A DNA stretch of 64,000 bases. Source: Thiomicrorhabdus sp. Its GTDB lineage: Bacteria > Pseudomonadota > Gammaproteobacteria > Thiomicrospirales > Thiomicrospiraceae. The notes below the pieces were generated by a model that made no database searches, had not been told where the DNA came from, and worked only from the letters and a program-made list of their open reading frames with translations. The DNA is taken from assembly GCF_963662555.1 (NCBI RefSeq), contig NZ_OY759719.1, positions 1,880,985-1,944,984 on the forward strand, read 5' to 3'. The translations under genes and the position numbers were made by a program. Positions within the stretch are counted from its first letter, which is position 1. Every line of letters starts with the position of its first letter. This document shows positions 1 to 64,000 of this stretch, one piece after another.

Positions 1-64
1 CTGTTTTGTGATTAGACTACCCATGTAGCCTAGTAACCTAGTTCTCTAGTTGTCTAGTAACTTT

Positions 65-94
65 GTAGGTAGTTTTTTATAAATAACTGCCTAC
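65..94 (-). terminator. possible hairpin downstream of selU
   Basis: GTAGGTAGTT (65-74) pairs with AACTGCCTAC (85-94) apart from one mismatch, leaving a 10-nt AT-rich loop just beyond the selU stop. No long T-tract follows on the minus strand, so terminator function is only inferred. The preceding bases 26-60 carry several CTAGT-like units. Confidence 0.35.
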
Positions 95-111
95 AGTCAA
101 AACAACTAAAA

Positions 112-1236
112 CTAATTTTTAACATTTTCGTCGTTAAGATACTCAACAACCTCTTTAACACTTCCTTTAAAGACAACTGCATGGTTATTTTTTTGCATTT
201 GATAGTCGTACATTGGGTCGTAGTATTCGGCTAAAAGAGTTTTTATCCAGGCCTGGTGTTCTTCTGTTGAGTTTTGATTTAACTGAGCTTGCATAGCAAA
301 ATCAAATTGGCTCATGACTCTCTGATAACGCTCACCACCCAACCGTTTTTGAATACGTTGCATAGCGGCACGCATAAAGTCTTCCCATTCTGCAATATTG
401 TTATACTCGGCTTGTGCCTCAATAACATACTCATCCAATGTAATCGCAACACGCTCATCCATGGGAGTATCTACCACCACTCTTGAACCGCTTTTAAAGC
501 ATTCAAACAGTTCTTTAGAAAAGTTTACCGAGCCAATATTACGCCCTTCATCTTCAATCACTAACTGTTTAGGTTGTTTTTCCATAAAACGAATCAAGGC
601 CATAGCTAGATTGTTTTCAAAATTAATTTGTGTAGGTTGTGGTGTGGCGTGACGCCCAAAGGCCGAACCTCGATGATGAGCCAGACCTTCTAAATCAATG
701 GCATTGTTTAATTTATGAATTGCCAAGGTTTTACCTGAACCTGTTCTACCTGCTAACACAATCGGTTTTACATTTTGTTGATTTACCAGGCCTGGTAAAT
801 TATCTAAGTAATCAATTAAATAACGTCTAAAGGCTTTATAACCACCTTTTAACCGCACTATTTCACGCCCAGCATCTTGCAACCATTGTTGCGAAATTTT
901 TGAGCGCATACCACCTCTAAAACAGTAGAGTAATGCAGTTGGATTCGCATCCATAAACTCAATCCAAGACTGTACTCTTGGTTCACGGGTTTGCTCATTA
1001 ACCAACTTATGCCCCAACTCTACTGCTGCGGCATTGCCATTTTGTTTATAACAAAGCCCTACTTTTTGGCGTTCGTCATCATTCATTAATGGCAAATTAG
1101 TCGCAGAGTTAAATGCCCCCTGAATAAATTCTACTGGAGCACGCACGTCAATTAATGGCGTTTGATTTAGTACAATCGATTTAAAATCATCGGTCTGTGG
1201 CAGATCATTTGTAAACTCAGTAATCTGAACCGTCAT
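112..1236 (-). CDS. selU: tRNA 2-selenouridine synthase (MnmH/SelU)
   Basis: Replaces sulfur by selenium in 2-thiouridine at the wobble position of Lys, Glu and Gln tRNAs, using selenophosphate from SelD. The 374-aa protein has an N-terminal rhodanese domain with the active cysteine in LLYCFRGGMRS (about residue 105) and a C-terminal P-loop domain (VLAGRTGSGKT, about residues 161-171). Both are family hallmarks and the length is normal. The start ATG overlaps the selD stop as TAATG, so the two are translationally coupled. Its thiolated substrate is made by MnmA, also in this window (28.8 kb). The 20-bp palindrome at 781-800 lies inside the coding region and encodes Asn-Leu-Pro-Gly-Leu-Val-Asn; a near copy at 247-257 encodes Gln-Ala-Trp. 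Confidence 0.95.
   Translation of the reverse strand: MTVQITEFTNDLPQTDDFKSIVLNQTPLIDVRAPVEFIQGAFNSATNLPLMNDDERQKVGLCYKQNGNAAAVELGHKLVNEQTREPRVQSWIEFMDANPTALLYCFRGGMRSKISQQWLQDAGREIVRLKGGYKAFRRYLIDYLDNLPGLVNQQNVKPIVLAGRTGSGKTLAIHKLNNAIDLEGLAHHRGSAFGRHATPQPTQINFENNLAMALIRFMEKQPKQLVIEDEGRNIGSVNFSKELFECFKSGSRVVVDTPMDERVAITLDEYVIEAQAEYNNIAEWEDFMRAAMQRIQKRLGGERYQRVMSQFDFAMQAQLNQNSTEEHQAWIKTLLAEYYDPMYDYQMQKNNHAVVFKGSVKEVVEYLNDENVKN
781..800. repeat. iterated palindrome copy, 20 bp perfect, inside selU
   Basis: ATTTACCAGGCCTGGTAAAT is a perfect palindrome around the 12-bp core ACCAGGCCTGGT (785-796). It lies within the selU reading frame and is fully translated there. This is one of 11 exact core copies in the window. 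Confidence 0.9.
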
Positions 1237-2315
1237 TAAATGACCTCAACCACATGAGATTGCGAATCTGCGGCAACGGTCTTTCCAATAGGTTGCAAAT
1301 CTAAACCATGCTGAGCTGCAACCGCTTTAAATTCCGCTACCGCATCTTTACGAACTGCCGCTAATAAACCACCCGATGTTTGTGGATCACACAAAATCAT
1401 TTTTTTAGTTTCATTCAACACTCCTTCAGCAGGAGAGACTTTATGACCATAACTTGCATAGTTACGGCCTGTTCCACCAGGCGTACAACCTTGTTGTAAA
1501 TAGTTTAAAACGTGCGGCAAAATAGGCACTTTATCAAACTCAACTTGTGCGGCAATACCACTGCCCTCACAAATTTCTATTAAGTGACCTAAAATGCCAA
1601 AACCTGTTACATCGGTTAACGCAGTTACACCATCAATTTGGGCAAAATCTGCCCCTGGTTTATTCAAAGTTGTCATGGCTTCAATAGCCATTTCAAGATG
1701 TTCTGGTTGAATTTTTTTCTGTTTTTGAGCAGTGGTTAAAATACCAATACCAACCGGTTTGGTTAAAAACAACTCGCAATCCGCTTCTGCTGATGCATTC
1801 TTTTTAAGGTGTTTATTTTCAACAATCCCCGTGACGGCTAATCCAAAAATAGGTTCTGGTGCATCAATAGAGTGACCACCCGCCAATGGAATTCCCGCAG
1901 CTTCACAAGTTGCTCGCCCACCTTCAATCACTTGCTGACCCACTTCGGCAGGCAAAATATCAATAGGCCAGCCAAAAATTGCAATCGCCATAAGCGGCTT
2001 ACCGCCCATAGCGTAAATATCACTAATGGCATTTGTAGCGGCAATTTTCCCAAAGGTAAACGGGTCATCGACAATCGGCATAAAGAAGTCAGTCGTACTT
2101 AAAACCGAAGTCCCATTACCCAAATCATAGGCTGCGGCATCATCTTTCGTGCTATTGCCAACCAATAAATTAGGGTTAGGCACAATATTCATTGATGTCT
2201 TTAAAATGCTGTCTAACACCATTGGCGAAATTTTACAGCCACAACCTGCACCATGACTGTATTCAGTCAATTTAATGGATTGCGAAGCTGAGTCATTATT
2301 GGTTGTGTTTTGCAT
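1236..2315 (-). CDS. selD: selenide, water dikinase (selenophosphate synthase)
   Basis: Makes selenophosphate, the selenium donor, from selenide and ATP. The 359-aa protein carries the N-terminal catalytic motif HGAGCGCK with a normal cysteine, not selenocysteine, at the active position, followed by the AIR-synthase-like ATP-binding fold (for example [19 protein letters not shown]). Length is close to the E. coli protein. selU follows with a one-base overlap, which makes tRNA selenouridine the clear local use; selA and selB are not in the window. The 180-bp leader upstream holds one copy of the iterated palindrome (2390-2401). Confidence 0.96.
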
Positions 2316-2389
2316 GTAAATTTTCCTAAGTTTAAATCTGTTTTATGGTTTTACCCTGTGCTCACATAAGAAAAATGGCCACAGGACAT

Positions 2390-2401
2390 ACCAGGCCTGG
2401 T
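2390..2401. repeat. iterated palindrome copy between selD and rnhA-like gene
   Basis: Exact 12-bp core ACCAGGCCTGGT in the intergenic region 2316-2494. The flanks ATACC and GGTTAA are only partly symmetrical. Confidence 0.9.
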
Positions 2402-2494
2402 TAAATATTTAATTCTGTGTATTTTTTTATAAAACTAATATTTAAATTGATTTCTATCTGTTGATTTTTATTTGCTGATTTCTATCTTAGGGAC

Positions 2495-3280
2495 TTAGCC
2501 ATGTTGCATTTTTAAAATTTCAGCTACATTGATAGGATCAGGATAACGTGCAAACTCGGTTTCTTTCTCGGCAATCGCCACCATAGACATTCTGTCGGCA
2601 AGTTCATTGCCTTCTACCCCAACGTGACCATTCACATGCAGTACTTGAATTTTATCTTTTAAAGTTTGATGCAAAGCAAACATAGCTTTAATCAACTCTA
2701 AATTTTTAATTTCACCGCCAGATTTTTTCCAGCCTTTCTTTTCCCAACCAACAGCCCATTGAGTAACACATTGAATAGAATATTTTGAATCGCATAAAAT
2801 GGCGACTGAATGCCCAAGTTGAACTTCTTTTTTTGCCATCATCAACGCTTGATGTAAGGCGTTTAACTCAGCCGTATTATTGGTACCCATTGGGTTGTAC
2901 AAACCATACCAAAGTTCCGCAATTTTGTTATTGCGATAAACCGCCATACCTGAACCTGCTTGACCTGGATTAGGATCGCAACCACCATCGGTAAACATCT
3001 TAACATCCAAATTCATGGCATCAATTTCAGCAGCCGTATAGGTTTTAATGCCATTTGCAGCTGGTTTCTTTTTTACTGAAGATTGAGTTTTTGAAGTTGT
3101 CTTTGAATTTGACGTTGAAAAAGTGGCTTTTCCGCCAAAGGCTTGCTCCGCTTCTGCTTGGGTTGGAAACGATTTATACTTTGCCCCTGCAAACTTATCT
3201 ACCTGGGCTTTACAGCTATTCCAATCGGTGTAAATTCCAGGTTGTCTTCCCGCCCAAACCACATAATATTTTTTTGCCAT
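2495..3280 (-). CDS. rnhA: RNase HI with N-terminal viroplasmin (caulimovirus VI-type) domain
   Basis: Degrades the RNA strand of RNA-DNA hybrids. Residues 1-50 form a viroplasmin/RNase H1 N-terminal hybrid-binding domain (KKYYVVWAGRQPGIYTDW, then FPTQAEAEQAF). A low-complexity Ser/Thr/Lys linker spans about 52-85. The catalytic RNase H fold follows, with acidic residues visible in TDGGCDPNPG, NTAELNAL, CDSKYS and NELADRMS. At 261 aa it is longer than E. coli RnhA (155 aa) because of the extra domain, an arrangement familiar from eukaryotic RNase H1 and some bacteria. A second, different RNase H lies at 56.9 kb. Confidence 0.9.
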   Translation of the reverse strand: MAKKYYVVWAGRQPGIYTDWNSCKAQVDKFAGAKYKSFPTQAEAEQAFGGKATFSTSNSKTTSKTQSSVKKKPAANGIKTYTAAEIDAMNLDVKMFTDGGCDPNPGQAGSGMAVYRNNKIAELWYGLYNPMGTNNTAELNALHQALMMAKKEVQLGHSVAILCDSKYSIQCVTQWAVGWEKKGWKKSGGEIKNLELIKAMFALHQTLKDKIQVLHVNGHVGVEGNELADRMSMVAIAEKETEFARYPDPINVAEILKMQHG

Positions 3281-3326
3281 CTGTTTTTATCTTTTTATTT
3301 TTTTGTTTGTTTTATTTTCTAATATT

Positions 3327-4181
3327 CTATTCTTCTAAAGCTTCTTTTAAACGTTCCTGGCGTTTTTGCTCTTCTTCTAAAGCCGCTTTTATTTCTAACA
3401 TAACTGCATCCACATCGGCTTCTTGCTCAACCTCGTCAAAATATCCTGTTAACTTGGTATCTTCGGTTAATTCGCCCGCTTCAAATAAAGCCCAAATTTC
3501 TTTGGCATATTGGGTCTGTTTTAACTCTGGAGCGTATTGGGCATAGTAGTTGGTCATATTATCAATATCACGCGTTAGCATGCGTTTTGCATTGTTATTG
3601 GCCGCCGCATTAACCGCTTGAGGTAAGTCAATAATCACCGGGCCATATTCATCAACCAATACATTAAACTCTGATAAATCACCGTGAATTAATCCAACCG
3701 ATAACATCAACATTACATAATGCATAATTTCAGCATGATCTTCTATTGCCTGCTCTTTTGACATAGACACATCATTTAAGCGTGGAGCCACATCACCGTC
3801 TTCATCGGTTATCAGTTCCATCAACAGAACACCATCAAAACAACCATAAGGTTCTGGGACTCTTACTCCTGCTTGAGCTAATTTATAAAGTGCATCAACT
3901 TCAGCATTCTGCCAAATATCTTCTTGTTGCTGACGACCAAACTTTGAACCCTTTTGCATGGCTCTAGCACGGCGACTGTTTTTGACTTTGCGGCCTTCTT
4001 GATACTCCACGGCCTTTTTAAAACTACGTTTACTCGCCTCTTTATAGACTTTGGCACAACGAATTTCATCACCACAACGCACCATAAAAACGTCAGCTTC
4101 TTTACCACTCATTAATCGACGAATCACTTCATCGACCAGGCCATCTTCTACTAAAGGAAGAATTCTCTCAGGGGTTTTCAT
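3327..4181 (-). CDS. RIO-type serine/threonine protein kinase
   Basis: The 284-aa protein matches the RIO kinase family. It shows an ATP-site region (RLMSGKEADVFMVRCGDE), a hinge region (LLMELITDEDG), the catalytic loop HGDLSEFNVLV and the metal-binding IIDLPQAVN. The C-terminal 30 residues are very Glu-rich and probably helical. Bacterial RIO proteins of this type are widespread in gammaproteobacteria but their substrates are poorly known, so no pathway is assigned. It follows the RNase H gene at short distance on the same strand and may be cotranscribed with it. A partial palindrome half-site, ACCAGGCC, lies at about 4136. Confidence 0.88.
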   Translation of the reverse strand: MKTPERILPLVEDGLVDEVIRRLMSGKEADVFMVRCGDEIRCAKVYKEASKRSFKKAVEYQEGRKVKNSRRARAMQKGSKFGRQQQEDIWQNAEVDALYKLAQAGVRVPEPYGCFDGVLLMELITDEDGDVAPRLNDVSMSKEQAIEDHAEIMHYVMLMLSVGLIHGDLSEFNVLVDEYGPVIIDLPQAVNAAANNNAKRMLTRDIDNMTNYYAQYAPELKQTQYAKEIWALFEAGELTEDTKLTGYFDEVEQEADVDAVMLEIKAALEEEQKRQERLKEALEE

Positions 4182-4278
4182 AATGGGATTATCTGCATCG
4201 AAATTTGAAAGGAGTTATTGAATATTTCATAGGAGACTATGATACACGGGGGGCTAGCAAGTTTGCAGAATCTTGACA

Positions 4279-6195
4279 TCAAACTTTTATTTTATTAATT
4301 GCTTTAGCTTGATACATTTTTTTGTCAGCAATTTGAATCAATCCCTCAATATTGTCACTATCTTGGGGATAAATACTGGCACCAATACTTACTCGTACTC
4401 TCAAACTCACCTCTTTTAAATGAATCTTGGGTATGAACTCATCCATAATTTCTTTCACTAGAGTATTTACTTTATCTTCTGTTTCTACACCTCGTAGCAA
4501 AATGATAAACTCATCACCTGCATAACGTCCTACAAGATCACTTTCTCGCAGCCTTTTCTTGAGTCGTTTGGCCACTGCCTTTAACACATCATCTCCCACC
4601 AAATGGCCATAACGGTCATTCACTTGCTTATAGTCATCGATATCAATAAACAACAAAGCAAAATGGCTTTTATCTCTTTTACTTTCAACCAATTGCTGAT
4701 CGATTAATTGCCTCAACATATTACGGTTGGCAACCCCTGTTAATCCATCAAACTGAGCGGATTCATAGAGCTTTGCCTCAAGTTCCTTACGTTTTGTGAT
4801 GTCTCGAGCCATACAAATAATATCGGTTTCTTTGGATAGTGTGTTTTGGTAGGGAGCGTTCACCCACTCACAAAAAACTTCACGACCATCTTTACGCAGA
4901 TTGATACTTTCTGCCATCACGGTCTCAGCACTCTGCTGAGTTTTCGTTAAAACTTCTGTAGTTTTAGTTTGATCTTTTTCAGGAACCAGTAGTTCTACCA
5001 ATTTTTTACCAATCGCTTCTTTCTCTTTCCATAGAAAAGTCTGTTCAGCTTGGCGATTCCATTTTTGAATCTTTCCCGCTTTATCCATTACAATCAAACT
5101 CAATGGTGATTGCATAAATACTGTATCTAACTGCTCTTTTCTAGCGTGGGTCACACGATATAGTTTGGTTAAGCCAATAATTAGAGCGAGTAAAGCCAAA
5201 ATAATCAAAATTACATACTTCAATTGCTCTTTCAACTGAGCATATTCAAAATCATAATTTGGTTGATACAATAAACCATCCAAACTGATTTTTTCAGGCA
5301 CTAATCCAAGGCTATGATACGTATCCGCAATATGACGCCAACGCCCCTGAGTCATATAACCTGGCTCAATCAACATAGGAATCATTAAATCCTCCATTGA
5401 TTTTGCTTCAAATCGAAGATGGTCTAAGCTTTTTCGTTGTGAATATTTTTGATAAATCAGCTGTATAATTTCCTCTTGATGGGACATTGCATATTTCCAG
5501 CCGTTGATGGTCGCCGTATAAAAGTCTCGAACGAGTTGAGGATCCTCTTCAACCAAACTTTGCAGTGTAAAAAAATTATCTCCATAAAAATCAATACCAC
5601 TCATACGTGGAGAGAACAGCTGATAACCAATTCCTTGCTCATCCAACATATAAGGCTCATCAGTACTGTAAACCGACATGACATCTACTTTTTTATGAAT
5701 TAAATCATCAACATTGTGTGAATGAGTTTCTAACGTGAGTGCGTGCCGATTGATTCCTTCAGACTGCATGTAAGCAAATAACTCAGCTGAATTAGGCTCA
5801 ATGCTTAAAGTTTTGCCAACAAATTTATGGATGTGATCAATACCCGAATCAGTCAAAGTCATTAAATTTAGTGGGGAGTGTTGCATGATCACTCCCAATA
5901 TGGAAATAGGAGCACCTTTATTAAAAGCTAAAACTAACTCACTGGTACCTACGCCAAATTCGGCTTGTTTATTAAGCACCACACTAATAGGGTCCAAACC
6001 TGGCTCTGCCTCAAGCAAAGATACCTCTAACCCTGCTTGACGATAAAACCCTTTTTCTATCGCTGCATAATAACCCGCAAATTGAAATTGATGATGCCAT
6101 TTAAGTTGAACTGTAATCGGTTTTAAAGCCGTTTCAGCAGCCTGAATTCCATTAACATGAAACATTAAAACGAGTGCAAAAATTCGACTAATCAT
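4279..6195 (-). CDS. NMT1/THI5-like periplasmic sensor fused to PAS and GGDEF (diguanylate cyclase)
   Basis: Predicted membrane sensor that makes cyclic di-GMP. From the chosen start the order is signal peptide (MISRIFALVLMFHVNGIQA); an ABC-type NMT1/THI5 ligand-binding domain of about 230 residues (VQLKWHHQFQFAGYYAA, GVGTSELVLAF); a membrane segment (YVILIILALLALIIGLTKLY); a PAS domain with the typical NRQAEQTF; and a GGDEF domain whose signature reads AGDEF (GRYAGDEFIILL). RESD just before it fits the inhibitory I-site RxxD. Alanine at the first signature position is tolerated in active cyclases. A start 30 bases upstream (6225) is possible, but it lacks a clear ribosome site and adds a non-signal N-terminus. 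The chosen ATG overlaps the preceding deaminase stop by 8 bases, which suggests cotranscription. Confidence 0.86.
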   Translation of the reverse strand: MISRIFALVLMFHVNGIQAAETALKPITVQLKWHHQFQFAGYYAAIEKGFYRQAGLEVSLLEAEPGLDPISVVLNKQAEFGVGTSELVLAFNKGAPISILGVIMQHSPLNLMTLTDSGIDHIHKFVGKTLSIEPNSAELFAYMQSEGINRHALTLETHSHNVDDLIHKKVDVMSVYSTDEPYMLDEQGIGYQLFSPRMSGIDFYGDNFFTLQSLVEEDPQLVRDFYTATINGWKYAMSHQEEIIQLIYQKYSQRKSLDHLRFEAKSMEDLMIPMLIEPGYMTQGRWRHIADTYHSLGLVPEKISLDGLLYQPNYDFEYAQLKEQLKYVILIILALLALIIGLTKLYRVTHARKEQLDTVFMQSPLSLIVMDKAGKIQKWNRQAEQTFLWKEKEAIGKKLVELLVPEKDQTKTTEVLTKTQQSAETVMAESINLRKDGREVFCEWVNAPYQNTLSKETDIICMARDITKRKELEAKLYESAQFDGLTGVANRNMLRQLIDQQLVESKRDKSHFALLFIDIDDYKQVNDRYGHLVGDDVLKAVAKRLKKRLRESDLVGRYAGDEFIILLRGVETEDKVNTLVKEIMDEFIPKIHLKEVSLRVRVSIGASIYPQDSDNIEGLIQIADKKMYQAKAINKIKV

Positions 6196-6682
6196 GTGAG
6201 CACTCACACTCTCCAATATCTTCATTCCAAATATCTGGACTCTCTGCTATAAATTGACTCATTAAATCGATACAGGCCTGATTATTTAACTCAATCACCT
6301 TCACACCTGTTTCACGCAGCCACTCTAAATGGCCATCAAAATTGACCGACTCACCGACCACAACGGTGCCAATATTAAACTGGCGAATCAAACCTGAACA
6401 ATACCAACAAGGTGCAAGCGTGGTAACCAATATTTTATCGCGATAGTTTTTTTGGCGCCCCGCCTTTCTAAAAGCATCTGTTTCACCATGTATTGAAGGA
6501 TCATTATCTTGAACGCGTCGATTACGCCCCACACTTAATAGATTACCTTGTGCATCAAACATAGCGGCACCAACAGGTACTCCGCCTTCGGCATAACCCT
6601 ACTTTGCCTGTTCAAATGCGGGGTTTAAAAGTGCTAAATAATCCACGGAACAATCCAACTCAATATTTAATAAATGTGACAT
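6188..6682 (-). pseudogene. cytosine-deaminase-like nucleoside deaminase interrupted by an in-frame amber codon
   Basis: The open part (6188-6562, 124 codons) has the zinc-deaminase motifs HGETDAF and LAPCWYCSG and resembles yeast-type cytosine deaminase through to the ending WNEDIGE. The same frame continues upstream to an ATG at 6680-6682 and encodes the expected first helix and strand (AFEQAK, then GYAEGGVPVGAA), but a TAG at 6599-6601 (codon 28) interrupts it. In yeast Fcy1, as I recall its sequence, the matching position is a leucine, so a TTG-to-TAG change is a simple explanation. Without residues 1-40 the internal ATG product would lack part of the core fold. It is therefore a recent pseudogene, a suppressed amber, or a sequencing error. 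Confidence 0.8.
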
Positions 6683-6790
6683 ATTATGAAACATAATCCA
6701 GCAGGATGAAAACATTTTCACTTAAACCAATTCAATCTCTTTCATGCTAAAGTATTAAAAATACAAGTTTTTAATGGGAAACACGACAAA

Positions 6791-8011
6791 ATGGCTGGCA
6801 ACGAGGTAAAAATATTAAACCAATTTTGTACACATCTGGTTTTTGCTGACCGAGAGATGACACCTAACCTGGCACCAATATTGGATGAAAGATTCACCGT
6901 TAAGCGTGTATTAATCACCTACACAGCGAACTTGGAAGAAAATGCCCAACGGCTAAAAACCATCTACAATGCACACCACATTAAAGCCGATACTCATCTT
7001 ATAGAAGCCTCATTTGAAATCCCAATCATTGTCGAAGAGTTGCAAAAATTGGTACAAGACATACCTTATGAAACACTCTCAATCAATCTAAGTTGTGCCA
7101 ATAAACTCTACACGTTAGGTGCTTTTAAGGCATTTGAAAACACACCTGTTGGTCTTTATTATCTGTTACCCAATGATCAATTCAAATGGGTTCAACCCAG
7201 TGGATTACCCGAGTTTAATATCGCAGAAAATATGCAGCTCGACGAGTTTTTACATGCACACGGTATAGAGCATTCCTACCCTGTTAAATTAACGCCAAGC
7301 CAAGCAAACTTTGCCAATAGTTTGGTGAATGCCATCCAAAAAATCATATTGCAACAACATGCACTTAATACCTATCAACAGTTCTCTACCCGTTTTGCAC
7401 GTGGTAAATCTATAAAATTAATTAAACACAATGAACACTACTATCTAAATGACATCAACAACACACACCCGCATTTAAAAACCGATCTTTTACTTGGGTT
7501 TTTAAGAAAGTTACACAATCAAAATGTGTTACACCTAAAAAGTGAAAATCATGAAACCTATCCACTTCCTGAAAAAGACAGTTGGAGACGAACCTTTTTT
7601 GAAGGTGGTTGGCTAGAGTACTATACCTACCGCACCTTACTAGAGCTCAAAACTGAGATTGAAAAAATTAAAGAGGTCGCATTTGGCGTTAAACTACAAC
7701 GTGAAAATGCCTATGATGAAGCCGATGTGCTGTTCCTAGCTAACAACCAACTGTTTGTAGTTGAGTGCAAAACGGGAAACAACGTCAATATTAATTTACA
7801 TTTACAACGATTGGATAGTCTTAGAAATCGACTCGGTGGAAGCACTGCTCACTCGTTATTGATCACCACTGAATATATTGGTGCCAATCTGCCAAAAGCA
7901 AACTTATTAAATGTGGGTGTCATTGATGGTCATCAACTTTCACACCTTAAACATCACATCCAAGAATGGGTATTAAATGAAATTGCTGTTAAACCTGTCC
8001 ATCCCCATTAA
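6791..8011 (+). CDS. CARF-domain nuclease of the Card1/DUF1887 (VC1899) family
   Basis: In studied relatives (Card1/Can2) an N-terminal CARF domain binds cyclic tetra-adenylate made by type III CRISPR complexes and activates a C-terminal PD-(D/E)xK nuclease that cuts single-stranded DNA and/or RNA. Here the 406-aa protein has the CARF-like Rossmann half (about 1-140) with ligand-loop region NLSCANKLYTLGAF, a linker domain, and the nuclease core: GGWLE (E275), EADVLF (E310, D312) and VVECKTG (E325, K327), a complete set of catalytic residues. No cas gene or CRISPR array occurs in this window, so it stands alone like Vibrio VC1899. The usual GTK-type loop reads ANK here, so its ligand may differ. 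It is transcribed divergently from the broken deaminase gene. Confidence 0.85.
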   Translation: MAGNEVKILNQFCTHLVFADREMTPNLAPILDERFTVKRVLITYTANLEENAQRLKTIYNAHHIKADTHLIEASFEIPIIVEELQKLVQDIPYETLSINLSCANKLYTLGAFKAFENTPVGLYYLLPNDQFKWVQPSGLPEFNIAENMQLDEFLHAHGIEHSYPVKLTPSQANFANSLVNAIQKIILQQHALNTYQQFSTRFARGKSIKLIKHNEHYYLNDINNTHPHLKTDLLLGFLRKLHNQNVLHLKSENHETYPLPEKDSWRRTFFEGGWLEYYTYRTLLELKTEIEKIKEVAFGVKLQRENAYDEADVLFLANNQLFVVECKTGNNVNINLHLQRLDSLRNRLGGSTAHSLLITTEYIGANLPKANLLNVGVIDGHQLSHLKHHIQEWVLNEIAVKPVHPH

Positions 8012-8196
8012 TAACGCCAATGACCTCTAAAAACAAATCTTTACAATTCAATAATTTATAAATTAATCCTCATAGACATTACTTGCTCTCAATAACTATG
8101 AAAAAGGTATGGTAAATTTAATAACCGACTGATTTTGCTCAGAATATCAATTAAGCGTACAATTAAAAAACACTCATTAAAACAAGAGGCGTTGAT

Positions 8197-8433
8197 ATGG
8201 AAGCACCAATGCATGATTTACCTGCTCTATTTGCCCAATTAGGCTTGGCAGATAGCGAACAAGAGATAGATAACTTTATTCGCTCACACTCACCACTTGA
8301 ACCAAAAATTTTGCTTCATCAAGCACCGTTTTGGACTGAATCGCAAAGTTTGTTTTTAAAAGAAAGCGTTGAAGCAGATGCCGATTGGGTTGATGTGGTT
8401 AACCATTTAGATACCCTACTTAGACAAACGTAA
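8197..8433 (+). CDS. DUF2789 family protein
   Basis: This 78-aa soluble protein matches the DUF2789 pattern: an LFAQLGL start, FIRSH, then APFWTESQSLFLKE, EADADW and a closing NHLDTLLR. The family has no known function. An AAGAGG ribosome site lies about 8 bases before the ATG. It is followed at once by a bidirectional terminator shared with the convergent peptidase gene, so it is probably monocistronic. Confidence 0.85.
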   Translation: MEAPMHDLPALFAQLGLADSEQEIDNFIRSHSPLEPKILLHQAPFWTESQSLFLKESVEADADWVDVVNHLDTLLRQT

Positions 8434-8457
8434 TTGCAAAATTCATTTTACTCAGCC

Positions 8458-8490
8458 AAACAAAACTCACTATGCTAGTGGGTTTTGTTT
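8458..8490. terminator. bidirectional terminator between DUF2789 and mtfA-like genes
   Basis: A 15-bp stem (AAACAAAACTCACTA at 8458-8472 with TAGTGGGTTTTGTTT at 8476-8490, one wobble position) with a 3-nt loop. The stem has A-rich and T-rich feet suited to both strands. The peptidase stop codon lies inside the stem. Confidence 0.8.
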
Positions 8491-9261
8491 ATAAAATAAC
8501 ACCATCTGTTCATACACTTTTGGAAACACCCTTTTAAGAACAACAGGGGCTTCAAAAAAGTATTCGGTCACTACTGCAAAAAACTCTGCTGGGCTGGTTG
8601 CAGCATAAGGGTTTATATCAACCCTTGTCCCACTTTCAACCTGTTTACTAAGGTGATTAAAAGCCTCTTCAAAGGCATCAAACCAGGCCTGTTCATTCAT
8701 ATTAGAATGTAATGGCGGATGCCCATTGGTATTGCCATCAAGCATATCTATTTTATGCGCCATTTCATGCATTAACACTTGATTAGCGTGAGCTCTTAGA
8801 GGATGCGGTTCATCATCATTCCAATCAATCACAATACCACCTTGGTACTGCGTTTCACCCGATTCAAAAGCCAACTGACTCACCAAAATTCCACTTGGGC
8901 TAACGATATTATCTCTACCATTTAAAAATGGCATTGGGTAAACAATAATCTGATTCCAATTTCGCAACCAACTGTTTGCAGAACCCTCTTTATCCTCTTC
9001 AAAACCATAAACCATAATGGCGGCTTGAGTAGCAATCATCACCTTAATTTCATCGGTAAACTGCATACCTTTGACCGCAATAAAATGTTTGGTTCTAAGA
9101 ATTTCGCTGGCTAACAAACGTAACTGCATACGTTGCTGAGAGCTATAACGCTGCACAATAGGCATTTTGCTAATAGATTGATGCCACAATTTAAGCGGAA
9201 TTTTATGGCGTTTTAAATGACTGGCTAAAACGAGGTGTTGTATTTTAGTTATTATATTCAC
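8470..9261 (-). CDS. mtfA: MtfA-type zinc metallopeptidase (M90 family)
   Basis: 263 aa. It shows the zinc-peptidase helix LMHEMAHKIDMLDG (HExxH) with the downstream glutamate in PAEFFAVVTEYFF, and the family strand AIMVYGFEED. In E. coli, MtfA is a peptidase that also titrates the glucose repressor Mlc. Whether Mlc exists here is unknown, so the peptidase call is firmer than the regulatory one. The start ATG is followed by a basic amphipathic N-terminus (MNIITKIQHLVLASHLKRHK) with no signal peptide, so it is cytoplasmic. A one-mismatch copy of the palindrome (8682-8693) encodes Glu-Gln-Ala-Trp. Confidence 0.9.
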   Translation of the reverse strand: MNIITKIQHLVLASHLKRHKIPLKLWHQSISKMPIVQRYSSQQRMQLRLLASEILRTKHFIAVKGMQFTDEIKVMIATQAAIMVYGFEEDKEGSANSWLRNWNQIIVYPMPFLNGRDNIVSPSGILVSQLAFESGETQYQGGIVIDWNDDEPHPLRAHANQVLMHEMAHKIDMLDGNTNGHPPLHSNMNEQAWFDAFEEAFNHLSKQVESGTRVDINPYAATSPAEFFAVVTEYFFEAPVVLKRVFPKVYEQMVLFYKQNPLA

Positions 9262-9438
9262 TGATTAGTTATCTCTATTTCAAATTTTTGCACGAGTCTT
9301 CGACTAAAAAACAAGCGAGAAAACTGTATTCATTCTCGACTTATCTTTTCGGGCATCAGGTTCTAAATTTCTGTTTTTAATCGTACAAAGGCCTCTTATT
9401 CAATTAAGAGATTTATTGAAACTTAAGCCAAGTTTATA

Positions 9439-10911
9439 TTATTCGTATGAAACCGATTCTTTATTCACTTTTTTATAAATTAAGCTTCTATTCAACTCTT
9501 CTAGTGAATTACAACCTGATGCCGCAAGCAACTCCAAAAAATCTTCTAATATGTTTTTATGATAATTTTGAACTCTTTTGTATTTATCAGTCACTACTAA
9601 ACCTCTCATAAGTTTAGGGTTATTGGTGGCTACACCAGTTGGGCATTCATTGGTATTACATTTAAGCGACTGAATACAACCAAGCGCTAACATCATGCCT
9701 CTAGCCGAATTACAAACATCCGCCCCAATACAAAGTGCTTTAAAAATATCAAATGCTGTAAAAATCTTAGTGGCAGTAATCACTTTAATTTCTTCTTTTA
9801 GGTTATATTTATTGAGTGTATCTACTACAAATATCAAGGCCTCTTCCCACGGCATACCTACATAATTAGAAAAATCGATAGGAGCTGCCCCCGTCCCACC
9901 TTCAGCACCATCAACGGTTATGAAATCAGGTTTTATACCGCTTTCTACCATCATTTCGCATAGCTCAATAAATTCTTGCTTACTGCCTATAGACAACTTA
10001 AAACCAACAGGTTTAAAACCAGACAATTCTCTTAACTGTTTTACATATTCCAAAAGCCCTTTAGCATCTTTAAAAGTAGAATGCCCAGGAGGAGAAAGTA
10101 CATCAGTGTGAGGTAACACCCCCCTAATTTTAGCTATTTCTTCATTGTTTTTTGAGGCCGGAAGCACACCACCATGCCCTGGTTTTGCACCTTGTGAAAT
10201 CTTAATTTCAATCATTTTCACTTGTTCTAAATTTGCTTTTTCTTTGAACTTCTCTGCATCAAAATTACCATCAGGTGTTCGGCATCCAAAATAGCCTGTA
10301 CCAATCTCCCAAACTAAATCACCACCTTGCAAATGATATTCTGAAATACCGCCCTCACCTGTATCGTGAAAAAAATTTCCGGCTTTGGCACCTAAGTTTA
10401 ATGCGGTTATTGCATTTTTACTCAAAGCACCGTAACTCATCGCTGAAATATTGAATAGACTTGCACTATAAGGTTTTTGACAATCTTTTCCACCAATCAC
10501 AACTCTTGGTGGTGTTTGCATTTTTTTGGCAGGATAAATACTGTGTTGCATCCATTTATAATTATCATCATTTATATTCAACTCTGTACCAAAGGGATGA
10601 GTTTCATTTTGCTCTTTGGCTCTTTCATAGATGTAATTACGATGATTTCTATCAATAGGTTTTCCATCGGTATCTGACTCCACAAAATATTGATGCAGTT
10701 CAGGCCCAATCATTTCTAATAAATAACGCATGTGCCCAATGACCGGAAAATTTCTCAAAATTGAATGTTTCTTTTGAAACAAATCATAAAAGCCAATCAA
10801 TGCCAGCGAAATTGTAAGTGCAATAAACCCAGTTAAAGGCCATAAAGCGACACAGATAATAATGGCAAAAATCAATAATGCGATAAAAGTAAAAATAACA
10901 ATTTTCTTCAT
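9439..10911 (-). CDS. membrane-anchored FMN-dependent glutamate-synthase-like protein
   Basis: The 490-aa protein consists of two N-terminal membrane segments (residues 4-45) followed by the FMN/alpha-barrel domain of the glutamate synthase large subunit: a phosphate-binding region (GQGAKPGHGG-like SQGAKPGHGGVLPASK), TVDGAEGGTGAAP, and the 3Fe-4S cysteines in SLKCNTNECPTGVAT. It lacks the glutaminase domain and the GXGXG domain of full GltB, so it belongs to the stand-alone GltS-like family whose substrate is not established. It is flanked by the cassette array on one side and by a 177-bp gap with no visible gene on the other. Confidence 0.88.
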   Translation of the reverse strand: MKKIVIFTFIALLIFAIIICVALWPLTGFIALTISLALIGFYDLFQKKHSILRNFPVIGHMRYLLEMIGPELHQYFVESDTDGKPIDRNHRNYIYERAKEQNETHPFGTELNINDDNYKWMQHSIYPAKKMQTPPRVVIGGKDCQKPYSASLFNISAMSYGALSKNAITALNLGAKAGNFFHDTGEGGISEYHLQGGDLVWEIGTGYFGCRTPDGNFDAEKFKEKANLEQVKMIEIKISQGAKPGHGGVLPASKNNEEIAKIRGVLPHTDVLSPPGHSTFKDAKGLLEYVKQLRELSGFKPVGFKLSIGSKQEFIELCEMMVESGIKPDFITVDGAEGGTGAAPIDFSNYVGMPWEEALIFVVDTLNKYNLKEEIKVITATKIFTAFDIFKALCIGADVCNSARGMMLALGCIQSLKCNTNECPTGVATNNPKLMRGLVVTDKYKRVQNYHKNILEDFLELLAASGCNSLEELNRSLIYKKVNKESVSYE

Positions 10912-11013
10912 TGGATATCCTTGTTCACTTTTGTAACTATTTAGCTCAACTTAGCTTTAGTTTGTATCTATTATGTCTACTAGGTTTTTAGCTCTGCTAA
11001 TCTTTGAATTTGC

Positions 11014-11079
11014 AATTAACTTTGTCACGCTCATTTCAAGCACTTCCAAGAACGAGCCGGGTTGAGAGTATTTTTAGCC
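11014..11079 (-). repeat. degenerate attC site, distal end of the cassette array
   Basis: AATTAAC (11014-11020) and TTTAGCC (11073-11079) occupy the outer core positions. The inner sequence GCCGGGTTGAGAGTA resembles the attC sites at 14030 and 24217 (CGGTCGGGTTGAGTGA). The terminal GTT has become TTT, so this site may be inactive. It overlaps the end of the last cassette gene. Confidence 0.45.
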
Positions 11080-11529
11080 ATTACTTTTGTATGGATTCCA
11101 TTTGGAATGAAAATAGAAGCGTTTTACAAGAGCCTTTACCTTCTCTGTTCCACACCCTTCTGCTTTAATTATTTTTTTAACTTTATCTGTTAAGTACTCT
11201 GACTTCTTCTTCATCGCTTCATTAATTTGTTCTTTGGATTTTTTAGGATATCTTGACTCTAATTCCATAGAAGCTCGAATAGTTACCATTTGAAAGTTAG
11301 AAAGAAAATTTGTAAGAGTTTCATCATCTGGTTTTTCACAGGAGCTTGCTGCTGCATTTGTAATTACAAACATATCGAATATCTGCAATATATCTGGTCC
11401 TTTTTCAGCTCTGGCGACTCCAGTACTACTCATAAGTAAAGAGAGAATTAATAGAATGGTATTAAAAATTTTCAACTGATAGCTCCATTTATATCGATCA
11501 ATTTCAAAAAGGTTAACGCTTCGCTTCAT
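11074..11529 (-). CDS. hypothetical secreted cassette protein
   Basis: This 151-aa protein is not recognised. An unusually long N-terminus leads into a hydrophobic stretch (IFNTILLILSLLMSS) with a signal-peptidase-like ARAEKG site, so the mature part is probably periplasmic and about 105 aa. Mature features are a Lys-rich helical region and two cysteines (SSCEKP, AEGCGTE) that could form a disulfide. A GTG start six bases upstream (11535) is also possible; the ATG is chosen because AGGTG sits close before it. It is the last cassette on the glutamate-synthase-like side. Confidence 0.6.
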   Translation of the reverse strand: MKRSVNLFEIDRYKWSYQLKIFNTILLILSLLMSSTGVARAEKGPDILQIFDMFVITNAAASSCEKPDDETLTNFLSNFQMVTIRASMELESRYPKKSKEQINEAMKKKSEYLTDKVKKIIKAEGCGTEKVKALVKRFYFHSKWNPYKSNG

Positions 11530-11533
11530 GGTC

Positions 11534-11596
11534 ACCTGGCCGCGCGGAAGCGATTGTTACGTATTTTAATATTGCTTAATTGAAGTGCTGCTAGCA
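11534..11596 (-). repeat. truncated or decayed attC site
   Basis: CACCTGGCCGCGC (about 11533-11545) matches the arm of the attC family at 14030/24217 (CCAACCGGCCGCGC). GCTAGCA (11590-11596) sits exactly where the GTTRRRY core should precede the stop of the next gene. The remainder does not pair well, so this looks like an attC that has lost one arm. Confidence 0.35.
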
Positions 11597-12220
11597 TCAA
11601 TATTTACCTCCTTTTATAAGGAGCCAAATTGCAAATGACATTTCTCCCAAAATACTCGGAATAGCTACCATAGCCAAGAAAATTGACGCATAAGCCTCAT
11701 AATTTGGAAATACGAAATGGGCGGCAGTATCAACCATATACATGATGCCGGCAATAATGAGAAAAAATGCGATTATTTTTGGTTTCGCAATTATTTTTCC
11801 TAAAAGGATAAGATGAATACCAAAGAAGAAAAGCCCTAACAGCCAAATCGTATTAAAAGTATCAACTTGCTTTAGAATTTCTTCATTATTATTTAAAGTG
11901 AATACTGCAGGAAGAGCAAAAATTGCAACACCCATAATGGTTGCATGCATCATTCTAAATAGTGTACTTAAAACAGAAAGAGAGTGTTCTTTGAATAATT
12001 CATAAAGAGCCCATGCAACAATAACATCAAAAACTACTGTTATCATAAAGGCCATAATACCAGCACTCACCAAAGCATGACTTTGTTGCACAGTTGCTAA
12101 TGGATCCATCGCTAAAGATTCAAGAACAAAAAAATTGGCGAATATTGCTGCAAAGAAAATAATCCAGTAACTACCACCCGCTATCAAAGCATATGTTCTG
12201 GCACTGTATGTATTAGTCAT
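11597..12220 (-). CDS. DUF4386-like integral membrane protein
   Basis: 207 aa with about six hydrophobic helices and the pattern of the DUF4386 family: an N-terminal ARTYALIAGGSYWIIFFAAI helix and a long helix containing MAFMITVVFDVIVAWALYEL. The function of the family is unknown. An AAGGAAG ribosome site lies 7 bases before the ATG. It sits in its own cassette, with attC 12252-12372 upstream and a decayed site downstream. Confidence 0.75.
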   Translation of the reverse strand: MTNTYSARTYALIAGGSYWIIFFAAIFANFFVLESLAMDPLATVQQSHALVSAGIMAFMITVVFDVIVAWALYELFKEHSLSVLSTLFRMMHATIMGVAIFALPAVFTLNNNEEILKQVDTFNTIWLLGLFFFGIHLILLGKIIAKPKIIAFFLIIAGIMYMVDTAAHFVFPNYEAYASIFLAMVAIPSILGEMSFAIWLLIKGGKY

Positions 12221-12251
12221 TTTAATCTTCCTTAAATAGTCACATTCAACA

Positions 12252-12372
12252 CATAACGCCCAGTTAAGCAGAACTCAGTATAGAGCACCCTTTGTGCGAA
12301 AATGACGGAGCCATACGCAATAAGGTGCGGAGTGCTGAGCTTCCGGGCGAGCAGTTTGAACGCCTGTTATAC
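12252..12372 (-). repeat. attC recombination site (long type, about 121 bp)
   Basis: CATAACG at the outer left and GTTATAC (12366-12372) at the outer right, with long imperfect complementary arms (AGAACTCAGTA / GCTGAGCTTC region). It overlaps the 3' end of the VOC gene. Confidence 0.8.
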
Positions 12373-12783
12373 GCTTTCATCGTTTGGACCAGCCCAGAAC
12401 AATGGATTATATGCAACTTCCCAAAGATGACCATCAGGATCTTTAAAATAACCACTGTAACCGCCCCAGAAGACTTTCTGCGGCATCTTGACTAATGTTG
12501 CACCAGCATCTAGTGCTTGCGCCATGACCACATCGACCTCGCTTTCAGACTCGACATTATGGGCAAGAGAAAAGCCCTCGAAGCCACTACCCTCTGATGA
12601 GACTTGAGCATCTTCCGCTAATGCCACTCGACCATACAAACAAAGCCATGTGCCATTCAACGTGAAGAATGCTACTTCAGGAGGCGATTCCATTCGCGGA
12701 AAACCTAATCCTTTTTCATAGAACTGAATTGACTTAGCCAGATCACCAACTCCAAGAGTGATCATGCTGATTCTTGGCTTCAC
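12367..12783 (-). CDS. VOC-superfamily (glyoxalase/bleomycin-resistance-like) protein
   Basis: 138 aa with the paired beta-alpha-beta-beta-beta pattern of VOC proteins: an opening ISMITLGVGDLAKSIQFYEK with FYEKGLGF, then a second module ending GYFKDPDGHLWEVAYNP, whose final glutamate is a usual metal ligand. VOC proteins are among the commonest integron cassette products; some bind or modify electrophiles or antibiotics, but the substrate cannot be read here. The start is GTG at 12783 with an AAGGAG ribosome site about 10 bases upstream. The stop lies inside the attC at 12252-12372. Confidence 0.85.
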   Translation of the reverse strand: MKPRISMITLGVGDLAKSIQFYEKGLGFPRMESPPEVAFFTLNGTWLCLYGRVALAEDAQVSSEGSGFEGFSLAHNVESESEVDVVMAQALDAGATLVKMPQKVFWGGYSGYFKDPDGHLWEVAYNPLFWAGPNDESV

Positions 12784-12805
12784 GATTTAAAATCTCCTTT
12801 TTTAC

Positions 12806-12877
12806 ACATAACGACCAAGCTGTACGGTGCAAACGAAGTGCAGCGTAGTTTGCGTCCGAACGAGCGCCTTGTTATGC
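12806..12877 (-). repeat. attC recombination site
   Basis: ACATAAC...GTTATGC outer cores (12806-12812 and 12871-12877). The inner arms contain the complementary GCAAAC and GTTTGC stretches. The pattern is shared with the attC at 16711-16771. Confidence 0.88.
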
Positions 12878-14005
12878 ACGGGGCTCAATCCTACTTGCGC
12901 GGATGACCTCAATTTTAGACATTTCCTCATAACTGTCCGTTGAATGCAGAAATCCGATATTCTTTTCATGGGATCTGTCAATCAAATCCAAGAGGAGGCT
13001 AATATTGTCACTTTGGATCGAGTTTAATTGATTAAAGTCAGTATGTATCTCGTCTCTGGGATGAGAGTTTATATAACCATGCATTTTTCCAATAAGACCA
13101 ACCAATATATCTGACAACTGTGTTAATTGGCATGATTCTGAATCAACAAATGAATAGTTTTTGACCTCTTTTAATCCGTCCAAGATTTTATACCCAGACA
13201 ACAATTCAGCTATTGACTCTTCGTTATCAAAAATATGTGTAGCGTTTTTAAATAAATATATTGGCCGTAAATAGAACTGCGAAAAGTCCTTTATAAGGAC
13301 AAAATTCTCTTCATCCATAACAAATGGCAGCGATCCGTTTCTCTTCGCCTCTTTTAATAACTGTCTGAGCGACTCCAAACCAAAGTGGAACTCCATGTCA
13401 TCAAGGTACTTTTCAAATAGATCGCTTATATCTTCAATGAATAAAATAACATCACAGGGCTTGATGTTCGGGTATTCATACTTGTGGAATAGAGAAATAA
13501 CTGAATCAATCTCAATTCTTGCGAGTTTATAAAGATCATTCTTTAGGGCGTTTGCAAACTGAATCCCTAATTGCTGGCTTGCTTCAGAATGAGAAATCGC
13601 GGAGTCAACAATATCAACAATTGACCAATATAAAATATTTAAACTTGAGTAGTGAATATATATATGGCTTGTGCTGATATATTTTAAAAATATATTAAGT
13701 TTCTGGGATTTCAGGCAATCAAGGAAGTCACCTTTTGCAATATGTTTTAACTTAACCTCTTTGACGGAACTTTGCAGTTTAAAACTATCTATGAGAGGCT
13801 GGACGTCGGGAGCGGGACCTTCATGCACCAAACCGCCTAAGATGAAGTTATCTGTGAAAGCGGAATTGAAATCCAGCTCTCTTACGTAGAACTTCCTTAT
13901 GTTGTTTGTTTCGTCATAGTAAAACGTATAAGCACCATCGAAGTCCGCCGAAGGTGCTAACATTTTTGTGAGCCTCCGTCTCTCACCAATATCGAAAGTT
14001 ACCAT
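12872..14005 (-). CDS. DUF3800-family cassette protein
   Basis: About 377 aa. The opening YTFYYDETNNIRKFYV and the closing SFVDSESCQLTQLSDILVG match the two acidic ends of the DUF3800 fold, which is considered RNase H-like and is often found in mobile and defence contexts. Nuclease activity is inference. The start is taken at ATG 14003-14005, with GGAATGAG just before it; an upstream TTG at 14023 would add six residues. The gene fills a cassette between attC 14030-14090 and attC 12806-12877, with its stop overlapping the latter. Confidence 0.72.
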   Translation of the reverse strand: MVTFDIGERRRLTKMLAPSADFDGAYTFYYDETNNIRKFYVRELDFNSAFTDNFILGGLVHEGPAPDVQPLIDSFKLQSSVKEVKLKHIAKGDFLDCLKSQKLNIFLKYISTSHIYIHYSSLNILYWSIVDIVDSAISHSEASQQLGIQFANALKNDLYKLARIEIDSVISLFHKYEYPNIKPCDVILFIEDISDLFEKYLDDMEFHFGLESLRQLLKEAKRNGSLPFVMDEENFVLIKDFSQFYLRPIYLFKNATHIFDNEESIAELLSGYKILDGLKEVKNYSFVDSESCQLTQLSDILVGLIGKMHGYINSHPRDEIHTDFNQLNSIQSDNISLLLDLIDRSHEKNIGFLHSTDSYEEMSKIEVIRASRIEPRA

Positions 14006-14029
14006 TTTCTCATTCCGATCCAATTTGAT

Positions 14030-14090
14030 ACATAATGTTTAAGCCAACCGGCCGCGCATTAGTGCGGTCGGGTTGAGTGAATAGTTATGA
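14030..14090 (-). repeat. attC recombination site (short type, 61 bp)
   Basis: Outer core GTTATGA at 14084-14090 and ACATAAT at 14030-14036. Inner arms AAGCCAACCGGCCGCGC and GCGGTCGGGTTG are complementary. It is nearly identical in plan to the site at 24217-24277. Confidence 0.85.
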
Positions 14091-14441
14091 TTCATTATGA
14101 CTTTCAATGTCTATTACCGACACTCTTTCAGTTTTTGGGAGAATGCTTTCTAGTTCTTTAATTGAATAACCTTCAGCATGAATAACTTTTCCATCTTCTG
14201 TAGTAATAATTATTTTTCTGCTTTTACGTGCGTCAATCCACTTAACGATTACTTTTGCAATTGCATTCCAAGGCATCGATTTAGACAGTGCTGAGATTGA
14301 TTCAACTATTTCTGATGCATGAGGCTGATTAGTGAACAAATCAACTCTACTATGTTCGATGCCTTCAGCATCTAGTGCAGCAAGAAAAGATTTTTCACTA
14401 TCCTTGAATAAACTAAGTTTTAATACTGAAACTCTTTCCAC
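14085..14441 (-). CDS. hypothetical small cassette protein, possibly EACC1-like
   Basis: 118 aa, not firmly recognised. The middle (WNAIAKVIVKWIDARKSRK) followed by a beta hairpin (IIITTEDGKVIHAEGY) and a helix (SIKELESIL) is reminiscent of effector-associated constant component 1 proteins of bacterial conflict systems, but this is a visual resemblance only. The start is GTG at 14441. It occupies a cassette between the DUF3800 gene and the HEPN-motif gene; cassettes are independent units, so neighbourhood alone is weak evidence for joint action. Confidence 0.55.
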   Translation of the reverse strand: MERVSVLKLSLFKDSEKSFLAALDAEGIEHSRVDLFTNQPHASEIVESISALSKSMPWNAIAKVIVKWIDARKSRKIIITTEDGKVIHAEGYSIKELESILPKTERVSVIDIESHNES

Positions 14442-14461
14442 GATTGACTCATCTTTTTAAA

Positions 14462-14542
14462 ACAAAACGCCTAAATTCACCTGACCGAAAAACGTGAAGA
14501 GTTTTATGGATTGGGTGATTTTTTTTATTAACCTTGTTAATC
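14462..14542 (-). repeat. divergent attC recombination site
   Basis: ACAAAAC (14462-14468) and GTTAATC (14536-14542) at the outer ends. Inner TTCACCTGACCG and GGTGAT segments are partly complementary. It overlaps the stop of the HEPN-motif gene. Confidence 0.6.
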
Positions 14543-15496
14543 ATCTTTAAAAGAAATGTGATGACAATAACCACATAACCCATTTAATTCTTGCTCATCA
14601 GTACTCAAGCTCGCTCCACATCGAGCACAGGATATATATGGCCTAGATGCTAGACATATTGCACATTCATCTTCTTCGTACACATAGGATTCCATACCAC
14701 ATTCATGACAACTACTAATTGGCGGCTCTCCACCATCTGTCATTGCTATATATGTTTCACCAAAGAATGCCTCTGTTATGGCTTCTTCAAGAATTTCCGA
14801 TGTGAGTATAAATTTGTTGCCACATGATGAACACAAACTAATGCACTCATCTGGAACATATTCTGAAAAATCATTTGTCTTTATCAGTTCTGAGTAACAT
14901 TTCGGACACCGAACTTCATAAATGGCTTTTGCTAATGCATCTGTTTTCCAATCTACATCAGCCAATGCTTCTTTACATTCTTTTAGCTCTTTTTCGTAAA
15001 CCTCCGCTGCCTCTAATAATGCTTTCCATGTGGACTCACCTAGAGTGTCGATTGGCTCAAGTTCCAAATGAGATTTTAAAAAATCTTGTATTATTAAGAA
15101 GGATTGGCTTACTAACTCACTTACCCTAGATCCTGACTGACTTGTGCAATAGTGCTCAATATCGTTTCTGACTTTTATTATTTTATCTAATCTTTGCCAC
15201 TCAACTTCGATTCCTAGCGTGTTAAGGCGCTCCTTAATCTGCTGGACATCTACAGTTTTCTTTCCTGTACCTACAAATGATAATTGCCCTGAAATAAGTT
15301 TAGGCTTAATAATTTGCTTTAATAATACCTCATCTGAATCCAGTGGGGAAAGTTGCCTAAGCTTTTCTTTAAAGAGCAGCAACACTCCAGCTGAAATATT
15401 CCGAACCGATGACAAGACGCGACGTGGATCACTGGACTGATAGTCCTCCACTCCAATCTGTATAGATTCGATCGCGTTTCTCAGGAGAGTATTCAT
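14537..15496 (-). CDS. HEPN-motif protein with C-terminal zinc ribbons
   Basis: 319 aa. The N-terminal 150 residues are helical and contain RNDIEHY (R110-H115), which fits the RX4-6H signature of HEPN domains, many of which are RNases in toxin and defence systems. A coiled helix (about 150-190) leads to a cysteine-rich tail with six CxxC pairs: CPKC 197-200, CSSC 222-225, CHEC 263-266, CAIC 278-281, CARC 290-293, CGYC 308-311. These suggest three zinc ribbons for nucleic-acid or protein binding. RNase activity is inference. No Shine-Dalgarno sequence is seen before the ATG, which lies only 7 bases from the preceding attC. Confidence 0.7.
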
Positions 15497-15502
15497 TTTT
15501 TA

Positions 15503-15559
15503 GACTAACACCCAAAGCAGCGGTGCATTTATCCGTCCGACTGACTTTGCTTTTTAGGC
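15503..15559 (-). repeat. attC site overlapping the coding end of the next gene
   Basis: GACTAAC (15503-15509) and TTTAGGC (15553-15559; GTT changed to TTT) flank complementary AAAGCAG and CTTTGCT arms. Unusually, the last 10 codons of the 145-aa membrane protein are encoded inside this site. Confidence 0.6.
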
Positions 15560-15966
15560 GCAGGAGTCTCGTCAAACTTTGAAAGAGCCATCTTTATGGC
15601 TCGTTCAATTTGGGAAGAGACCACTTTGTCCTGTGCAAGCCAAATATTAGGAGCAGCATAGCCAGCAATAATAGATAGGGCAATAACCTTAGCTAAGGTA
15701 GAGGGTGTTTCTTGAATTGCACCAATAAAGTACAAACCGAGCAACAACCCCAAAATTGCTCCCAGCGTGAGCCGAAGCATAAGCCAAGCTCCCCGAGCTT
15801 TAGCTAATTGGCTGGACGCGAATTTGGCTTGACTCTCCTTTTTCGGTGGAACATATGAAATAGTCGCCGTTATTGAAAATGCAAAACTACCTATCAGCGC
15901 CCCAATAGGACAAAATATTAGTAGTGCAATATCGTACTTGCTTAATCCAATATCAATTAGTTCCAT
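15529..15966 (-). CDS. hypothetical cassette membrane protein
   Basis: 145 aa, not recognised. Membrane segments are visible at about residues 13-35 (LLIFCPIGALIGSFAFSITA), 62-85 (LMLRLTLGAILGLLLGLYFI) and 92-110 (VIALSIIAGYAAPN). A basic soluble tail ends KKQSQSDG. An AGAGAAG ribosome site precedes the ATG. The gene is directly preceded by the gene-less element copy at 15981-16224, which may carry its promoter. Its 3' end runs into its attC site. Confidence 0.6.
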   Translation of the reverse strand: MELIDIGLSKYDIALLIFCPIGALIGSFAFSITATISYVPPKKESQAKFASSQLAKARGAWLMLRLTLGAILGLLLGLYFIGAIQETPSTLAKVIALSIIAGYAAPNIWLAQDKVVSSQIERAIKMALSKFDETPAPKKQSQSDG

Positions 15967-15980
15967 ATGCTTCTCTTATT

Positions 15981-16072
15981 ACCTAACTATAATTAAACAT
16001 CCTAATACTGAAAATAAAACATAGTTCAAACAGTATTTAGGATTTAGTTATTATTAATTTAATTTGTTATAT
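15981..16072 (-). repeat. attC-like site of gene-less element, copy A
   Basis: ACCTAAC (15981-15987) and GTTATAT (16066-16072) are the outer cores. The inner arms CATCCTAATACTG and CAGTATTTAGGAT are strongly complementary. It is homologous to 25295-25410. Confidence 0.65.
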
Positions 16073-16200
16073 ATTGGTTTAAAAGGCCTTTTTGTCATTA
16101 TTTAGACTACCTAAACAACTACGTAAAACCAAGTAAAAAACACTTAGAAGTTACTATAAACATTATTTAGTATAGTTACGAATATTTTTTATAGAAAACT

Positions 16201-16224
16201 AAATTTACCAGGCCTGGTAAATTT
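16201..16224. repeat. iterated palindrome copy, 24 bp perfect
   Basis: The core ACCAGGCCTGGT (16207-16218) is extended by AAATTT on each side to a 24-bp perfect palindrome at the end of gene-less element A. It is the only exact copy lying between cassettes. Confidence 0.9.
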
Positions 16225-16240
16225 TGCGGGATTATTTTTA

Positions 16241-16327
16241 CACTAACGCCCTGCTAAACGGCGAGGGTTAGCAAGTCTGGCGGTAACTACATTTTTTGTG
16301 GCCAGAATGAGTTTAAGTTTGTTAGCT
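16241..16327 (-). repeat. attC recombination site
   Basis: CACTAAC (16241-16247) and GTTAGCT (16321-16327) are the outer cores. A GCCCTGCTAAAC arm and weakly paired inner sequence lie between. It overlaps the stop of the cupin gene. Confidence 0.75.
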
Positions 16328-16690
16328 GCCATTCTGCACTTTAGGCTTTTCATTACAGCCGAAGTCTAAAGCCACGCAAGGTTCACTACCATTTACCCAT
16401 GCATCATGACCCGGGGCCAATTCAAAAGCTTCACCGGGCCCAACAACGGATTCTTCACCACTGGCACTTTTAACAGTAAACGAACCAGACAATATATAAC
16501 CTATGTGATTTTCCGATTGTTTGCCTGTTTGTTTACCTACATGCTCGGACCACCGCCACCCAGGCTGATAAGTACCTATGCCCACAAATGACGTTCTTAG
16601 TTTGACTGCAGATCTTTTGCTACCATCCAGAAACTCCCATGTAGTATCAGAGGAGGATGGATTTGCAATGATAGTTTCTTTATTCAACAT
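16322..16690 (-). CDS. small cupin-domain cassette protein
   Basis: 122 aa with the cupin barrel pattern: WRWSEHVGKQTGKQSENHIGY as motif 1 region, GPGEAFELAPGHDAWVNG as motif 2, followed by VALDFGC. Metal ligands resembling His/Glu/His are present but do not fit the strict germin spacing. Function could be metal-dependent catalysis or ligand binding and cannot be decided. The start ATG is internal to a GAATGAATG sequence between attC 16711-16771 and the gene body. Confidence 0.75.
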   Translation of the reverse strand: MLNKETIIANPSSSDTTWEFLDGSKRSAVKLRTSFVGIGTYQPGWRWSEHVGKQTGKQSENHIGYILSGSFTVKSASGEESVVGPGEAFELAPGHDAWVNGSEPCVALDFGCNEKPKVQNGS

Positions 16691-16710
16691 TCATTCTCAA
16701 TACTGGTTAC

Positions 16711-16771
16711 AGCTAACATTAAAGCTGTGCGGTGCAACGTAGTTTGCATTTAAACTAGCACCTTGTTATGC
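16711..16771 (-). repeat. attC recombination site (61 bp)
   Basis: AGCTAAC (16711-16717) and GTTATGC (16765-16771). The inner GGTGCAACGTAGTTTGC is shared with the attC at 12806. Confidence 0.88.
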
Positions 16772-16791
16772 AATATTTCTATGCAATCTTT

Positions 16792-17955
16792 TCATTTTCG
16801 AAAAGAGGTGTTTTTTAAGAGGCCATTCTGACATTCTTTAGAGTATGCTTTTTGAAGTAAGGTACTGACCTTTGCGCAAGCTTTAAAATAATCAGGTAAT
16901 AACTTTTTAATTAGGTCTGAGTCTCCAGAACTTTTTGCATTGAGCAGTATTTTGGCAATTTCATAACTTTTCTTATAAGAAGTATCAAGTTCGTTATACA
17001 ACTCAATTTCGACACTCTCTGAAACCTCAGATAAAAATTTTCCCGTTGGACTATCTTCTGGTTCAAATGCCACAATTCTCGCATTTCCACCTTCCATATA
17101 TAGGCATGAATATACTTTACGTTCCCAGTCGATAAAATCGATCATTGTCTTGTAAATTTGACCATGTTTCATGATGTCCCAGACACGTTTTTTATTTATA
17201 AACTCTATGAAAGATGAAAGCTCCAATGGCTTGCTGATGTAATAGCCTTGAATATGATCGCAACCGAGCCCCATTAAATACTTCATGAGAGTATCGGTTT
17301 CTACCCCTTCAGCAATAGAATTCATCTTGAGTTGGTGTGCAAGATTTATACTGTGATCCAGTAACGTAAGACCATCAGGGGTGGACATTGCTTCACTCGT
17401 CATCGTCTGGTCTATTTTTAATGTATCAAATGGTAATTTTTTTAATTTTTCAAATGTAGCATGCCCAGTTCCAAAGTCATCAATAGCGAGCTTTATGCCA
17501 TTTGCTTTTAGTTCAGCTATATCCATTAGACATTCAGTGCTTAAAGCCAGGGCAGAACTTTCTGTTAATTCTATTTTTATTTTGGAATACTCAACACCCG
17601 AATCCTTAACGAGCTTCAAAAAATCAGGGACAAACTCTTTCTGAATCATGTCCTTAGAGGATATGTTTATTGCTAAAACGATTGTATTATTCTCTTGATG
17701 TATTTTTTTCAAATCTTCCAGAAAACGGGGAATCATCGCTTTTGTTATCTCGGTTATAAAACCGGTCTGCTCTGCATAAGGAATGAAGTTGTCAGGTTGT
17801 ACTAATTCACCATTGTCTTTTTTCCAGCGAATAAGAGCCTCAGCCGAAACAATTTTACCTGTCTCCAATGAGAGAATTGGCTGATAAAAAAATAGAAATT
17901 CATCGTTTTTTATCGCATTCGATAAATCTTCAATGGTCAATTTGTAGTCAGTCAT
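16792..17955 (-). CDS. EAL-domain cyclic-di-GMP phosphodiesterase in a cassette
   Basis: 387 aa. Residues 1-255 form an EAL domain with the full set of expected motifs: EAL at 39-41, INISS (N97), IELTESS, DDFGTG at 159-164, KIDQTM, AEGVET and QGYYISKP, so hydrolysis of cyclic di-GMP is likely. The last 130 residues (from VWDIMKHGQIYKTMIDFIDW) form an unrecognised, probably helical domain that may sense or multimerise. It has no membrane segment. GAGGAT precedes the ATG at a good distance. Carriage in an integron cassette would let this signalling enzyme move between hosts. Confidence 0.88.
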   Translation of the reverse strand: MTDYKLTIEDLSNAIKNDEFLFFYQPILSLETGKIVSAEALIRWKKDNGELVQPDNFIPYAEQTGFITEITKAMIPRFLEDLKKIHQENNTIVLAINISSKDMIQKEFVPDFLKLVKDSGVEYSKIKIELTESSALALSTECLMDIAELKANGIKLAIDDFGTGHATFEKLKKLPFDTLKIDQTMTSEAMSTPDGLTLLDHSINLAHQLKMNSIAEGVETDTLMKYLMGLGCDHIQGYYISKPLELSSFIEFINKKRVWDIMKHGQIYKTMIDFIDWERKVYSCLYMEGGNARIVAFEPEDSPTGKFLSEVSESVEIELYNELDTSYKKSYEIAKILLNAKSSGDSDLIKKLLPDYFKACAKVSTLLQKAYSKECQNGLLKNTSFRK

Positions 17956-17981
17956 TTAGTAATCCTCTATCTTATCCATTT

Positions 17982-18053
17982 GCCTAACGCCACACTCTGC
18001 GGCAAATTTGGTGCGTAGTGGAAAACCAGTCCGACAACATACGCTTGTTATGT
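17982..18053 (-). repeat. attC recombination site (72 bp family)
   Basis: GCCTAAC (17982-17988) and GTTATGT (18047-18053), with CTCTGCGGCAAATTTGG and GTCCGAC inside. It shares its plan closely with the sites at 18948 and 22516. Confidence 0.93.
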
Positions 18054-18458
18054 AAGTTTTTCATTGCGTTGAACCAACCAGACAATTATTGAGTACAAGG
18101 AAAACTCAACTAGCCCTCCCAAAAACCATAGAACGGCCAGCATACCTGGGATTGGGTACACCAAATATTGATTCGCATTGACTAAGACACCAGCCAGGAC
18201 CGAAAAAAATATTCCATGGATTAAACTTTCAATTAAAGTCCCACTCCTGCGCCACTTGTTGTAACTAACAACAAAAAGAGTTGCCATCCCAATAGTGATG
18301 AAGAGAGATAGAAACAGCTTCTCCGACATATCGGGACGCTGGATACTGGCAATCATTTCATTCTGCTCGGCAATAAGAACCATATGAAATAAGCCATTCC
18401 ATATTATGGCCACAACAAAAATTAGCACCACTGAAAGCAAGCTTCTTTTAATACTCAC
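18048..18458 (-). CDS. hypothetical four-helix cassette membrane protein
   Basis: 136 aa, not recognised. Four hydrophobic segments are seen: residues 6-28 (LLSVVLIFVVAIIWNGLFHM), 47-65, 78-98 and 108-130. The order suggests a small inner-membrane protein. The start is GTG at 18458 with GGGGAG 6 bases upstream. The stop overlaps attC 17982-18053. Confidence 0.65.
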   Translation of the reverse strand: MSIKRSLLSVVLIFVVAIIWNGLFHMVLIAEQNEMIASIQRPDMSEKLFLSLFITIGMATLFVVSYNKWRRSGTLIESLIHGIFFSVLAGVLVNANQYLVYPIPGMLAVLWFLGGLVEFSLYSIIVWLVQRNEKLT

Positions 18459-18473
18459 TATGCTCCCCTACTC

Positions 18474-18545
18474 GCAAAACGCCCCAGCTCACAGGAGAGC
18501 GACCGAAGGGAACGAATCCTCTGTCTGTGGAGCTGATTGTTATGC
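18474..18545 (-). repeat. attC recombination site
   Basis: GCAAAAC (18474-18480) and GTTATGC (18539-18545). The arms CCCCAGCTCACAG and CTGTGGAGCTG are strongly complementary. Confidence 0.9.
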
Positions 18546-18929
18546 ATTTTTACCGATAATCTCATGACCATATGAATTGTCGATAGAACACAGCCAGATA
18601 CCACTAGCCGATTTATTGAATACATATGTGGCCTTACGTTCAGTGGCAGGAAAACCTGGACCAGATACTACAGTATTTGCTAGCACAAGCGCTGTATCTC
18701 CTGACTCAAGGATTTCCAAACCATTTTGTTCAACTTGCAGACCATTTTTAAAATATACAGCTATAGCTTCAAACGCTTTACGGATTTCATTTTTCCCAAT
18801 CGCATTACGGCCAGGCTCAATAACTAAAACAGCATCGTCAGTGTAAATACCCATAAGAGCATCAAAATCTTCAGCAACGATAGCCTTATCGGCAATTTCA
18901 ATTTGAATTTCTACAGGATGACGTTTCAC
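18540..18929 (-). CDS. SnoaL/DUF4440-like NTF2-fold protein
   Basis: About 129 aa with the NTF2/SnoaL pattern: helical N-terminus (IQIEIADKAIVAEDFDALMG), IYTDDAVLVIEPG, a central GKNEIRKAFEAIA helix, then beta strands ending in IWLCSIDNSYG. Such proteins are isomerases, cyclases or ligand binders; the substrate is not predictable. The start is taken as GTG at 18927-18929 because AAGGAG lies 9 bases before it. A TTG 42 bases further upstream would begin inside the attC site and is unlikely. Confidence 0.78.
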   Translation of the reverse strand: MKRHPVEIQIEIADKAIVAEDFDALMGIYTDDAVLVIEPGRNAIGKNEIRKAFEAIAVYFKNGLQVEQNGLEILESGDTALVLANTVVSGPGFPATERKATYVFNKSASGIWLCSIDNSYGHEIIGKNA

Positions 18930-18947
18930 AGCCCTTTTCTCCTTTAT

Positions 18948-19019
18948 GTATAACGTCGAGCTCTGCGACAATTTTGAAGTGCAGCGGAAAAATTGTCCGA
19001 CAGAAACACCTTGTTATAA
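18948..19019 (-). repeat. attC recombination site (72 bp family)
   Basis: GTATAAC (18948-18954) and GTTATAA (19013-19019), with CTCTGCGACAATTTTG and GTCCGACAG arms. A sister of the sites at 17982 and 22516. Confidence 0.92.
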
Positions 19020-19127
19020 CTACCCTTCAATTTTAGCAATCCATTGAGTATGCTCTCGAGAAAATGCATTTTCGGCATCTCGTACAAAATCCGAGAAAAG
19101 TTCACTTATACTCTTTGCCGTTGTATT
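19020..19127 (-). pseudogene. 3' remnant of an earlier cassette gene
   Basis: A 35-codon open stretch (SISELFSDFVRDAENAF, then HTQWIAKIEG) ends with TAG immediately beside the attC core, exactly where a cassette gene should end. It has no start or ribosome site of its own and overlaps the end of the 432-aa gene in another frame. It looks like the C-terminus of a former cassette protein cut off when the three-gene unit at 19.1-22.3 kb arrived. Confidence 0.5.
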
Positions 19128-20400
19128 TTAGTACCGTTGTTTTTGTTGCAGTCATTTCGTTAGAGTTACATTCCCCATCATCACTCACGTTATCTGTAAT
19201 GGTTTTAACTTTGGTTTTGAGGATGATGTTATGAAAACCATTGGATTGTTGTTCTGACATCATCAAGATGCTGTCAGTATCGGTAAATTCACCAGAACAC
19301 TCACCATCCCATTGACCATTCAAGGTTTTAACCGGGTATTTATCAAGAATTTTTTCTAACTTATCGCCGGACTTGATAAATAAGCTCAACATTTCACTTT
19401 GATACTGAGTCACCCTAGACGTGCCAGCATGTCGTACCCGAACACCAAAAGCCCGAACATCATCTGTTACTCGGTATGGCGCCGTGTCTAAGTTAATTTC
19501 TCTAAGCCGGATAGCATCCGAATACCAGCCATTTGTTTGACTAGTTTCAAAATACTGATGCGTGACTTTCCCAGAACGATCATCCGCTATAACGATATGG
19601 CTATTCAACTCAAAATAGCCCTCACCTTCATCGACAATCTCAGGGATAACCACGATCACTTCATGCGATGCTTCAGGATTCGCTTTGGAGACAACTAAAT
19701 CTGTTTTGACCGAGAGCGGCACAAGATCCATCTCTTTTAAAACGTATAAAACCAATGCCTCATTATCGATGGTATCGTTCAGATTTTTTGATTCGAGTTT
19801 GTCTATAGTGCCGTCGTAATTGATAACAAACTCTTCCTCAATAATCTCTTTCGTTAAGCCCCAAGAACTGTGCTGGCTGGTTATCGCATGTTCGCTGATT
19901 CTGGACTTTGTTATCGTTTGACCTTTACCGATCTCGTCATAAGCAACTAATTGATGGTCAATAACATTGCCCTGCCTATCATAGTTAATGAGGGTGGACT
20001 CCATTTCGTACTTACCTACCCAATACGTCACCACTACCGTATAAAAATGTTGTGACAAGCTGACTTTATACGACATCACTGAGCGGTACTTAGATGTCTC
20101 TTGATAAAAATCCGGATACACCGCTTCAATATTTAAAGCACCATCATTAATGGGTTTAAAATCTTCTGGTTCAATGAAAATATCAAAGTTGGTGTTATCA
20201 ATGAATGGCACTTTTCTCTCTGGTATCAACTTAAGTGCATTTTGAAAATCTGAAATTTTCGCACTGTTATTTGTATCAACTTCAACTGCCATTTCAACTT
20301 CTGATGCGGCATCCTCCACATCAGGCTGCTCACCACCAAAAGCATAAAAAGGCAGTAGGACTGACAACAAAAAGACCGCTCTCAAAAAGTTCATAGTCAT
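19102..20400 (-). CDS. hypothetical periplasmic protein of a three-gene unit
   Basis: 432 aa, not recognised. There is a clear signal peptide (MNFLRAVFLLSVLLPFYAFG, cleavage before GEQP) followed by an acidic linker and a long beta-rich region with few recognisable motifs. C-terminal cysteines occur in WDGECSGEF and DDGECNSNE. The start ATG overlaps the stop of the upstream 119-aa gene (ATGA), so the three genes 22327 to 19102 form a tight operon. The product is likely to work with the two membrane proteins next to it. No attC separates the three genes. Confidence 0.6.
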   Translation of the reverse strand: MTMNFLRAVFLLSVLLPFYAFGGEQPDVEDAASEVEMAVEVDTNNSAKISDFQNALKLIPERKVPFIDNTNFDIFIEPEDFKPINDGALNIEAVYPDFYQETSKYRSVMSYKVSLSQHFYTVVVTYWVGKYEMESTLINYDRQGNVIDHQLVAYDEIGKGQTITKSRISEHAITSQHSSWGLTKEIIEEEFVINYDGTIDKLESKNLNDTIDNEALVLYVLKEMDLVPLSVKTDLVVSKANPEASHEVIVVIPEIVDEGEGYFELNSHIVIADDRSGKVTHQYFETSQTNGWYSDAIRLREINLDTAPYRVTDDVRAFGVRVRHAGTSRVTQYQSEMLSLFIKSGDKLEKILDKYPVKTLNGQWDGECSGEFTDTDSILMMSEQQSNGFHNIILKTKVKTITDNVSDDGECNSNEMTATKTTVLKYNGKEYK

Positions 20401-20756
20401 ATCACATCAAAAGTTTTTTCAAGAAGATAGTGCAACACAGCCACAACGATTAACAGAAGCAACAGCGAAATCACACGTTTTAGGAAAAAATGTTTAGATT
20501 TCTGCCATTTTCTTTTTAAATAAAAAACATCAAGCAAAATAAATAACGCGGCCAAAATCACACCGAAGGTGGAGCCAACATAAATCACACCAAAAATAAA
20601 TAGTTTCAAAGTAACGAATGATATAAGGCTAGTTTCTTCGGGTATCTCTCCAAGAATAAAGGTAAAGAGCAGGAAAATATACCCCATGCCAAGCAAGAAA
20701 GCGGCTATGGCCCAAAGTACATATTCAAAAATCCGTTTTAGCATGGCGGCTCTCAT
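20397..20756 (-). CDS. hypothetical small membrane protein, middle gene of three-gene unit
   Basis: 119 aa from the ATG at 20754-20756, which overlaps the upstream stop as TAATG. Three membrane helices are visible: about 9-35 (VLWAIAAFLLGMGYIFLLFT), 45-80 and 95-112 (VISLLLLLIVVAVLHYLL), with a basic loop (YLKRKWQKSKHFFLKR). No family is recognised. Overlapping stops and starts on both sides indicate coupled expression with its neighbours. Confidence 0.6.
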   Translation of the reverse strand: MRAAMLKRIFEYVLWAIAAFLLGMGYIFLLFTFILGEIPEETSLISFVTLKLFIFGVIYVGSTFGVILAALFILLDVFYLKRKWQKSKHFFLKRVISLLLLLIVVAVLHYLLEKTFDVI

Positions 20757-22327
20757 TAACAAGGCGATTGGCCTTCCCCTTCATTTGGCAACGATTCCAT
20801 TTTTTCCAGTAAGGCGGGATGACTAAAATCCATACCCTGAATAATATCACAGGTATATATAGGTGCACCTTCTTCATTACTTCTTTGGAACTTGACTACG
20901 GAATGGGTGAGGATCAATTTTCGATCGATAAAAGCAATATGATGATAAGCCTCATTTAGGCCACGATCCGGAAACCTTGTGTGAACGTAAAATCCGTTTT
21001 TCTCCGCAATCACATCGACAATTTGCTGACCACCATCTTGTGAAAAATTGGTCGTTTTAAAAGCAAATCGATATACCCCATCTGAATTAATAAATATTAA
21101 TAATTCATCTTCTTGGTAAGGCTTGGCACTGACAACCTTATCCATTGCATAGTCGTTGTTAACATCAATATCTCTAATGAAGTAGTTTTCGTTATCCACG
21201 TAATAGGAAAAATCTTTATTGATTGGGTTCAAACGCTCTTCCCATCCTGCAAACTCATTCGCAAACAAATCGTAAACGATATGCATTTTGTCGTTGTTGA
21301 GACTGTGAGTAAATACTTTGTCAAACTTAGGATGAGGTCCATCAAAAAGGAAAAACAGAACCGATTTTGCATCGTTGTATTCCAGGTCATTGATAAGGTA
21401 ATATCGATGCTTATCCCTTATATAAACTAATGCTTTATTTTGAAAATAATTGACGGCATCCGCTTTCCATCTGCCACCTTTAGCAATGCTAATTATCTTA
21501 TCGTCAAATTCCCGATACCTTTCATTATCGATTAACGTGAAGAAATAAGTAATATACGCATCACTCACTTCATATAGTTTATTAGGACGATCGGCTTGTT
21601 CATCCCAGCCAAAAAGAGTGACAAACTGCTCAAAGTCTGACGGAAATTGATTTAGAAACTGCTCTTCATTTTTTGTTGAATAAGCCAACTGAAGTTGATC
21701 TATAAGAGCCTCAGTATCTATTGGTTTTTCAACACGTTGATAAACCTTAAGGTTATTCAGACGCTCAGACTTAACTAAGTTACCGTCGTTGAAATAGCTG
21801 ATTTCACCACAATAAAGCGTTGGCTCAGATTCGCAGGGAGCATAATAAAACTCTGCTAACTTGTATCTGAAATACATCCCTAGCTCTTCAGTCACTAATC
21901 CACCGAGGTCTTCTTCATTTTCTAAGAAATATGCTGTCCCTTCATCTTGAAACACACTGATAGGAAATGCCTTGTAATACGCATAAAAGAAAATGACGTT
22001 TTCTTTTTGGTAATTCAGTTTTTTACCATCGGGAACCTGATTACTTAGATGATTTTTTATTTTTTCTCTGATTAATGAATGGAGTTGATTTTCATCATTT
22101 TCATAATCCTTGGCTAAGTAAAGATTAGGATATACTTCAGACTGGATGAGCATCATGTGCTTGAAAAAGAAATGATGAATACCAAATCCTACCGAGCTAA
22201 TTACCACAATACCTAAACATATCCATGATCTTATTTTATTTACTAAAATCCACTTGACTAGCCTAATGGCAAGAACGAGTATGCCGGTCAGCAAGAGGAG
22301 CAGAAAAATAATGAGGATCATTTCCAT
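20756..22327 (-). CDS. hypothetical membrane-anchored protein, first gene of three-gene unit
   Basis: 523 aa, not recognised. Two N-terminal hydrophobic helices (residues 3-24 and 34-53) are followed by a large, Asp/Tyr-rich domain of about 465 residues that should face the periplasm. Paired cysteines occur in APCESEPTLYCGE. It ends two bases before the next start. No ribosome site is obvious before the ATG. The 188 bp upstream (22328-22515) hold a short CTCTTCAGATGAGAG hairpin and no gene. The size of the unit is large for one cassette. Confidence 0.6.
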   Translation of the reverse strand: MEMILIIFLLLLLTGILVLAIRLVKWILVNKIRSWICLGIVVISSVGFGIHHFFFKHMMLIQSEVYPNLYLAKDYENDENQLHSLIREKIKNHLSNQVPDGKKLNYQKENVIFFYAYYKAFPISVFQDEGTAYFLENEEDLGGLVTEELGMYFRYKLAEFYYAPCESEPTLYCGEISYFNDGNLVKSERLNNLKVYQRVEKPIDTEALIDQLQLAYSTKNEEQFLNQFPSDFEQFVTLFGWDEQADRPNKLYEVSDAYITYFFTLIDNERYREFDDKIISIAKGGRWKADAVNYFQNKALVYIRDKHRYYLINDLEYNDAKSVLFFLFDGPHPKFDKVFTHSLNNDKMHIVYDLFANEFAGWEERLNPINKDFSYYVDNENYFIRDIDVNNDYAMDKVVSAKPYQEDELLIFINSDGVYRFAFKTTNFSQDGGQQIVDVIAEKNGFYVHTRFPDRGLNEAYHHIAFIDRKLILTHSVVKFQRSNEEGAPIYTCDIIQGMDFSHPALLEKMESLPNEGEGQSPC

Positions 22328-22515
22328 AAAGTAGTACTTCTATCGGCTCTTGAAGATAGCTCTGAGGCAAGGTTACTAATTATCCTTCTTTTTCCTTCTC
22401 TTCAGATGAGAGGAAAACAGGAGTGAAAAGACTCGTCACCTCTTCTTAGATTTTTTATCGAGAATTTTGTGGTTCATAACTTATCCCGTAGATTGGTTTC
22501 ACTCAGCGGCTTTGA

Positions 22516-22587
22516 GCATAACGCCGCGCTCTGCGGCAAATTTGGAGCGCAGCGGAAAAGTTGTCCGACAGAAGCGCTTTGTTAGAG
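22516..22587 (-). repeat. attC recombination site (72 bp family)
   Basis: GCATAAC (22516-22522) and GTTAGAG (22581-22587), with GCGCTCTGCGGCAAATTTGG and TTGTCCGACAGAAGCGC arms. It has the best-formed arms of this attC family in the window. Confidence 0.94.
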
Positions 22588-22591
22588 ATCA

Positions 22592-24208
22592 TTATTCGAT
22601 TGCTTCCCTGGGCTTCAGGGTTTTAGCACTAAAACCTTTAGTGTATTGGTCAACTACCGCTGTGCCAAAAAAATACTCAGGGTTGTACCACCGCCTATGC
22701 TTCGCAACCCCATCAAGGGCAAACCGGTAACTCAGCTGTCGCTCAACATCTGTAATTGCATTAGAAAACATGTCTGTTGTTGGCATCCAATCATAAAGAT
22801 ATCGACATTCATCAAGTATAATCATGTCCATATACATCGGTGTAGCTTTCGCCTTATAACTCCACCGTTTGGTTTCACTGATATTTACATGGTAGGGAAT
22901 AGCAACTTGTCTAAATAGCGCTTCGAGTATCTGATGGAATAAGACAAGGTCGCAAAATTGATGAAAATCCCAGAAACTGTGTTTGCTATATAGCTCTTTA
23001 AGCTTGGCAGACCAAAGCTCCTCCTGACCATTCCCCTCAGAGAGCAAGTAAGTAATTATTGAAAAAGAATTGACCAGTTCTTTTTTACTTCCACCTACGT
23101 CTAGTTGCGAAAGAAATTGTTCTGAAAATTTGGCAAATTCTTCATCCTCATTAATGAACTGAGGGTAATTCGAGTCCCCTCCATTTAATTCTTTATCCAA
23201 CGCTGCCAGAGTCCACAAAATAGGATGTTGACCTGAATCAACAATAACATCGCCACCTTCATCTTCTTCGTCAAAATGAAAATAGCTTTTCTTCAGCGTA
23301 CTCAAAAGGCTATTCTCATCTGCATTAAAAAACTTCTTGTAAAGAAAGTTTTTCTTCGGAAACCTGTTGTACGTAGATATGAGGCTAGCGTGATCTATCA
23401 ATAGGCGGGTTACAAACTGTCCATAGTAGTAGTCCAGATCGTTTGAAACTTTTTTAAACCATTCATCAGGGTCTAAGTCATGTGCCACCGGCCCTTCGCT
23501 AAAACCACTCTCCGAGTCTTTATCCTCAATAAATTCTTTAGGGTATAGGTAGCACGAAACCAGTTTTGAAAGTAATGACCTGCCAACTTCATCCTGCTCT
23601 ATCGTAGGTAGTGAAAAGTTTGTTATTAGAACTCCTGGGGAGTTAAGTGCGTGTCTTGCAAGAATTCTCGTTAAAGCAGTAAGTGTTTTTTGCTTTTTAT
23701 TTCTGCTAGGAAGCGGCCCACAAAAATCTAAATAAATAATATCAAATCGCTGTGGCGAAGCTTCAATGAATGTATCTAAACCCCCATTGACTATCTTAAT
23801 AAATGGGAACTCAGAATTCAGCGCGGAAACCACCGCATCAGAATAGGTCGAGTTCTCTGATTCAAATGCCCAAATATTTTCTGGGAGCACACCAGCTTGA
23901 CATAATACTCTCAGGTCGTTTTCTGGGTTTGGCCCAGATAAGTAAGCTACCTTTAGATTTTCAGGTGACCTGCTTTGAACAATTGAGTCATAAAACGATT
24001 CCCATCTTTCTACAGTTGTGTCCGATAGTTCCTTCGCTACCAACACATCATATGAATTGTCTTTCCCTAAGATATAGTCTCTTACATCCCGAACATAGCT
24101 ACGCCGAGCAAGAGTCGAGACTGATCTATTTCGGGTAAGGGATTCAATAGCACTGCCTATTACCGCTGCTCTTGCTTTGTTTTTTTCTATCTCAGAGTAA
24201 GAACTCAT
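22592..24208 (-). CDS. large cassette protein with Rossmann/methyltransferase-like domain
   Basis: 538 aa. Residues 85-200 read like a class I methyltransferase core: a glycine loop after a strand (VAYLSGPNPENDLRVL, 88-103), an acidic end of strand 2 (IWAFESEN), and a motif-IV-like IIYLDFCGPLPS (157-168). The Asp-Phe-Cys-Gly-Pro sequence is not one I can assign to a named family. The remaining 330 residues have no recognised domain. Substrate (nucleic acid, protein or small molecule) is unknown, and a catalytically dead Rossmann domain is possible. The gene is long for an integron cassette and fills the space between attC 24217-24277 and attC 22516-22587. Confidence 0.6.
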   Translation of the reverse strand: MSSYSEIEKNKARAAVIGSAIESLTRNRSVSTLARRSYVRDVRDYILGKDNSYDVLVAKELSDTTVERWESFYDSIVQSRSPENLKVAYLSGPNPENDLRVLCQAGVLPENIWAFESENSTYSDAVVSALNSEFPFIKIVNGGLDTFIEASPQRFDIIYLDFCGPLPSRNKKQKTLTALTRILARHALNSPGVLITNFSLPTIEQDEVGRSLLSKLVSCYLYPKEFIEDKDSESGFSEGPVAHDLDPDEWFKKVSNDLDYYYGQFVTRLLIDHASLISTYNRFPKKNFLYKKFFNADENSLLSTLKKSYFHFDEEDEGGDVIVDSGQHPILWTLAALDKELNGGDSNYPQFINEDEEFAKFSEQFLSQLDVGGSKKELVNSFSIITYLLSEGNGQEELWSAKLKELYSKHSFWDFHQFCDLVLFHQILEALFRQVAIPYHVNISETKRWSYKAKATPMYMDMIILDECRYLYDWMPTTDMFSNAITDVERQLSYRFALDGVAKHRRWYNPEYFFGTAVVDQYTKGFSAKTLKPREAIE

Positions 24209-24216
24209 TTTTGTAT

Positions 24217-24277
24217 CTCTAACGTTTAAGCTAACCGGCCACGCCCCAGCGCGGTCAGGTTGAGTGAATTGTTATGG
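24217..24277 (-). repeat. attC recombination site (short type, 61 bp)
   Basis: CTCTAAC (24217-24223) and GTTATGG (24271-24277), with AAGCTAACCGGCCACGC and GCGGTCAGGTTG arms. A sister of the site at 14030-14090. Confidence 0.88.
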
Positions 24278-24279
24278 CG

Positions 24280-24843
24280 TTATTTACGTTGTAATTTTTC
24301 ATGGTAAGACAATACCTCTTTAGGGATCTCGCTTTCTTTATAAAGCTCTACCCGCCATACCCTATCTTTAATTTCTTCAATACCTAATTTTTCGAAAAAC
24401 TTTCTGTAGTGTTCAATCTTTGAACTGTGATTCTCATGAAACTCTACAACGACTGCATTCTTAGATTTAAAGAACTCAAGGATAGAGTTGAGAAATTTTT
24501 TGCCAATGTTATTTTGGGTTAGTTCTGAGTTAAGTGCAAAGTGCTTGATACGAACAGTTCCACCTGAATACATAGAAATACCTTCAATATACCCAATTTT
24601 AAGTGAGTATTTGTATTCTCTATATTCGCATCGTATGTCTGGAATCTTGCTATATCCATGGGTATCTGGAAGTCCTTCCATAGGAGCGAGGCCATAGCAA
24701 GTTGACCACTCTAACGGTTGTTCAAAGTAACCAAAGAAAAATTCCTGAGGTGCTTTCAACCATTCATTAATGAATTGCTCTACACTAGGGCCATTCCCAT
24801 ACTTTCTGTTAAATTTTATCTTTTCAATTAAATTTTTTAGCAT
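24280..24843 (-). CDS. GNAT-like N-acetyltransferase cassette protein
   Basis: About 187 aa. The second half shows the GNAT order: strand 4 (VRIKHFALNSELTQ), a pyrophosphate-loop-like NNIGKKFLNSILEFF (weak match to QxxGxG/A), a strand (AVVVEFHENH) and the YRKFFEKLGI helix common near the end of the fold. Substrate is unknown. The ATG at 24841-24843 is preferred; an in-frame GTG at 24909 would begin inside the attC site and add 22 residues encoded partly by attC sequence. Confidence 0.65.
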   Translation of the reverse strand: MLKNLIEKIKFNRKYGNGPSVEQFINEWLKAPQEFFFGYFEQPLEWSTCYGLAPMEGLPDTHGYSKIPDIRCEYREYKYSLKIGYIEGISMYSGGTVRIKHFALNSELTQNNIGKKFLNSILEFFKSKNAVVVEFHENHSSKIEHYRKFFEKLGIEEIKDRVWRVELYKESEIPKEVLSYHEKLQRK

Positions 24844-24890
24844 TTTATTCTTAAAGGTAATATTGATTACAAAGCCACTAATTCTTTGAG

Positions 24891-24978
24891 CTATAACGCC
24901 CGCCAGCACCGGCTTGAGGTGCGAAGCAGTGAAAGTCCAGCTTACGTAAGTAACCGTTGGTGCCAGGCCTTGTTATGT
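24891..24978 (-). repeat. attC recombination site
   Basis: CTATAAC (24891-24897) and GTTATGT (24972-24978), with CCAGCACCGGCTTGA and CCGTTGGTGCCAGGC arms. It overlaps the stop of the 98-aa gene. Confidence 0.88.
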
Positions 24979-25269
24979 GTTGAATAGCCATGCTGTTATA
25001 CCAGATATTACCACCCCGAGTATAAGGCCTGTAATCAAATTTAAGGCTCTAATTTTACTTTCATGTTGCCTAGCCTCTTTTAGTTCAAGGTCTTTAATTT
25101 TATTTTTTATGGCTTGTGCAAATTGAGGATTCATTCCTCTGATACTCATTCGTTCTTCAGCAACAATAAGATCTTTCAAATTTAATTTATCAATTTCACT
25201 AGAATCCCCACTACTTAGATAGTGTTGAAACATTGATATGATTTCTTTTTCAGATGGTTTCTTATCCAT
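24973..25269 (-). CDS. small tail-anchored cassette protein
   Basis: 98 aa, not recognised. A charged helical body (residues 1-75, with possible coiled coil IKNKIKDLELKEARQHESKI) ends in one C-terminal membrane helix (LITGLILGVVISGITAWLF), so it is probably tail-anchored in the inner membrane facing the cytoplasm. It is the first cassette next to icd, directly after gene-less element B. Confidence 0.62.
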   Translation of the reverse strand: MDKKPSEKEIISMFQHYLSSGDSSEIDKLNLKDLIVAEERMSIRGMNPQFAQAIKNKIKDLELKEARQHESKIRALNLITGLILGVVISGITAWLFNT

Positions 25270-25294
25270 AATTCATTATCATTGTTCTAAAGAC

Positions 25295-25410
25295 ACATAA
25301 CTATAATTAGACACCCTAACACTTATATAAAACGTATTTGAACCGTGTATAAAACAGCCGTTTTATACAAAATATTAGGATGTGTTTGATATTAAATTTT
25401 GTTGTTATCA
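25295..25410 (-). repeat. attC-like (or attI-like) site at the icd-proximal edge of the array
   Basis: ACATAAC (25295-25301) and GTTATCA (25404-25410), with arms GACACCCTAACAC and TATTAGGATGTGT. It is homologous to 15981-16072 with a longer middle. It lies where an attachment site would border the first cassette, but no integrase gene is adjacent. Confidence 0.6.
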
Positions 25411-25560
25411 TTTGGTTTAAAACGTATTTTTATGATTATTTAGACTGCCTAAATAACCACGTAAAACCAAGTAAAAAACACTTAAAAGTTACTATAAACT
25501 TAATCTAATATATTTACGAAAATATTTTCACAAAAACTAAGATTATCTGTCTTTAATACT

Positions 25561-25580
25561 TTTTACCAGGCCTGGTAAAA
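25561..25580. repeat. iterated palindrome copy, 20 bp perfect
   Basis: TTTTACCAGGCCTGGTAAAA, core at 25565-25576, at the end of gene-less element B and only 57 bp from another copy inside the icd terminator. Confidence 0.9.
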
Positions 25581-25616
25581 TCATATTCTGCTTTTTACAT
25601 AAATTTTAGATATAAA

Positions 25617-25660
25617 AAAACCCGCAAGAATTACCAGGCCTGGTATAACTTGCGGGTTTT
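25617..25660 (-). terminator. icd terminator with the iterated palindrome as its apex
   Basis: AAAACCCGCAAG (25617-25628) pairs with CTTGCGGGTTTT (25649-25660). The enclosed apex contains an exact core copy (25633-25644), which itself folds, giving one long hairpin. Read on the minus strand it ends in a run of seven T, fitting rho-independent termination of icd. Confidence 0.88.
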
Positions 25661-25692
25661 ATATTTGCTTAAATTAAAAGCGTAATTAACTT

Positions 25693-27933
<2,241 letters not shown>

Positions 27934-28086
27934 TTACTTTGACTCGTCGTTGAGTACGCTAATATAAAAAATGTTAAAATTTAGCCTATTTTATCACCTG
28001 CTCCGTTTAATAAAAGTAATTAACCAGCAATTAACCAGGGATTAACCTGCAATTCATCAGCGATTAACCGAGTAAACAGCCAATTT

Positions 28087-28650
28087 ATGTCAAATCTACT
28101 TCTTTTTAACAAACCTTTTAATGTTCTTTGCCAGTTTACGGACGAATCCGAATTTAAAGAACAGCGTGAAACCTTGGCTGACTATATTGACCAACCAGGA
28201 TTTTATGCCGCAGGACGATTAGACCGTGATTCTGAAGGTTTATTACTGCTGACCGATGATGGTAAATTACAACAACAAATTGCCAACCCTAAAACCAAAC
28301 AACCCAAAACGTATTTGGTGCAAGTTGAAGGTGAAATTACTAAAGAAGCCATTAAACAACTTGAGCAAGGTGTTAAATTAAAAGATGGTTTAACCAGGCC
28401 TGCTAAATCTCGTAAAGTCTCTGAACCCAAGTGGCTTTGGGAACGTAACCCGCCCGTTAGAGAACGTAAAAACATTCCTACCAGTTGGCTTGAATTGACC
28501 ATTACCGAAGGCAAAAATCGCCAAGTAAGAAGAATGACTGCGGCGGTGGGTTTTCCGACTTTGCGTTTAGTGCGTATTCAAATTGGTCAGTGGAAACTGG
28601 GTAATCTTGCTTTAGGCGAATCAACACTTTTAAAAAATCAGTCTATATAA
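28087..28650 (+). CDS. rluE: 23S rRNA pseudouridine synthase, RluE type
   Basis: 187 aa RsuA-family enzyme with the catalytic motif [19 protein letters not shown] (Asp in GRLD) and the C-terminal [16 protein letters not shown]. It lacks an S4 domain, and the opening [14 protein letters not shown] fits RluE, which modifies U2457 of 23S rRNA in E. coli. A one-mismatch palindrome copy (about 28393) encodes Thr-Arg-Pro-Ala. The leader 28010-28086 has loosely repeated ATTAACC units. Confidence 0.9.
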
Positions 28651-28814
28651 TGCCTTTAGCCAATAAAGACCTATCGTGCTAGTCGCAGAAAACCTGACTC
28701 TCTGCTAAACTAACAGGCTTGAAAAACAACACACTTACCCACATTAAGTTCATACTTTAATGTCAAACCTTTAAACACATATCAAACTCATAAACATTTA
28801 GGTAATAAAACAGC

Positions 28815-29942
28815 ATGAATTCAACTCAAGACAACTCCAAAACAAAAGTTATTGTTGGCCTTTCTGGAGGCGTCGATTCGTCGGTTGCTGCTTTATTATT
28901 AAAACAACAAGGCTATGACGTTGAAGGCTTGTTTATGAAAAACTGGGAAGGCGATGATACCGAAGACTATTGCCCAGCCGCTGAAGATTTAAAAGACGTC
29001 ATGGCGGTTGCAGAAAAGTTGGATATTCCAGTTCATATTGAAAACTTTTCAGGTGAATATTGGGATAACGTATTTGAACACTTTTTAGCGGAATACAAAT
29101 CAGGCCGCACGCCTAACCCAGATATTTTGTGTAATAAAGAGGTTAAGTTTAAAGCCTTTTTACAGCACGCTTTGTCTTTAGGAGCCGATTACATTGCAAC
29201 GGGTCACTACACCCGTGTATCACGTGATGAAAACAATCAGTGCCACCTATTAAAAGGCTTAGATGACAATAAAGACCAAAGTTACTTTTTGTACACTCTA
29301 CAACAACATCAATTGCAAAAATCGCTGTTTCCGGTGGGTGAATTAGAAAAACCCGTTGTTCGTCAATTAGCAGAAGAAGCCGGCTTTATTACCCATGACA
29401 AAAAAGACAGTACCGGAATTTGTTTTATTGGTGAGCGTAAATTTAAAGACTTTTTACAACAGTTTTTACCTGCGCAACCTGGCGATATTGTCGATGACCA
29501 AGGTAATGTAATTGGTAAGCACGATGGATTGATGTATCACACCTTAGGGCAAAGAAAAGGCCTAGGTATTGGTGGCGGTCACGGAACAGGCAATGAGCCT
29601 TGGTATGCGGCTGATAAAGATTTAAAAAACAATGTATTGGTTGCCGTACAAGGTAAACAACACCCATTATTACAGCACCAATATTTAGTGGCAGATACTT
29701 TAGACTGGGTATCAGGTGAATGCCCTGCTCTTAACTCGCCATTAAAAGCAAAAATACGCTACCGACAAGCAGAGCAACCATGCCAAATTATTGAACATAA
29801 AAATGGCAAAATTGTGGTGAAATTTGATGAGCCACAAACCGCTATTGCACCGGGTCAATCAGTGGTGTTTTATATAGAAGATGATTGTTTAGGTGGCGGT
29901 ATTATTGAACAACGCCTGCACAACTTAGATGAACGAATTTAA
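28815..29942 (+). CDS. mnmA: tRNA-specific 2-thiouridylase
   Basis: 375 aa. It adenylates and thiolates U34 of Lys, Glu and Gln tRNAs. Visible are the PP-loop [15 protein letters not shown], the catalytic cysteine in [13 protein letters not shown] and the second one in [13 protein letters not shown], with the family GHYTRV motif. The product nucleoside is the substrate of SelU at the start of this window. hflD follows 14 bases after the stop, the usual gammaproteobacterial pair. Confidence 0.97.
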
Positions 29943-29956
29943 CGATAGAGTGAATT

Positions 29957-30658
29957 ATGAGCGACTATACACAACAAGATAAAACCATCGCCTTAGTTGG
30001 CTTATATCAGTGTTCTCAGTTGGTTTTTGAACTGGCTACAACAGGAAGAGCAGATGAATTGGCTTATAAAACCTGTATTGAATCTTTGTTTGTTGATAGC
30101 CCAAAATCAACTTTAGATGTTTACGGCGGTGAAGTAGAAAATATTCAAAAAGGTGTTAAGACTCTTTTAGCACAAATGAGCTCAGATCAAGCTGTTCAAA
30201 ATCGCAATATAGAAATTACTCGTTACGTTTTAAACTTAATGATTTTGGCTAAAAAACTTCAAGAACAAGGCACACCTTTAGACAAAATTTTCAACTTGCT
30301 AGAAACCGCTAAAATGCAAACCGAACAATTTGGTGAGCTACATGAAAATGTGATTGCAACACTGGCTCGTGCTTATTCAGAAAACGTGAGTGTGGTATCA
30401 CCAAGAATTATGGTTAATGGCCAACATGGCCATTTACAAAATGCTCGCGTGGCTAATAAAATTAGAGCACTGCTGCTAGCAGGTATTCGTTCTGCCCTGC
30501 TTTGGTATCAAGTTGGCGGTTCTCGCTGGGGGCTTATTTGGTCACGTAAAAAATACCTACAAAGTACCCAAGCTCTATATCGACCAAATAGTCATGATAC
30601 TAAAGAAGATCGCGATAATAACGATGATGATAACGGTTATTTCAACCCTAAAGATTAA
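29957..30658 (+). CDS. hflD: HflD family protein
   Basis: 233 aa, all-helical protein of the HflD (formerly YcfC) family, recognised from position after mnmA and sequences such as IALVGLYQCSQLVFELATTG and RALLLAGIRSALLWYQVGGS. In E. coli it interacts with phage lambda CII at the membrane; the cellular role is uncertain. The C-terminal DTKEDRDNNDDDNG tail is an acidic extension. The stop codon is embedded in a tandem 7-bp repeat (30654-30688). Confidence 0.92.
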   Translation: MSDYTQQDKTIALVGLYQCSQLVFELATTGRADELAYKTCIESLFVDSPKSTLDVYGGEVENIQKGVKTLLAQMSSDQAVQNRNIEITRYVLNLMILAKKLQEQGTPLDKIFNLLETAKMQTEQFGELHENVIATLARAYSENVSVVSPRIMVNGQHGHLQNARVANKIRALLLAGIRSALLWYQVGGSRWGLIWSRKKYLQSTQALYRPNSHDTKEDRDNNDDDNGYFNPKD

Positions 30659-30688
30659 CGATTAACAGTTAACGGTTAACGGTTAAAC
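30654..30688. repeat. tandem 7-bp repeats (RTTAACR, five units)
   Basis: Units ATTAACG, ATTAACA, GTTAACG, GTTAACG and GTTAAAC run across the hflD stop and the space before the cupin gene. They replace a clear ribosome site for that gene. Confidence 0.85.
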
Positions 30689-30691
30689 TCT

Positions 30692-30964
30692 ATGAACATT
30701 GAAATCATTTCTCAACCAAGTGAACAACAACTGGCTGAATTAGGCGTTTTAGATTGGCCTATCTGGGAAAAAGAAGCTTCTTCTTTTCCTTGGACTTATG
30801 ACATGAAAGAAGTTTGTTACATTTTACAAGGCCTGGTAACCGTTACCCCAGAACAAGGCGATGCGGTAACCATTAAAGCTGGCGATTTGGTCACCTTTCC
30901 TCGTGGCATGGTTTGTCATTGGGATATAGCTGAAGATATACGCAAACACTACCAGTTCATGTAA
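30692..30964 (+). CDS. small cupin (DUF861/cupin_3) protein
   Basis: 90 aa single cupin domain. WPIWEKEASSFPWTYDMKEV, CYILQGLVTVTPEQGD, IKAGDLVTFPRGMVCHWDI are the ordered strands of the cupin_3/DUF861 family, which includes ureidoglycolate-hydrolase-like and EutQ-like folds. Exact function is unknown. It follows hflD by 33 bp containing tandem repeats, and ends at a 40-bp palindromic terminator shared with ppiD. A one-mismatch palindrome copy (30826-30837) encodes Leu-Gln-Gly-Leu-Val. Confidence 0.82.
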   Translation: MNIEIISQPSEQQLAELGVLDWPIWEKEASSFPWTYDMKEVCYILQGLVTVTPEQGDAVTIKAGDLVTFPRGMVCHWDIAEDIRKHYQFM

Positions 30965-31021
30965 AACAGCCAGTTAACTCACAAAACTGTTAAGTTAATC
31001 AAAATATTACTTTCTAGAAAT

Positions 31022-31061
31022 AAAAAAACCAAATTACCAGGCCTGGTAATTTGGTTTTTTT
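31022..31061. terminator. 40-bp perfect palindrome, bidirectional terminator
   Basis: A7-CCAAATTACCAGG followed by its exact reverse complement. The core iterated palindrome (31036-31047) sits at the centre. The feet are seven A and seven T, ideal for rho-independent termination in both directions. It lies between the convergent cupin and ppiD genes. Confidence 0.92.
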
Positions 31062-31146
31062 GTGGTTTTAAACTCTCAAGAAAAGAGGTTAAACACCTCT
31101 ATTATTAAGAGCTTATTCATTAAAAATCTAATAATTAAATATCTAA

Positions 31147-33051
31147 TTATTTAAGAGTTTTATAAACCTCTTTTTTAACCACTTTTGAGTGTGCTTTTAA
31201 CTCAGCTAAACGGCCAGCAAGTTCTGTATTTGCAAATAATCCAATATATGCTTTTTTCAGTGCTTCTTTCTGCTTATCCGTTAAGGCTTCTGTTTTTACA
31301 CCCGACACCTGAAGAAGAATAGTATCACCAGTTGCTAAAGCAAACTTAGTCCAACTTGTTTTACCTTCAATTGGCTTAACTGTTTTAAAGGCTTCACTTA
31401 CCATTTGTGGTAGTAAATTCTGTGCATCACGACCAATCCAACCAATCGTATTCCACTCAATACCATCTTTCATTAGAGATTCAGGCGCTTCACCCGCTTT
31501 AATTTTAGCGAGTAGCTCTGTACCCAGTTTTGCAGATTCAGCCACAGCCGCTTCACGAACCAATTCTTCTCTAATAGATGCAGAAACTTCATCTAATGTT
31601 TTTTGACGTGCATCTTGATGATTATTGACACGAATAAACACTGAATCATTTGGCGCAATTTCAATAGAAGCACTGTTTAGGTGTGACTTTAATACATCGT
31701 CAGAAAATGCTGAATTAATCACTTTTGAGTTAGATAGGATTGTTCCTTTACCGCCTTCACGACTGAATAATTCTGAAGTCATGACTTTTAATCCTGCTTC
31801 AGCAGCTGCTGGCTCTAAACTATCCGTTTGCTCATAAGCAATAGTATTTAACTTTTCTAACATATCAAAGTATTCACGTTCTGCTTCTTGTAACTTATAT
31901 TGTTTAGTTACTTCATCTTTAACCGCAGAAAGTGGTTGTTGTGATTTTGGTTCAATTTTTACAAGCTTGATTAGATGGTAACCGAACTGAGTTTTAATCG
32001 GCTTACTTACCTCACCTTCTTTCATAGAAAATACAGCTTCATCAAACTCAGGCACCATCATACCTTGTTCAAAAGTACCTAAATCACCACCTGTTTTGGC
32101 AGAACCAGGATCTTGAGAGTACGTTTTAGCTAACTCTTCAAAGGACTCACCCGCTTTTAGTTTCTTTTGAATCATGGCAATTTTATCTAAAGCCGCTTTA
32201 TCTGCTTCAGGCGTTTGAGCATCAACCGTAATTAAAATGTGTTTTGCATGACGTTTTTCAGGAAGCGTAAACTGGCTTTTATTCTCTTCATAATAGCCTT
32301 TAATAATATCGTCAGTTACCGCAACCTTATCGGCCAGTTTCTCTTTAGAAAGCTCAATATAATCAATAGATACTTTTTCAGGCTCTACATAATTTTTAAG
32401 ATGATCTTCGTAGTATTTTTTAATCTGATCATCACTCACAATAGCCGTCTTTAAGAAAGGACGTTGATCTACACGAAGATAATTCACTTTTCTTTGTTGT
32501 GCCTGTAAGCTGGCAAGTTGTTCAACTTCAGATGCTGTAGCAAAACCAGACGTTTCTGTTAGGTTTTTAAACTGGTTTTCTGATAAAAATTGGCGTTGTT
32601 CTTGTTCAAAACGAGCCACATTTAAACCGTTACGCAGTAATACATCCTCATAGATTTTTTGAGAAAACTTGCCATCTTTTTGAAACACACTTGCTGCGTG
32701 AATGGCTGTAGCAAGTTGCTGGTCACTAATCACCATATGGTTATCAGCTGCCCATTGACGAATTTCTTCAGATTCAATCAAGGCATCAAGCACTTGTGAA
32801 CGTAAATCTTCATCTTTTACCACTTGATCATACATCTCACCAAACTGCTGTTGTAAACGCTGTTTTTGGCGATTATACATCGTCATAAACTGGTTACCGG
32901 TAATGTCTTTACCATTTACTTCTGCAACAACAACGACTTTATCTCCACGTGCATATTGGTCAATACCAAATAAAGCAAACGTTAAAATAATTAATCCGAC
33001 AATCACCCAAGCAATCCACCCTTGAGCGTGATCACGAATAGCTTGTAACAT
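31147..33051 (-). CDS. ppiD: periplasmic peptidyl-prolyl isomerase/chaperone PpiD
   Basis: 634 aa. It has one N-terminal membrane anchor (WIAWVIVGLIILTFALFGI), a SurA-N-like chaperone region, a parvulin domain (KRHAKHILITVDAQTPEA through GYHLIKLVKIEP) and a long C-terminal SurA-like segment. It helps fold outer-membrane and secreted proteins at the Sec translocon. Length and order match E. coli PpiD (623 aa). The gene stands alone, bounded by the 40-bp terminator downstream and a palindrome copy (33162-33173) upstream. Confidence 0.95.
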   Translation of the reverse strand: MLQAIRDHAQGWIAWVIVGLIILTFALFGIDQYARGDKVVVVAEVNGKDITGNQFMTMYNRQKQRLQQQFGEMYDQVVKDEDLRSQVLDALIESEEIRQWAADNHMVISDQQLATAIHAASVFQKDGKFSQKIYEDVLLRNGLNVARFEQEQRQFLSENQFKNLTETSGFATASEVEQLASLQAQQRKVNYLRVDQRPFLKTAIVSDDQIKKYYEDHLKNYVEPEKVSIDYIELSKEKLADKVAVTDDIIKGYYEENKSQFTLPEKRHAKHILITVDAQTPEADKAALDKIAMIQKKLKAGESFEELAKTYSQDPGSAKTGGDLGTFEQGMMVPEFDEAVFSMKEGEVSKPIKTQFGYHLIKLVKIEPKSQQPLSAVKDEVTKQYKLQEAEREYFDMLEKLNTIAYEQTDSLEPAAAEAGLKVMTSELFSREGGKGTILSNSKVINSAFSDDVLKSHLNSASIEIAPNDSVFIRVNNHQDARQKTLDEVSASIREELVREAAVAESAKLGTELLAKIKAGEAPESLMKDGIEWNTIGWIGRDAQNLLPQMVSEAFKTVKPIEGKTSWTKFALATGDTILLQVSGVKTEALTDKQKEALKKAYIGLFANTELAGRLAELKAHSKVVKKEVYKTLK

Positions 33052-33161
33052 GCTTAATCCTTTTGTTCAGTTTTGTAAAAAAATAGTGGTTTATAATACC
33101 AATCTGTAACAATTCTTTCAGAATTTTTATGGCTTATTTCAATAATAAACCCTGTTTTTCT

Positions 33162-33173
33162 ACCAGGCCTGGT
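33162..33173. repeat. iterated palindrome copy in the ppiD/cheY-like divergent region
   Basis: Exact 12-bp core between divergent promoters (gap 33052-33336). Flanks are not symmetrical beyond the core, so a terminator role is unlikely here. Confidence 0.9.
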
Positions 33174-33336
33174 CTTTTGTTCAATTCTATTTAATTAGAA
33201 TGATTCAAAAACCCCATTTCAAAAGCTTTTTTAAAAAAAGACTGAGTGAGATTCAAAGAGATTTCAAATATATAAGTGTCTATTTTTCTGTTTTTAGTAG
33301 AATGAAATACTAAAGATTAAATAGTTAGAGACTGAT

Positions 33337-33696
33337 ATGAAAAAAATACTGTATGTAGATGATGCTCAGTCGATGCGAAAATTGGTTAATTTGGTTTTAA
33401 GCAGCGAATTTGATATTACCATGGCCGAAAATGGACTTTTAGGCTATGAAGCGGCTCAAAAGCAGGTTTTTGACGTTATTATCTCTGATATTAACATGCC
33501 TGTAATGTCTGGTTTAGAACTGCTTGAAAAATTAAGACAGCACCCTAATAGCCAATTTACGCCTATTTTAATGCTAACCACTGAAGCAAGTGCCGAACTC
33601 AAGGCAAAGGGAAAACAGCTTGGAGCAACCGGTTGGATTGTTAAACCCTTTGACCCTGAAAAACTGGCCAGTGCCATTAATCGTTTAATTCCTTAA
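33337..33696 (+). CDS. CheY-like single-domain response regulator
   Basis: 119 aa receiver domain alone: DDAQSMR acidic pocket, phospho-acceptor in DVIISDINMPVMSG, LMLTTEA switch threonine, and the KPFDPEKL lysine. It has no output domain, so it acts like CheY by binding a target. No chemotaxis genes are adjacent, and its kinase cannot be assigned. It has its own promoter region and is followed by a bidirectional terminator. Confidence 0.93.
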   Translation: MKKILYVDDAQSMRKLVNLVLSSEFDITMAENGLLGYEAAQKQVFDVIISDINMPVMSGLELLEKLRQHPNSQFTPILMLTTEASAELKAKGKQLGATGWIVKPFDPEKLASAINRLIP

Positions 33697-33800
33697 TATA
33701 TTCAAACTACTTAATTCTAAAAATAAATAGCTCTATAAACACTTTACGCCTCATAGCAATAAGTGCTGTCACTCATTTTTTTACCGTAAAAAACAAAAAA

Positions 33801-33835
33801 CCTCTAGTTATCAAAAAAATAACTAGAGGTTTTTT
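33801..33835. terminator. bidirectional terminator between response regulator and purA
   Basis: Stem CCTCTAGTTAT / ATAACTAGAGG with a short A-rich loop, preceded by A6 and followed by T6, so it serves both converging genes. It does not contain the iterated palindrome. Confidence 0.9.
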
Positions 33836-33869
33836 AGCGGTTTCATATAGGTTTTATAACCTATTAGAT

Positions 33870-35234
<1,365 letters not shown>

Positions 35235-35263
35235 CTACACTGTTAAACATTTATATAAAAAAC

Positions 35264-36436
35264 TTAAACAGTTTTAACAACCCATTTACCCGCTTCTTCA
35301 GCCAGTTTTTTTGATCCGCCTGGAACAGCATCCATATCGTAAGATTTAATTACCCTAAAGCCCTTTGACTTTAATTCAGCAATTTCGGTTTTTAACCCGG
35401 TATCAACTAAATGTGGCACATAAATAGTTTCTTTTACATTCAGTTCAACATCGGCTAGTAAATCTAATGCAGAACGTAAATCTAAGCTAAAACCTGTTGC
35501 CGGCAGAGCTAGTCCAAACACAGAACCGATATTGTCATAACGTCCACCTTTAGCTACTGGCTGCAATCTGTTACCACTGTATGAGGCAAAAACAATTCCT
35601 GTATGGTATTGATAACCACGCATTTCAGTAATATCTAAATGTACTGGTATAGAAAAACCTGTTTGTATAAATTGACTAATCGTTTCAACGCGATCAAGTG
35701 CCGAATCTATCTCTGTAGATAGGCCTGATAGTGATTTTTTAGCTTCAACAATCACATTTGATGCATCACCACATAGCTTTGGAAGAACGGCAAATTTTTC
35801 TTTTAAATCTGCTGAAATTTCAACACTGGCCATAAAGCTCTCATATTCTGGAATGGCCTTACGTTGCAAGATATCAATAAACTCTTTTGATTGCTTAGAG
35901 TCAAAATCTGCAAGTCTCATCATTTCTGTAACTATGGCAACATGACCCAAACTCATCTTAATGTCAGGCAAATTAATACGTTGCATGCTTTCAAGCATAA
36001 GCTCAATAATTTCAAAGTCGCTCTCTACACCCTGATGACCAAATAACTCAGCTCCAACCTGAATAGGGCTACGTGAACCTTTGGCTTTGTTGTTACGAGT
36101 CTTTAGAACCTCTCCTACATAACATAACCTTGATATTGTTGTGCTCGCTTTTAAACGATTACTAACAATACGAGCCACCTGAGGAGTCATATCCGCTCTA
36201 ACACCCATCATTCGACCACTTTCTTGGTCTGTAAAACGACAAGTATCCACAGCCATATGACCAGCGGTTCCTGTTAATAAAGAATCGGTAAATTCCGCAA
36301 TTGGAGGGAGAACAAGTTCAAAACCAGATAACTCAAAACCGTCAACCAGTTTGCGACGGTAAAATTCTAATTTTTGTGCTTGAGATGGCAGGAGGTCTTC
36401 TAAACCTTCGGGCGTAAACCACGTAGATTGTTGCAT
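35264..36436 (-). CDS. hisZ: ATP phosphoribosyltransferase regulatory subunit
   Basis: 390 aa HisRS-like protein without the anticodon-binding domain. It carries class II synthetase-like motifs (GVRADMTPQVARIVSNR, then KGGRYDNIGSVFG) but is the regulatory partner that activates short-form HisG in histidine synthesis. Position between hflC/DUF2065 and purA is the usual one in gammaproteobacteria that have HisZ. hisG itself is not in the window. Confidence 0.94.
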   Translation of the reverse strand: MQQSTWFTPEGLEDLLPSQAQKLEFYRRKLVDGFELSGFELVLPPIAEFTDSLLTGTAGHMAVDTCRFTDQESGRMMGVRADMTPQVARIVSNRLKASTTISRLCYVGEVLKTRNNKAKGSRSPIQVGAELFGHQGVESDFEIIELMLESMQRINLPDIKMSLGHVAIVTEMMRLADFDSKQSKEFIDILQRKAIPEYESFMASVEISADLKEKFAVLPKLCGDASNVIVEAKKSLSGLSTEIDSALDRVETISQFIQTGFSIPVHLDITEMRGYQYHTGIVFASYSGNRLQPVAKGGRYDNIGSVFGLALPATGFSLDLRSALDLLADVELNVKETIYVPHLVDTGLKTEIAELKSKGFRVIKSYDMDAVPGGSKKLAEEAGKWVVKTV

Positions 36437-36502
36437 TTCAAAACTTCTTTTTATTTAATAAAATTCTGTAGGACAAATTATTATAAATCAACTCTGCTTC
36501 CA

Positions 36503-36691
36503 TTAACTAAAAAATAGCAATAAAACCAAACCGATTAATATTGATATAAACCCCATTAGTCGTAAATCACGCTCTCCGAGCTTGACCGCTTCTGACATCA
36601 TTTTTTGCCAAAAAGACGGAAACACAAACGGCAATAAACCTTCTAATATAAAGACTAATGCAATTGCGGCTAATAAGGTATTTTCTATCAT
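36503..36691 (-). CDS. DUF2065 family small membrane protein
   Basis: 62 aa with two helices (LLAAIALVFILEGLLPFVFP and LRLMGFISILIGLVLLLFF), matching the DUF2065 (YjeT) family that sits after hflC in many gammaproteobacteria. Function is unknown. A terminator lies between hflC and this gene, so its expression may depend on readthrough. Confidence 0.88.
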   Translation of the reverse strand: MIENTLLAAIALVFILEGLLPFVFPSFWQKMMSEAVKLGERDLRLMGFISILIGLVLLLFFS

Positions 36692-36703
36692 ACGTCCATA
36701 AAA

Positions 36704-36723
36704 AAGGTGGGTTACCCCACCTT
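36704..36723 (-). terminator. hflC terminator
   Basis: AAGGTGGG / CCCACCTT stem with a 4-nt loop. On the minus strand it is followed by a run of six T. It lies between hflC and the DUF2065 gene. Confidence 0.85.
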
Positions 36724-36744
36724 ATATTTGTTAACTAGATAAAT

Positions 36745-37602
36745 CTATTTTGATGACTGATTAAAGTACTTGAAGAAATCAGACTTAGGATCAACCACCA
36801 TCACATCAGACTTATTGTTAAATGATTTTTTGTAAGCGTTAATGCTGTGATAAAAAGCATAGAACTCTGGATCTTGTCCGTAAGCTTTTGCATAAATTTC
36901 TGCAGCTGTAGCATCACCTTTACCGCGTAAGATTTCAGCTTTGCTGTAAGCATCAGCTAAAATTACAACACGTTGACGATCAGCATCTGCTTTAATTTTT
37001 TCAGCCGTTTCAGTACCTTTAGATCTTAGATCTTTGGCTTCACGGTTACGCTCAGCATTCATTCGTTGGTAAACCGATTCACTGATATCTTTTGCTAAAT
37101 CAATTCGCTTAATACGAACATCTTCAATCTCAATACCAAATGACTTGGCTTGTAAATCTGTCGTTTTTTTGATTTTTTGAGCAATTTCAACACGCTCACC
37201 AGAGATAACTTCTTTAACCGTACGGCTACCAAACTCATCTCTAAGACCAGACTGTACAATTTGACCTAAACGCATACCAGCTAAACGGTTATCACCATTC
37301 ATTGTGGTGTAAAACTTTTTAACATCGACAATACGCCATTTTACAAAAGAATCCACTTCTAGCTTTTTCTTTTCTACGGTGTAGTAATCTTCTGGTGCAG
37401 CATCTAATGTTTGTAGACGAGAATCAAACAAACGCACGTTGTTAATAAACGGAGTTTTAAAGTGTAAACCCGGTTTTACATCTGCTTTTACAATTTCCCC
37501 TAAACGAAGAACTACGCCAGTTTGCCATTGATTTACAACATAAACTGAACTGCTTGCAACAAATAAAACCGCTGCTACAAAGATTAATAATAATGATTTC
37601 AT
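36745..37602 (-). CDS. hflC: FtsH protease modulator HflC
   Basis: 285 aa SPFH/band-7 protein with an N-terminal membrane anchor (LLLIFVAAVLFVASSSVYVV). HflC and HflK form a large periplasm-facing cage around FtsH and tune its proteolysis. Family strings: VYVVNQWQTGVVLRLGEIV, YQRMNAERNREAKDLRSKG, PEFYAFYHSINAYKKSF. It starts on the last base of hflK, so the two are coupled. Confidence 0.96.
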   Translation of the reverse strand: MKSLLLIFVAAVLFVASSSVYVVNQWQTGVVLRLGEIVKADVKPGLHFKTPFINNVRLFDSRLQTLDAAPEDYYTVEKKKLEVDSFVKWRIVDVKKFYTTMNGDNRLAGMRLGQIVQSGLRDEFGSRTVKEVISGERVEIAQKIKKTTDLQAKSFGIEIEDVRIKRIDLAKDISESVYQRMNAERNREAKDLRSKGTETAEKIKADADRQRVVILADAYSKAEILRGKGDATAAEIYAKAYGQDPEFYAFYHSINAYKKSFNNKSDVMVVDPKSDFFKYFNQSSK

Positions 37603-38861
37603 TAACGTAGCTCCCTATTTCTTAAATACTCACGAATCCCAGGTTTTTGCGTTGTAGTGTTATTTACTACAGGTGCTTTTTGGGTTGTGTTATTTTGCGA
37701 GCTGGTTGATGTGTTCGCATCTAATTTAAATGGAACAGTATGTTGGTTACCAATCATTTTATCTAATGGTAAATACAGTAAGTTATTTGAACTTTCTGAG
37801 CCAACAAATATTTTGCTAGTAGAACTTAGAACATCTGAAACTGCATCGATGTACATACGTTTACGAGTAACTAGTGGTGCTTTTTCATACTCATTAACAA
37901 TACTTGTAAAACGAGCTGATTCACCTTTTGCTTGTGCAATAACTTGGTCATGGTAAGCACTGGCTTCTTCAAGCTGACGAGCTGCTTGTCCACGTGCTTT
38001 AGGTAAGATGTCATTAGAGTAAGCTTCTGCTTCGTTAATTGAACGCTCTCTATCTTGACCCGCTTTAACTACATCGGCAAATGCTGGTTGCACTTGTTCT
38101 GGTGGTTTAGCTTCTTGCAAGTTAACACTAGTAATCATTAAACCTGTGTTATATGCATTTAATCTTTCTTGAGCTAATTCTTGAACACGTTTAACGATTT
38201 CATCACGACCTTCTGTCAAAACAAAATCCATTGTGCTTTGACCAACAACTTCTCGTAAGGCACTTTCAGTAACAGAACGTAATGTAGTATCTGGATCAGT
38301 CACATCAAACAGGTATTTATTAGCACTAGCAACCTGATATTGAACCGCAATTTTTAGGTCAACAATGTTTTCGTCTTTTGTTAGCATTAATGATTCATTA
38401 AGAACACTACCAGAGCCAGAACGACCACGAGAGTCTTGCATAACACCAGAACGATAACCAATTTCAGCTGTACGAATTTGATCTACGTTTACAATTCGTA
38501 CGCTTTCAATTGGGTAAGGCATGTGCCAATGTGGTCCAGCTTGAGTTTCATCAACATAAGCACCAAATCGAGTTACAACACCTCGTTCTGCCGGATCTAC
38601 AATATAAATACCTGACAATAACCATACAACAACAATAATGGCAAAGATGATGGTTCCACCTATGCCACCAATACCGCCGCCGTTATTACCAAACTTATCA
38701 CCCGCACCACCTAAGATACTCTGAGCTTTTTTTAATAACTGATCTAAGTCATCGTTATTTGGTTTTTTAGGTGGTTTTTTATCACCACCACCATTATTGC
38801 CAGAGTTTCCTGAGTTACCCCAAGGATCTTGTCCTGACTTACCTGGTTCATTCCAAGCCAT
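37602..38861 (-). CDS. hflK: FtsH protease modulator HflK
   Basis: 419 aa. It has a Gly/Asn-rich cytoplasmic N-terminus, a membrane helix (IIFAIIVVVWLLSGIYIV), then the SPFH domain (YIVDPAERGVVTRFGAYV) and long helices (PEQVQPAFADVVKAGQDRER), ending in a Thr/Gln/Asn-rich tail. Partner of HflC around FtsH. The MAWNEPG start is the usual HflK N-terminus. It follows hflX by 155 bp. Confidence 0.96.
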   Translation of the reverse strand: MAWNEPGKSGQDPWGNSGNSGNNGGGDKKPPKKPNNDDLDQLLKKAQSILGGAGDKFGNNGGGIGGIGGTIIFAIIVVVWLLSGIYIVDPAERGVVTRFGAYVDETQAGPHWHMPYPIESVRIVNVDQIRTAEIGYRSGVMQDSRGRSGSGSVLNESLMLTKDENIVDLKIAVQYQVASANKYLFDVTDPDTTLRSVTESALREVVGQSTMDFVLTEGRDEIVKRVQELAQERLNAYNTGLMITSVNLQEAKPPEQVQPAFADVVKAGQDRERSINEAEAYSNDILPKARGQAARQLEEASAYHDQVIAQAKGESARFTSIVNEYEKAPLVTRKRMYIDAVSDVLSSTSKIFVGSESSNNLLYLPLDKMIGNQHTVPFKLDANTSTSSQNNTTQKAPVVNNTTTQKPGIREYLRNRELR

Positions 38862-39016
38862 TTAACTTTTCTCCATGCTTTCACATTGGTTGTGCAGACA
38901 TTGATAATTAAAAAGTAAATCCAATGTTGCGATTTGTAGTTCCGATATTTTAGAGAGTAACGCATCAAATGTCACCTATTAAAATTTTTTATAGATGAGA
39001 AACTTTGATTATTACT

Positions 39017-40321
39017 TTAAGAATCGGTTGATTTAATCTCAGCCTTTAAAAGTTCTGGCCATTTTTTTATAGTATTCCACTCTATTTCAGTAAGAAGCAT
39101 CGTGAATAGACTATTGCCATTCTCATCAAATCCTTCTTCCAAAATAGTACCTAATTCATAGAGTTCTGCACGTTTTTTACCTGCATTTACGTCTAAAACC
39201 AAGTCAACAGTATAAAAACGTCCTTTAAAGAAAGAGGCTACTGCTTCCATCAGTAACTCAACCCCTAAGCCTTTTTGAGCCGAAACCCAAACTCGGCTGG
39301 CCACACCCTCTTCATCATAGTCGATATGTGGTTCAACTTTTGGCTCTAACAAGTCAATTTTATTAAAAACCACCAATTGTGGAACTTCATCTGCTCCTAC
39401 TTCACGAATTACATCATAGACATCTGTCATCTTTTCTTCACGATGTATATCTGCAGCATCCACTAAATGAATTAACAAACTGGCTTCTCTAGTCTCTTCT
39501 AATGTAGAGCGGAATGCCGTTACCAAATCATGCGGAATATGACGAATAAAACCAACCGTATCGGCAAATATAACAGGGCCTGCTCCAGGTAAATGCACTC
39601 TTCTCAAGGTTGAATCTAAAGTGGCAAAAAGGCGATCTTCAGCATACACATTGGCGGTAGTCATGTAATTGAACAAGGTTGATTTACCGGCATTGGTATA
39701 GCCAACAATAGTAATGGTTGGTAGCTCAGAGCGTTTACGTGAACGACGGCCTAAATCACGCTGTTTACGAACCTTTTCAATCTTTGCTTCCAACTGTTTA
39801 ATACGACCTTGAACCAAACGTCTATCCGACTCTAACTGGGTTTCACCCGGCCCTCTTGCTCCAATACCCCCTTGTCTATCAAGGTGAGTCCAACCTTTTA
39901 CTAAACGAGTAGCCATACGCTTAAGCTGAGCAAGCTCAACTTGCAATTTACCCTCATGAGAGCGGGCTCTTTGGGCAAATATATCAAGAATTAAGCCAAT
40001 TCGATCAAGCACCTGGCAACCGACCAGTTGAGATAGATTTCTTTCTTGGGCAGGTGTTAAGGCGTGATTAACAATCACCACATCAGCCTCATAAAGTTCA
40101 ACCGCTTGTTGAATCTCTTCAGCCTTACCTTTACCAACAAAAAATTTAGAATCAGGGTGTTGACGTTTAGTCGTAAGAAGCGTGCATATTTCAGCACCAG
40201 CAGAATCCACTAATTCATAGAACTCATCGAGTTCTTCTCTATCAGCTTCATTATGAAAATCGACATGAACCAAAACAGCACGTTCTAGTTCTTGTCTTTC
40301 GAGACGATCAAATAATTCCAT
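39017..40321 (-). CDS. hflX: ribosome-associated GTPase HflX
   Basis: 434 aa. It has an N-terminal HflX domain (ADVVIVNHALTPAQERNLSQ), the Arg/Lys-rich linker (GGIGARGPGETQLESDRR), and a GTPase domain with G1 GYTNAGKSTLFN, G3 DTVGFIRHIPHDL and G4 NKID. HflX splits stalled ribosomes in stress. It is downstream of hfq as in E. coli. Confidence 0.97.
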   Translation of the reverse strand: MELFDRLERQELERAVLVHVDFHNEADREELDEFYELVDSAGAEICTLLTTKRQHPDSKFFVGKGKAEEIQQAVELYEADVVIVNHALTPAQERNLSQLVGCQVLDRIGLILDIFAQRARSHEGKLQVELAQLKRMATRLVKGWTHLDRQGGIGARGPGETQLESDRRLVQGRIKQLEAKIEKVRKQRDLGRRSRKRSELPTITIVGYTNAGKSTLFNYMTTANVYAEDRLFATLDSTLRRVHLPGAGPVIFADTVGFIRHIPHDLVTAFRSTLEETREASLLIHLVDAADIHREEKMTDVYDVIREVGADEVPQLVVFNKIDLLEPKVEPHIDYDEEGVASRVWVSAQKGLGVELLMEAVASFFKGRFYTVDLVLDVNAGKKRAELYELGTILEEGFDENGNSLFTMLLTEIEWNTIKKWPELLKAEIKSTDS

Positions 40322-40430
40322 TAACGCTCTCTAAATGACTAAGTTATTTGCAAGGGATGGGACTTTATCAAATTTAACGTCAATTAGAAAACAGTTAATG
40401 AGATTATTAAAATATATTTTGAATTGAGAT

Positions 40431-40697
40431 TTAAACCTCTGCAACTTCACGCTCTTCCGAAGCAACCTCATAAGGTTTTGGGTCGCGCATTGGAACAATT
40501 GTTGAAATTGCATGCTTATAAACCATTTGAGTGACATTGCTTCTTAGCAAGACAACGAATTGATCAAAAGAATCAACTTTGCCTTGTAGTTTTACGCCAT
40601 TAACCAAGTAGATAGAAACGCCAATACGTTCTTTTCTTAAAGCGTTTAAATATGGGTCTTGAATTGGCAAAGCCTTAGCCACTTTCTTATTCTCCAT
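40431..40697 (-). CDS. hfq: RNA chaperone Hfq
   Basis: 88 aa Sm-like hexameric RNA chaperone for small-RNA regulation. Sm1 ([20 protein letters not shown]) and Sm2 ([10 protein letters not shown]) motifs are intact, with a short acidic C-terminus ([10 protein letters not shown]). The 250-bp gap upstream to miaA (40698-40947) is AT-rich, with no gene seen. Confidence 0.98.
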
Positions 40698-40947
40698 GAT
40701 GATTCCTATTTTTATTATTTATTATTTTTTTATTTATTTTATAAAACACTAAGAAGTGTATTACTAGAATCTCATTTAGTTGTAAAAATCACAACTAAAT
40801 CGTCAATTTTATTACACTACAAAATATTTAGCGAAAAGCATACCACAGCATGGTTTTTTATCACTATCAATTCGTTTTATTTACCAATAAATTAATTGCT
40901 TAAAATTACGTATCCCAACCATATTTCTTTATGAAACACTAAGTTAT

Positions 40948-41913
40948 TTATCCATTATCAGCACATTGCTTCAATAGATTAACGACCAGCTCCACCCTTT
41001 GTTGAGCCGTGGTTTTGTATGGATCAATAATGGTAACGTCTTGTTCTTTACGTAACCATGTTAGCTGACGTTTTGCCAGTTGTCTTGTCGCAACCAGCCC
41101 TTTATAAATAAATTCTTCAAAATCATATTCCCCCATCATAAACAACCAGGCCTGGCGATAACCCACGCTGCGAATGGAGGTCATATCTTCATTTAAATCT
41201 CCACGTTCAAATAGCTTTTTGGCTTCTTGCAAAAATCCGTTTTCGACCATTTGCATAAAACGTTTCTCAATCTGCTTGTGGAGTTTTGCTCTATCTTCTG
41301 GAATTAAAGCAACCTTAATAAGCTCAAATTCTGGCAAACCTTTTTTAGGCTCTGCTCTAAACTCGGTTAAGGTTTTGCCCGTAACTTCATAAACCTCAAT
41401 CGCTCTAATTAATCGCTGTGGGTCATTTTTATGAATACGTTCTGCAGATTCAGGGTCTATATCCAGTAGCTTTTCATACAAAGCATCAGGGGTCTCATTC
41501 CATATTTTTAGCCACTTTTCACGGGTTTTTTCATCCGCCGAGGGTAAGTCAGACATACCTTGTTGCAAGGCATTAAAGTACATCATGGTTCCGCCAACTA
41601 AAATTGGTAAACGATTGCGGGCAAAAATCTCAAACACTAAACGATTCACATCATCCACAAAATCTGAGGCTGAATAGGTTTCACTGGCATCATGTGTATT
41701 AATTAAGTGATGCGGCACAGTATCTAATTCTTCTTGAGTTGGTTTAGCCGTACCTATATCCATATCTCTATATATAAGAGCTGAATCAACACTAATAATT
41801 TCAATAGGCATTTCTTCTGCCAGCAACATTGAAAGCTGGCTTTTGCCGGATGCAGTTGGCCCCATGATCGCCAAACACTGTTTGTTTTTTATTAATTTTT
41901 GCACTAAATCCAT
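40948..41913 (-). CDS. miaA: tRNA dimethylallyltransferase
   Basis: 321 aa. It adds the isopentenyl group to A37 of tRNAs that read UNN codons. P-loop GPTASGKSQLSMLLA, DSALIYRDMDIGTAKPT and the RLIRAIEVYEVTGKT motif are present. It follows mutL by 43 bp. The near-palindrome ACCAGGCCTGGC (about 41146-41157) encodes Arg-Gln-Ala-Trp in the C-terminal part. Confidence 0.97.
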   Translation of the reverse strand: MDLVQKLIKNKQCLAIMGPTASGKSQLSMLLAEEMPIEIISVDSALIYRDMDIGTAKPTQEELDTVPHHLINTHDASETYSASDFVDDVNRLVFEIFARNRLPILVGGTMMYFNALQQGMSDLPSADEKTREKWLKIWNETPDALYEKLLDIDPESAERIHKNDPQRLIRAIEVYEVTGKTLTEFRAEPKKGLPEFELIKVALIPEDRAKLHKQIEKRFMQMVENGFLQEAKKLFERGDLNEDMTSIRSVGYRQAWLFMMGEYDFEEFIYKGLVATRQLAKRQLTWLRKEQDVTIIDPYKTTAQQRVELVVNLLKQCADNG

Positions 41914-41956
41914 TTTATTGTCTTTTTATATAGTGTAATTGAGCGATATTCAAATT

Positions 41957-43870
41957 TTACTGGCCACGCATAAATAAACTATCAAGTTGATTCATTGATA
42001 ACTGAACCCAAGTTGGTCGTCCATGATTACATTGATCTGAGCGCTCAGTGACTTCCATCTCTCTTAATAACGCATTCATTTCAGCAATCGTGAGTTGACG
42101 GTTTGCTCTTACCGAGCCATGACAAGCCATAGTCGATAAAATATGATTTATACGTTCTTCAACTTGCTGAGTTTGCCCTGCCACGTTTAAATCAGCAATC
42201 ATGTCATTGACCAAGCCAGCAATATCGCTTTTTGCCAATAAAACAGGAACTGCGGTGACTTTTAATTGCTCTGGCCCCAACTCTTCCATTGCAAAGCCAA
42301 GTTTTTCAAACAGTTCTTGGTGTTCTTGCCAAACCGTAATATAGGATTGTTCAAAGGTTAATGCCATTGGTACTAACAATGGCTGACTAATTAAACGATC
42401 ATTTTGCCACTGCTGCTTAAAACGTTCATAGACTACACGTTCGTGAGCGGCATGCATATCTACCAAAACCATACCATGTTGGTTTTCAGACAAAATAAAG
42501 ACTCCGTGCAATTGAGCTTTTGCAAAGCCCAGCATAGGCATGTTTTCACTATTTTGTACAGCAGACTCATAATCAGATTGAGTCTCAGAGACTCCCATTG
42601 AAGTTAAATCACCACCCTGTCTACGCTGCTGAATAAGCTCTGCTAAATCAGCATTATAGCCTCCTTGATTAGGACTAAACGCCGTGGGTATTGAGTGGTT
42701 ATTTTGATAGTCACTCGGCGCCTGAAATGAAATCGATTCTTGTATAGAGATATTTTGGGTGCCAGATTCAGGACGATAAAGTGAATATGGCTTTTGGCCC
42801 GCACTAGTTGAGTCTAAGCCAGGCATAACAGAATTTAAAGATGCTCCACTTCCCGTTTCTGAAACCACAGGTTTGGCAACGGCATCTCTAACACTTCTTC
42901 TTAAAAAATCATATACCCAACGCCCGTTGGCAAATCGCACTTCATATTTTGCTGGATGGACATTTACGTCCACCAAATCATGCGGCATCTCAATAAAAAT
43001 TAGATAAGCTGGGTGACGACCATGATATAGAACATCGGCATACGCTTGTTTAACAGCATAAGAGAGTAAGCGATCACGTACAATTCGACCATTTACAAAC
43101 ACATATTGCATGTCTGTTTGACTACGATTAAATGTTGGCAATCCTACCCATCCAGACAAACTAATATCTTGAGTTTCAAACGCAATAGAAAGTGACTGCT
43201 CTACAAAAGCTGAACCCATTAATTGGCTCAAACGTTTTTGCAGACTCGCTTGGTCTGTGACCGCATAAACTTGTCTAACCACCTTTTGATTGTGAACCAG
43301 TTTAAAACCCACATTAGGACGGCTTAACATCACACTTTTAACCAGCTGATCTATCTTAGAAAATTCAGTTCTGGCCGTTCTCAAAAACTTCTTACGAGCA
43401 GGCGTATTAAAAAACAGGTCGTTTACACTTATGCGAGTGCCTACTTTACCTGCTGATGGCTGGGCATCACTCCAATTACCTTCCCCTTCGGCATATAATT
43501 TCCATGCGGCGGATTCATCTTGATGACGACTAATAATCTCAAACCGAGAAACCGAACTTATACTCGCTAAAGCCTCGCCACGAAACCCCAGGGTGGCTAC
43601 TGATGCCAAGTCTGCACCAGTTTTAATTTTACTGGTGGCGTGTCGGCTTACCGCTAAAAGCAATTCATCTTTTGGAATTCCATGACCGTTATCAATGACC
43701 GTTATGGACTTCTCTCCACCCTCTTCAATCAAAATATCAATTTGATTGGCTCCAGAATCTAAGGCGTTTTCTAGCAGCTCTTTTACTACTGAGGCTGGGC
43801 GTTCAACTACCTCACCTGCCGCAATTTGGTCGGCAAGGTAACTAGGTAGTTGTTCAATAGATTGTCTCAT
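41957..43870 (-). CDS. mutL: DNA mismatch repair protein MutL
   Basis: 637 aa. N-terminal GHKL ATPase with ENALDSGANQI, DNGHGIP and TLGFRGEALASI, the LFFNTPARKKFL region, and a C-terminal dimerisation domain (MVLVDMHAAHERVVYERFK). No endonuclease motif DQHA(X)2E(X)4E is seen (DMHAAHERVVYE instead), as in enzymes of MutH-type organisms. It couples MutS recognition to strand cutting. Normal length. It begins the block at a divergent 449-bp region. Confidence 0.97.
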   Translation of the reverse strand: MRQSIEQLPSYLADQIAAGEVVERPASVVKELLENALDSGANQIDILIEEGGEKSITVIDNGHGIPKDELLLAVSRHATSKIKTGADLASVATLGFRGEALASISSVSRFEIISRHQDESAAWKLYAEGEGNWSDAQPSAGKVGTRISVNDLFFNTPARKKFLRTARTEFSKIDQLVKSVMLSRPNVGFKLVHNQKVVRQVYAVTDQASLQKRLSQLMGSAFVEQSLSIAFETQDISLSGWVGLPTFNRSQTDMQYVFVNGRIVRDRLLSYAVKQAYADVLYHGRHPAYLIFIEMPHDLVDVNVHPAKYEVRFANGRWVYDFLRRSVRDAVAKPVVSETGSGASLNSVMPGLDSTSAGQKPYSLYRPESGTQNISIQESISFQAPSDYQNNHSIPTAFSPNQGGYNADLAELIQQRRQGGDLTSMGVSETQSDYESAVQNSENMPMLGFAKAQLHGVFILSENQHGMVLVDMHAAHERVVYERFKQQWQNDRLISQPLLVPMALTFEQSYITVWQEHQELFEKLGFAMEELGPEQLKVTAVPVLLAKSDIAGLVNDMIADLNVAGQTQQVEERINHILSTMACHGSVRANRQLTIAEMNALLREMEVTERSDQCNHGRPTWVQLSMNQLDSLFMRGQ

Positions 43871-44115
43871 GTAAAGTGAAAACCTTTATTCTGTTAATGT
43901 ATTCGCTAGCCGTTACTTACTATTAAGCTTAAGAATTTTATTTAATAAACCTGTGGCAATAACAAATAGAAGATGCATTTTAAAATTCGCAAAATTATAT
44001 CATTAAGGCACTAGCGAATATAGCGACCATACCTCTTAAATAAAATAGCCTAATTCAAAACAAATTTTAGTAACACAATTAGTAACACAAACTAAAACAA
44101 TAAACGTTAAAAACA

Positions 44116-44135
44116 ATTTACCAGGCCTGGTAAAT
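44116..44135. repeat. iterated palindrome copy, 20 bp perfect, in mutL/mrp divergent region
   Basis: ATTTACCAGGCCTGGTAAAT with the core at 44119-44130. The gene-free stretch 43871-44319 holds this palindrome and otherwise AT-rich promoter-like DNA. No small gene is seen. Confidence 0.9.
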
Positions 44136-44319
44136 CGAATAATGTCATTCTTTAAAATAAGTGACTTAAATAAGTGACCCTTATAAAAACCATAGATTAA
44201 GTCGTTTTTTTATCTCCTCTATACCTGCTAGAATAGTTGGCTGTTTTATCATTTATCACTTCTCATTATGTTTTTTTAATAATGTTTGCTAGAACGTTTA
44301 ATAAATAAAGGTTTTTAAC

Positions 44320-45444
44320 ATGGGCATACTTAACACTCTTTTTGGCAATGGCATTTCACAAGAACTGCAAGAACAGCTCACCCAAAAATTCAAAGCCATT
44401 GTTGATCCAACCTCAAAACAAGACCTAGATTCCCTAAAAGCGGTAAGTGATTTACAAATTAAAAAAGGCACTTTGTCTCTGACAATTGCCATGCCTTACC
44501 CATGCAAGAGCCTTTGGCCAAGCATTGAACAAAACATCATGCATGAGTTAGCTCAACTGGATGAAATCAACCAAGTAACGGTTAAGTTTGAAACCAAAGT
44601 GGTTTCACATGATGCTCAAAAAGGGGTTTCTCCTCTACCAAACATTAAAAACATTATTGCAATTGCCTCGGGTAAAGGTGGTGTAGGTAAATCAACAACC
44701 TCTGTCAATATCGCTCTAGCCCTTCAACAAGAAGGTGCAACTGTTGGTTTATTAGATGCCGATATTTATGGCCCAAGCATTCCAACCATGCTAAATATTA
44801 AAGACAAACCACAATCAAATGATGGCAAAAGCATGCAACCTTTAGAAGCTTATGGGTTACAGGTTATGTCTATTGGGGCCTTAATTGAAGAAGATTCGCC
44901 CATGATTTGGCGAGGCCCAATAGTGACTCAAACCTTGACCCAACTATTAAAAGAAACTAATTGGCATGATCTTGATTACTTAGTCATTGATTTACCACCT
45001 GGCACTGGTGACGTACAACTAACTCTTTCACAACAAATACCAGTAACCGGTGCTGTGATTGTAACCACTCCTCAACAAGTCTCTTTAATTGATGCTAAGA
45101 AAGGCTTAAAAATGTTTGAGAAGGTAGAGATACCTGTTCTTGGAATTATTGAGAATATGAGTACCCATGTTTGCAGTAACTGTGGACATGAAGAGGCCAT
45201 TTTTGGTGCTCACGGTGGTGAAAACATGGCTAAAGAATACAAGGTAGATTTTTTAGGTGCTTTGCCATTAGACAAGCGTATCAGAGAAGAAGCTGATGCC
45301 GGAAAACCAACCGTTACTGCAGAACCACAAAGCGACATCGCTCAAAAATATCGTCACATGTCACATAAAATCGGTGCTCAAATTGGTATTAAAAAGCGTA
45401 ACTATGCTAATGTATTTCCAAACATTGTTATTCAAAATACATAA
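44320..45444 (+). CDS. apbC: Mrp/ApbC iron-sulfur cluster carrier ATPase
   Basis: 374 aa. It has an N-terminal DUF59-like domain (about 1-95), then the deviant Walker A IASGKGGVGKSTTSVNIALA, DADIYGPSIP, and the cluster-binding CSNC motif (HVCSNCGHEEAIFG). It delivers Fe-S clusters to apoproteins in the cytosol. It stands alone on the plus strand. A palindrome copy lies about 140 bp after the stop. Confidence 0.95.
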   Translation: MGILNTLFGNGISQELQEQLTQKFKAIVDPTSKQDLDSLKAVSDLQIKKGTLSLTIAMPYPCKSLWPSIEQNIMHELAQLDEINQVTVKFETKVVSHDAQKGVSPLPNIKNIIAIASGKGGVGKSTTSVNIALALQQEGATVGLLDADIYGPSIPTMLNIKDKPQSNDGKSMQPLEAYGLQVMSIGALIEEDSPMIWRGPIVTQTLTQLLKETNWHDLDYLVIDLPPGTGDVQLTLSQQIPVTGAVIVTTPQQVSLIDAKKGLKMFEKVEIPVLGIIENMSTHVCSNCGHEEAIFGAHGGENMAKEYKVDFLGALPLDKRIREEADAGKPTVTAEPQSDIAQKYRHMSHKIGAQIGIKKRNYANVFPNIVIQNT

Positions 45445-45581
45445 GCAAATAGACATCAGACATAATGCCGCTTCTGTTATTTTAAAAGATAATATGGCGG
45501 CAACATATTTTAATAAACTAATTAATTTTGATTGTTTTGTTCAGTCTTGAATGGCTCTTGAATGACTTTATATAAAAAGTT

Positions 45582-45597
45582 TTACCAGGCCTGGTAA
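45582..45597. repeat. iterated palindrome copy, 16 bp perfect
   Basis: TTACCAGGCCTGGTAA between the convergent mrp and STAS genes. No T-tract follows, so termination by this copy is uncertain. Confidence 0.9.
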
Positions 45598-45658
45598 TTT
45601 AGATTGTTAAACCATGATTAGTTAAAATAACTTAGTTAATATATTTAATTAATAATAT

Positions 45659-45961
45659 TTAATTAATATTAAACAACTGATTAAATTGAGCAATTTCCAG
45701 TATCTTTAATGCCGTACCGTTAACGTTTTTTAGTAAAACTCGTTTTTTATCAGCCTTAACTTGCTCTCTTAACAGCAGCAACATGCCCAAGGCAGAACTG
45801 TCCATATACTGGGTTTCTGCAAAATCAATTTCAAAGCAATTGCTATCTGAATTATATTTTTGACAAATTGCTTTAAATTCCTCGTACTGGCTCACATCAA
45901 AACTGCCAGGCAACATTATGGTTACTAAACTATCCTGTTGTTTAGTAAGTATTTTTTTCAT
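45659..45961 (-). CDS. STAS-domain anti-sigma-factor antagonist-like protein
   Basis: About 100 aa single STAS domain. VTIMLPGSFDVSQYEEFK, the phospho-site region YMDSSALGMLLLLRE (conserved DSSALG) and VLLKNVNGTALKILEIAQF match SpoIIAA-type proteins, which switch partner binding by serine phosphorylation. The ATG at 45959-45961 with AGGGTGG upstream is preferred over an in-frame codon 30 bases earlier. The REC-SpoIIE phosphatase at 57.7 kb is a plausible partner, though not adjacent. Confidence 0.86.
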   Translation of the reverse strand: MKKILTKQQDSLVTIMLPGSFDVSQYEEFKAICQKYNSDSNCFEIDFAETQYMDSSALGMLLLLREQVKADKKRVLLKNVNGTALKILEIAQFNQLFNIN

Positions 45962-46275
45962 ATGTAGCCACCCTAAATTTGCAATATACAATACACTTAA
46001 TAAAAACTAGCATAACCGAGACTGGTATTTAAAAACAGTAGGCAAATTACTAAGCCCCAATTGTCGTTATAAAAAGCCACCGATTAACTCAAAAGTATCC
46101 ATACAAAATCAGCAAAAAACTCTATAATATCGAGCTAATTTATAGATTTACACAATTCGATTTTAACGTTCACCCTAAATTATTAATAAAGCGTATTACA
46201 ACAAGCATTACAGACGAGCCTTTATTTTTATCTAAACCAACGTTGAATCAAACTAAGAACTGGAAAAAAACACCC

Positions 46276-48372
46276 ATGTCAGAGACCGTAACAACTCCAA
46301 GAAAAATATTAATTACAAGTGCATTGCCTTATGCAAATGGCCCAATTCATTTAGGTCATCTTGTTGAATATATTCAAACTGACATTTGGTCGCGTTTTCA
46401 AAAAATGCGTGGTAATGAGTGTACTTATGTTTGTGCCGATGATGCACATGGCACACCGATAATGCTTAGAGCCCAAGCTGAAGGCATTACGCCAGAAGAG
46501 TTGATTGCAAAATCCTCTGAAGATCATCAAGCAGACTTTGCGGGCTTCAATATTGCATTTGACCACTACCACAGCACTAACTCTCCAGAGAATAAAGAGT
46601 TTGCCGAATACATTTACAACCAGTTAAATGCCAAAGGGTATATTTCACGCAAAACAATTACCCAGTCTTATGACCCAGAAAAAGAGATGTTTTTGCCTGA
46701 CCGTTTTGTAAAAGGTACTTGCCCTAAATGTAAAGCCGAAGACCAATATGGCGATAATTGTGAAGTGTGTGGTGCAACCTATAGCCCAACTGATTTAATT
46801 AATCCAAAATCAGCCGTGTCTGGTGCCACTCCTATTGAAAAAGAGACCGACCACCTATTCTTCGAACTTGGACAGTTTGAAGATATGCTTAAAGAGTGGA
46901 CTCATGCTGGTCATCTGCAACCACAAATCGCCAATAAACTAGATGAGTGGCTAGAAACTGGTTTACGCGGTTGGGATATCTCGCGTGATGCGCCTTATTT
47001 TGGTTTTGAAATTCCAGGTGAAACCAATAAATATTTTTATGTTTGGTTAGATGCACCTATTGGGTATATGTCTAGCTTTAAAGCCTATTGCGATAAAGCA
47101 GGTTTAAATTTTGACGAATACTGGAAACAAGACTCAACCACCGAGCTGTATCATTTTATTGGTAAAGACATCATCAACTTCCATGCCCTTTTCTGGCCTG
47201 CAATGTTATCAGGTGCTGGATTTAGAACGCCTAATGCGGTATTTGCACACGGATTTTTAACCGTTGACGGTCAAAAAATGTCTAAGTCTCGCGGCACATT
47301 TATTATGGCCAAGACCTATCTTGAGCATCTAAATCCAGAATACTTACGCTACTACTATGCGGCAAAATTAAGTGGCCGTATTGATGATATTGACCTTAAC
47401 CTAGAAGACTTTGCCCAGCGTGTAAACTCAGACTTAGTTGGTAAAGTTGTTAATATCGCGAGCCGTTGTGCAGGGTTTGTAGTCAAGAAATTTGACGGCA
47501 AATTAGCCACTTCATGGTCCGATGATGCAAACGTTTTATATCAATCTTTTGCTGATAAATCTGAAGAGATTGCAGACTTATATGAACAACGTGAATACGG
47601 TCATGCTATGCGTGAAATTATGGCGTTAGCAGATAAAGCAAATGAATACATTGCAGAAACCGCACCTTGGGTATTAGCAAAAGAAGAAGGCAAAGAAGCC
47701 GAATTGCATGAATCTGTTAGTGTTGGAATTAACCTATTCCGTGTATTAATGAGTTATTTAGCACCTGTTATTCCAGAAACTGCCATTAAAGCTAAAGCCT
47801 TTTTAAATCTTGAGTCTTGGAACTGGAACGATGTTAAAACGCCATTAATGGGTCATGAAATTACTAAATTTAAAGCCCTATTAACTCGTTTAGAAATGCC
47901 TGCAATTGAAAAAATGATTGAAGCGTCAGCTGAATCTTTAAGTAATTCATCTTCTGTTCCAGATGGTAAAAAAGGTGATAAAAAGCCTAAAAAACAAACT
48001 GAAGCAGTCCAAAAAGATGGAGAAGTTGCCATTGAACCGATTGCTGAACAAATTACGATTGACGACTTTGCTAAAATTGACTTACGTATTGCCAAAATAG
48101 TAAATGCAGAAGCCGTTCCAGAAGCTAAAAAATTACTTAAATTAACTTTAGATATTGGTTCTGAACAACGTCAAGTGTTTGCAGGCATTAAATCAGCTTA
48201 CGAACCAGAAGATTTAATTGGCAAACTAACCGTAATGGTGGCTAACTTAGCACCTCGTCAGATGCGTTTTGGGCTATCTGAAGGTATGGTTTTAGCCGCA
48301 GGTCCTGGTGGCAGTGATTTATATGTACTTTCTCCTGATGAAGGTGCTACACCTGGAATGCGTGTTAAATAA
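46276..48372 (+). CDS. metG: methionyl-tRNA synthetase
   Basis: 698 aa from the ATG at 46276; an in-frame TTG 33 bases upstream is unlikely. Class I synthetase with HLGH ([13 protein letters not shown]), zinc-binding CPKC and CEVC pairs, the KMSKSRGTF loop, and a C-terminal EMAP/Trbp111 tRNA-binding domain ([20 protein letters not shown] to the end). A Lys-rich linker ([10 protein letters not shown]) joins the domains. A 32-bp perfect palindrome follows the stop. Confidence 0.97.
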
Positions 48373-48381
48373 TAACTAACC

Positions 48382-48413
48382 TTACCAATTTACCAGGCCT
48401 GGTAAATTGGTAA
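48382..48413. terminator. 32-bp perfect palindrome after metG
   Basis: TTACCAATTTACCAGG followed by its exact reverse complement. The core copy (48392-48403) is at the centre. Only a short A/T foot follows, so it may terminate metG weakly or act in another way before rnfA. Confidence 0.8.
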
Positions 48414-48480
48414 AAACGAAAATGTAAAACGCGCAAAACATTGTTAGAAGCATTGTTATAAACATTAACAGGAACGTTAA

Positions 48481-49056
48481 ATGCAAGAATACATTCTTAT
48501 TTTGATTAGCACTGTCTTAGTCAATAACTTCGTATTAGTGAAGTTTTTAGGCTTATGCCCGTTTATGGGTGTTTCTAAAAAGACCGATGCTGCTTTAGGA
48601 ATGGGCTTAGCTACCACTTTTGTATTAACATTAAGTTCTGTTTTGAGTTACATCATTTTCACTTATTTACTAGAACCTTTTGGTTTAGAGTATCTACAAA
48701 CAATCGCTTTTATTTTAGCTATTGCCGCTGTGGTTGGCTTTACTGAAATGGCGATTCATAAAACCAGCCCCGCTCTTTATCAAGTATTAGGGATCTACCT
48801 ACCGCTTATCACCACTAACTGTGCAGTACTGGGTGTTGCCTTATTGAATGTTGGTGAAAAAAATGACTTTATTGCCTCTGCCGTTTATGGTTTTGGGGCT
48901 GCCGTTGGCTTTACTTTAGTAATGGTTTTGTTTGCCTCAATTCGCGAGCGTATTGATGTCGCTGATGTTCCTGGCCCATTTAAAGGTGCTCCAATCGCCT
49001 TAATTACCGCTGGCCTAATGTCGATGGCATTTATGGGCTTTGGCGGATTGGTGTAG
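48481..49056 (+). CDS. rnfA: Rnf complex subunit A
   Basis: 191 aa integral membrane subunit with six helices. [19 protein letters not shown] and the paired [13 protein letters not shown] carry the conserved cysteines that hold an intramembrane iron-sulfur cluster. The Rnf complex moves electrons between ferredoxin and NAD with ion pumping, or supplies reductant for SoxR reduction in non-fixing species. First gene of rnfABCDGE-nth. Confidence 0.97.
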
Positions 49057-49066
49057 AGGATATTTG

Positions 49067-49627
49067 ATGTTAGAAGCCATTCTTATTTTCGTTGGTCTAG
49101 CCATTTTATTCGGTTTATTGCTTGGTTATGCTTCAGTTAAATTTAAGGTTGAAGGCAATCCAACCGCTGAACGCATTGACAAAATCCTTCCACAAACACA
49201 ATGCGGTCAATGTGGGTTTCCTGGTTGTAAACCTTATGCTGAAGCTCTAGCTAAAGGTGAAACTGAGGTAAATCTTTGTATTCCCGGTGGCACTGAAGTG
49301 ATGATTCAAATCTCCGAAATCACCGGGCTAGAACCCAAAGAGATGGAAGTGGTAGAAGAGGAAGACAAACCTAAAGAAGTTGCCAAAATAAATGAGGATC
49401 TTTGTATTGGTTGTGTTCTATGTATTAAAGAATGCCCTGTTGATGCCATTTTAGGTGCAACAAAATTAATGCATACCGTGATTGAAAAAGAGTGTACTGG
49501 CTGCGAAAAATGTGTACCTGTTTGCCCAGTTGATTGTATTGAAATGGTACCTCTTGCCGTATCAACCAAAAACTGGAAATGGCCGGAACCTCAGCCTAAT
49601 TTAACAACACAAGGGAGTGAAAAGTAA
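49067..49627 (+). CDS. rnfB: Rnf complex subunit B (ferredoxin-like)
   Basis: 186 aa. It has an N-terminal membrane anchor ([20 protein letters not shown]), a four-cysteine cluster motif ([15 protein letters not shown]) and two 4Fe-4S ferredoxin motifs ([28 protein letters not shown]). The ATG at 49067 is chosen for its AGAGGA ribosome site; an upstream in-frame TTG overlaps rnfA. The stop overlaps the rnfC start as TAATG. Confidence 0.96.
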
Positions 49628-52191
49628 TGTCTCTTTTTGCTCAGATTGTTAATGTAATCGCTCCCATTTACCCTCAGGCAAAACGTTGGTTACACCGCTT
49701 TAATGGTGGGATTTTCCCAGCATATAATAAAGAGCTCTCTTCTCGCCAACCAATTAGAGAAGCCATAATACCTAGTCGCTTAATTATGCCCTTGCAACAG
49801 CAAGTGGGTTTACCTGCTGATTTATTGGTAAAAGTTGGCGATAAAGTTAAAAAAAATCAATTAATTGCCCGCTCTTCTAAAGATGCCAGTAAAGCCTTGG
49901 TTGTGCCCATTCATGCTCCAACCTCTGGAGTGATTACCGCAATTGAAAAAGTGACACTACCTCACCCTTCTGGTTTAGAAGATATCGCCATCATTATTGA
50001 ACCTGATCACTTAAATACCACTATTGAAAATGCACTTAAGGTTTCAGGAAATAAACCCCAGTCACCGCAAGAGCTAAAAGACATTTTGCTGAATGCCGGA
50101 ATTGTCGGTATGGGTGGTGCAGGTTTTCCAACCTATGCAAAGATTCCTGCTGAAAAAGGCAAAATTCATACCTTAATGATTAACGGTGCAGAGTGTGAAC
50201 CTTTTATCACTTGTGATGATTTACTGATGCAAACCGAGGCTGAATCAATTATTCAAGGAGCAATCATTACCGCTAATGCTCTAGGTTCAACCAAAATTTT
50301 ATGCGGCATAGAAACCAATAAACCAGCCGCAATCAAAGCGATGAAAGCGGCTGCTAAAGATACGATTATCCAAATTATTGAGGTAGAAACCGTTTACCCA
50401 ATGGGTGGGCAAAAACAGCTTACCCAAGAGTTAACGGGCATTGAAATGCCACACAAGGCACACGCTGTTGATATCGGTATGTTAATGATGAATGTGGCAA
50501 CATTTTCAGCTATCAACAAGGCTGTCACTCTTGGAGAACCTCTGACATCAAGATTAGTTAGTGTTACAGGCTTGGGGTTACATCGTCCTTTTAATATTCG
50601 TGCTTTAATTGGTACCCCTTTTGCAGAGTTAGCACAAGCGGCTGAACCCAAAATAGATCTCAACTATCCTTTAGTCATGGGTGGCCCAATGATGGGATTT
50701 GCCGTTAAATCTAACCAAGTACCTGTACTCAAAACCACCAACTGCATTTTAGCTAATCCACCAGAACCTACAGAAATGCAAATGCCGTGCATTCGTTGTG
50801 GTGAGTGCATGGATGCCTGCCCTATCAACCTTTTACCTCAGCAGATGTACTGGCATAGCCAAGCACATGAGTTTGATAAAGTTGAAAAGCTCAATATTTT
50901 TGATTGTATAGAATGTGGCTGTTGTAGCTATGTATGCCCAAGTCATATTCCACTTGTTCAATATTATCGAAACGCTAAATCAGAAATTAAAGAGATTCAT
51001 GCCGAAGAAAAAGCAGTTGAACTTGCTAAACAACGCCATGAATTTAAATTGGCACGTATTGAGCGTGAAAAACAAGAACGAGAAGAACGTCTCAGAGCTA
51101 AAAAAGAAGCGGTTAAAAAACAAGCCGCAAGTCAAAATACGACTGAAGATAATTCAAAAACCACGAAACCTGCTAGCTCAGCGGCGGCGGCCGCTGCGGC
51201 AAAAGCTGCTGCTGCCAAACGAGCCGCCGCAAAAGCTAATGCTAATACTTCAACGTCTCAGCAAAATACACAAGAAGATAATATTCCTCCAGCTCGCAGA
51301 AAAGCGATTGAAGCGGCCAAACAAGCCACTGAAAAAGCGGATGGTGCTAAAAACCCTAAAGATGCTGCTAAAAATGCAGCTATGGCCGCGGCTAAAAAAC
51401 GTGCTCAAGAAAAAGCTGCAGCAAAATCATTGGAAGGTAAAAATGTTAATTCTTCCGAGTTAACTCCAGAGTTAAAGCCTAAACCAACTCCAGATGAATC
51501 AACTAAAGCGGATCCCAAACAGGCCGCTAAAGCTGCAGCTATGGCCGCAGCGAAAAAACGTGCTCAAGCAAAAGCGAATAACGAAGCCGAACCCGATCAA
51601 AGCAAAGCGACAACCGAAGCGACAACCGAAGCGACAAACGAAGCGACAAACGAAACTCCAAATGAAGCCGTAAAAGAAGCTCAGCATGATGCCAAACAAG
51701 CCGCTAAGGCTGCGGCAATGGCTGCAGCCAGAAAACGTGCTCAGTCTAAAAAAGCAATCATACAAACTTTAGAAGTTCCCCCTATTGAAAGCAAACAAGT
51801 TGATGATCAAGAGATGGAACTTCAAGCTGAACAAGTAGTTCATAAAAAAGAGTTGTCCGAAAATATAGCAACAGACCTAACTCAAAATACTGAAGACACT
51901 GCCGCTTCAAAAAAAGAAGCGGCTCGTAAAGCAGCAATGAAAGCAGCTCGTGCTGCTGCTAAAAAACGTAATTCAGCAAATACATCAGTAAGTAAGCAAT
52001 CTGAACAACTTAACCAAGACAATTCATCAAGTTCAGAGAGCATTGAGCCTGCGGAGGATCAGGCAAACAAACCATCGCCTGAAGACAAAAAACGCAAAGC
52101 AATGGAAATGGCTAAACAAAAAGCGGCAGAACGTGCGGCACAAAAACAAGCTGAAAAGCTTGCATCAGAAACTCCTGAGGAGACTAAATAA
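49627..52191 (+). CDS. rnfC: Rnf complex subunit C with long Ala/Lys-rich repeat tail
   Basis: 854 aa. Residues 1-450 are the NADH/FMN-binding Rnf-C core with the glycine loop GMGGAGFPTYAKI and two 4Fe-4S motifs (CIRCGECMDACPINLL, CIECGCCSYVCPSHIP). From about residue 460 the protein is a charged helical tail in which the unit KQAAKAAAMAAAKKRAQ recurs about four times (near residues 578, 631, 688 and 761). Such tails occur in gammaproteobacterial RnfC/RsxC and vary in length. A 12-bp DNA repeat (51607-51654) lies in the tail. Confidence 0.95.
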   Translation: MSLFAQIVNVIAPIYPQAKRWLHRFNGGIFPAYNKELSSRQPIREAIIPSRLIMPLQQQVGLPADLLVKVGDKVKKNQLIARSSKDASKALVVPIHAPTSGVITAIEKVTLPHPSGLEDIAIIIEPDHLNTTIENALKVSGNKPQSPQELKDILLNAGIVGMGGAGFPTYAKIPAEKGKIHTLMINGAECEPFITCDDLLMQTEAESIIQGAIITANALGSTKILCGIETNKPAAIKAMKAAAKDTIIQIIEVETVYPMGGQKQLTQELTGIEMPHKAHAVDIGMLMMNVATFSAINKAVTLGEPLTSRLVSVTGLGLHRPFNIRALIGTPFAELAQAAEPKIDLNYPLVMGGPMMGFAVKSNQVPVLKTTNCILANPPEPTEMQMPCIRCGECMDACPINLLPQQMYWHSQAHEFDKVEKLNIFDCIECGCCSYVCPSHIPLVQYYRNAKSEIKEIHAEEKAVELAKQRHEFKLARIEREKQEREERLRAKKEAVKKQAASQNTTEDNSKTTKPASSAAAAAAAKAAAAKRAAAKANANTSTSQQNTQEDNIPPARRKAIEAAKQATEKADGAKNPKDAAKNAAMAAAKKRAQEKAAAKSLEGKNVNSSELTPELKPKPTPDESTKADPKQAAKAAAMAAAKKRAQAKANNEAEPDQSKATTEATTEATNEATNETPNEAVKEAQHDAKQAAKAAAMAAARKRAQSKKAIIQTLEVPPIESKQVDDQEMELQAEQVVHKKELSENIATDLTQNTEDTAASKKEAARKAAMKAARAAAKKRNSANTSVSKQSEQLNQDNSSSSESIEPAEDQANKPSPEDKKRKAMEMAKQKAAERAAQKQAEKLASETPEETK
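51607..51654. repeat. 12-bp tandem repeat (four units) inside rnfC
   Basis: GCGACAACCGAA twice, then GCGACAAACGAA twice, encoding Ala-Thr-Thr-Glu and Ala-Thr-Asn-Glu. A change in unit number would keep the frame. Confidence 0.92.
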
Positions 52192-53226
52192 GTGAACTCA
52201 AACCACCTCAGTTCATCGCCTTTTACTCATAACAACCAAAGTGTACGCAAAGTGATGTTGCAAGTGCAGATTGCAGCTCTACCGGCTTTACTCACACATA
52301 TTTATCTTTTTGGCTTTGGTATTGTGGTGCAATGGCTGTTAGCCGTTGCCACCATGCTTGTGGTGGAATATGTGATGCTTCGTTTACGTGGCAGACCAAT
52401 CCTGCCTTATATAACCGATATGAGTGCCTTAATTACCATAACTGGTTTAGTTTTTTGTATTCCACCAGAAGCCCCATGGTGGGTTATTGTTTCTGGAAGT
52501 GCCTTTGCCTTAATTTTTGGTAAGCATCTCTATGGTGGACTTGGCTATAACCCTTTTAACCCAGCTATGTTGGGCTACGCCTTTCTGTTAATTTCTTTTC
52601 CAATCCAAATGACTCAATGGACCTTACCTGTGAGTTTAAGCGGTCATGCTTTAAGTTTTTGGGAATCTGCCTATTATATTTTTACAGGCCACATACCAGG
52701 ACTTTCAATTGATGCATTAACGGGGGCAACGCCGCTAAATGAAGTTCGAACAGGATTGTCTCAAGGTAAATCGGTTATTGAAACCTTAAGCACTGAAGCA
52801 ACCAGCAATTTATGGGGCTTAACCAGTTGGGGCTGGGTAAATATCGCTTTTATCGTGGGTGGTGTATGGATGATGCTTACTCGTACCATTAGCTGGCAGT
52901 TTCCTGTAGGTTTTATAGGTACTCTTGCTTTAATCAGTTTTGTTTTTAACCAGATTGATCCTACAACCTATCCGCCAATGAGTTTTACCCTATTAACGGG
53001 TGGAACCATGTTAGCAGCATTTTTTATTATTACCGATCCTGTAACCGCCAGTACCACACCAAAAGGCAAACTCATTTATGCCTGCGGAATTGGGGTTTTA
53101 GTTTATGTCATTCGTAACTGGGGTGCCTTCCCAGATGGTATTGCTTTTGCGATTTTACTGATGAATATAGCGGTGCCACTTATTGACCAATACACGCAAC
53201 CACGTGTTTATGGCCACAAACGTTAG
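52192..53226 (+). CDS. rnfD: Rnf complex subunit D
   Basis: 344 aa membrane subunit with about nine helices. LTGATPLNEVRTG contains the threonine that carries covalent FMN in the family (S/TGATPL). The start is a GTG directly adjoining the rnfC stop (TAAGTG), so translation is coupled. Conserved HLYGGLGYNPFNPAMLGYAF is visible. Confidence 0.96.
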   Translation: MNSNHLSSSPFTHNNQSVRKVMLQVQIAALPALLTHIYLFGFGIVVQWLLAVATMLVVEYVMLRLRGRPILPYITDMSALITITGLVFCIPPEAPWWVIVSGSAFALIFGKHLYGGLGYNPFNPAMLGYAFLLISFPIQMTQWTLPVSLSGHALSFWESAYYIFTGHIPGLSIDALTGATPLNEVRTGLSQGKSVIETLSTEATSNLWGLTSWGWVNIAFIVGGVWMMLTRTISWQFPVGFIGTLALISFVFNQIDPTTYPPMSFTLLTGGTMLAAFFIITDPVTASTTPKGKLIYACGIGVLVYVIRNWGAFPDGIAFAILLMNIAVPLIDQYTQPRVYGHKR

Positions 53227-53231
53227 GAGCG

Positions 53232-53879
53232 ATGATGACGAATCCTAATCCTTCACAATCGTTGATTAAAACCATGTTCTCTTCAGCAGGTAAACTGACT
53301 TTTTTTGTGTTTATCAGCATTATTCTATTACTATCAATACGTTACGTGACTGCACCAGAAATACAACAAGCAGAAAGGCAAACCCTACTTAATACTTTTA
53401 GTGAAGTTTTGCCTAGTACTTATTATGACAATGACCCTTTAAAAAACACCAAAGTCATTACTGATCCAGCCTATTTAAAATTATTAGGCAGTTCTGAGCC
53501 AGTAACCTTTTACCGTGCTACTAAAAACAATCAACCTGCTGGTGCAATTTTTACTACTATTGCACCCAATGGTTATAGCGGTAAAATCTATGTACTGATT
53601 GGTGTTTTTCCAGATGGAAGAATCTCAGGTGTACGAATTATTAAACACACCGAAACACCAGGCCTGGGTGATAAAGTTGAAATTAATAAAAGTAAATGGG
53701 TGCTTGAATTTGATGGCCGCAATTTACGTGATGATAATGACCCTCGCTGGGCAGTTAAAAAAGACGGTGGCGATTTTGACCAGTTTACCGGTGCAACCAT
53801 TACCCCTCGTGCAGTCGTGGGAGCAATCAAAAATGCACTGATTGTGGTTAATGATTTAGGAGAACGATTATATGAGTAA
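53232..53879 (+). CDS. rnfG: Rnf complex subunit G
   Basis: 215 aa. It has one N-terminal membrane helix and a periplasmic FMN-binding domain ending in [15 protein letters not shown], whose second threonine is the covalent FMN site in homologs. An AGGAGCG ribosome site precedes the ATG. The near-palindrome ACCAGGCCTGGG (53658-53669) encodes Thr-Pro-Gly-Leu-Gly. Confidence 0.95.
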
Positions 53880-54597
53880 TGCTCAAACAGAACATAAATC
53901 GATCTGGCAAGATTACAAACTCATCATTGAAAACGGTCTCTGGAAAAATAACCAGGCATTAGTCGCTTTATTAGGCTTATGCCCTCTTTTAGCGGTGTCT
54001 AACAACGCGATTAATGGCTTTGGATTGGGTCTGGCGACTTTATTAGTTTTATTGTTGTCCAATGTTTTGGTTTCAGCGATAAGAAATCATGTATCTGATG
54101 AAATTCGTATCCCTGTATTTATTGCTATCATTGCCACAATGGTAACTATTATTGACTTAGTCATGAATGCCTACTTTCATACCTTACATGGTATTTTGGG
54201 TATCTTTATTCCATTAATTGTAACCAACTGTGCCATTTTAGGGCGTGCAGAGGCTTATGCTTCTAAGAACACCATGGATAAAGCGTTTGTTGATGGCTTA
54301 TTTATGGGCTTAGGTTTTTTAGCGGTGCTAGTATTACTTGGAAGCCTGCGTGAAATGATTGGTAATGGCACCTTATTTGACCAAGCCTATTTAATGTTTG
54401 GTGAATCTGCTCGCAGCTGGACTTTGCATTTTGGCGATAACTACCAAGGTGTTCTATTAGCGATCTTGCCTCCTGGTGCATTTATAGGTTTAGGTTTATT
54501 AATTGCCTTAAAAAATTGGGCCGATGCAAAAAAGGTAGCAAAACAACAAAACCAACTCGGTATTCAAGTTGCCGTTACTCCCATGCAAGCTAAATAA
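53872..54597 (+). CDS. rnfE: Rnf complex subunit E
   Basis: 241 aa membrane subunit related to Rnf[20 protein letters not shown] and [16 protein letters not shown] hold the cysteines for the shared intramembrane cluster. It starts 8 bases before the rnfG stop. Last Rnf gene before nth. Confidence 0.96.
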
Positions 54598-54613
54598 AAA
54601 TTAGTCAGACTCT

Positions 54614-55246
54614 ATGAATAAAGCCAAACGTTTAGAAATTTTTGAAAGACTCAGTGAAGCAATCCCTGAGCCTGAAACAGAGCTAAATTACAGCACCCCT
54701 TTTGAACTGCTTATTGCGGTTATTTTGTCTGCTCAAGCGACCGACAAAGGGGTTAATATCGCTACTGACAAGCTGTTTCCGGTAGCCAATACCCCAGAAG
54801 CTATCTATGCGTTGGGAGAAGAAGGTTTAAAAGAGTACATAAAGACCATTGGGTTATTTAACACCAAAGGAGCCAATATTATCAAAACCTGCAAGATGTT
54901 AATTGACTTGCATGGTTCACAAGTGCCAGATAACCGTAAAGATTTAGAAGCGTTACCAGGTGTTGGCCGAAAAACCGCTAACGTGGTGCTTAACACCGCA
55001 TACGGTCAGCCAACAATGGCCGTTGATACTCACATCTTTCGGGTATCAAATCGTACCAAAATTGCCCCAGGCAAAAATGTTTTGGAAGTAGAAATGAAAT
55101 TGCTCAAAAATGTTCCAAAACAGTATCTTATTCCAGCACATCACTTACTGATTTTACATGGTCGTTATACCTGTGTAGCACGCAAACCTCGTTGCGGTGC
55201 TTGTTGTATTTATGACCTATGCGAATTTAAAGAAAAAACAGAATAA
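54614..55246 (+). CDS. nth: endonuclease III
   Basis: 210 aa DNA glycosylase/AP lyase for oxidised pyrimidines. The HhH motif LPGVGRKTANVVL with its catalytic lysine is followed by the catalytic aspartate in VDTHIFRV and the 4Fe-4S cysteine pattern C-X6-C-X2-C-X5-C at the C-terminus. It follows rnfE at 16 bp, the same order as in E. coli. Confidence 0.97.
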   Translation: MNKAKRLEIFERLSEAIPEPETELNYSTPFELLIAVILSAQATDKGVNIATDKLFPVANTPEAIYALGEEGLKEYIKTIGLFNTKGANIIKTCKMLIDLHGSQVPDNRKDLEALPGVGRKTANVVLNTAYGQPTMAVDTHIFRVSNRTKIAPGKNVLEVEMKLLKNVPKQYLIPAHHLLILHGRYTCVARKPRCGACCIYDLCEFKEKTE

Positions 55247-55339
55247 ACAAAAAACAAACTATACACAGAAAATTACCACATCCCACAGACAGATATACAG
55301 GCCTGGTAATTTATTGCAAAAACAAAACCAAGGTTTACT

Positions 55340-55771
55340 ATGTTTTATACCTCTGAAAGAGACAAGCTTAGACAATTTTATGTAGATACCTGGCAAAAGG
55401 CACGCCATGGTTTACCCATGGATGCCATGGAAACCATGGTGGCTAGAGTGATTGAATTACATCCTGAATATCACGCTATGCTAAGCAATGAAAAACATTT
55501 AGGTAATGAATACAAACCCGAAGATGGCGAAACCAATCCTTTTTTACATATGGGTATGCATCTAGGGCTACAAGAACAAGTTTCAATGGACCGCCCTGCT
55601 GGTATTCAAGCGGTTTACCAACAACTAGGTGAACGTTTAGGTGATGTTCATAAAACCGAACACGCCATGATGGACTGTTTAGCTGAGTCTTTATGGATCG
55701 CTCAACGTGATCAAGTTGAACCAAATGAACAAGCCTATTTACGCTGTTTACAGAATTTACTTTTTAAGTGA
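55340..55771 (+). CDS. DUF1841 family protein
   Basis: 143 aa soluble protein matching DUF1841: NPFLHMGMHLGLQEQVSMDR and HKTEHAMMDCLAESLW are the family signature. Function is unknown; histidines and acidic residues could bind metal. A degenerate palindrome (about 55297-55306, CAGGCCTGGT) lies in the spacer after nth. Confidence 0.87.
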   Translation: MFYTSERDKLRQFYVDTWQKARHGLPMDAMETMVARVIELHPEYHAMLSNEKHLGNEYKPEDGETNPFLHMGMHLGLQEQVSMDRPAGIQAVYQQLGERLGDVHKTEHAMMDCLAESLWIAQRDQVEPNEQAYLRCLQNLLFK

Positions 55772-55982
55772 GACCTTTACCTGAATTATGAACAAAAGAA
55801 AAATGTGAGAAAATTTATACTACTTGAGGCCTGAAACGCAGTTAATAGCTAGCTATTGACAAGTTTTAGAACGAAAAGCAGTGAAATTTTAGCCATTTTT
55901 ACTTGCTTATAATTCTGTGCAAAGGTCTCTAAATCTATTCTCAATTTTAGCTAGCCAATTTTTTAAGATTAAGGAATCATTT

Positions 55983-56909
55983 ATGTTTTATAACCACCTT
56001 AGCAACCAGAAACATTTTTCTGTTTTACCAGGCCTGTTAATTTTAATTATTGGATTTTTAAGCCTATTTTCTTTGCCTACTTATGCTGCAGACAACAATA
56101 TTTTTGTTAGTCCAAGTTGGTTAAAAAGTCATCAATCTAAAGTCAAAATCATAGATATGAGTGAGCGTGGTAATTATCAAAAATTTCATATTAAAGATGC
56201 TCTTTGGGTGAACTATGCTTGGCTAATCAAACCTCAAAATGGTGTCGAATTAAGTGGTGGGCCAAACTATATGGCCGATGTACTTTCTCAATTGGGCATT
56301 AAAAACAGTGACAACATTGTTATTTATGATGACATGGGAGGCTTACCTTCAAGTCGTCTTTATTGGGAACTTAAAAAGCTTAATCATGCCCAAGTGCACA
56401 TTTTAGACGGCGGTATTGTTAGTTGGGTTTTAGCTGGAAATCCGGTGACTCAAAAACGTCCTGTAGCTCCAAGCAAAACCCACTACCAGGCCCCTAAAAA
56501 AGATTTAACTAAATCCTTAACGGCTTATAAACAAGATGTTATTAATGCTAAAAAAGACAATGTGGTATTAATTGATGCACGTTCACAGGCCGAATATGTT
56601 GGTAACCCTAAACAAAAGCAGAGCGGGCATATTCCGGCTGCCTTATGGTTTGAATGGTCAAACGCGGTTAATTTAAGAGATGGTTACAAGCAATACCCAA
56701 AAGAGCAGCTATTACAAAAATTACGTGCCATTGGTGTTTATGATGTTAATCAACTAATTATTGTATATTGCAATACCGCACATAGAGCAGCCCGTAGCTT
56801 TACTATGTTAAAAAGCTTAGGCTTTAAAAAAGTAAAACTTTATGACGGCTCGATTCAAGAATATATGATGGATAAGTCTCTGCCTTTAAAACGAAGTGAC
56901 CGCCCTTAA
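55983..56909 (+). CDS. exported thiosulfate/3-mercaptopyruvate sulfurtransferase (tandem rhodanese)
   Basis: 308 aa from the ATG at 55983, which has AAGGA 8 bases before it; a GTG at 55917 is in frame but unlikely. A signal peptide (LLILIIGFLSLFSLPTYAAD) leads to two rhodanese domains. The first is inactive-looking (VIYDDMGGLPSSRLYW, no cysteine); the second has the active cysteine in IVYCNTAHRAARSF. It moves sulfane sulfur in the periplasm, consistent with a sulfur-oxidising lifestyle but not proof of one. A one-mismatch palindrome copy (about 56028-56039) codes for Leu-Pro-Gly-Leu within the signal peptide. Confidence 0.88.
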   Translation: MFYNHLSNQKHFSVLPGLLILIIGFLSLFSLPTYAADNNIFVSPSWLKSHQSKVKIIDMSERGNYQKFHIKDALWVNYAWLIKPQNGVELSGGPNYMADVLSQLGIKNSDNIVIYDDMGGLPSSRLYWELKKLNHAQVHILDGGIVSWVLAGNPVTQKRPVAPSKTHYQAPKKDLTKSLTAYKQDVINAKKDNVVLIDARSQAEYVGNPKQKQSGHIPAALWFEWSNAVNLRDGYKQYPKEQLLQKLRAIGVYDVNQLIIVYCNTAHRAARSFTMLKSLGFKKVKLYDGSIQEYMMDKSLPLKRSDRP

Positions 56910-56918
56910 ATAAATGGA

Positions 56919-56930
56919 ACCAGGCCTGGT
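56919..56930. repeat. iterated palindrome copy before the second RNase H gene
   Basis: Exact core between the rhodanese stop and the RNase H ATG, only 6 bases from that ATG, where a ribosome-binding site would be expected. AGG of the core may serve as a weak one. Confidence 0.9.
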
Positions 56931-56936
56931 AAATTG

Positions 56937-57590
56937 ATGCAGCAAGCAAAATTACATCATGCAGAACAGTCTAACTTGCAAAGCGATACTTGTGATGGAG
57001 CAAGCGATAGTATAGTAAACACAGCCCCATCTGATAACATTCATGATAATTATCATATCTACACTGATGGTGGTTATTTTGAAAAACTTGACGTTGGTGG
57101 CTGGGGTTTGGTTATTTTTAAAAATGACCAAGAAATTCTGCGTGATTCAGGCTGGCAAAAACAGACATCTAGCTTAGAGATGGAACTTTATGCGGCAAAA
57201 AAGGCTCTGGAACATATAAATGATATTAGTGATATTAAACAAAACTTTAACTATGATAACGATACTAAATATCAAGAAACCCGCCAATCTAACAAACGTC
57301 TAGATTCATCCTCAAAACTAACAAGCAGTTTTTCTATCACCTTATTTACTGACTCTAGAATTTTAATTGAAGGTCTCACAGAAAAATATGCCATGTGGTG
57401 TGCTAATCAGTGGCGTGTAAAATCGGGTAAAACCGTAGTTTATAAAGAACTTTGGCAAAGTCTTTCTAAATTAACTCAGCAACAAAAAGTTACCTTACGT
57501 TGGATTAAAGGACATAATGGCAACCTGGGTAATACGGTAGCTGATTCATTGGCTAGACAAGCTGTTATTAACAAAACGCAATTTTCTTAA
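56937..57590 (+). CDS. RNase H-like protein with internal insertion
   Basis: 217 aa. RNase HI fold with acidic residues in YTDGGYF, SSLEMELYAAKKALE, LFTDSRILIEGL and NTVADSLARQAV, and the WIKGHNGNLGN strand-turn. An Asn/Asp-rich insertion of about 40 residues (from DIKQNFNYDNDTK to SSKLTSSFS) separates the second helix and third strand. N-terminal 35 residues are non-conserved. It differs from the viroplasmin-type RNase H at 2.5 kb and may be a ribonuclease HI or a reverse-transcriptase-like RNase H. ATG at 56937 rather than the TTG at 56934. Confidence 0.82.
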   Translation: MQQAKLHHAEQSNLQSDTCDGASDSIVNTAPSDNIHDNYHIYTDGGYFEKLDVGGWGLVIFKNDQEILRDSGWQKQTSSLEMELYAAKKALEHINDISDIKQNFNYDNDTKYQETRQSNKRLDSSSKLTSSFSITLFTDSRILIEGLTEKYAMWCANQWRVKSGKTVVYKELWQSLSKLTQQQKVTLRWIKGHNGNLGNTVADSLARQAVINKTQFS

Positions 57591-57684
57591 AAATCTATGC
57601 AAATACAGCTTAATTCTTTTACATTTTAGCAAGACGAATTTGTTACAAATGGTGAGCAAATACCACTTCAATACTAAGTTGTGG

Positions 57685-58869
57685 TTACGGTGAGATCTCT
57701 AACAAAGTAGTGTCATCCGTTACTCCCTTACCATCAGAAAAATGATTAATTTTCTGAAAGACTTCATTCAATTCTAAATTCTCTTCAATCACTTTAAGTA
57801 ATAACTCTAAAGTTCTTGTCTCACCAAACTCTTCACCTTTATTATTTTTAACTTCAGCTAATCCATCTGTATAAATAAAAAGTTTGTCGCCAGGAGAAAA
57901 CGACATTACTTTTGGCGTGAGTTTGTGTTCATGCATATTCATAATGCCTAGGGCGACTGACATTGAGGCAATTTTATCAACTTTATTAGGTTCAACGTAC
58001 AGACTGCAAGGCATACCAAAGTTCCAAAGTGTGGCTTGTTGATTATTTTTATTCCAATCTATGTACGTCGCTGCTAAAAAATTTTGTGGTAGCAGCTTGC
58101 TTACTAGTTCATCATTTATAATTTGTAAAATATCTTCAGCACATCGATTTTGTTGCACATGCGTATAAAATAAAGAAGCGACTAAAGGCCCTGAAATTGC
58201 AGCCATAAGTCCATGACCTGTAAAATCGCCCACCAAAATATGTTGATGGTTGTCTGCACTTAAGCTCGACAAAATAATATCACCGTTAGATTTTTCTACA
58301 GGAGAAACGACTTGTCTGAGCGACTCCTTATAAAATCGCTTGTCTTGATGCATTGAAGTAATAATATGCTCAATTTGATTACGCTCTTGTTGTAAAACTT
58401 GATAACTTTGCTCAAGTAATCTACCCGTAAAATATAACGATAGATGAGTTTCCATCCTGGCCAATAAAATTGATTCGGTAAACGGCTTGGTAATGTAATC
58501 TACCGCTCCAATCTGAAACCCTCTTTTTTGATCTTCAACCCCTATTTTAGCGGTTAAAAAAATCACAGGAATATCCTTAGTAAGTGGGTTTTCTTTGAGT
58601 TTTTGGCAAACATCATAACCAGATAGACCTGGCATATTTATATCAAGCAGAATTAAATTAGGTTTCTTTTGTTCTACTTCATCAAGACAGGCTTGGCCAT
58701 TTTCAACCAATTTAAGTTGATAGCGATCTTCTATTAAATCTTGAAGTATCAATCTGTTTAGAGGTTCATCATCTACCGCTAAAACATAAGGTTTGACCAC
58801 AGGTGATTGACTGATGGTAGGTGTATCTACAAATGTGCTATCAAAAGGATTCATGAGATTTTTAGACAT
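57685..58869 (-). CDS. response regulator with SpoIIE-type PP2C phosphatase output (RsbU-like)
   Basis: 394 aa. The receiver domain (about 28-145) has acidic pocket VDDEPLNRLIL, phospho-acceptor LILLDINMPGLSG, and KPFTESIL. A coiled linker leads to a PP2C/SpoIIE domain (VGDFTGHGLMAAISGP, then FIYTDGLAEVKN and DDTTLLEIS) with metal-binding aspartates. It likely dephosphorylates an anti-anti-sigma STAS protein. It overlaps the sensor kinase gene by 8 bases, so the kinase is its obvious activator. Confidence 0.93.
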   Translation of the reverse strand: MSKNLMNPFDSTFVDTPTISQSPVVKPYVLAVDDEPLNRLILQDLIEDRYQLKLVENGQACLDEVEQKKPNLILLDINMPGLSGYDVCQKLKENPLTKDIPVIFLTAKIGVEDQKRGFQIGAVDYITKPFTESILLARMETHLSLYFTGRLLEQSYQVLQQERNQIEHIITSMHQDKRFYKESLRQVVSPVEKSNGDIILSSLSADNHQHILVGDFTGHGLMAAISGPLVASLFYTHVQQNRCAEDILQIINDELVSKLLPQNFLAATYIDWNKNNQQATLWNFGMPCSLYVEPNKVDKIASMSVALGIMNMHEHKLTPKVMSFSPGDKLFIYTDGLAEVKNNKGEEFGETRTLELLLKVIEENLELNEVFQKINHFSDGKGVTDDTTLLEISP

Positions 58870-61447
58870 ATTTCATCCTATCAGGGCTTCTCGCTGGCAA
58901 CGTAAATCTAAAAATAACTCCTTTAATAACACCATTTTCGTTCCAATTTTCTGCCCAAATTTTGCCATCATGTGCATCAATTATCTCTTTACTAATCGCT
59001 AACCCAAGGCCTGACCCACCTGCACTTTGATAAGCGTTTTTGCTCTGCACAAATTTATTAAAAATAGTATCCAAATCCCCATCATTAATCCCTTTGCCTT
59101 CATTCTGTATTGAAAACACTAATGATTCAGACTGAATGTTTTCAACCGATAATGTTATGGTTGAACCTTTAGGAGAGTACACAATGGCATTACTAAGAAG
59201 ATTAGAGATTACTTGAGCAATTCTATGCGCATCAAAATAAGCCATAAAATCAATGTGTTTTAACTCAACATTAAGCTCTTTGTCATTAATCAATGATTGT
59301 TGCTCTAGCAAACAGCTTTCAATAACCGGCTCGATTGTCTGGTAGTTAAAGTCAAAACTCATTAAACCAGACTCTAATTTGGCTGAATCTAATAAATTAT
59401 CTAACAAACCTATTAAACGCAAACCGCTTAACTGAATATTATTAAAATAGCGCTTTGTAGTCTCTTCACTTATTGAACCAATACGTGACATTCCCATTTC
59501 TGCATAACTTAATATTCCATGCAATGGAGTACGAATATCATGCGACATCGTTGCTAAAAAGTCAGATTTAGCCTTATTTGCAGATACCGCCTCTTCTCGT
59601 GCAAGATACATCGCTTCTTCTAATATTTTTCGTTCTGATATATCTCTTAAAGCAACATGGATCACTTTTCTGCCATAGTATTCGAGTTGCGTTAATACGA
59701 CATCTGTCCAAAATTCTTCACCATTGGCTCGACGGTTTAACCACTCATAATGATGTGTGCCTTTGGTTAAACAAAGCTGGAGCATTCTATATCCTTTACG
59801 ATGAGAAGATTCACCATCAGGCTGGTACTTAGGAGCAAATACTGAATTTGGCAAGCTCAGCAATTTTTGTTTTGACTCATAACCAAACATATCTACCACG
59901 GCTTGGTTACAGTCTAATACATGACGACCTTCAGTAATAAAAACTCCATCGGCAGTTTTTTCAAAAAGGGTTTCAAAGGTCTTTTTTTGCTCATTGAGTT
60001 GTTTGGTATAAATTTCAATTGCGCGTTGTAATTCTTCATTATCGACAGTTAAGGCTTTATTGCTTATTCTTTCACTCATGTCTCGAGCAAAAGCACACGT
60101 TACCCAATCACCATCAACTTTAAATTTAGTTGCTGCCACTTCAACTGGTACGCTGGTACCATTTTTACGTTGATGAATCGTCTCAAATAACACTCTAGTA
60201 CCTGGATCAAAATCACGACAAATATTAGCTATTTCTTCTGGGGTGTATTTAATATCAATCTGATTGATCTTTTTTTGCAAAAGTTCTTCACGCTCATAAC
60301 CTAAAAGATGGCAAGTCTGATTATTAACATCTAAAATTTCACCGTCGCAATTCATTAAAAAGTACGCTTCAGAACTCTGATCAATAATCTTATGGTAGCG
60401 ATTTTCTTGTTCTTGCAAAGAGCCTTGATTACGTGAAAGTTGATATAGATATTTTAAGAAAAGAAACACCACTACACTAAACAGTAAGCTAATTAAGATA
60501 CCGTCAATCCATACTTTATTTATAGGCCAGCCTTGTAAAGCGTTATAGTCTGGTAAAGATTTAAGATTAACACTCGTGTCAAAAAACCAATCTTGTCCAG
60601 CAAAATTAAGGTAATGCTGTTTACTACGAAATAAGGCATCTTTTTTTGAATAATTAGGACCGACTGAAACAAAAGATTGTGTACTGTTTAATGAAGCTAG
60701 CTGTGAAAGACGTAATGACTTCTCAATGAGCAAGTTACTTCGAATGAACTTAAAATAATGACCCAAATTTAAAACAATCGCAGTAAACCCTAATAACTTA
60801 TCAGAACCATTGTAAACTGGTTGATAAATAATAACCGACTGGTCCTGGTTAGAGCCTTGAGCATTATTCAGTGGAACCGTAGCAACTTGCTTTCGAGCAG
60901 AAGCTGCAGCATGCATTGCAACTCTTTGAGCTTCATTCGCATAGGCATCTATTCCTATAGCAAGTTTATTTTCAACATAAGGATAAACGTATTTAACAAT
61001 TGCATAGGCGTCGTTTTCTTTAATTTGTTTATCTAACCGTCCCTCTGCATTCTGTTTTATCACAAAATGATCTAAGCTCAGTTTCTTTCTCATCTCAGCT
61101 TTAAATTGATCAATATTTTGTGCCGGAATGACTTCAATCCATTCTATAGTTTGAATCCCTGAATTTAAGTCCAAAAGGGATTTACCCAAAATATCAAAAT
61201 CGGCTTGAGTAACTTTATCTGAAAGAGTGAATACCGCAGACAAACTATTTAGTCGTTCAAGCTCTCTATTCAGCAGATTTTGTATAACATTAAATGCTTG
61301 TAGTGAGTATTGATTAAATTTTGTTTCTAAAGCATGAATATGTTTTTTTTCACTATATTGCAGCCATGATGAAGTCAGTGAAAGCCCTATAGCAAACACG
61401 GCAACAGTAATTAGGTAAATTGATTTCATTGAATAAATTTTATTCAT
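58862..61447 (-). CDS. CHASE-PAS-PAS sensor histidine kinase
   Basis: About 861 aa from the ATG at 61445-61447; an earlier ATG at 61534 would add 29 mostly hydrophobic residues. Order: membrane helix, periplasmic CHASE domain (about 60-260; ECF-like IEWIEVIPAQNIDQF, YPYVENKLAIGIDAYAN), second membrane helix (VWIDGILISLLFSVVVFLFL), two PAS domains, HisKA with the phospho-histidine in FLATMSHDIRTPLHGI, and HATPase (NLLSNAIVYSPKG, GSGLGLAISKEI). No receiver is attached. It should phosphorylate the REC-SpoIIE protein whose gene overlaps its end. Confidence 0.92.
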   Translation of the reverse strand: MNKIYSMKSIYLITVAVFAIGLSLTSSWLQYSEKKHIHALETKFNQYSLQAFNVIQNLLNRELERLNSLSAVFTLSDKVTQADFDILGKSLLDLNSGIQTIEWIEVIPAQNIDQFKAEMRKKLSLDHFVIKQNAEGRLDKQIKENDAYAIVKYVYPYVENKLAIGIDAYANEAQRVAMHAAASARKQVATVPLNNAQGSNQDQSVIIYQPVYNGSDKLLGFTAIVLNLGHYFKFIRSNLLIEKSLRLSQLASLNSTQSFVSVGPNYSKKDALFRSKQHYLNFAGQDWFFDTSVNLKSLPDYNALQGWPINKVWIDGILISLLFSVVVFLFLKYLYQLSRNQGSLQEQENRYHKIIDQSSEAYFLMNCDGEILDVNNQTCHLLGYEREELLQKKINQIDIKYTPEEIANICRDFDPGTRVLFETIHQRKNGTSVPVEVAATKFKVDGDWVTCAFARDMSERISNKALTVDNEELQRAIEIYTKQLNEQKKTFETLFEKTADGVFITEGRHVLDCNQAVVDMFGYESKQKLLSLPNSVFAPKYQPDGESSHRKGYRMLQLCLTKGTHHYEWLNRRANGEEFWTDVVLTQLEYYGRKVIHVALRDISERKILEEAMYLAREEAVSANKAKSDFLATMSHDIRTPLHGILSYAEMGMSRIGSISEETTKRYFNNIQLSGLRLIGLLDNLLDSAKLESGLMSFDFNYQTIEPVIESCLLEQQSLINDKELNVELKHIDFMAYFDAHRIAQVISNLLSNAIVYSPKGSTITLSVENIQSESLVFSIQNEGKGINDGDLDTIFNKFVQSKNAYQSAGGSGLGLAISKEIIDAHDGKIWAENWNENGVIKGVIFRFTLPARSPDRMKYV

Positions 61448-61775
61448 GCTATATCCAAAAAAAACAGAAAAAATAACAATATAAACGTGGCCAGTTACAA
61501 ATATTAAGACCTTTAATATCTTTACAACATCCACCTTTGGTTTTTTATCTTTTTGTTTTTTATCTTTATGTCAATACAGGCCAATACAAACCTCAGCCCT
61601 ATTTTTTCAGCTTTCAGTTTGTAACACAGTAAAAAATACTTATTTTAACGTATAACCCTAGAGTACCGTATTTTTCTCTATACAATTTGTCAAAGAATAG
61701 GCCTAATTGATTTTATAATATAGCCATTAATAACTCATTAATAAGCTAAAGAACCCACAAAAACTTTAAGGGCGA

Positions 61776-61807
61776 AACTCATCGTAAAATTGATTACGAT
61801 ATGAGTT
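61776..61807. other. inverted repeat upstream of bcp
   Basis: AACTCATCGTA (61776-61786) pairs with TACGATATGAGTT (61795-61807) apart from a 2-base bulge. It lies about 53 bp before the bcp start, so it could be an operator or a leader hairpin. The rest of the 61535-61859 gap is AT-rich, with no gene seen. Confidence 0.55.
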
Positions 61808-61859
61808 CAATAATAAAAAATAAATCTACAGCAAAGTTTTACAATCAAAGGAATACATT

Positions 61860-62324
61860 ATGTTAAAAATTGGAGACCAAGTCCCAAACGTTACCAGCCT
61901 CAATCAAAACAACGAAGCTGTTAAGCTAAGCGACTACCAAGGTCATAAAAATATTGTGTTGTATTTTTATCCTAAAGACGACACGCCTGGTTGCACGATT
62001 GAAGCCAATGATTTCACTAAATTGGCTGCAGAATTTGCGGCTGCGAATACTGTCGTGATTGGAGTGAGTAAAGATGATTGTGGTAGTCACCAAGCTTTTA
62101 TTGATAAGTTTGGACTTAAGGTCGATTTATTAGCCGATACTTCTGGTGAAGTTTGTGATGCATTTGGTGTATGGCAGTTAAAAGAGAAAAATGGTGTTTC
62201 TAAAATGGGAATTGTTCGTTCAACGTTTATTATTAATAAACAAGGCACCCTGACTTATGTTGAATATGGCGTTTCACCAGATGGCCATGCCGCTCAAATG
62301 CTCGAGCTTGTAAAAGAACTTTAA
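61860..62324 (+). CDS. bcp: thioredoxin-dependent peroxiredoxin of the BCP/PrxQ type
   Basis: 154 aa. It reduces hydroperoxides through the peroxidatic cysteine in DDTPGCTIEANDFTKL. The resolving cysteine five residues later in many BCPs is replaced by asparagine; another cysteine sits in SKDDCGSHQAF. It may work as a 1-Cys or atypical enzyme. AAAGGAAT upstream provides a ribosome site. Confidence 0.94.
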   Translation: MLKIGDQVPNVTSLNQNNEAVKLSDYQGHKNIVLYFYPKDDTPGCTIEANDFTKLAAEFAAANTVVIGVSKDDCGSHQAFIDKFGLKVDLLADTSGEVCDAFGVWQLKEKNGVSKMGIVRSTFIINKQGTLTYVEYGVSPDGHAAQMLELVKEL

Positions 62325-62449
62325 CAATCTCTTAAAGATCATTGCAACTAACCAAGTCTAGATAAGCATGCCCTGTGACCATCCATATATCGTGAGCATA
62401 GGGTGGTAAATCGCTTTTTAGTATGAAGAATTAGGTTTGTTAAGTTGTA

Positions 62450-63838
62450 TCAAACTCGCCCTACTTTAAACTTACGGCCTTTAATTTTATTTTGGTTTAA
62501 GCCTTTTACCACTTCAGCTTCATAGCCACGTTCAATTGCTACGTAGCTAGAGTGATCAACCACATCTATTTTGCCAACGTGTTTACCCTCTAACCCAATC
62601 TGTTTAGTAATCGCCCCCAATATATCTCCACGGCGTACTTTGTCTTTACGACCACCTGAAATATACAGAGTAACGTATTCTGGTTGAACTCGATTAGAAC
62701 GTGACTGCGGTAAACGCTCAATGGACTCATACTCAAGTGCATGACCTTGGTAACTGCTTAAATGGTCTAACTTATAACGCTCTTTTTCAGTAAAAAGGGT
62801 AATTGCCTTACCTTCCAAGCCTGCACGCCCAGTTCGTCCAATACGGTGAGTGTAAGTCTCTTGATTACGTGGCAGTTCATAGTTAATAACGGCTGGTAAA
62901 GCTTCGATATCTAAACCACGAGCGGCAACATCCGTTGCTACTAAGAAGTTGGTGCTATGGTGTTTAAAACGAATCAAAATCTGCTCACGTTCACGCTGTT
63001 CCATATCGCCATGCAAAGCAACGGCATCAAAGCCCTTCTCTTCCAGAAAATCCATGACTTCTTGCACCAAGGCTTTGGTGTTACAAAAAATCATCGCATG
63101 TTCAAACTCATTGACTGACAATATTCGCACTAAACTCGCCAATTTATCTTTGTGATGACACATATAAAACAGCTGTTCAATACTTGCTGAATCATGATGC
63201 GACTCAACTGCAACTTGCATTGGGTTCTTTTGAAAACGGCGACTTATGTATTCAATATCATCCGGAAAGGTTGCTGAGAACAATAAGGTTTGGCGCGTGT
63301 GTGGTGTGTAACCAATAATATCGACCATCTCTTCTTTAAAGCCCATCTCTAACATACGGTCAGCTTCATCTAAGACTAAAGTATGAATTTGAGAAATATC
63401 CAGGTTATTTTTTTGAATATGATCTTTTAAACGCCCAGGCGTACCCACCACAATATGAGCACCATGTTCTAACGAAGCAATTTGCGGACGCATTGGAATA
63501 CCGCCCGACAAAACAATGATTTTTATATTAGATTTAAAACGAGCTAAACGTCTAAGCTCTTCAGCAACCTGATTACTTAGCTCTCGTGTTGGACAAATGA
63601 CCAATCCTTGAACCGTCATATTAGACATATCCAACTTGTTCAGCATAGGAATACCAAACGCCGCTGTTTTACCGCTACCCGTTTTTGCTTGAGCAATTAA
63701 ATCATGGCCACCTAATGCCAAAGGTAAGGCCTCTTCTTGAATTGGCGTCATCGTTGTATAGCCCAATTGCGTTAGGTTATTTAACTGTGCCTTAGGTAAA
63801 TCAAGATGTTCAAAATTGCTTGGCATGGGAATACTCAT
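62450..63838 (-). CDS. dbpA: ATP-dependent DEAD-box RNA helicase DbpA
   Basis: 462 aa. It unwinds RNA in 50S ribosome assembly. Helicase motifs are complete: AQAKTGSGKTAAFG, PTRELSNQVAEEL, VLDEADRMLEMGF, SATFPDD, ATDVAARGLDIE and HRIGRTGRAG. The C-terminal DbpA RNA-binding domain (VTLYISGGRKDKVRRGDILG) targets 23S rRNA helix 92 in E. coli. The remaining 162 bases to the window end show no gene. Confidence 0.96.
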   Translation of the reverse strand: MSIPMPSNFEHLDLPKAQLNNLTQLGYTTMTPIQEEALPLALGGHDLIAQAKTGSGKTAAFGIPMLNKLDMSNMTVQGLVICPTRELSNQVAEELRRLARFKSNIKIIVLSGGIPMRPQIASLEHGAHIVVGTPGRLKDHIQKNNLDISQIHTLVLDEADRMLEMGFKEEMVDIIGYTPHTRQTLLFSATFPDDIEYISRRFQKNPMQVAVESHHDSASIEQLFYMCHHKDKLASLVRILSVNEFEHAMIFCNTKALVQEVMDFLEEKGFDAVALHGDMEQREREQILIRFKHHSTNFLVATDVAARGLDIEALPAVINYELPRNQETYTHRIGRTGRAGLEGKAITLFTEKERYKLDHLSSYQGHALEYESIERLPQSRSNRVQPEYVTLYISGGRKDKVRRGDILGAITKQIGLEGKHVGKIDVVDHSSYVAIERGYEAEVVKGLNQNKIKGRKFKVGRV

Positions 63839-64000
63839 TTAATTGGAATGGGATAGTTATGTTTTTTGCTTTTTTGTTTTTTTAATACGAAGACACGAAG
63901 AAATGAAAATTAAAAGCTGATTTGTAAAAAGCGCAATCAAACTATGATTTCAAAATTTAACAAGATTGCATAAAACAAATACATAAAACCTTCGTGCTTT

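What the first reader, a model, noticed from the sequence alone, without database searches (positions are those of the whole stretch)
781..56930. Highly iterated palindrome ACCAGGCCTGGT across the window
The 12-bp palindrome occurs exactly 11 times (785, 2390, 16207, 25565, 25633, 31036, 33162, 44119, 45584, 48392, 56919), while a random 12-mer is expected about 0.004 times in 64 kb. At least seven more copies have one mismatch, several inside genes (selU 246, mtfA 8682, rluE 28393, cupin 30826, miaA 41146, rnfG 53658, rhodanese 56028), where it is read as Gln-Ala-Trp or Pro-Gly-Leu. It spans both strands and all gene classes, is usually flanked by TTT/AAA, and is absent from 57-64 kb. This resembles HIP1 of cyanobacteria or DNA-uptake sequences, yet the sequence is not one I know. 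It could be an uptake signal, a chromosome-organising protein site, or the footprint of a methylation system (it contains AGGCCT).
Basis: partly seen in the sequence, partly recalled or inferred. Interest (0 to 1): 0.9.

Follow-up and report, generated by a model that had tools for sequence, protein, structure and literature searches.

The report
Palindromic DNA self-signal with dialects
A 12-letter palindrome is scattered hundreds of times through this bacterium's chromosome, and its relatives carry altered versions or almost none; it looks like a signature that helps cells take up DNA of their own kind, which so far is documented in only two bacterial families.

Summary
The window holds 11 exact and 7 one-mismatch copies. 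The closed 2.70-Mb genome holds 488 exact copies and none of the reversed control. A 464-kb sample holds 90, against 0.2 expected by an order-4 Markov model.

The motif is widespread in the family and patchy: at least 84 exact copies in 27 of 62 genomes. Relatives carry other dialects around a GGCC core: AACAGGCCTGTT, ACCGGCCGGT (1025 copies in one genome), a truly asymmetric AACAGGCCGGGT, and probably AGCAGGCCTGCT; 14 of 32 congeners have almost none of those counted. Copies are 7.5-fold denser between genes, close to gene 3' ends; about a quarter of the intergenic ones extend into long hairpins. Coding copies alter protein sequences by substitution.

This resembles DNA-uptake signals (DUS/USS) more than an HIP1-type methylation footprint: C5 and D12 methyltransferase searches give no match in this genome, and one dialect is no palindrome. 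Uptake is inferred; no receptor was found and the ComEC pore does not track the motif. Best reading: a third, independent uptake-signal family, mostly palindromic. Confidence 0.6.

The parts
785..796 (.). exact copy ACCAGGCCTGGT (inside predicted gene 112-1236)
2390..2401 (.). exact copy, intergenic (tandem genes)
16207..16218 (.). exact copy, intergenic, palindrome extended to AAATTTACCAGGCCTGGTAAATTT
25565..25576 (.). exact copy, intergenic, on the 3' side of the isocitrate dehydrogenase gene (25693-27918, -)
25633..25644 (.). exact copy inside a long hairpin (-24.6 kcal/mol, + strand) on the 3' side of the isocitrate dehydrogenase gene
31036..31047 (.). exact copy, 20-bp stem followed by a T-run on the + strand (-23.6 kcal/mol), terminator-like
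33162..33173 (.). exact copy, intergenic (divergent ORFs), no motif stem in the predicted fold
44120..44131 (.). exact copy, mutL | apbC spacer; other dialects occupy this spacer in other species
45584..45595 (.). exact copy, intergenic (convergent ORFs), after apbC
48392..48403 (.). exact copy, just after metG; in four relatives the site overlaps the metG stop codon
56919..56930 (.). exact copy, intergenic (tandem)
246..257 (.). one-mismatch copy TCCAGGCCTGGT, coding
8682..8693 (.). one-mismatch copy ACCAGGCCTGTT, coding
28393..28404 (.). one-mismatch copy ACCAGGCCTGCT, coding
30826..30837 (.). one-mismatch copy ACAAGGCCTGGT, coding
41145..41156 (.). one-mismatch copy ACCAGGCCTGGC, coding (40948-41913)
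53657..53668 (.). one-mismatch copy ACCAGGCCTGGG, coding
56027..56038 (.). one-mismatch copy ACCAGGCCTGTT, coding

Best explanation
It is most likely a DNA-uptake signal: a self-identification sequence that a surface DNA receptor of the natural-transformation machinery binds, so that DNA of the same species or clade is taken up preferentially. Copies arise by point mutation and accumulate because fragments that carry one are taken up and recombined back more often (uptake drive). They settle where they cost least, between genes near 3' ends, where some of the palindromes double as terminator-like hairpins; in genes they bend the protein sequence to fit. When receptor specificity shifts, the set of sites turns over into a new dialect; when specificity is lost, the sites decay. 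Shown: abundance, dialects, contexts, origin of examined coding copies by substitution. Inferred: uptake, receptor, drive.
For: 488 exact copies in 2.70 Mb, reversed control 0; 90 in 464 kb against 0.2 expected at Markov order 4, and the other 89 palindromes of the same half-site letters total 2. At least 84 exact copies in 27 of 62 family genomes. Dialects with a constant GGCC centre. Dialect D (G003, 90 kb) is directional: CAGGCCGG 37 against 4.0 expected, while the symmetric CAGGCCTG is 1 (1.7 expected) and CCGGCCGG 4 (2.3), with flank conservation on one side only. 46 of 90 copies lie in the 12.3% non-coding DNA (binomial p 5e-19); density falls from convergent (10 in 6.2 kb) through tandem (28 in 33.4 kb) to divergent spacers (5 in 13.7 kb). 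Intergenic stems extend 3.54 bp on average against 2.08 (sd 0.16, maximum 2.74 in 2000 flank shuffles); 11 of 46 extend by 6 bp or more. Coding copies: mutL Ile-Pro-Gly-Leu-Val only in four motif-bearing genomes, gap-free; gspM Asn-Gln-Ala-Trp in six of the seven A-dialect genomes in that alignment (in G008 the predicted gene starts later). ComEC is present in this genome. The same traits (dialects with a kept core, terminators, substitution origin, 65% coding in H. influenzae) are described for DUS/USS (introduction of PMC12616744; passages of PMC3630211 and PMC1626085).
Against: No uptake experiment. No receptor found: ComP_DUS PF16732 is over cut-off in 0 of 32 genomes (its control genomes also gave 0 of 14, so the profile was not validated here) and the GspH profile found nothing useful. 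ComEC is present in 16 of 18 motif-bearing and also in 12 of 14 motif-poor genomes of the genus, so competence genes do not predict the motif. The main dialect is symmetric, unlike DUS/USS cores. Coding copies show no bias to gene ends (deciles 4, 3, 11, 6, 4, 0, 4, 4, 4, 4), whereas USS in Pasteurellaceae are biased to gene termini (abstract of PMC2346458). A search for Thiomicrospira with 'natural competence' gave one unrelated paper.
Confidence: 0.6

Rival explanations
1. Binding site of a dimeric cytoplasmic DNA-binding protein (nucleoid organiser, SlmA- or Noc-like, or a global regulator) that reads the two-fold symmetric site with its A-tract flanks.
For: Two-fold symmetric 12-mer with A/T flanks about one helical turn from the centre in dialects A, B and C; preference for intergenic DNA.
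Against: Dialect D is asymmetric, and the symmetric recombinations of its halves are not clearly enriched. None of the 21 sampled stretches is empty, 1 to 8 copies per 20-kb stretch. Lowest density in divergent (promoter) spacers. About half the copies are in genes and some alter proteins. Hundreds of sites differ or are missing in related species.
Confidence: 0.2
2. HIP1-like highly iterated palindrome maintained through a cognate orphan DNA methyltransferase and repair or recombination.
For: Cyanobacterial HIP1 is a palindrome, is replaced by alternate palindromes in some genomes and tracks methyltransferases (abstract and passages of PMC4390886). The motif contains GGCC and AGGCCT. 7 of the 18 motif-bearing genomes of the genus do have a C5 methyltransferase over cut-off.
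Against: PF00145 and PF02086 give no match in this genome; 8 of 18 motif-bearing genomes have neither. Dialect D is not a palindrome. Other methyltransferase families were not tested.
Confidence: 0.1
3. A stereotyped transcription-terminator stem or other RNA-level signal.
For: 3'-end bias, convergent-spacer enrichment and stem extension; clear hairpins at 25633, 31036, 48392. In D, 9 of 10 exact coding copies are co-oriented with the gene (hand count).
Against: 44 of 90 copies are inside genes; 12 bp of strict sequence is more than a stem needs; in D, 3 of the 5 exact intergenic copies lie in divergent spacers and one runs against its tandem neighbours (hand count). More likely a secondary use.
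Confidence: 0.05
4. Remnants of a mobile repeat family (REP/MITE-like).
For: Many copies, palindromic.
Against: No strong sequence conservation beyond the A/T flanks; examined coding copies in conserved columns align without insertion to motif-free orthologues; intergenic flanks are diverged while the 12-mer stays.
Confidence: 0.01

Closest known systems
DNA uptake sequences (DUS) of Neisseriaceae
   Same: 10-12 bp, hundreds of copies, dialects by clade with a kept inner core, intergenic copies as stem-loops linked to terminators (passages of PMC3630211; introduction of PMC12616744)
   Different: unrelated sequence; most dialects palindromic, so one copy is its own inverted pair; no ComP_DUS-type receptor found by profile; different family
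Uptake signal sequences (USS) of Pasteurellaceae
   Same: short core with A/T-rich flanks, made by substitution in genes not insertion, 65% of H. influenzae copies coding (passages of PMC1626085; introduction of PMC12616744); one orientation favoured in reading frames (abstract of PMC2346458), as in dialect D
   Different: unrelated core; flanks on both sides in A, B and C; no bias of coding copies to gene ends; receptor unknown
HIP1 and alternate HIPs of cyanobacteria
   Same: highly iterated palindromes that can be replaced by another palindrome in some genomes (abstract and passages of PMC4390886)
   Different: 12 bp, one dialect asymmetric, intergenic and 3'-end bias, no C5 or D12 methyltransferase match in this genome

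Membership tests
DUS/USS-type uptake signal (as a functional kind) | hundreds to thousands of exact 9-12 bp copies far above expectation | tested here: met
   488 genome-wide; 90 against 0.2 expected at order 4 in 464 kb
DUS/USS-type uptake signal (as a functional kind) | dialects that share an inner core and follow clades | tested here: met
   GGCC core kept; clades broadly follow, but A species fall in two groups on the tree
DUS/USS-type uptake signal (as a functional kind) | copies arise by substitution, not insertion | tested here: met
   gap-free codon columns in mutL and a gene of the rnf region; several other sites fall in poorly aligned stretches and say nothing (printed in part)
DUS/USS-type uptake signal (as a functional kind) | intergenic and terminator association | tested here: met
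DUS/USS-type uptake signal (as a functional kind) | directional (non-palindromic) motif, as in DUS and USS | tested here: inconclusive
   not so in dialects A, B, C; so in D
DUS/USS-type uptake signal (as a functional kind) | competence machinery present | tested here: inconclusive
   ComEC in 28 of 32 genomes of the genus: 16 of 18 motif-bearing, 12 of 14 motif-poor
DUS of Neisseriaceae | ComP receptor (PF16732) | tested here: not met
   0 of 32 genomes over cut-off, one weak match in motif-poor G031; control genomes 0 of 14
USS of Pasteurellaceae | coding copies biased to gene termini | tested here: not met
   deciles of 44 coding copies 4, 3, 11, 6, 4, 0, 4, 4, 4, 4; feature from the abstract of PMC2346458
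DUS/USS-type uptake signal (as a functional kind) | motif raises DNA uptake or transformation | not testable with these tools
   needs an uptake assay
HIP1 / alternate HIP | palindromic sequence | tested here: inconclusive
   true of A, B, C; false of D
HIP1 / alternate HIP | cognate DNA methyltransferase in the genome | tested here: inconclusive
   PF00145 and PF02086 give no match in G000; other methyltransferase families not tested
Chi / KOPS polar motifs | strong strand bias along replichores | tested here: not met
   A is a palindrome; D-bearing G003 has 278 forward and 278 reverse matches of the degenerate pattern, on contigs of unknown orientation, and both orientations mix within 80 kb
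REP/MITE mobile repeats | longer repeat unit, copies as insertions | tested here: not met
SlmA/Noc-type chromosome-organising sites | positional bias along the chromosome (feature recalled) | tested here: inconclusive
   1 to 8 copies in each of 20 sampled 20-kb stretches, none empty; about 19% of the genome seen

The most novel reading that the evidence does not exclude
A third, independently evolved family of DNA-uptake signals, in a family of Thiomicrospira-like Gammaproteobacteria, whose commonest form is a perfect palindrome (one copy is its own inverted pair) read through its GGCC centre and A-tract flanks, and which in one lineage broke its symmetry into a directional 12-mer. Four clear dialects, a probable fifth and repeated loss inside one genus would make it a fast-turning self-recognition code for transformation.
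Probability: 0.5. Interest if true: 0.9.

Novelty: new variant of a known kind. Interest (0 to 1): 0.8.

Why it matters
The introduction of PMC12616744 (2025; [quoted passage not shown] A third family, with several dialects and repeated losses inside one genus, would give a natural experiment on how receptor and genome-wide signal coevolve, how a set of about 500 to 1000 sites turns over, and whether uptake specificity is held by selection or by drive. Searches for the literal 12-mer, for Thiomicrospira with 'natural competence', for uptake sequences with Hydrogenovibrio, Thiomicrospira or Thiomicrorhabdus (none of the 20 of 134 papers listed held an uptake-sequence term) and for Thiomicrospira with 'palindrom' (20 of 24 listed, titles and abstract starts seen) showed no earlier description. 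They cover open-licence papers only.

Tried and rejected
Receptor hunt. A four-pilin cluster first looked informative because G010 (motif-poor) seemed to lack it; its translation looks like the pseudopilins of a type II secretion operon (recognised by eye, no family search), so the lead was dropped. A second cluster of large pilins beside ribosomal protein genes occurs in motif-bearing and motif-poor species alike. PF16732 and PF12019 were uninformative; PF12019 matched only 3 of 32 genomes, so it misses pseudopilins that are plainly there.

Mobile-element and Chi readings were rejected for the reasons in the membership rows. Even spacing: G000 and G001 are indistinguishable from random (CV 0.94 and 0.93); only G037, of another genus, is more even (CV 0.64, 0 of 5000 random sets as even) (100, 99 and 64 positions typed from the capped lists, the last by the degenerate pattern). 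Viral contigs: TTACCAGGCCTGGTAA was found in 4 stretches of that collection; no chance expectation was computed. The order level added nothing: it held the same 62 genomes. MutL in genome contigs returned only 2 loci, both labelled Thiomicrospira sp.. Passages of PMC6501319 on repeats, uptake and competence say nothing of the motif.

Limits. 14 genomes are called motif-poor by the counted patterns. Seven of them (G005, G009, G010, G011, G023, G030, G031) were sampled over 72-112 kb without another dialect appearing; the other seven (G018, G019, G020, G021, G024, G025, G026) over at most 20 kb, so an unknown dialect there is not excluded. One fetched stretch was all N and was left out of the counts. 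G015 was left out of the tree (short contig) and nine further genomes of the genus were not fetched around apbC. Gene calls are from my own ORF/hexamer script. Searches were printed only in part.


Full report
OBSERVATION. ACCAGGCCTGGT occurs 11 times exactly and 7 times with one mismatch in the window; dinucleotide shuffles give a mean of 0.06. The window is part of a closed chromosome of 2,696,250 bp (G000) with 488 exact copies and 0 of the reversed control. In a sample of 464 kb (the window plus 20 evenly spaced 20-kb stretches) there are 90 copies; Markov models of order 1 to 4 expect 0.01 to 0.2 and order 5, which has partly learned the motif, 4.6; the 89 other palindromes built from the same half-site letters total 2 copies. 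45 further places have one mismatch and 44 two. None of the sampled stretches is empty: 1 to 8 copies in each of the 20.

ORGANISM. The genome's relatives are unnamed. One of them (G029) has a contig of the same length (85,468 bp) as a MAG record labelled Thiomicrospira sp., whose MutL is 81% identical to the window's. I take the family to be that of Thiomicrospira and its relatives (inference).

DISTRIBUTION. Of 32 genomes of the genus (this one included), 10 have 84 to 718 exact copies. A degenerate pattern AMCAGGCCKGKT adds 7 with 58 to 287 forward matches (G003, G004, G014, G017, G022, G027, G028); in six of these the matches are mostly other forms, in G022 38 of 71 are the exact A form. 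One (G007) has 1025 copies of ACCGGCCGGT, against at most 15 in any other family genome. 14 have 6 or fewer matches of the degenerate pattern. Outside the genus, 7 of 11 species of g3 (93-515), 9 of 9 of g6 (181-688) and the one of g7 (289) carry ACCAGGCCTGGT; four species of g3 have 0, and g2, g4 and g5 (9 genomes) 0 to 3. The simplest reading is that the motif is old in the family and was lost or replaced repeatedly. In G009 and G011, relatives of G007 without a motif of their own, ACCGGCCGGT stands at 15 against 3 and 2 for the reversed control, which may be relics of dialect C; but G041 and G046 of g3 have 12 and 14 with controls of 10 and 8, so this is weak.

DIALECTS. K-mer enrichment in fetched stretches gives A ACCAGGCCTGGT; B AACAGGCCTGTT (G027, mixed in G004 and G028); C ACCGGCCGGT (G007); D AACAGGCCGGGT (G003, G017). 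G022 probably uses AGCAGGCCTGCT: 7 of its 20 core sites in 54 kb, against 1 exact A form; that MAG is listed as 8% contaminated. All keep GGCC at the centre, with A-tracts about 10 to 12 bp from it. A 22-taxon tree from nine syntenic genes puts the A species G000, G006, G008, G012, G013 and G029 together, with weakly enriched G014 and motif-poor G010 as the next branches; two further A species (G001, G002) form a separate clade; B, D and G022 cluster, with D next to a B-like species; C lies inside an otherwise motif-poor clade. The node that would place G001/G002 has a support of only 0.23. In G003 the asymmetric core CAGGCCGG is 37 against 4.0 expected while CAGGCCTG is 1 (1.7 expected) and CCGGCCGG 4 (2.3). 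The extended form is AAAAAACTCAACAGGCCGGGT with conservation on the left flank only. A reader of D therefore has a direction. This is the strongest single argument against models that need a palindrome.

CONTEXT. 46 of 90 exact copies lie in the 12.3% of the sample that is not coding by my gene caller, a 7.5-fold excess per base (p 5e-19). Densities are highest in convergent spacers (10 in 6.2 kb), then tandem (28 in 33.4 kb), lowest in divergent (5 in 13.7 kb); 3 are at stretch edges. Median distance: 52 nt from an adjacent gene end (48 values), 140 nt from an adjacent start (38 values). Stem pairing continues beyond the 12-mer by 3.54 bp on average in intergenic copies, against 2.08 (sd 0.16) when flanks are shuffled among sites; 11 of 46 extend by 6 bp or more, but only 1 of 44 coding copies. 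Window sites 25633, 31036 and 48392 fold into stems of -24.6, -23.6 and -17.9 kcal/mol on the + strand, while 2390, 33162 and 56919 form no motif stem or only a weak one. So the terminator-like role fits some copies and is not general. Coding copies are not biased to gene ends.

EVOLUTION OF SITES. A 20-kb stretch around apbC keeps nearly the same gene order in the genomes compared (22 besides this one; G015 and G029 are short). The mutL|apbC spacer carries A in several species, B in G027, D in G003 and C in G007. The metG 3' spacer carries A in G000, G013, G008, G012, G006 and G029; in four of these the copy overlaps the metG stop codon (TAACCAGGCCTGGT) while flanks have diverged. The motif-poor genomes G005, G009, G010, G011, G023, G030 and G031 show no dialect copy in the whole stretch; nor do G004, G014 and G022, which carry motifs elsewhere. 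In genes, codon alignments show copies made by substitution: mutL has Ile-Pro-Gly-Leu-Val in G013, G008, G012 and G029 and other residues elsewhere, also in the A species G000 and G006; a gene of the rnf region has Gln-Ala-Trp in G012 and G028 where the other aligned genomes have Gln-Ala-Tyr/His; gspM starts with Asn-Gln-Ala-Trp in six of the seven A species in that alignment (in G008 the predicted gene starts later), Gln-Ala-Trp also in G022, G004 and G028, and other residues in the motif-poor ones (output partly cut; gene names gspM and rnf by eye). The protein bends to the motif.

MECHANISM. I propose an uptake signal: a receptor on the transformation apparatus binds the motif, motif-bearing fragments are taken up preferentially, and recombination spreads the motif. 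Shown here: abundance, dialects, a directional dialect, contexts, substitution origin at the examined sites, and ComEC in G000. Inferred: receptor, uptake preference, drive. Against it: ComEC is found in 16 of 18 motif-bearing and 12 of 14 motif-poor genomes, so competence genes do not predict the motif (the four without are G016, G017 and G024, fragmented genomes listed as 79-92% complete, and the nearly complete motif-poor G030); no ComP-like receptor was found (a profile whose controls also stayed silent); the main dialect is symmetric. Methylation: no C5 match and no D12 match in G000; 8 of the 18 motif-bearing genomes (G000, G002, G004, G006, G007, G017, G027, G029) have neither; 7 of the 18 have a C5 enzyme over cut-off and G013 a sub-threshold match, so absence is not universal; other methyltransferase families were not tested. 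A cytoplasmic dimer remains possible for A, B and C.

COMPARISON WITH KNOWN SYSTEMS. The DUS/USS literature seen here (abstract and introduction of PMC12616744; passages of PMC3630211 and PMC1626085; abstract of PMC2346458) describes hundreds to thousands of copies, dialects with a kept core, inverted pairs as terminators, substitution origin, and one favoured orientation in reading frames. The last has a parallel in D: 9 of 10 exact coding copies in the G003 stretches are co-oriented with the gene (hand count). HIP1 (abstract and passages of PMC4390886) is the nearest palindromic precedent, with alternate palindromes tied to methyltransferases. I do not file the motif as DUS, USS or HIP1: ComP was tested and not met, the USS core and terminus bias are different, and no methyltransferase of the two families tested is in this genome. 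It works like an uptake signal.

NOVELTY. Paper searches for the literal 12-mer and for uptake sequences, palindromes or natural competence with Thiomicrospira and relatives showed no earlier description in the open-licence library, as far as the listings go; subscription papers and the 2006 Thiomicrospira crunogena genome paper (recalled; not held) could not be checked.

Noticed in passing
window 9400-25400: Row of short, mostly minus-strand ORFs separated by imperfect 41-75 bp repeats (14033-14089 and 24220-24276; 17976, 18942, 22510; 12838 and 16732) that look like attC sites of an integron cassette array (resemblance recalled, not tested). 6 of 8 proteins scanned there have no NCBIfam match. 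No integrase among the proteins scanned.
   Followed up: no
window 15981-16218 and 25295-25576: Two about 80% identical stretches (repeats D1 and D12) about 9.3 kb apart in the middle and at the end of the putative cassette array, each next to an exact motif copy.
   Followed up: no
window 51190-51990: Degenerate repeats (62-bp and 12-bp units) inside the 49627-52191 ORF.
   Followed up: no
   Followed up: partly
L192, L193, L202, L204, L205, L206: Cluster of unusually large pilin-like proteins (about 250 to 560 aa) near genes that look like rpsI/rplM (by eye) in several genomes; function unknown.
   Followed up: partly
G037 (genus g3): Motif copies are spaced more evenly than random (CV 0.64, 0 of 5000 random sets as even, 64 positions), unlike G000 and G001.
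   Followed up: partly
G009 and G011: ACCGGCCGGT 15 copies each against 3 and 2 of the reversed control: possible relics of dialect C in motif-poor relatives of G007.
   Followed up: no
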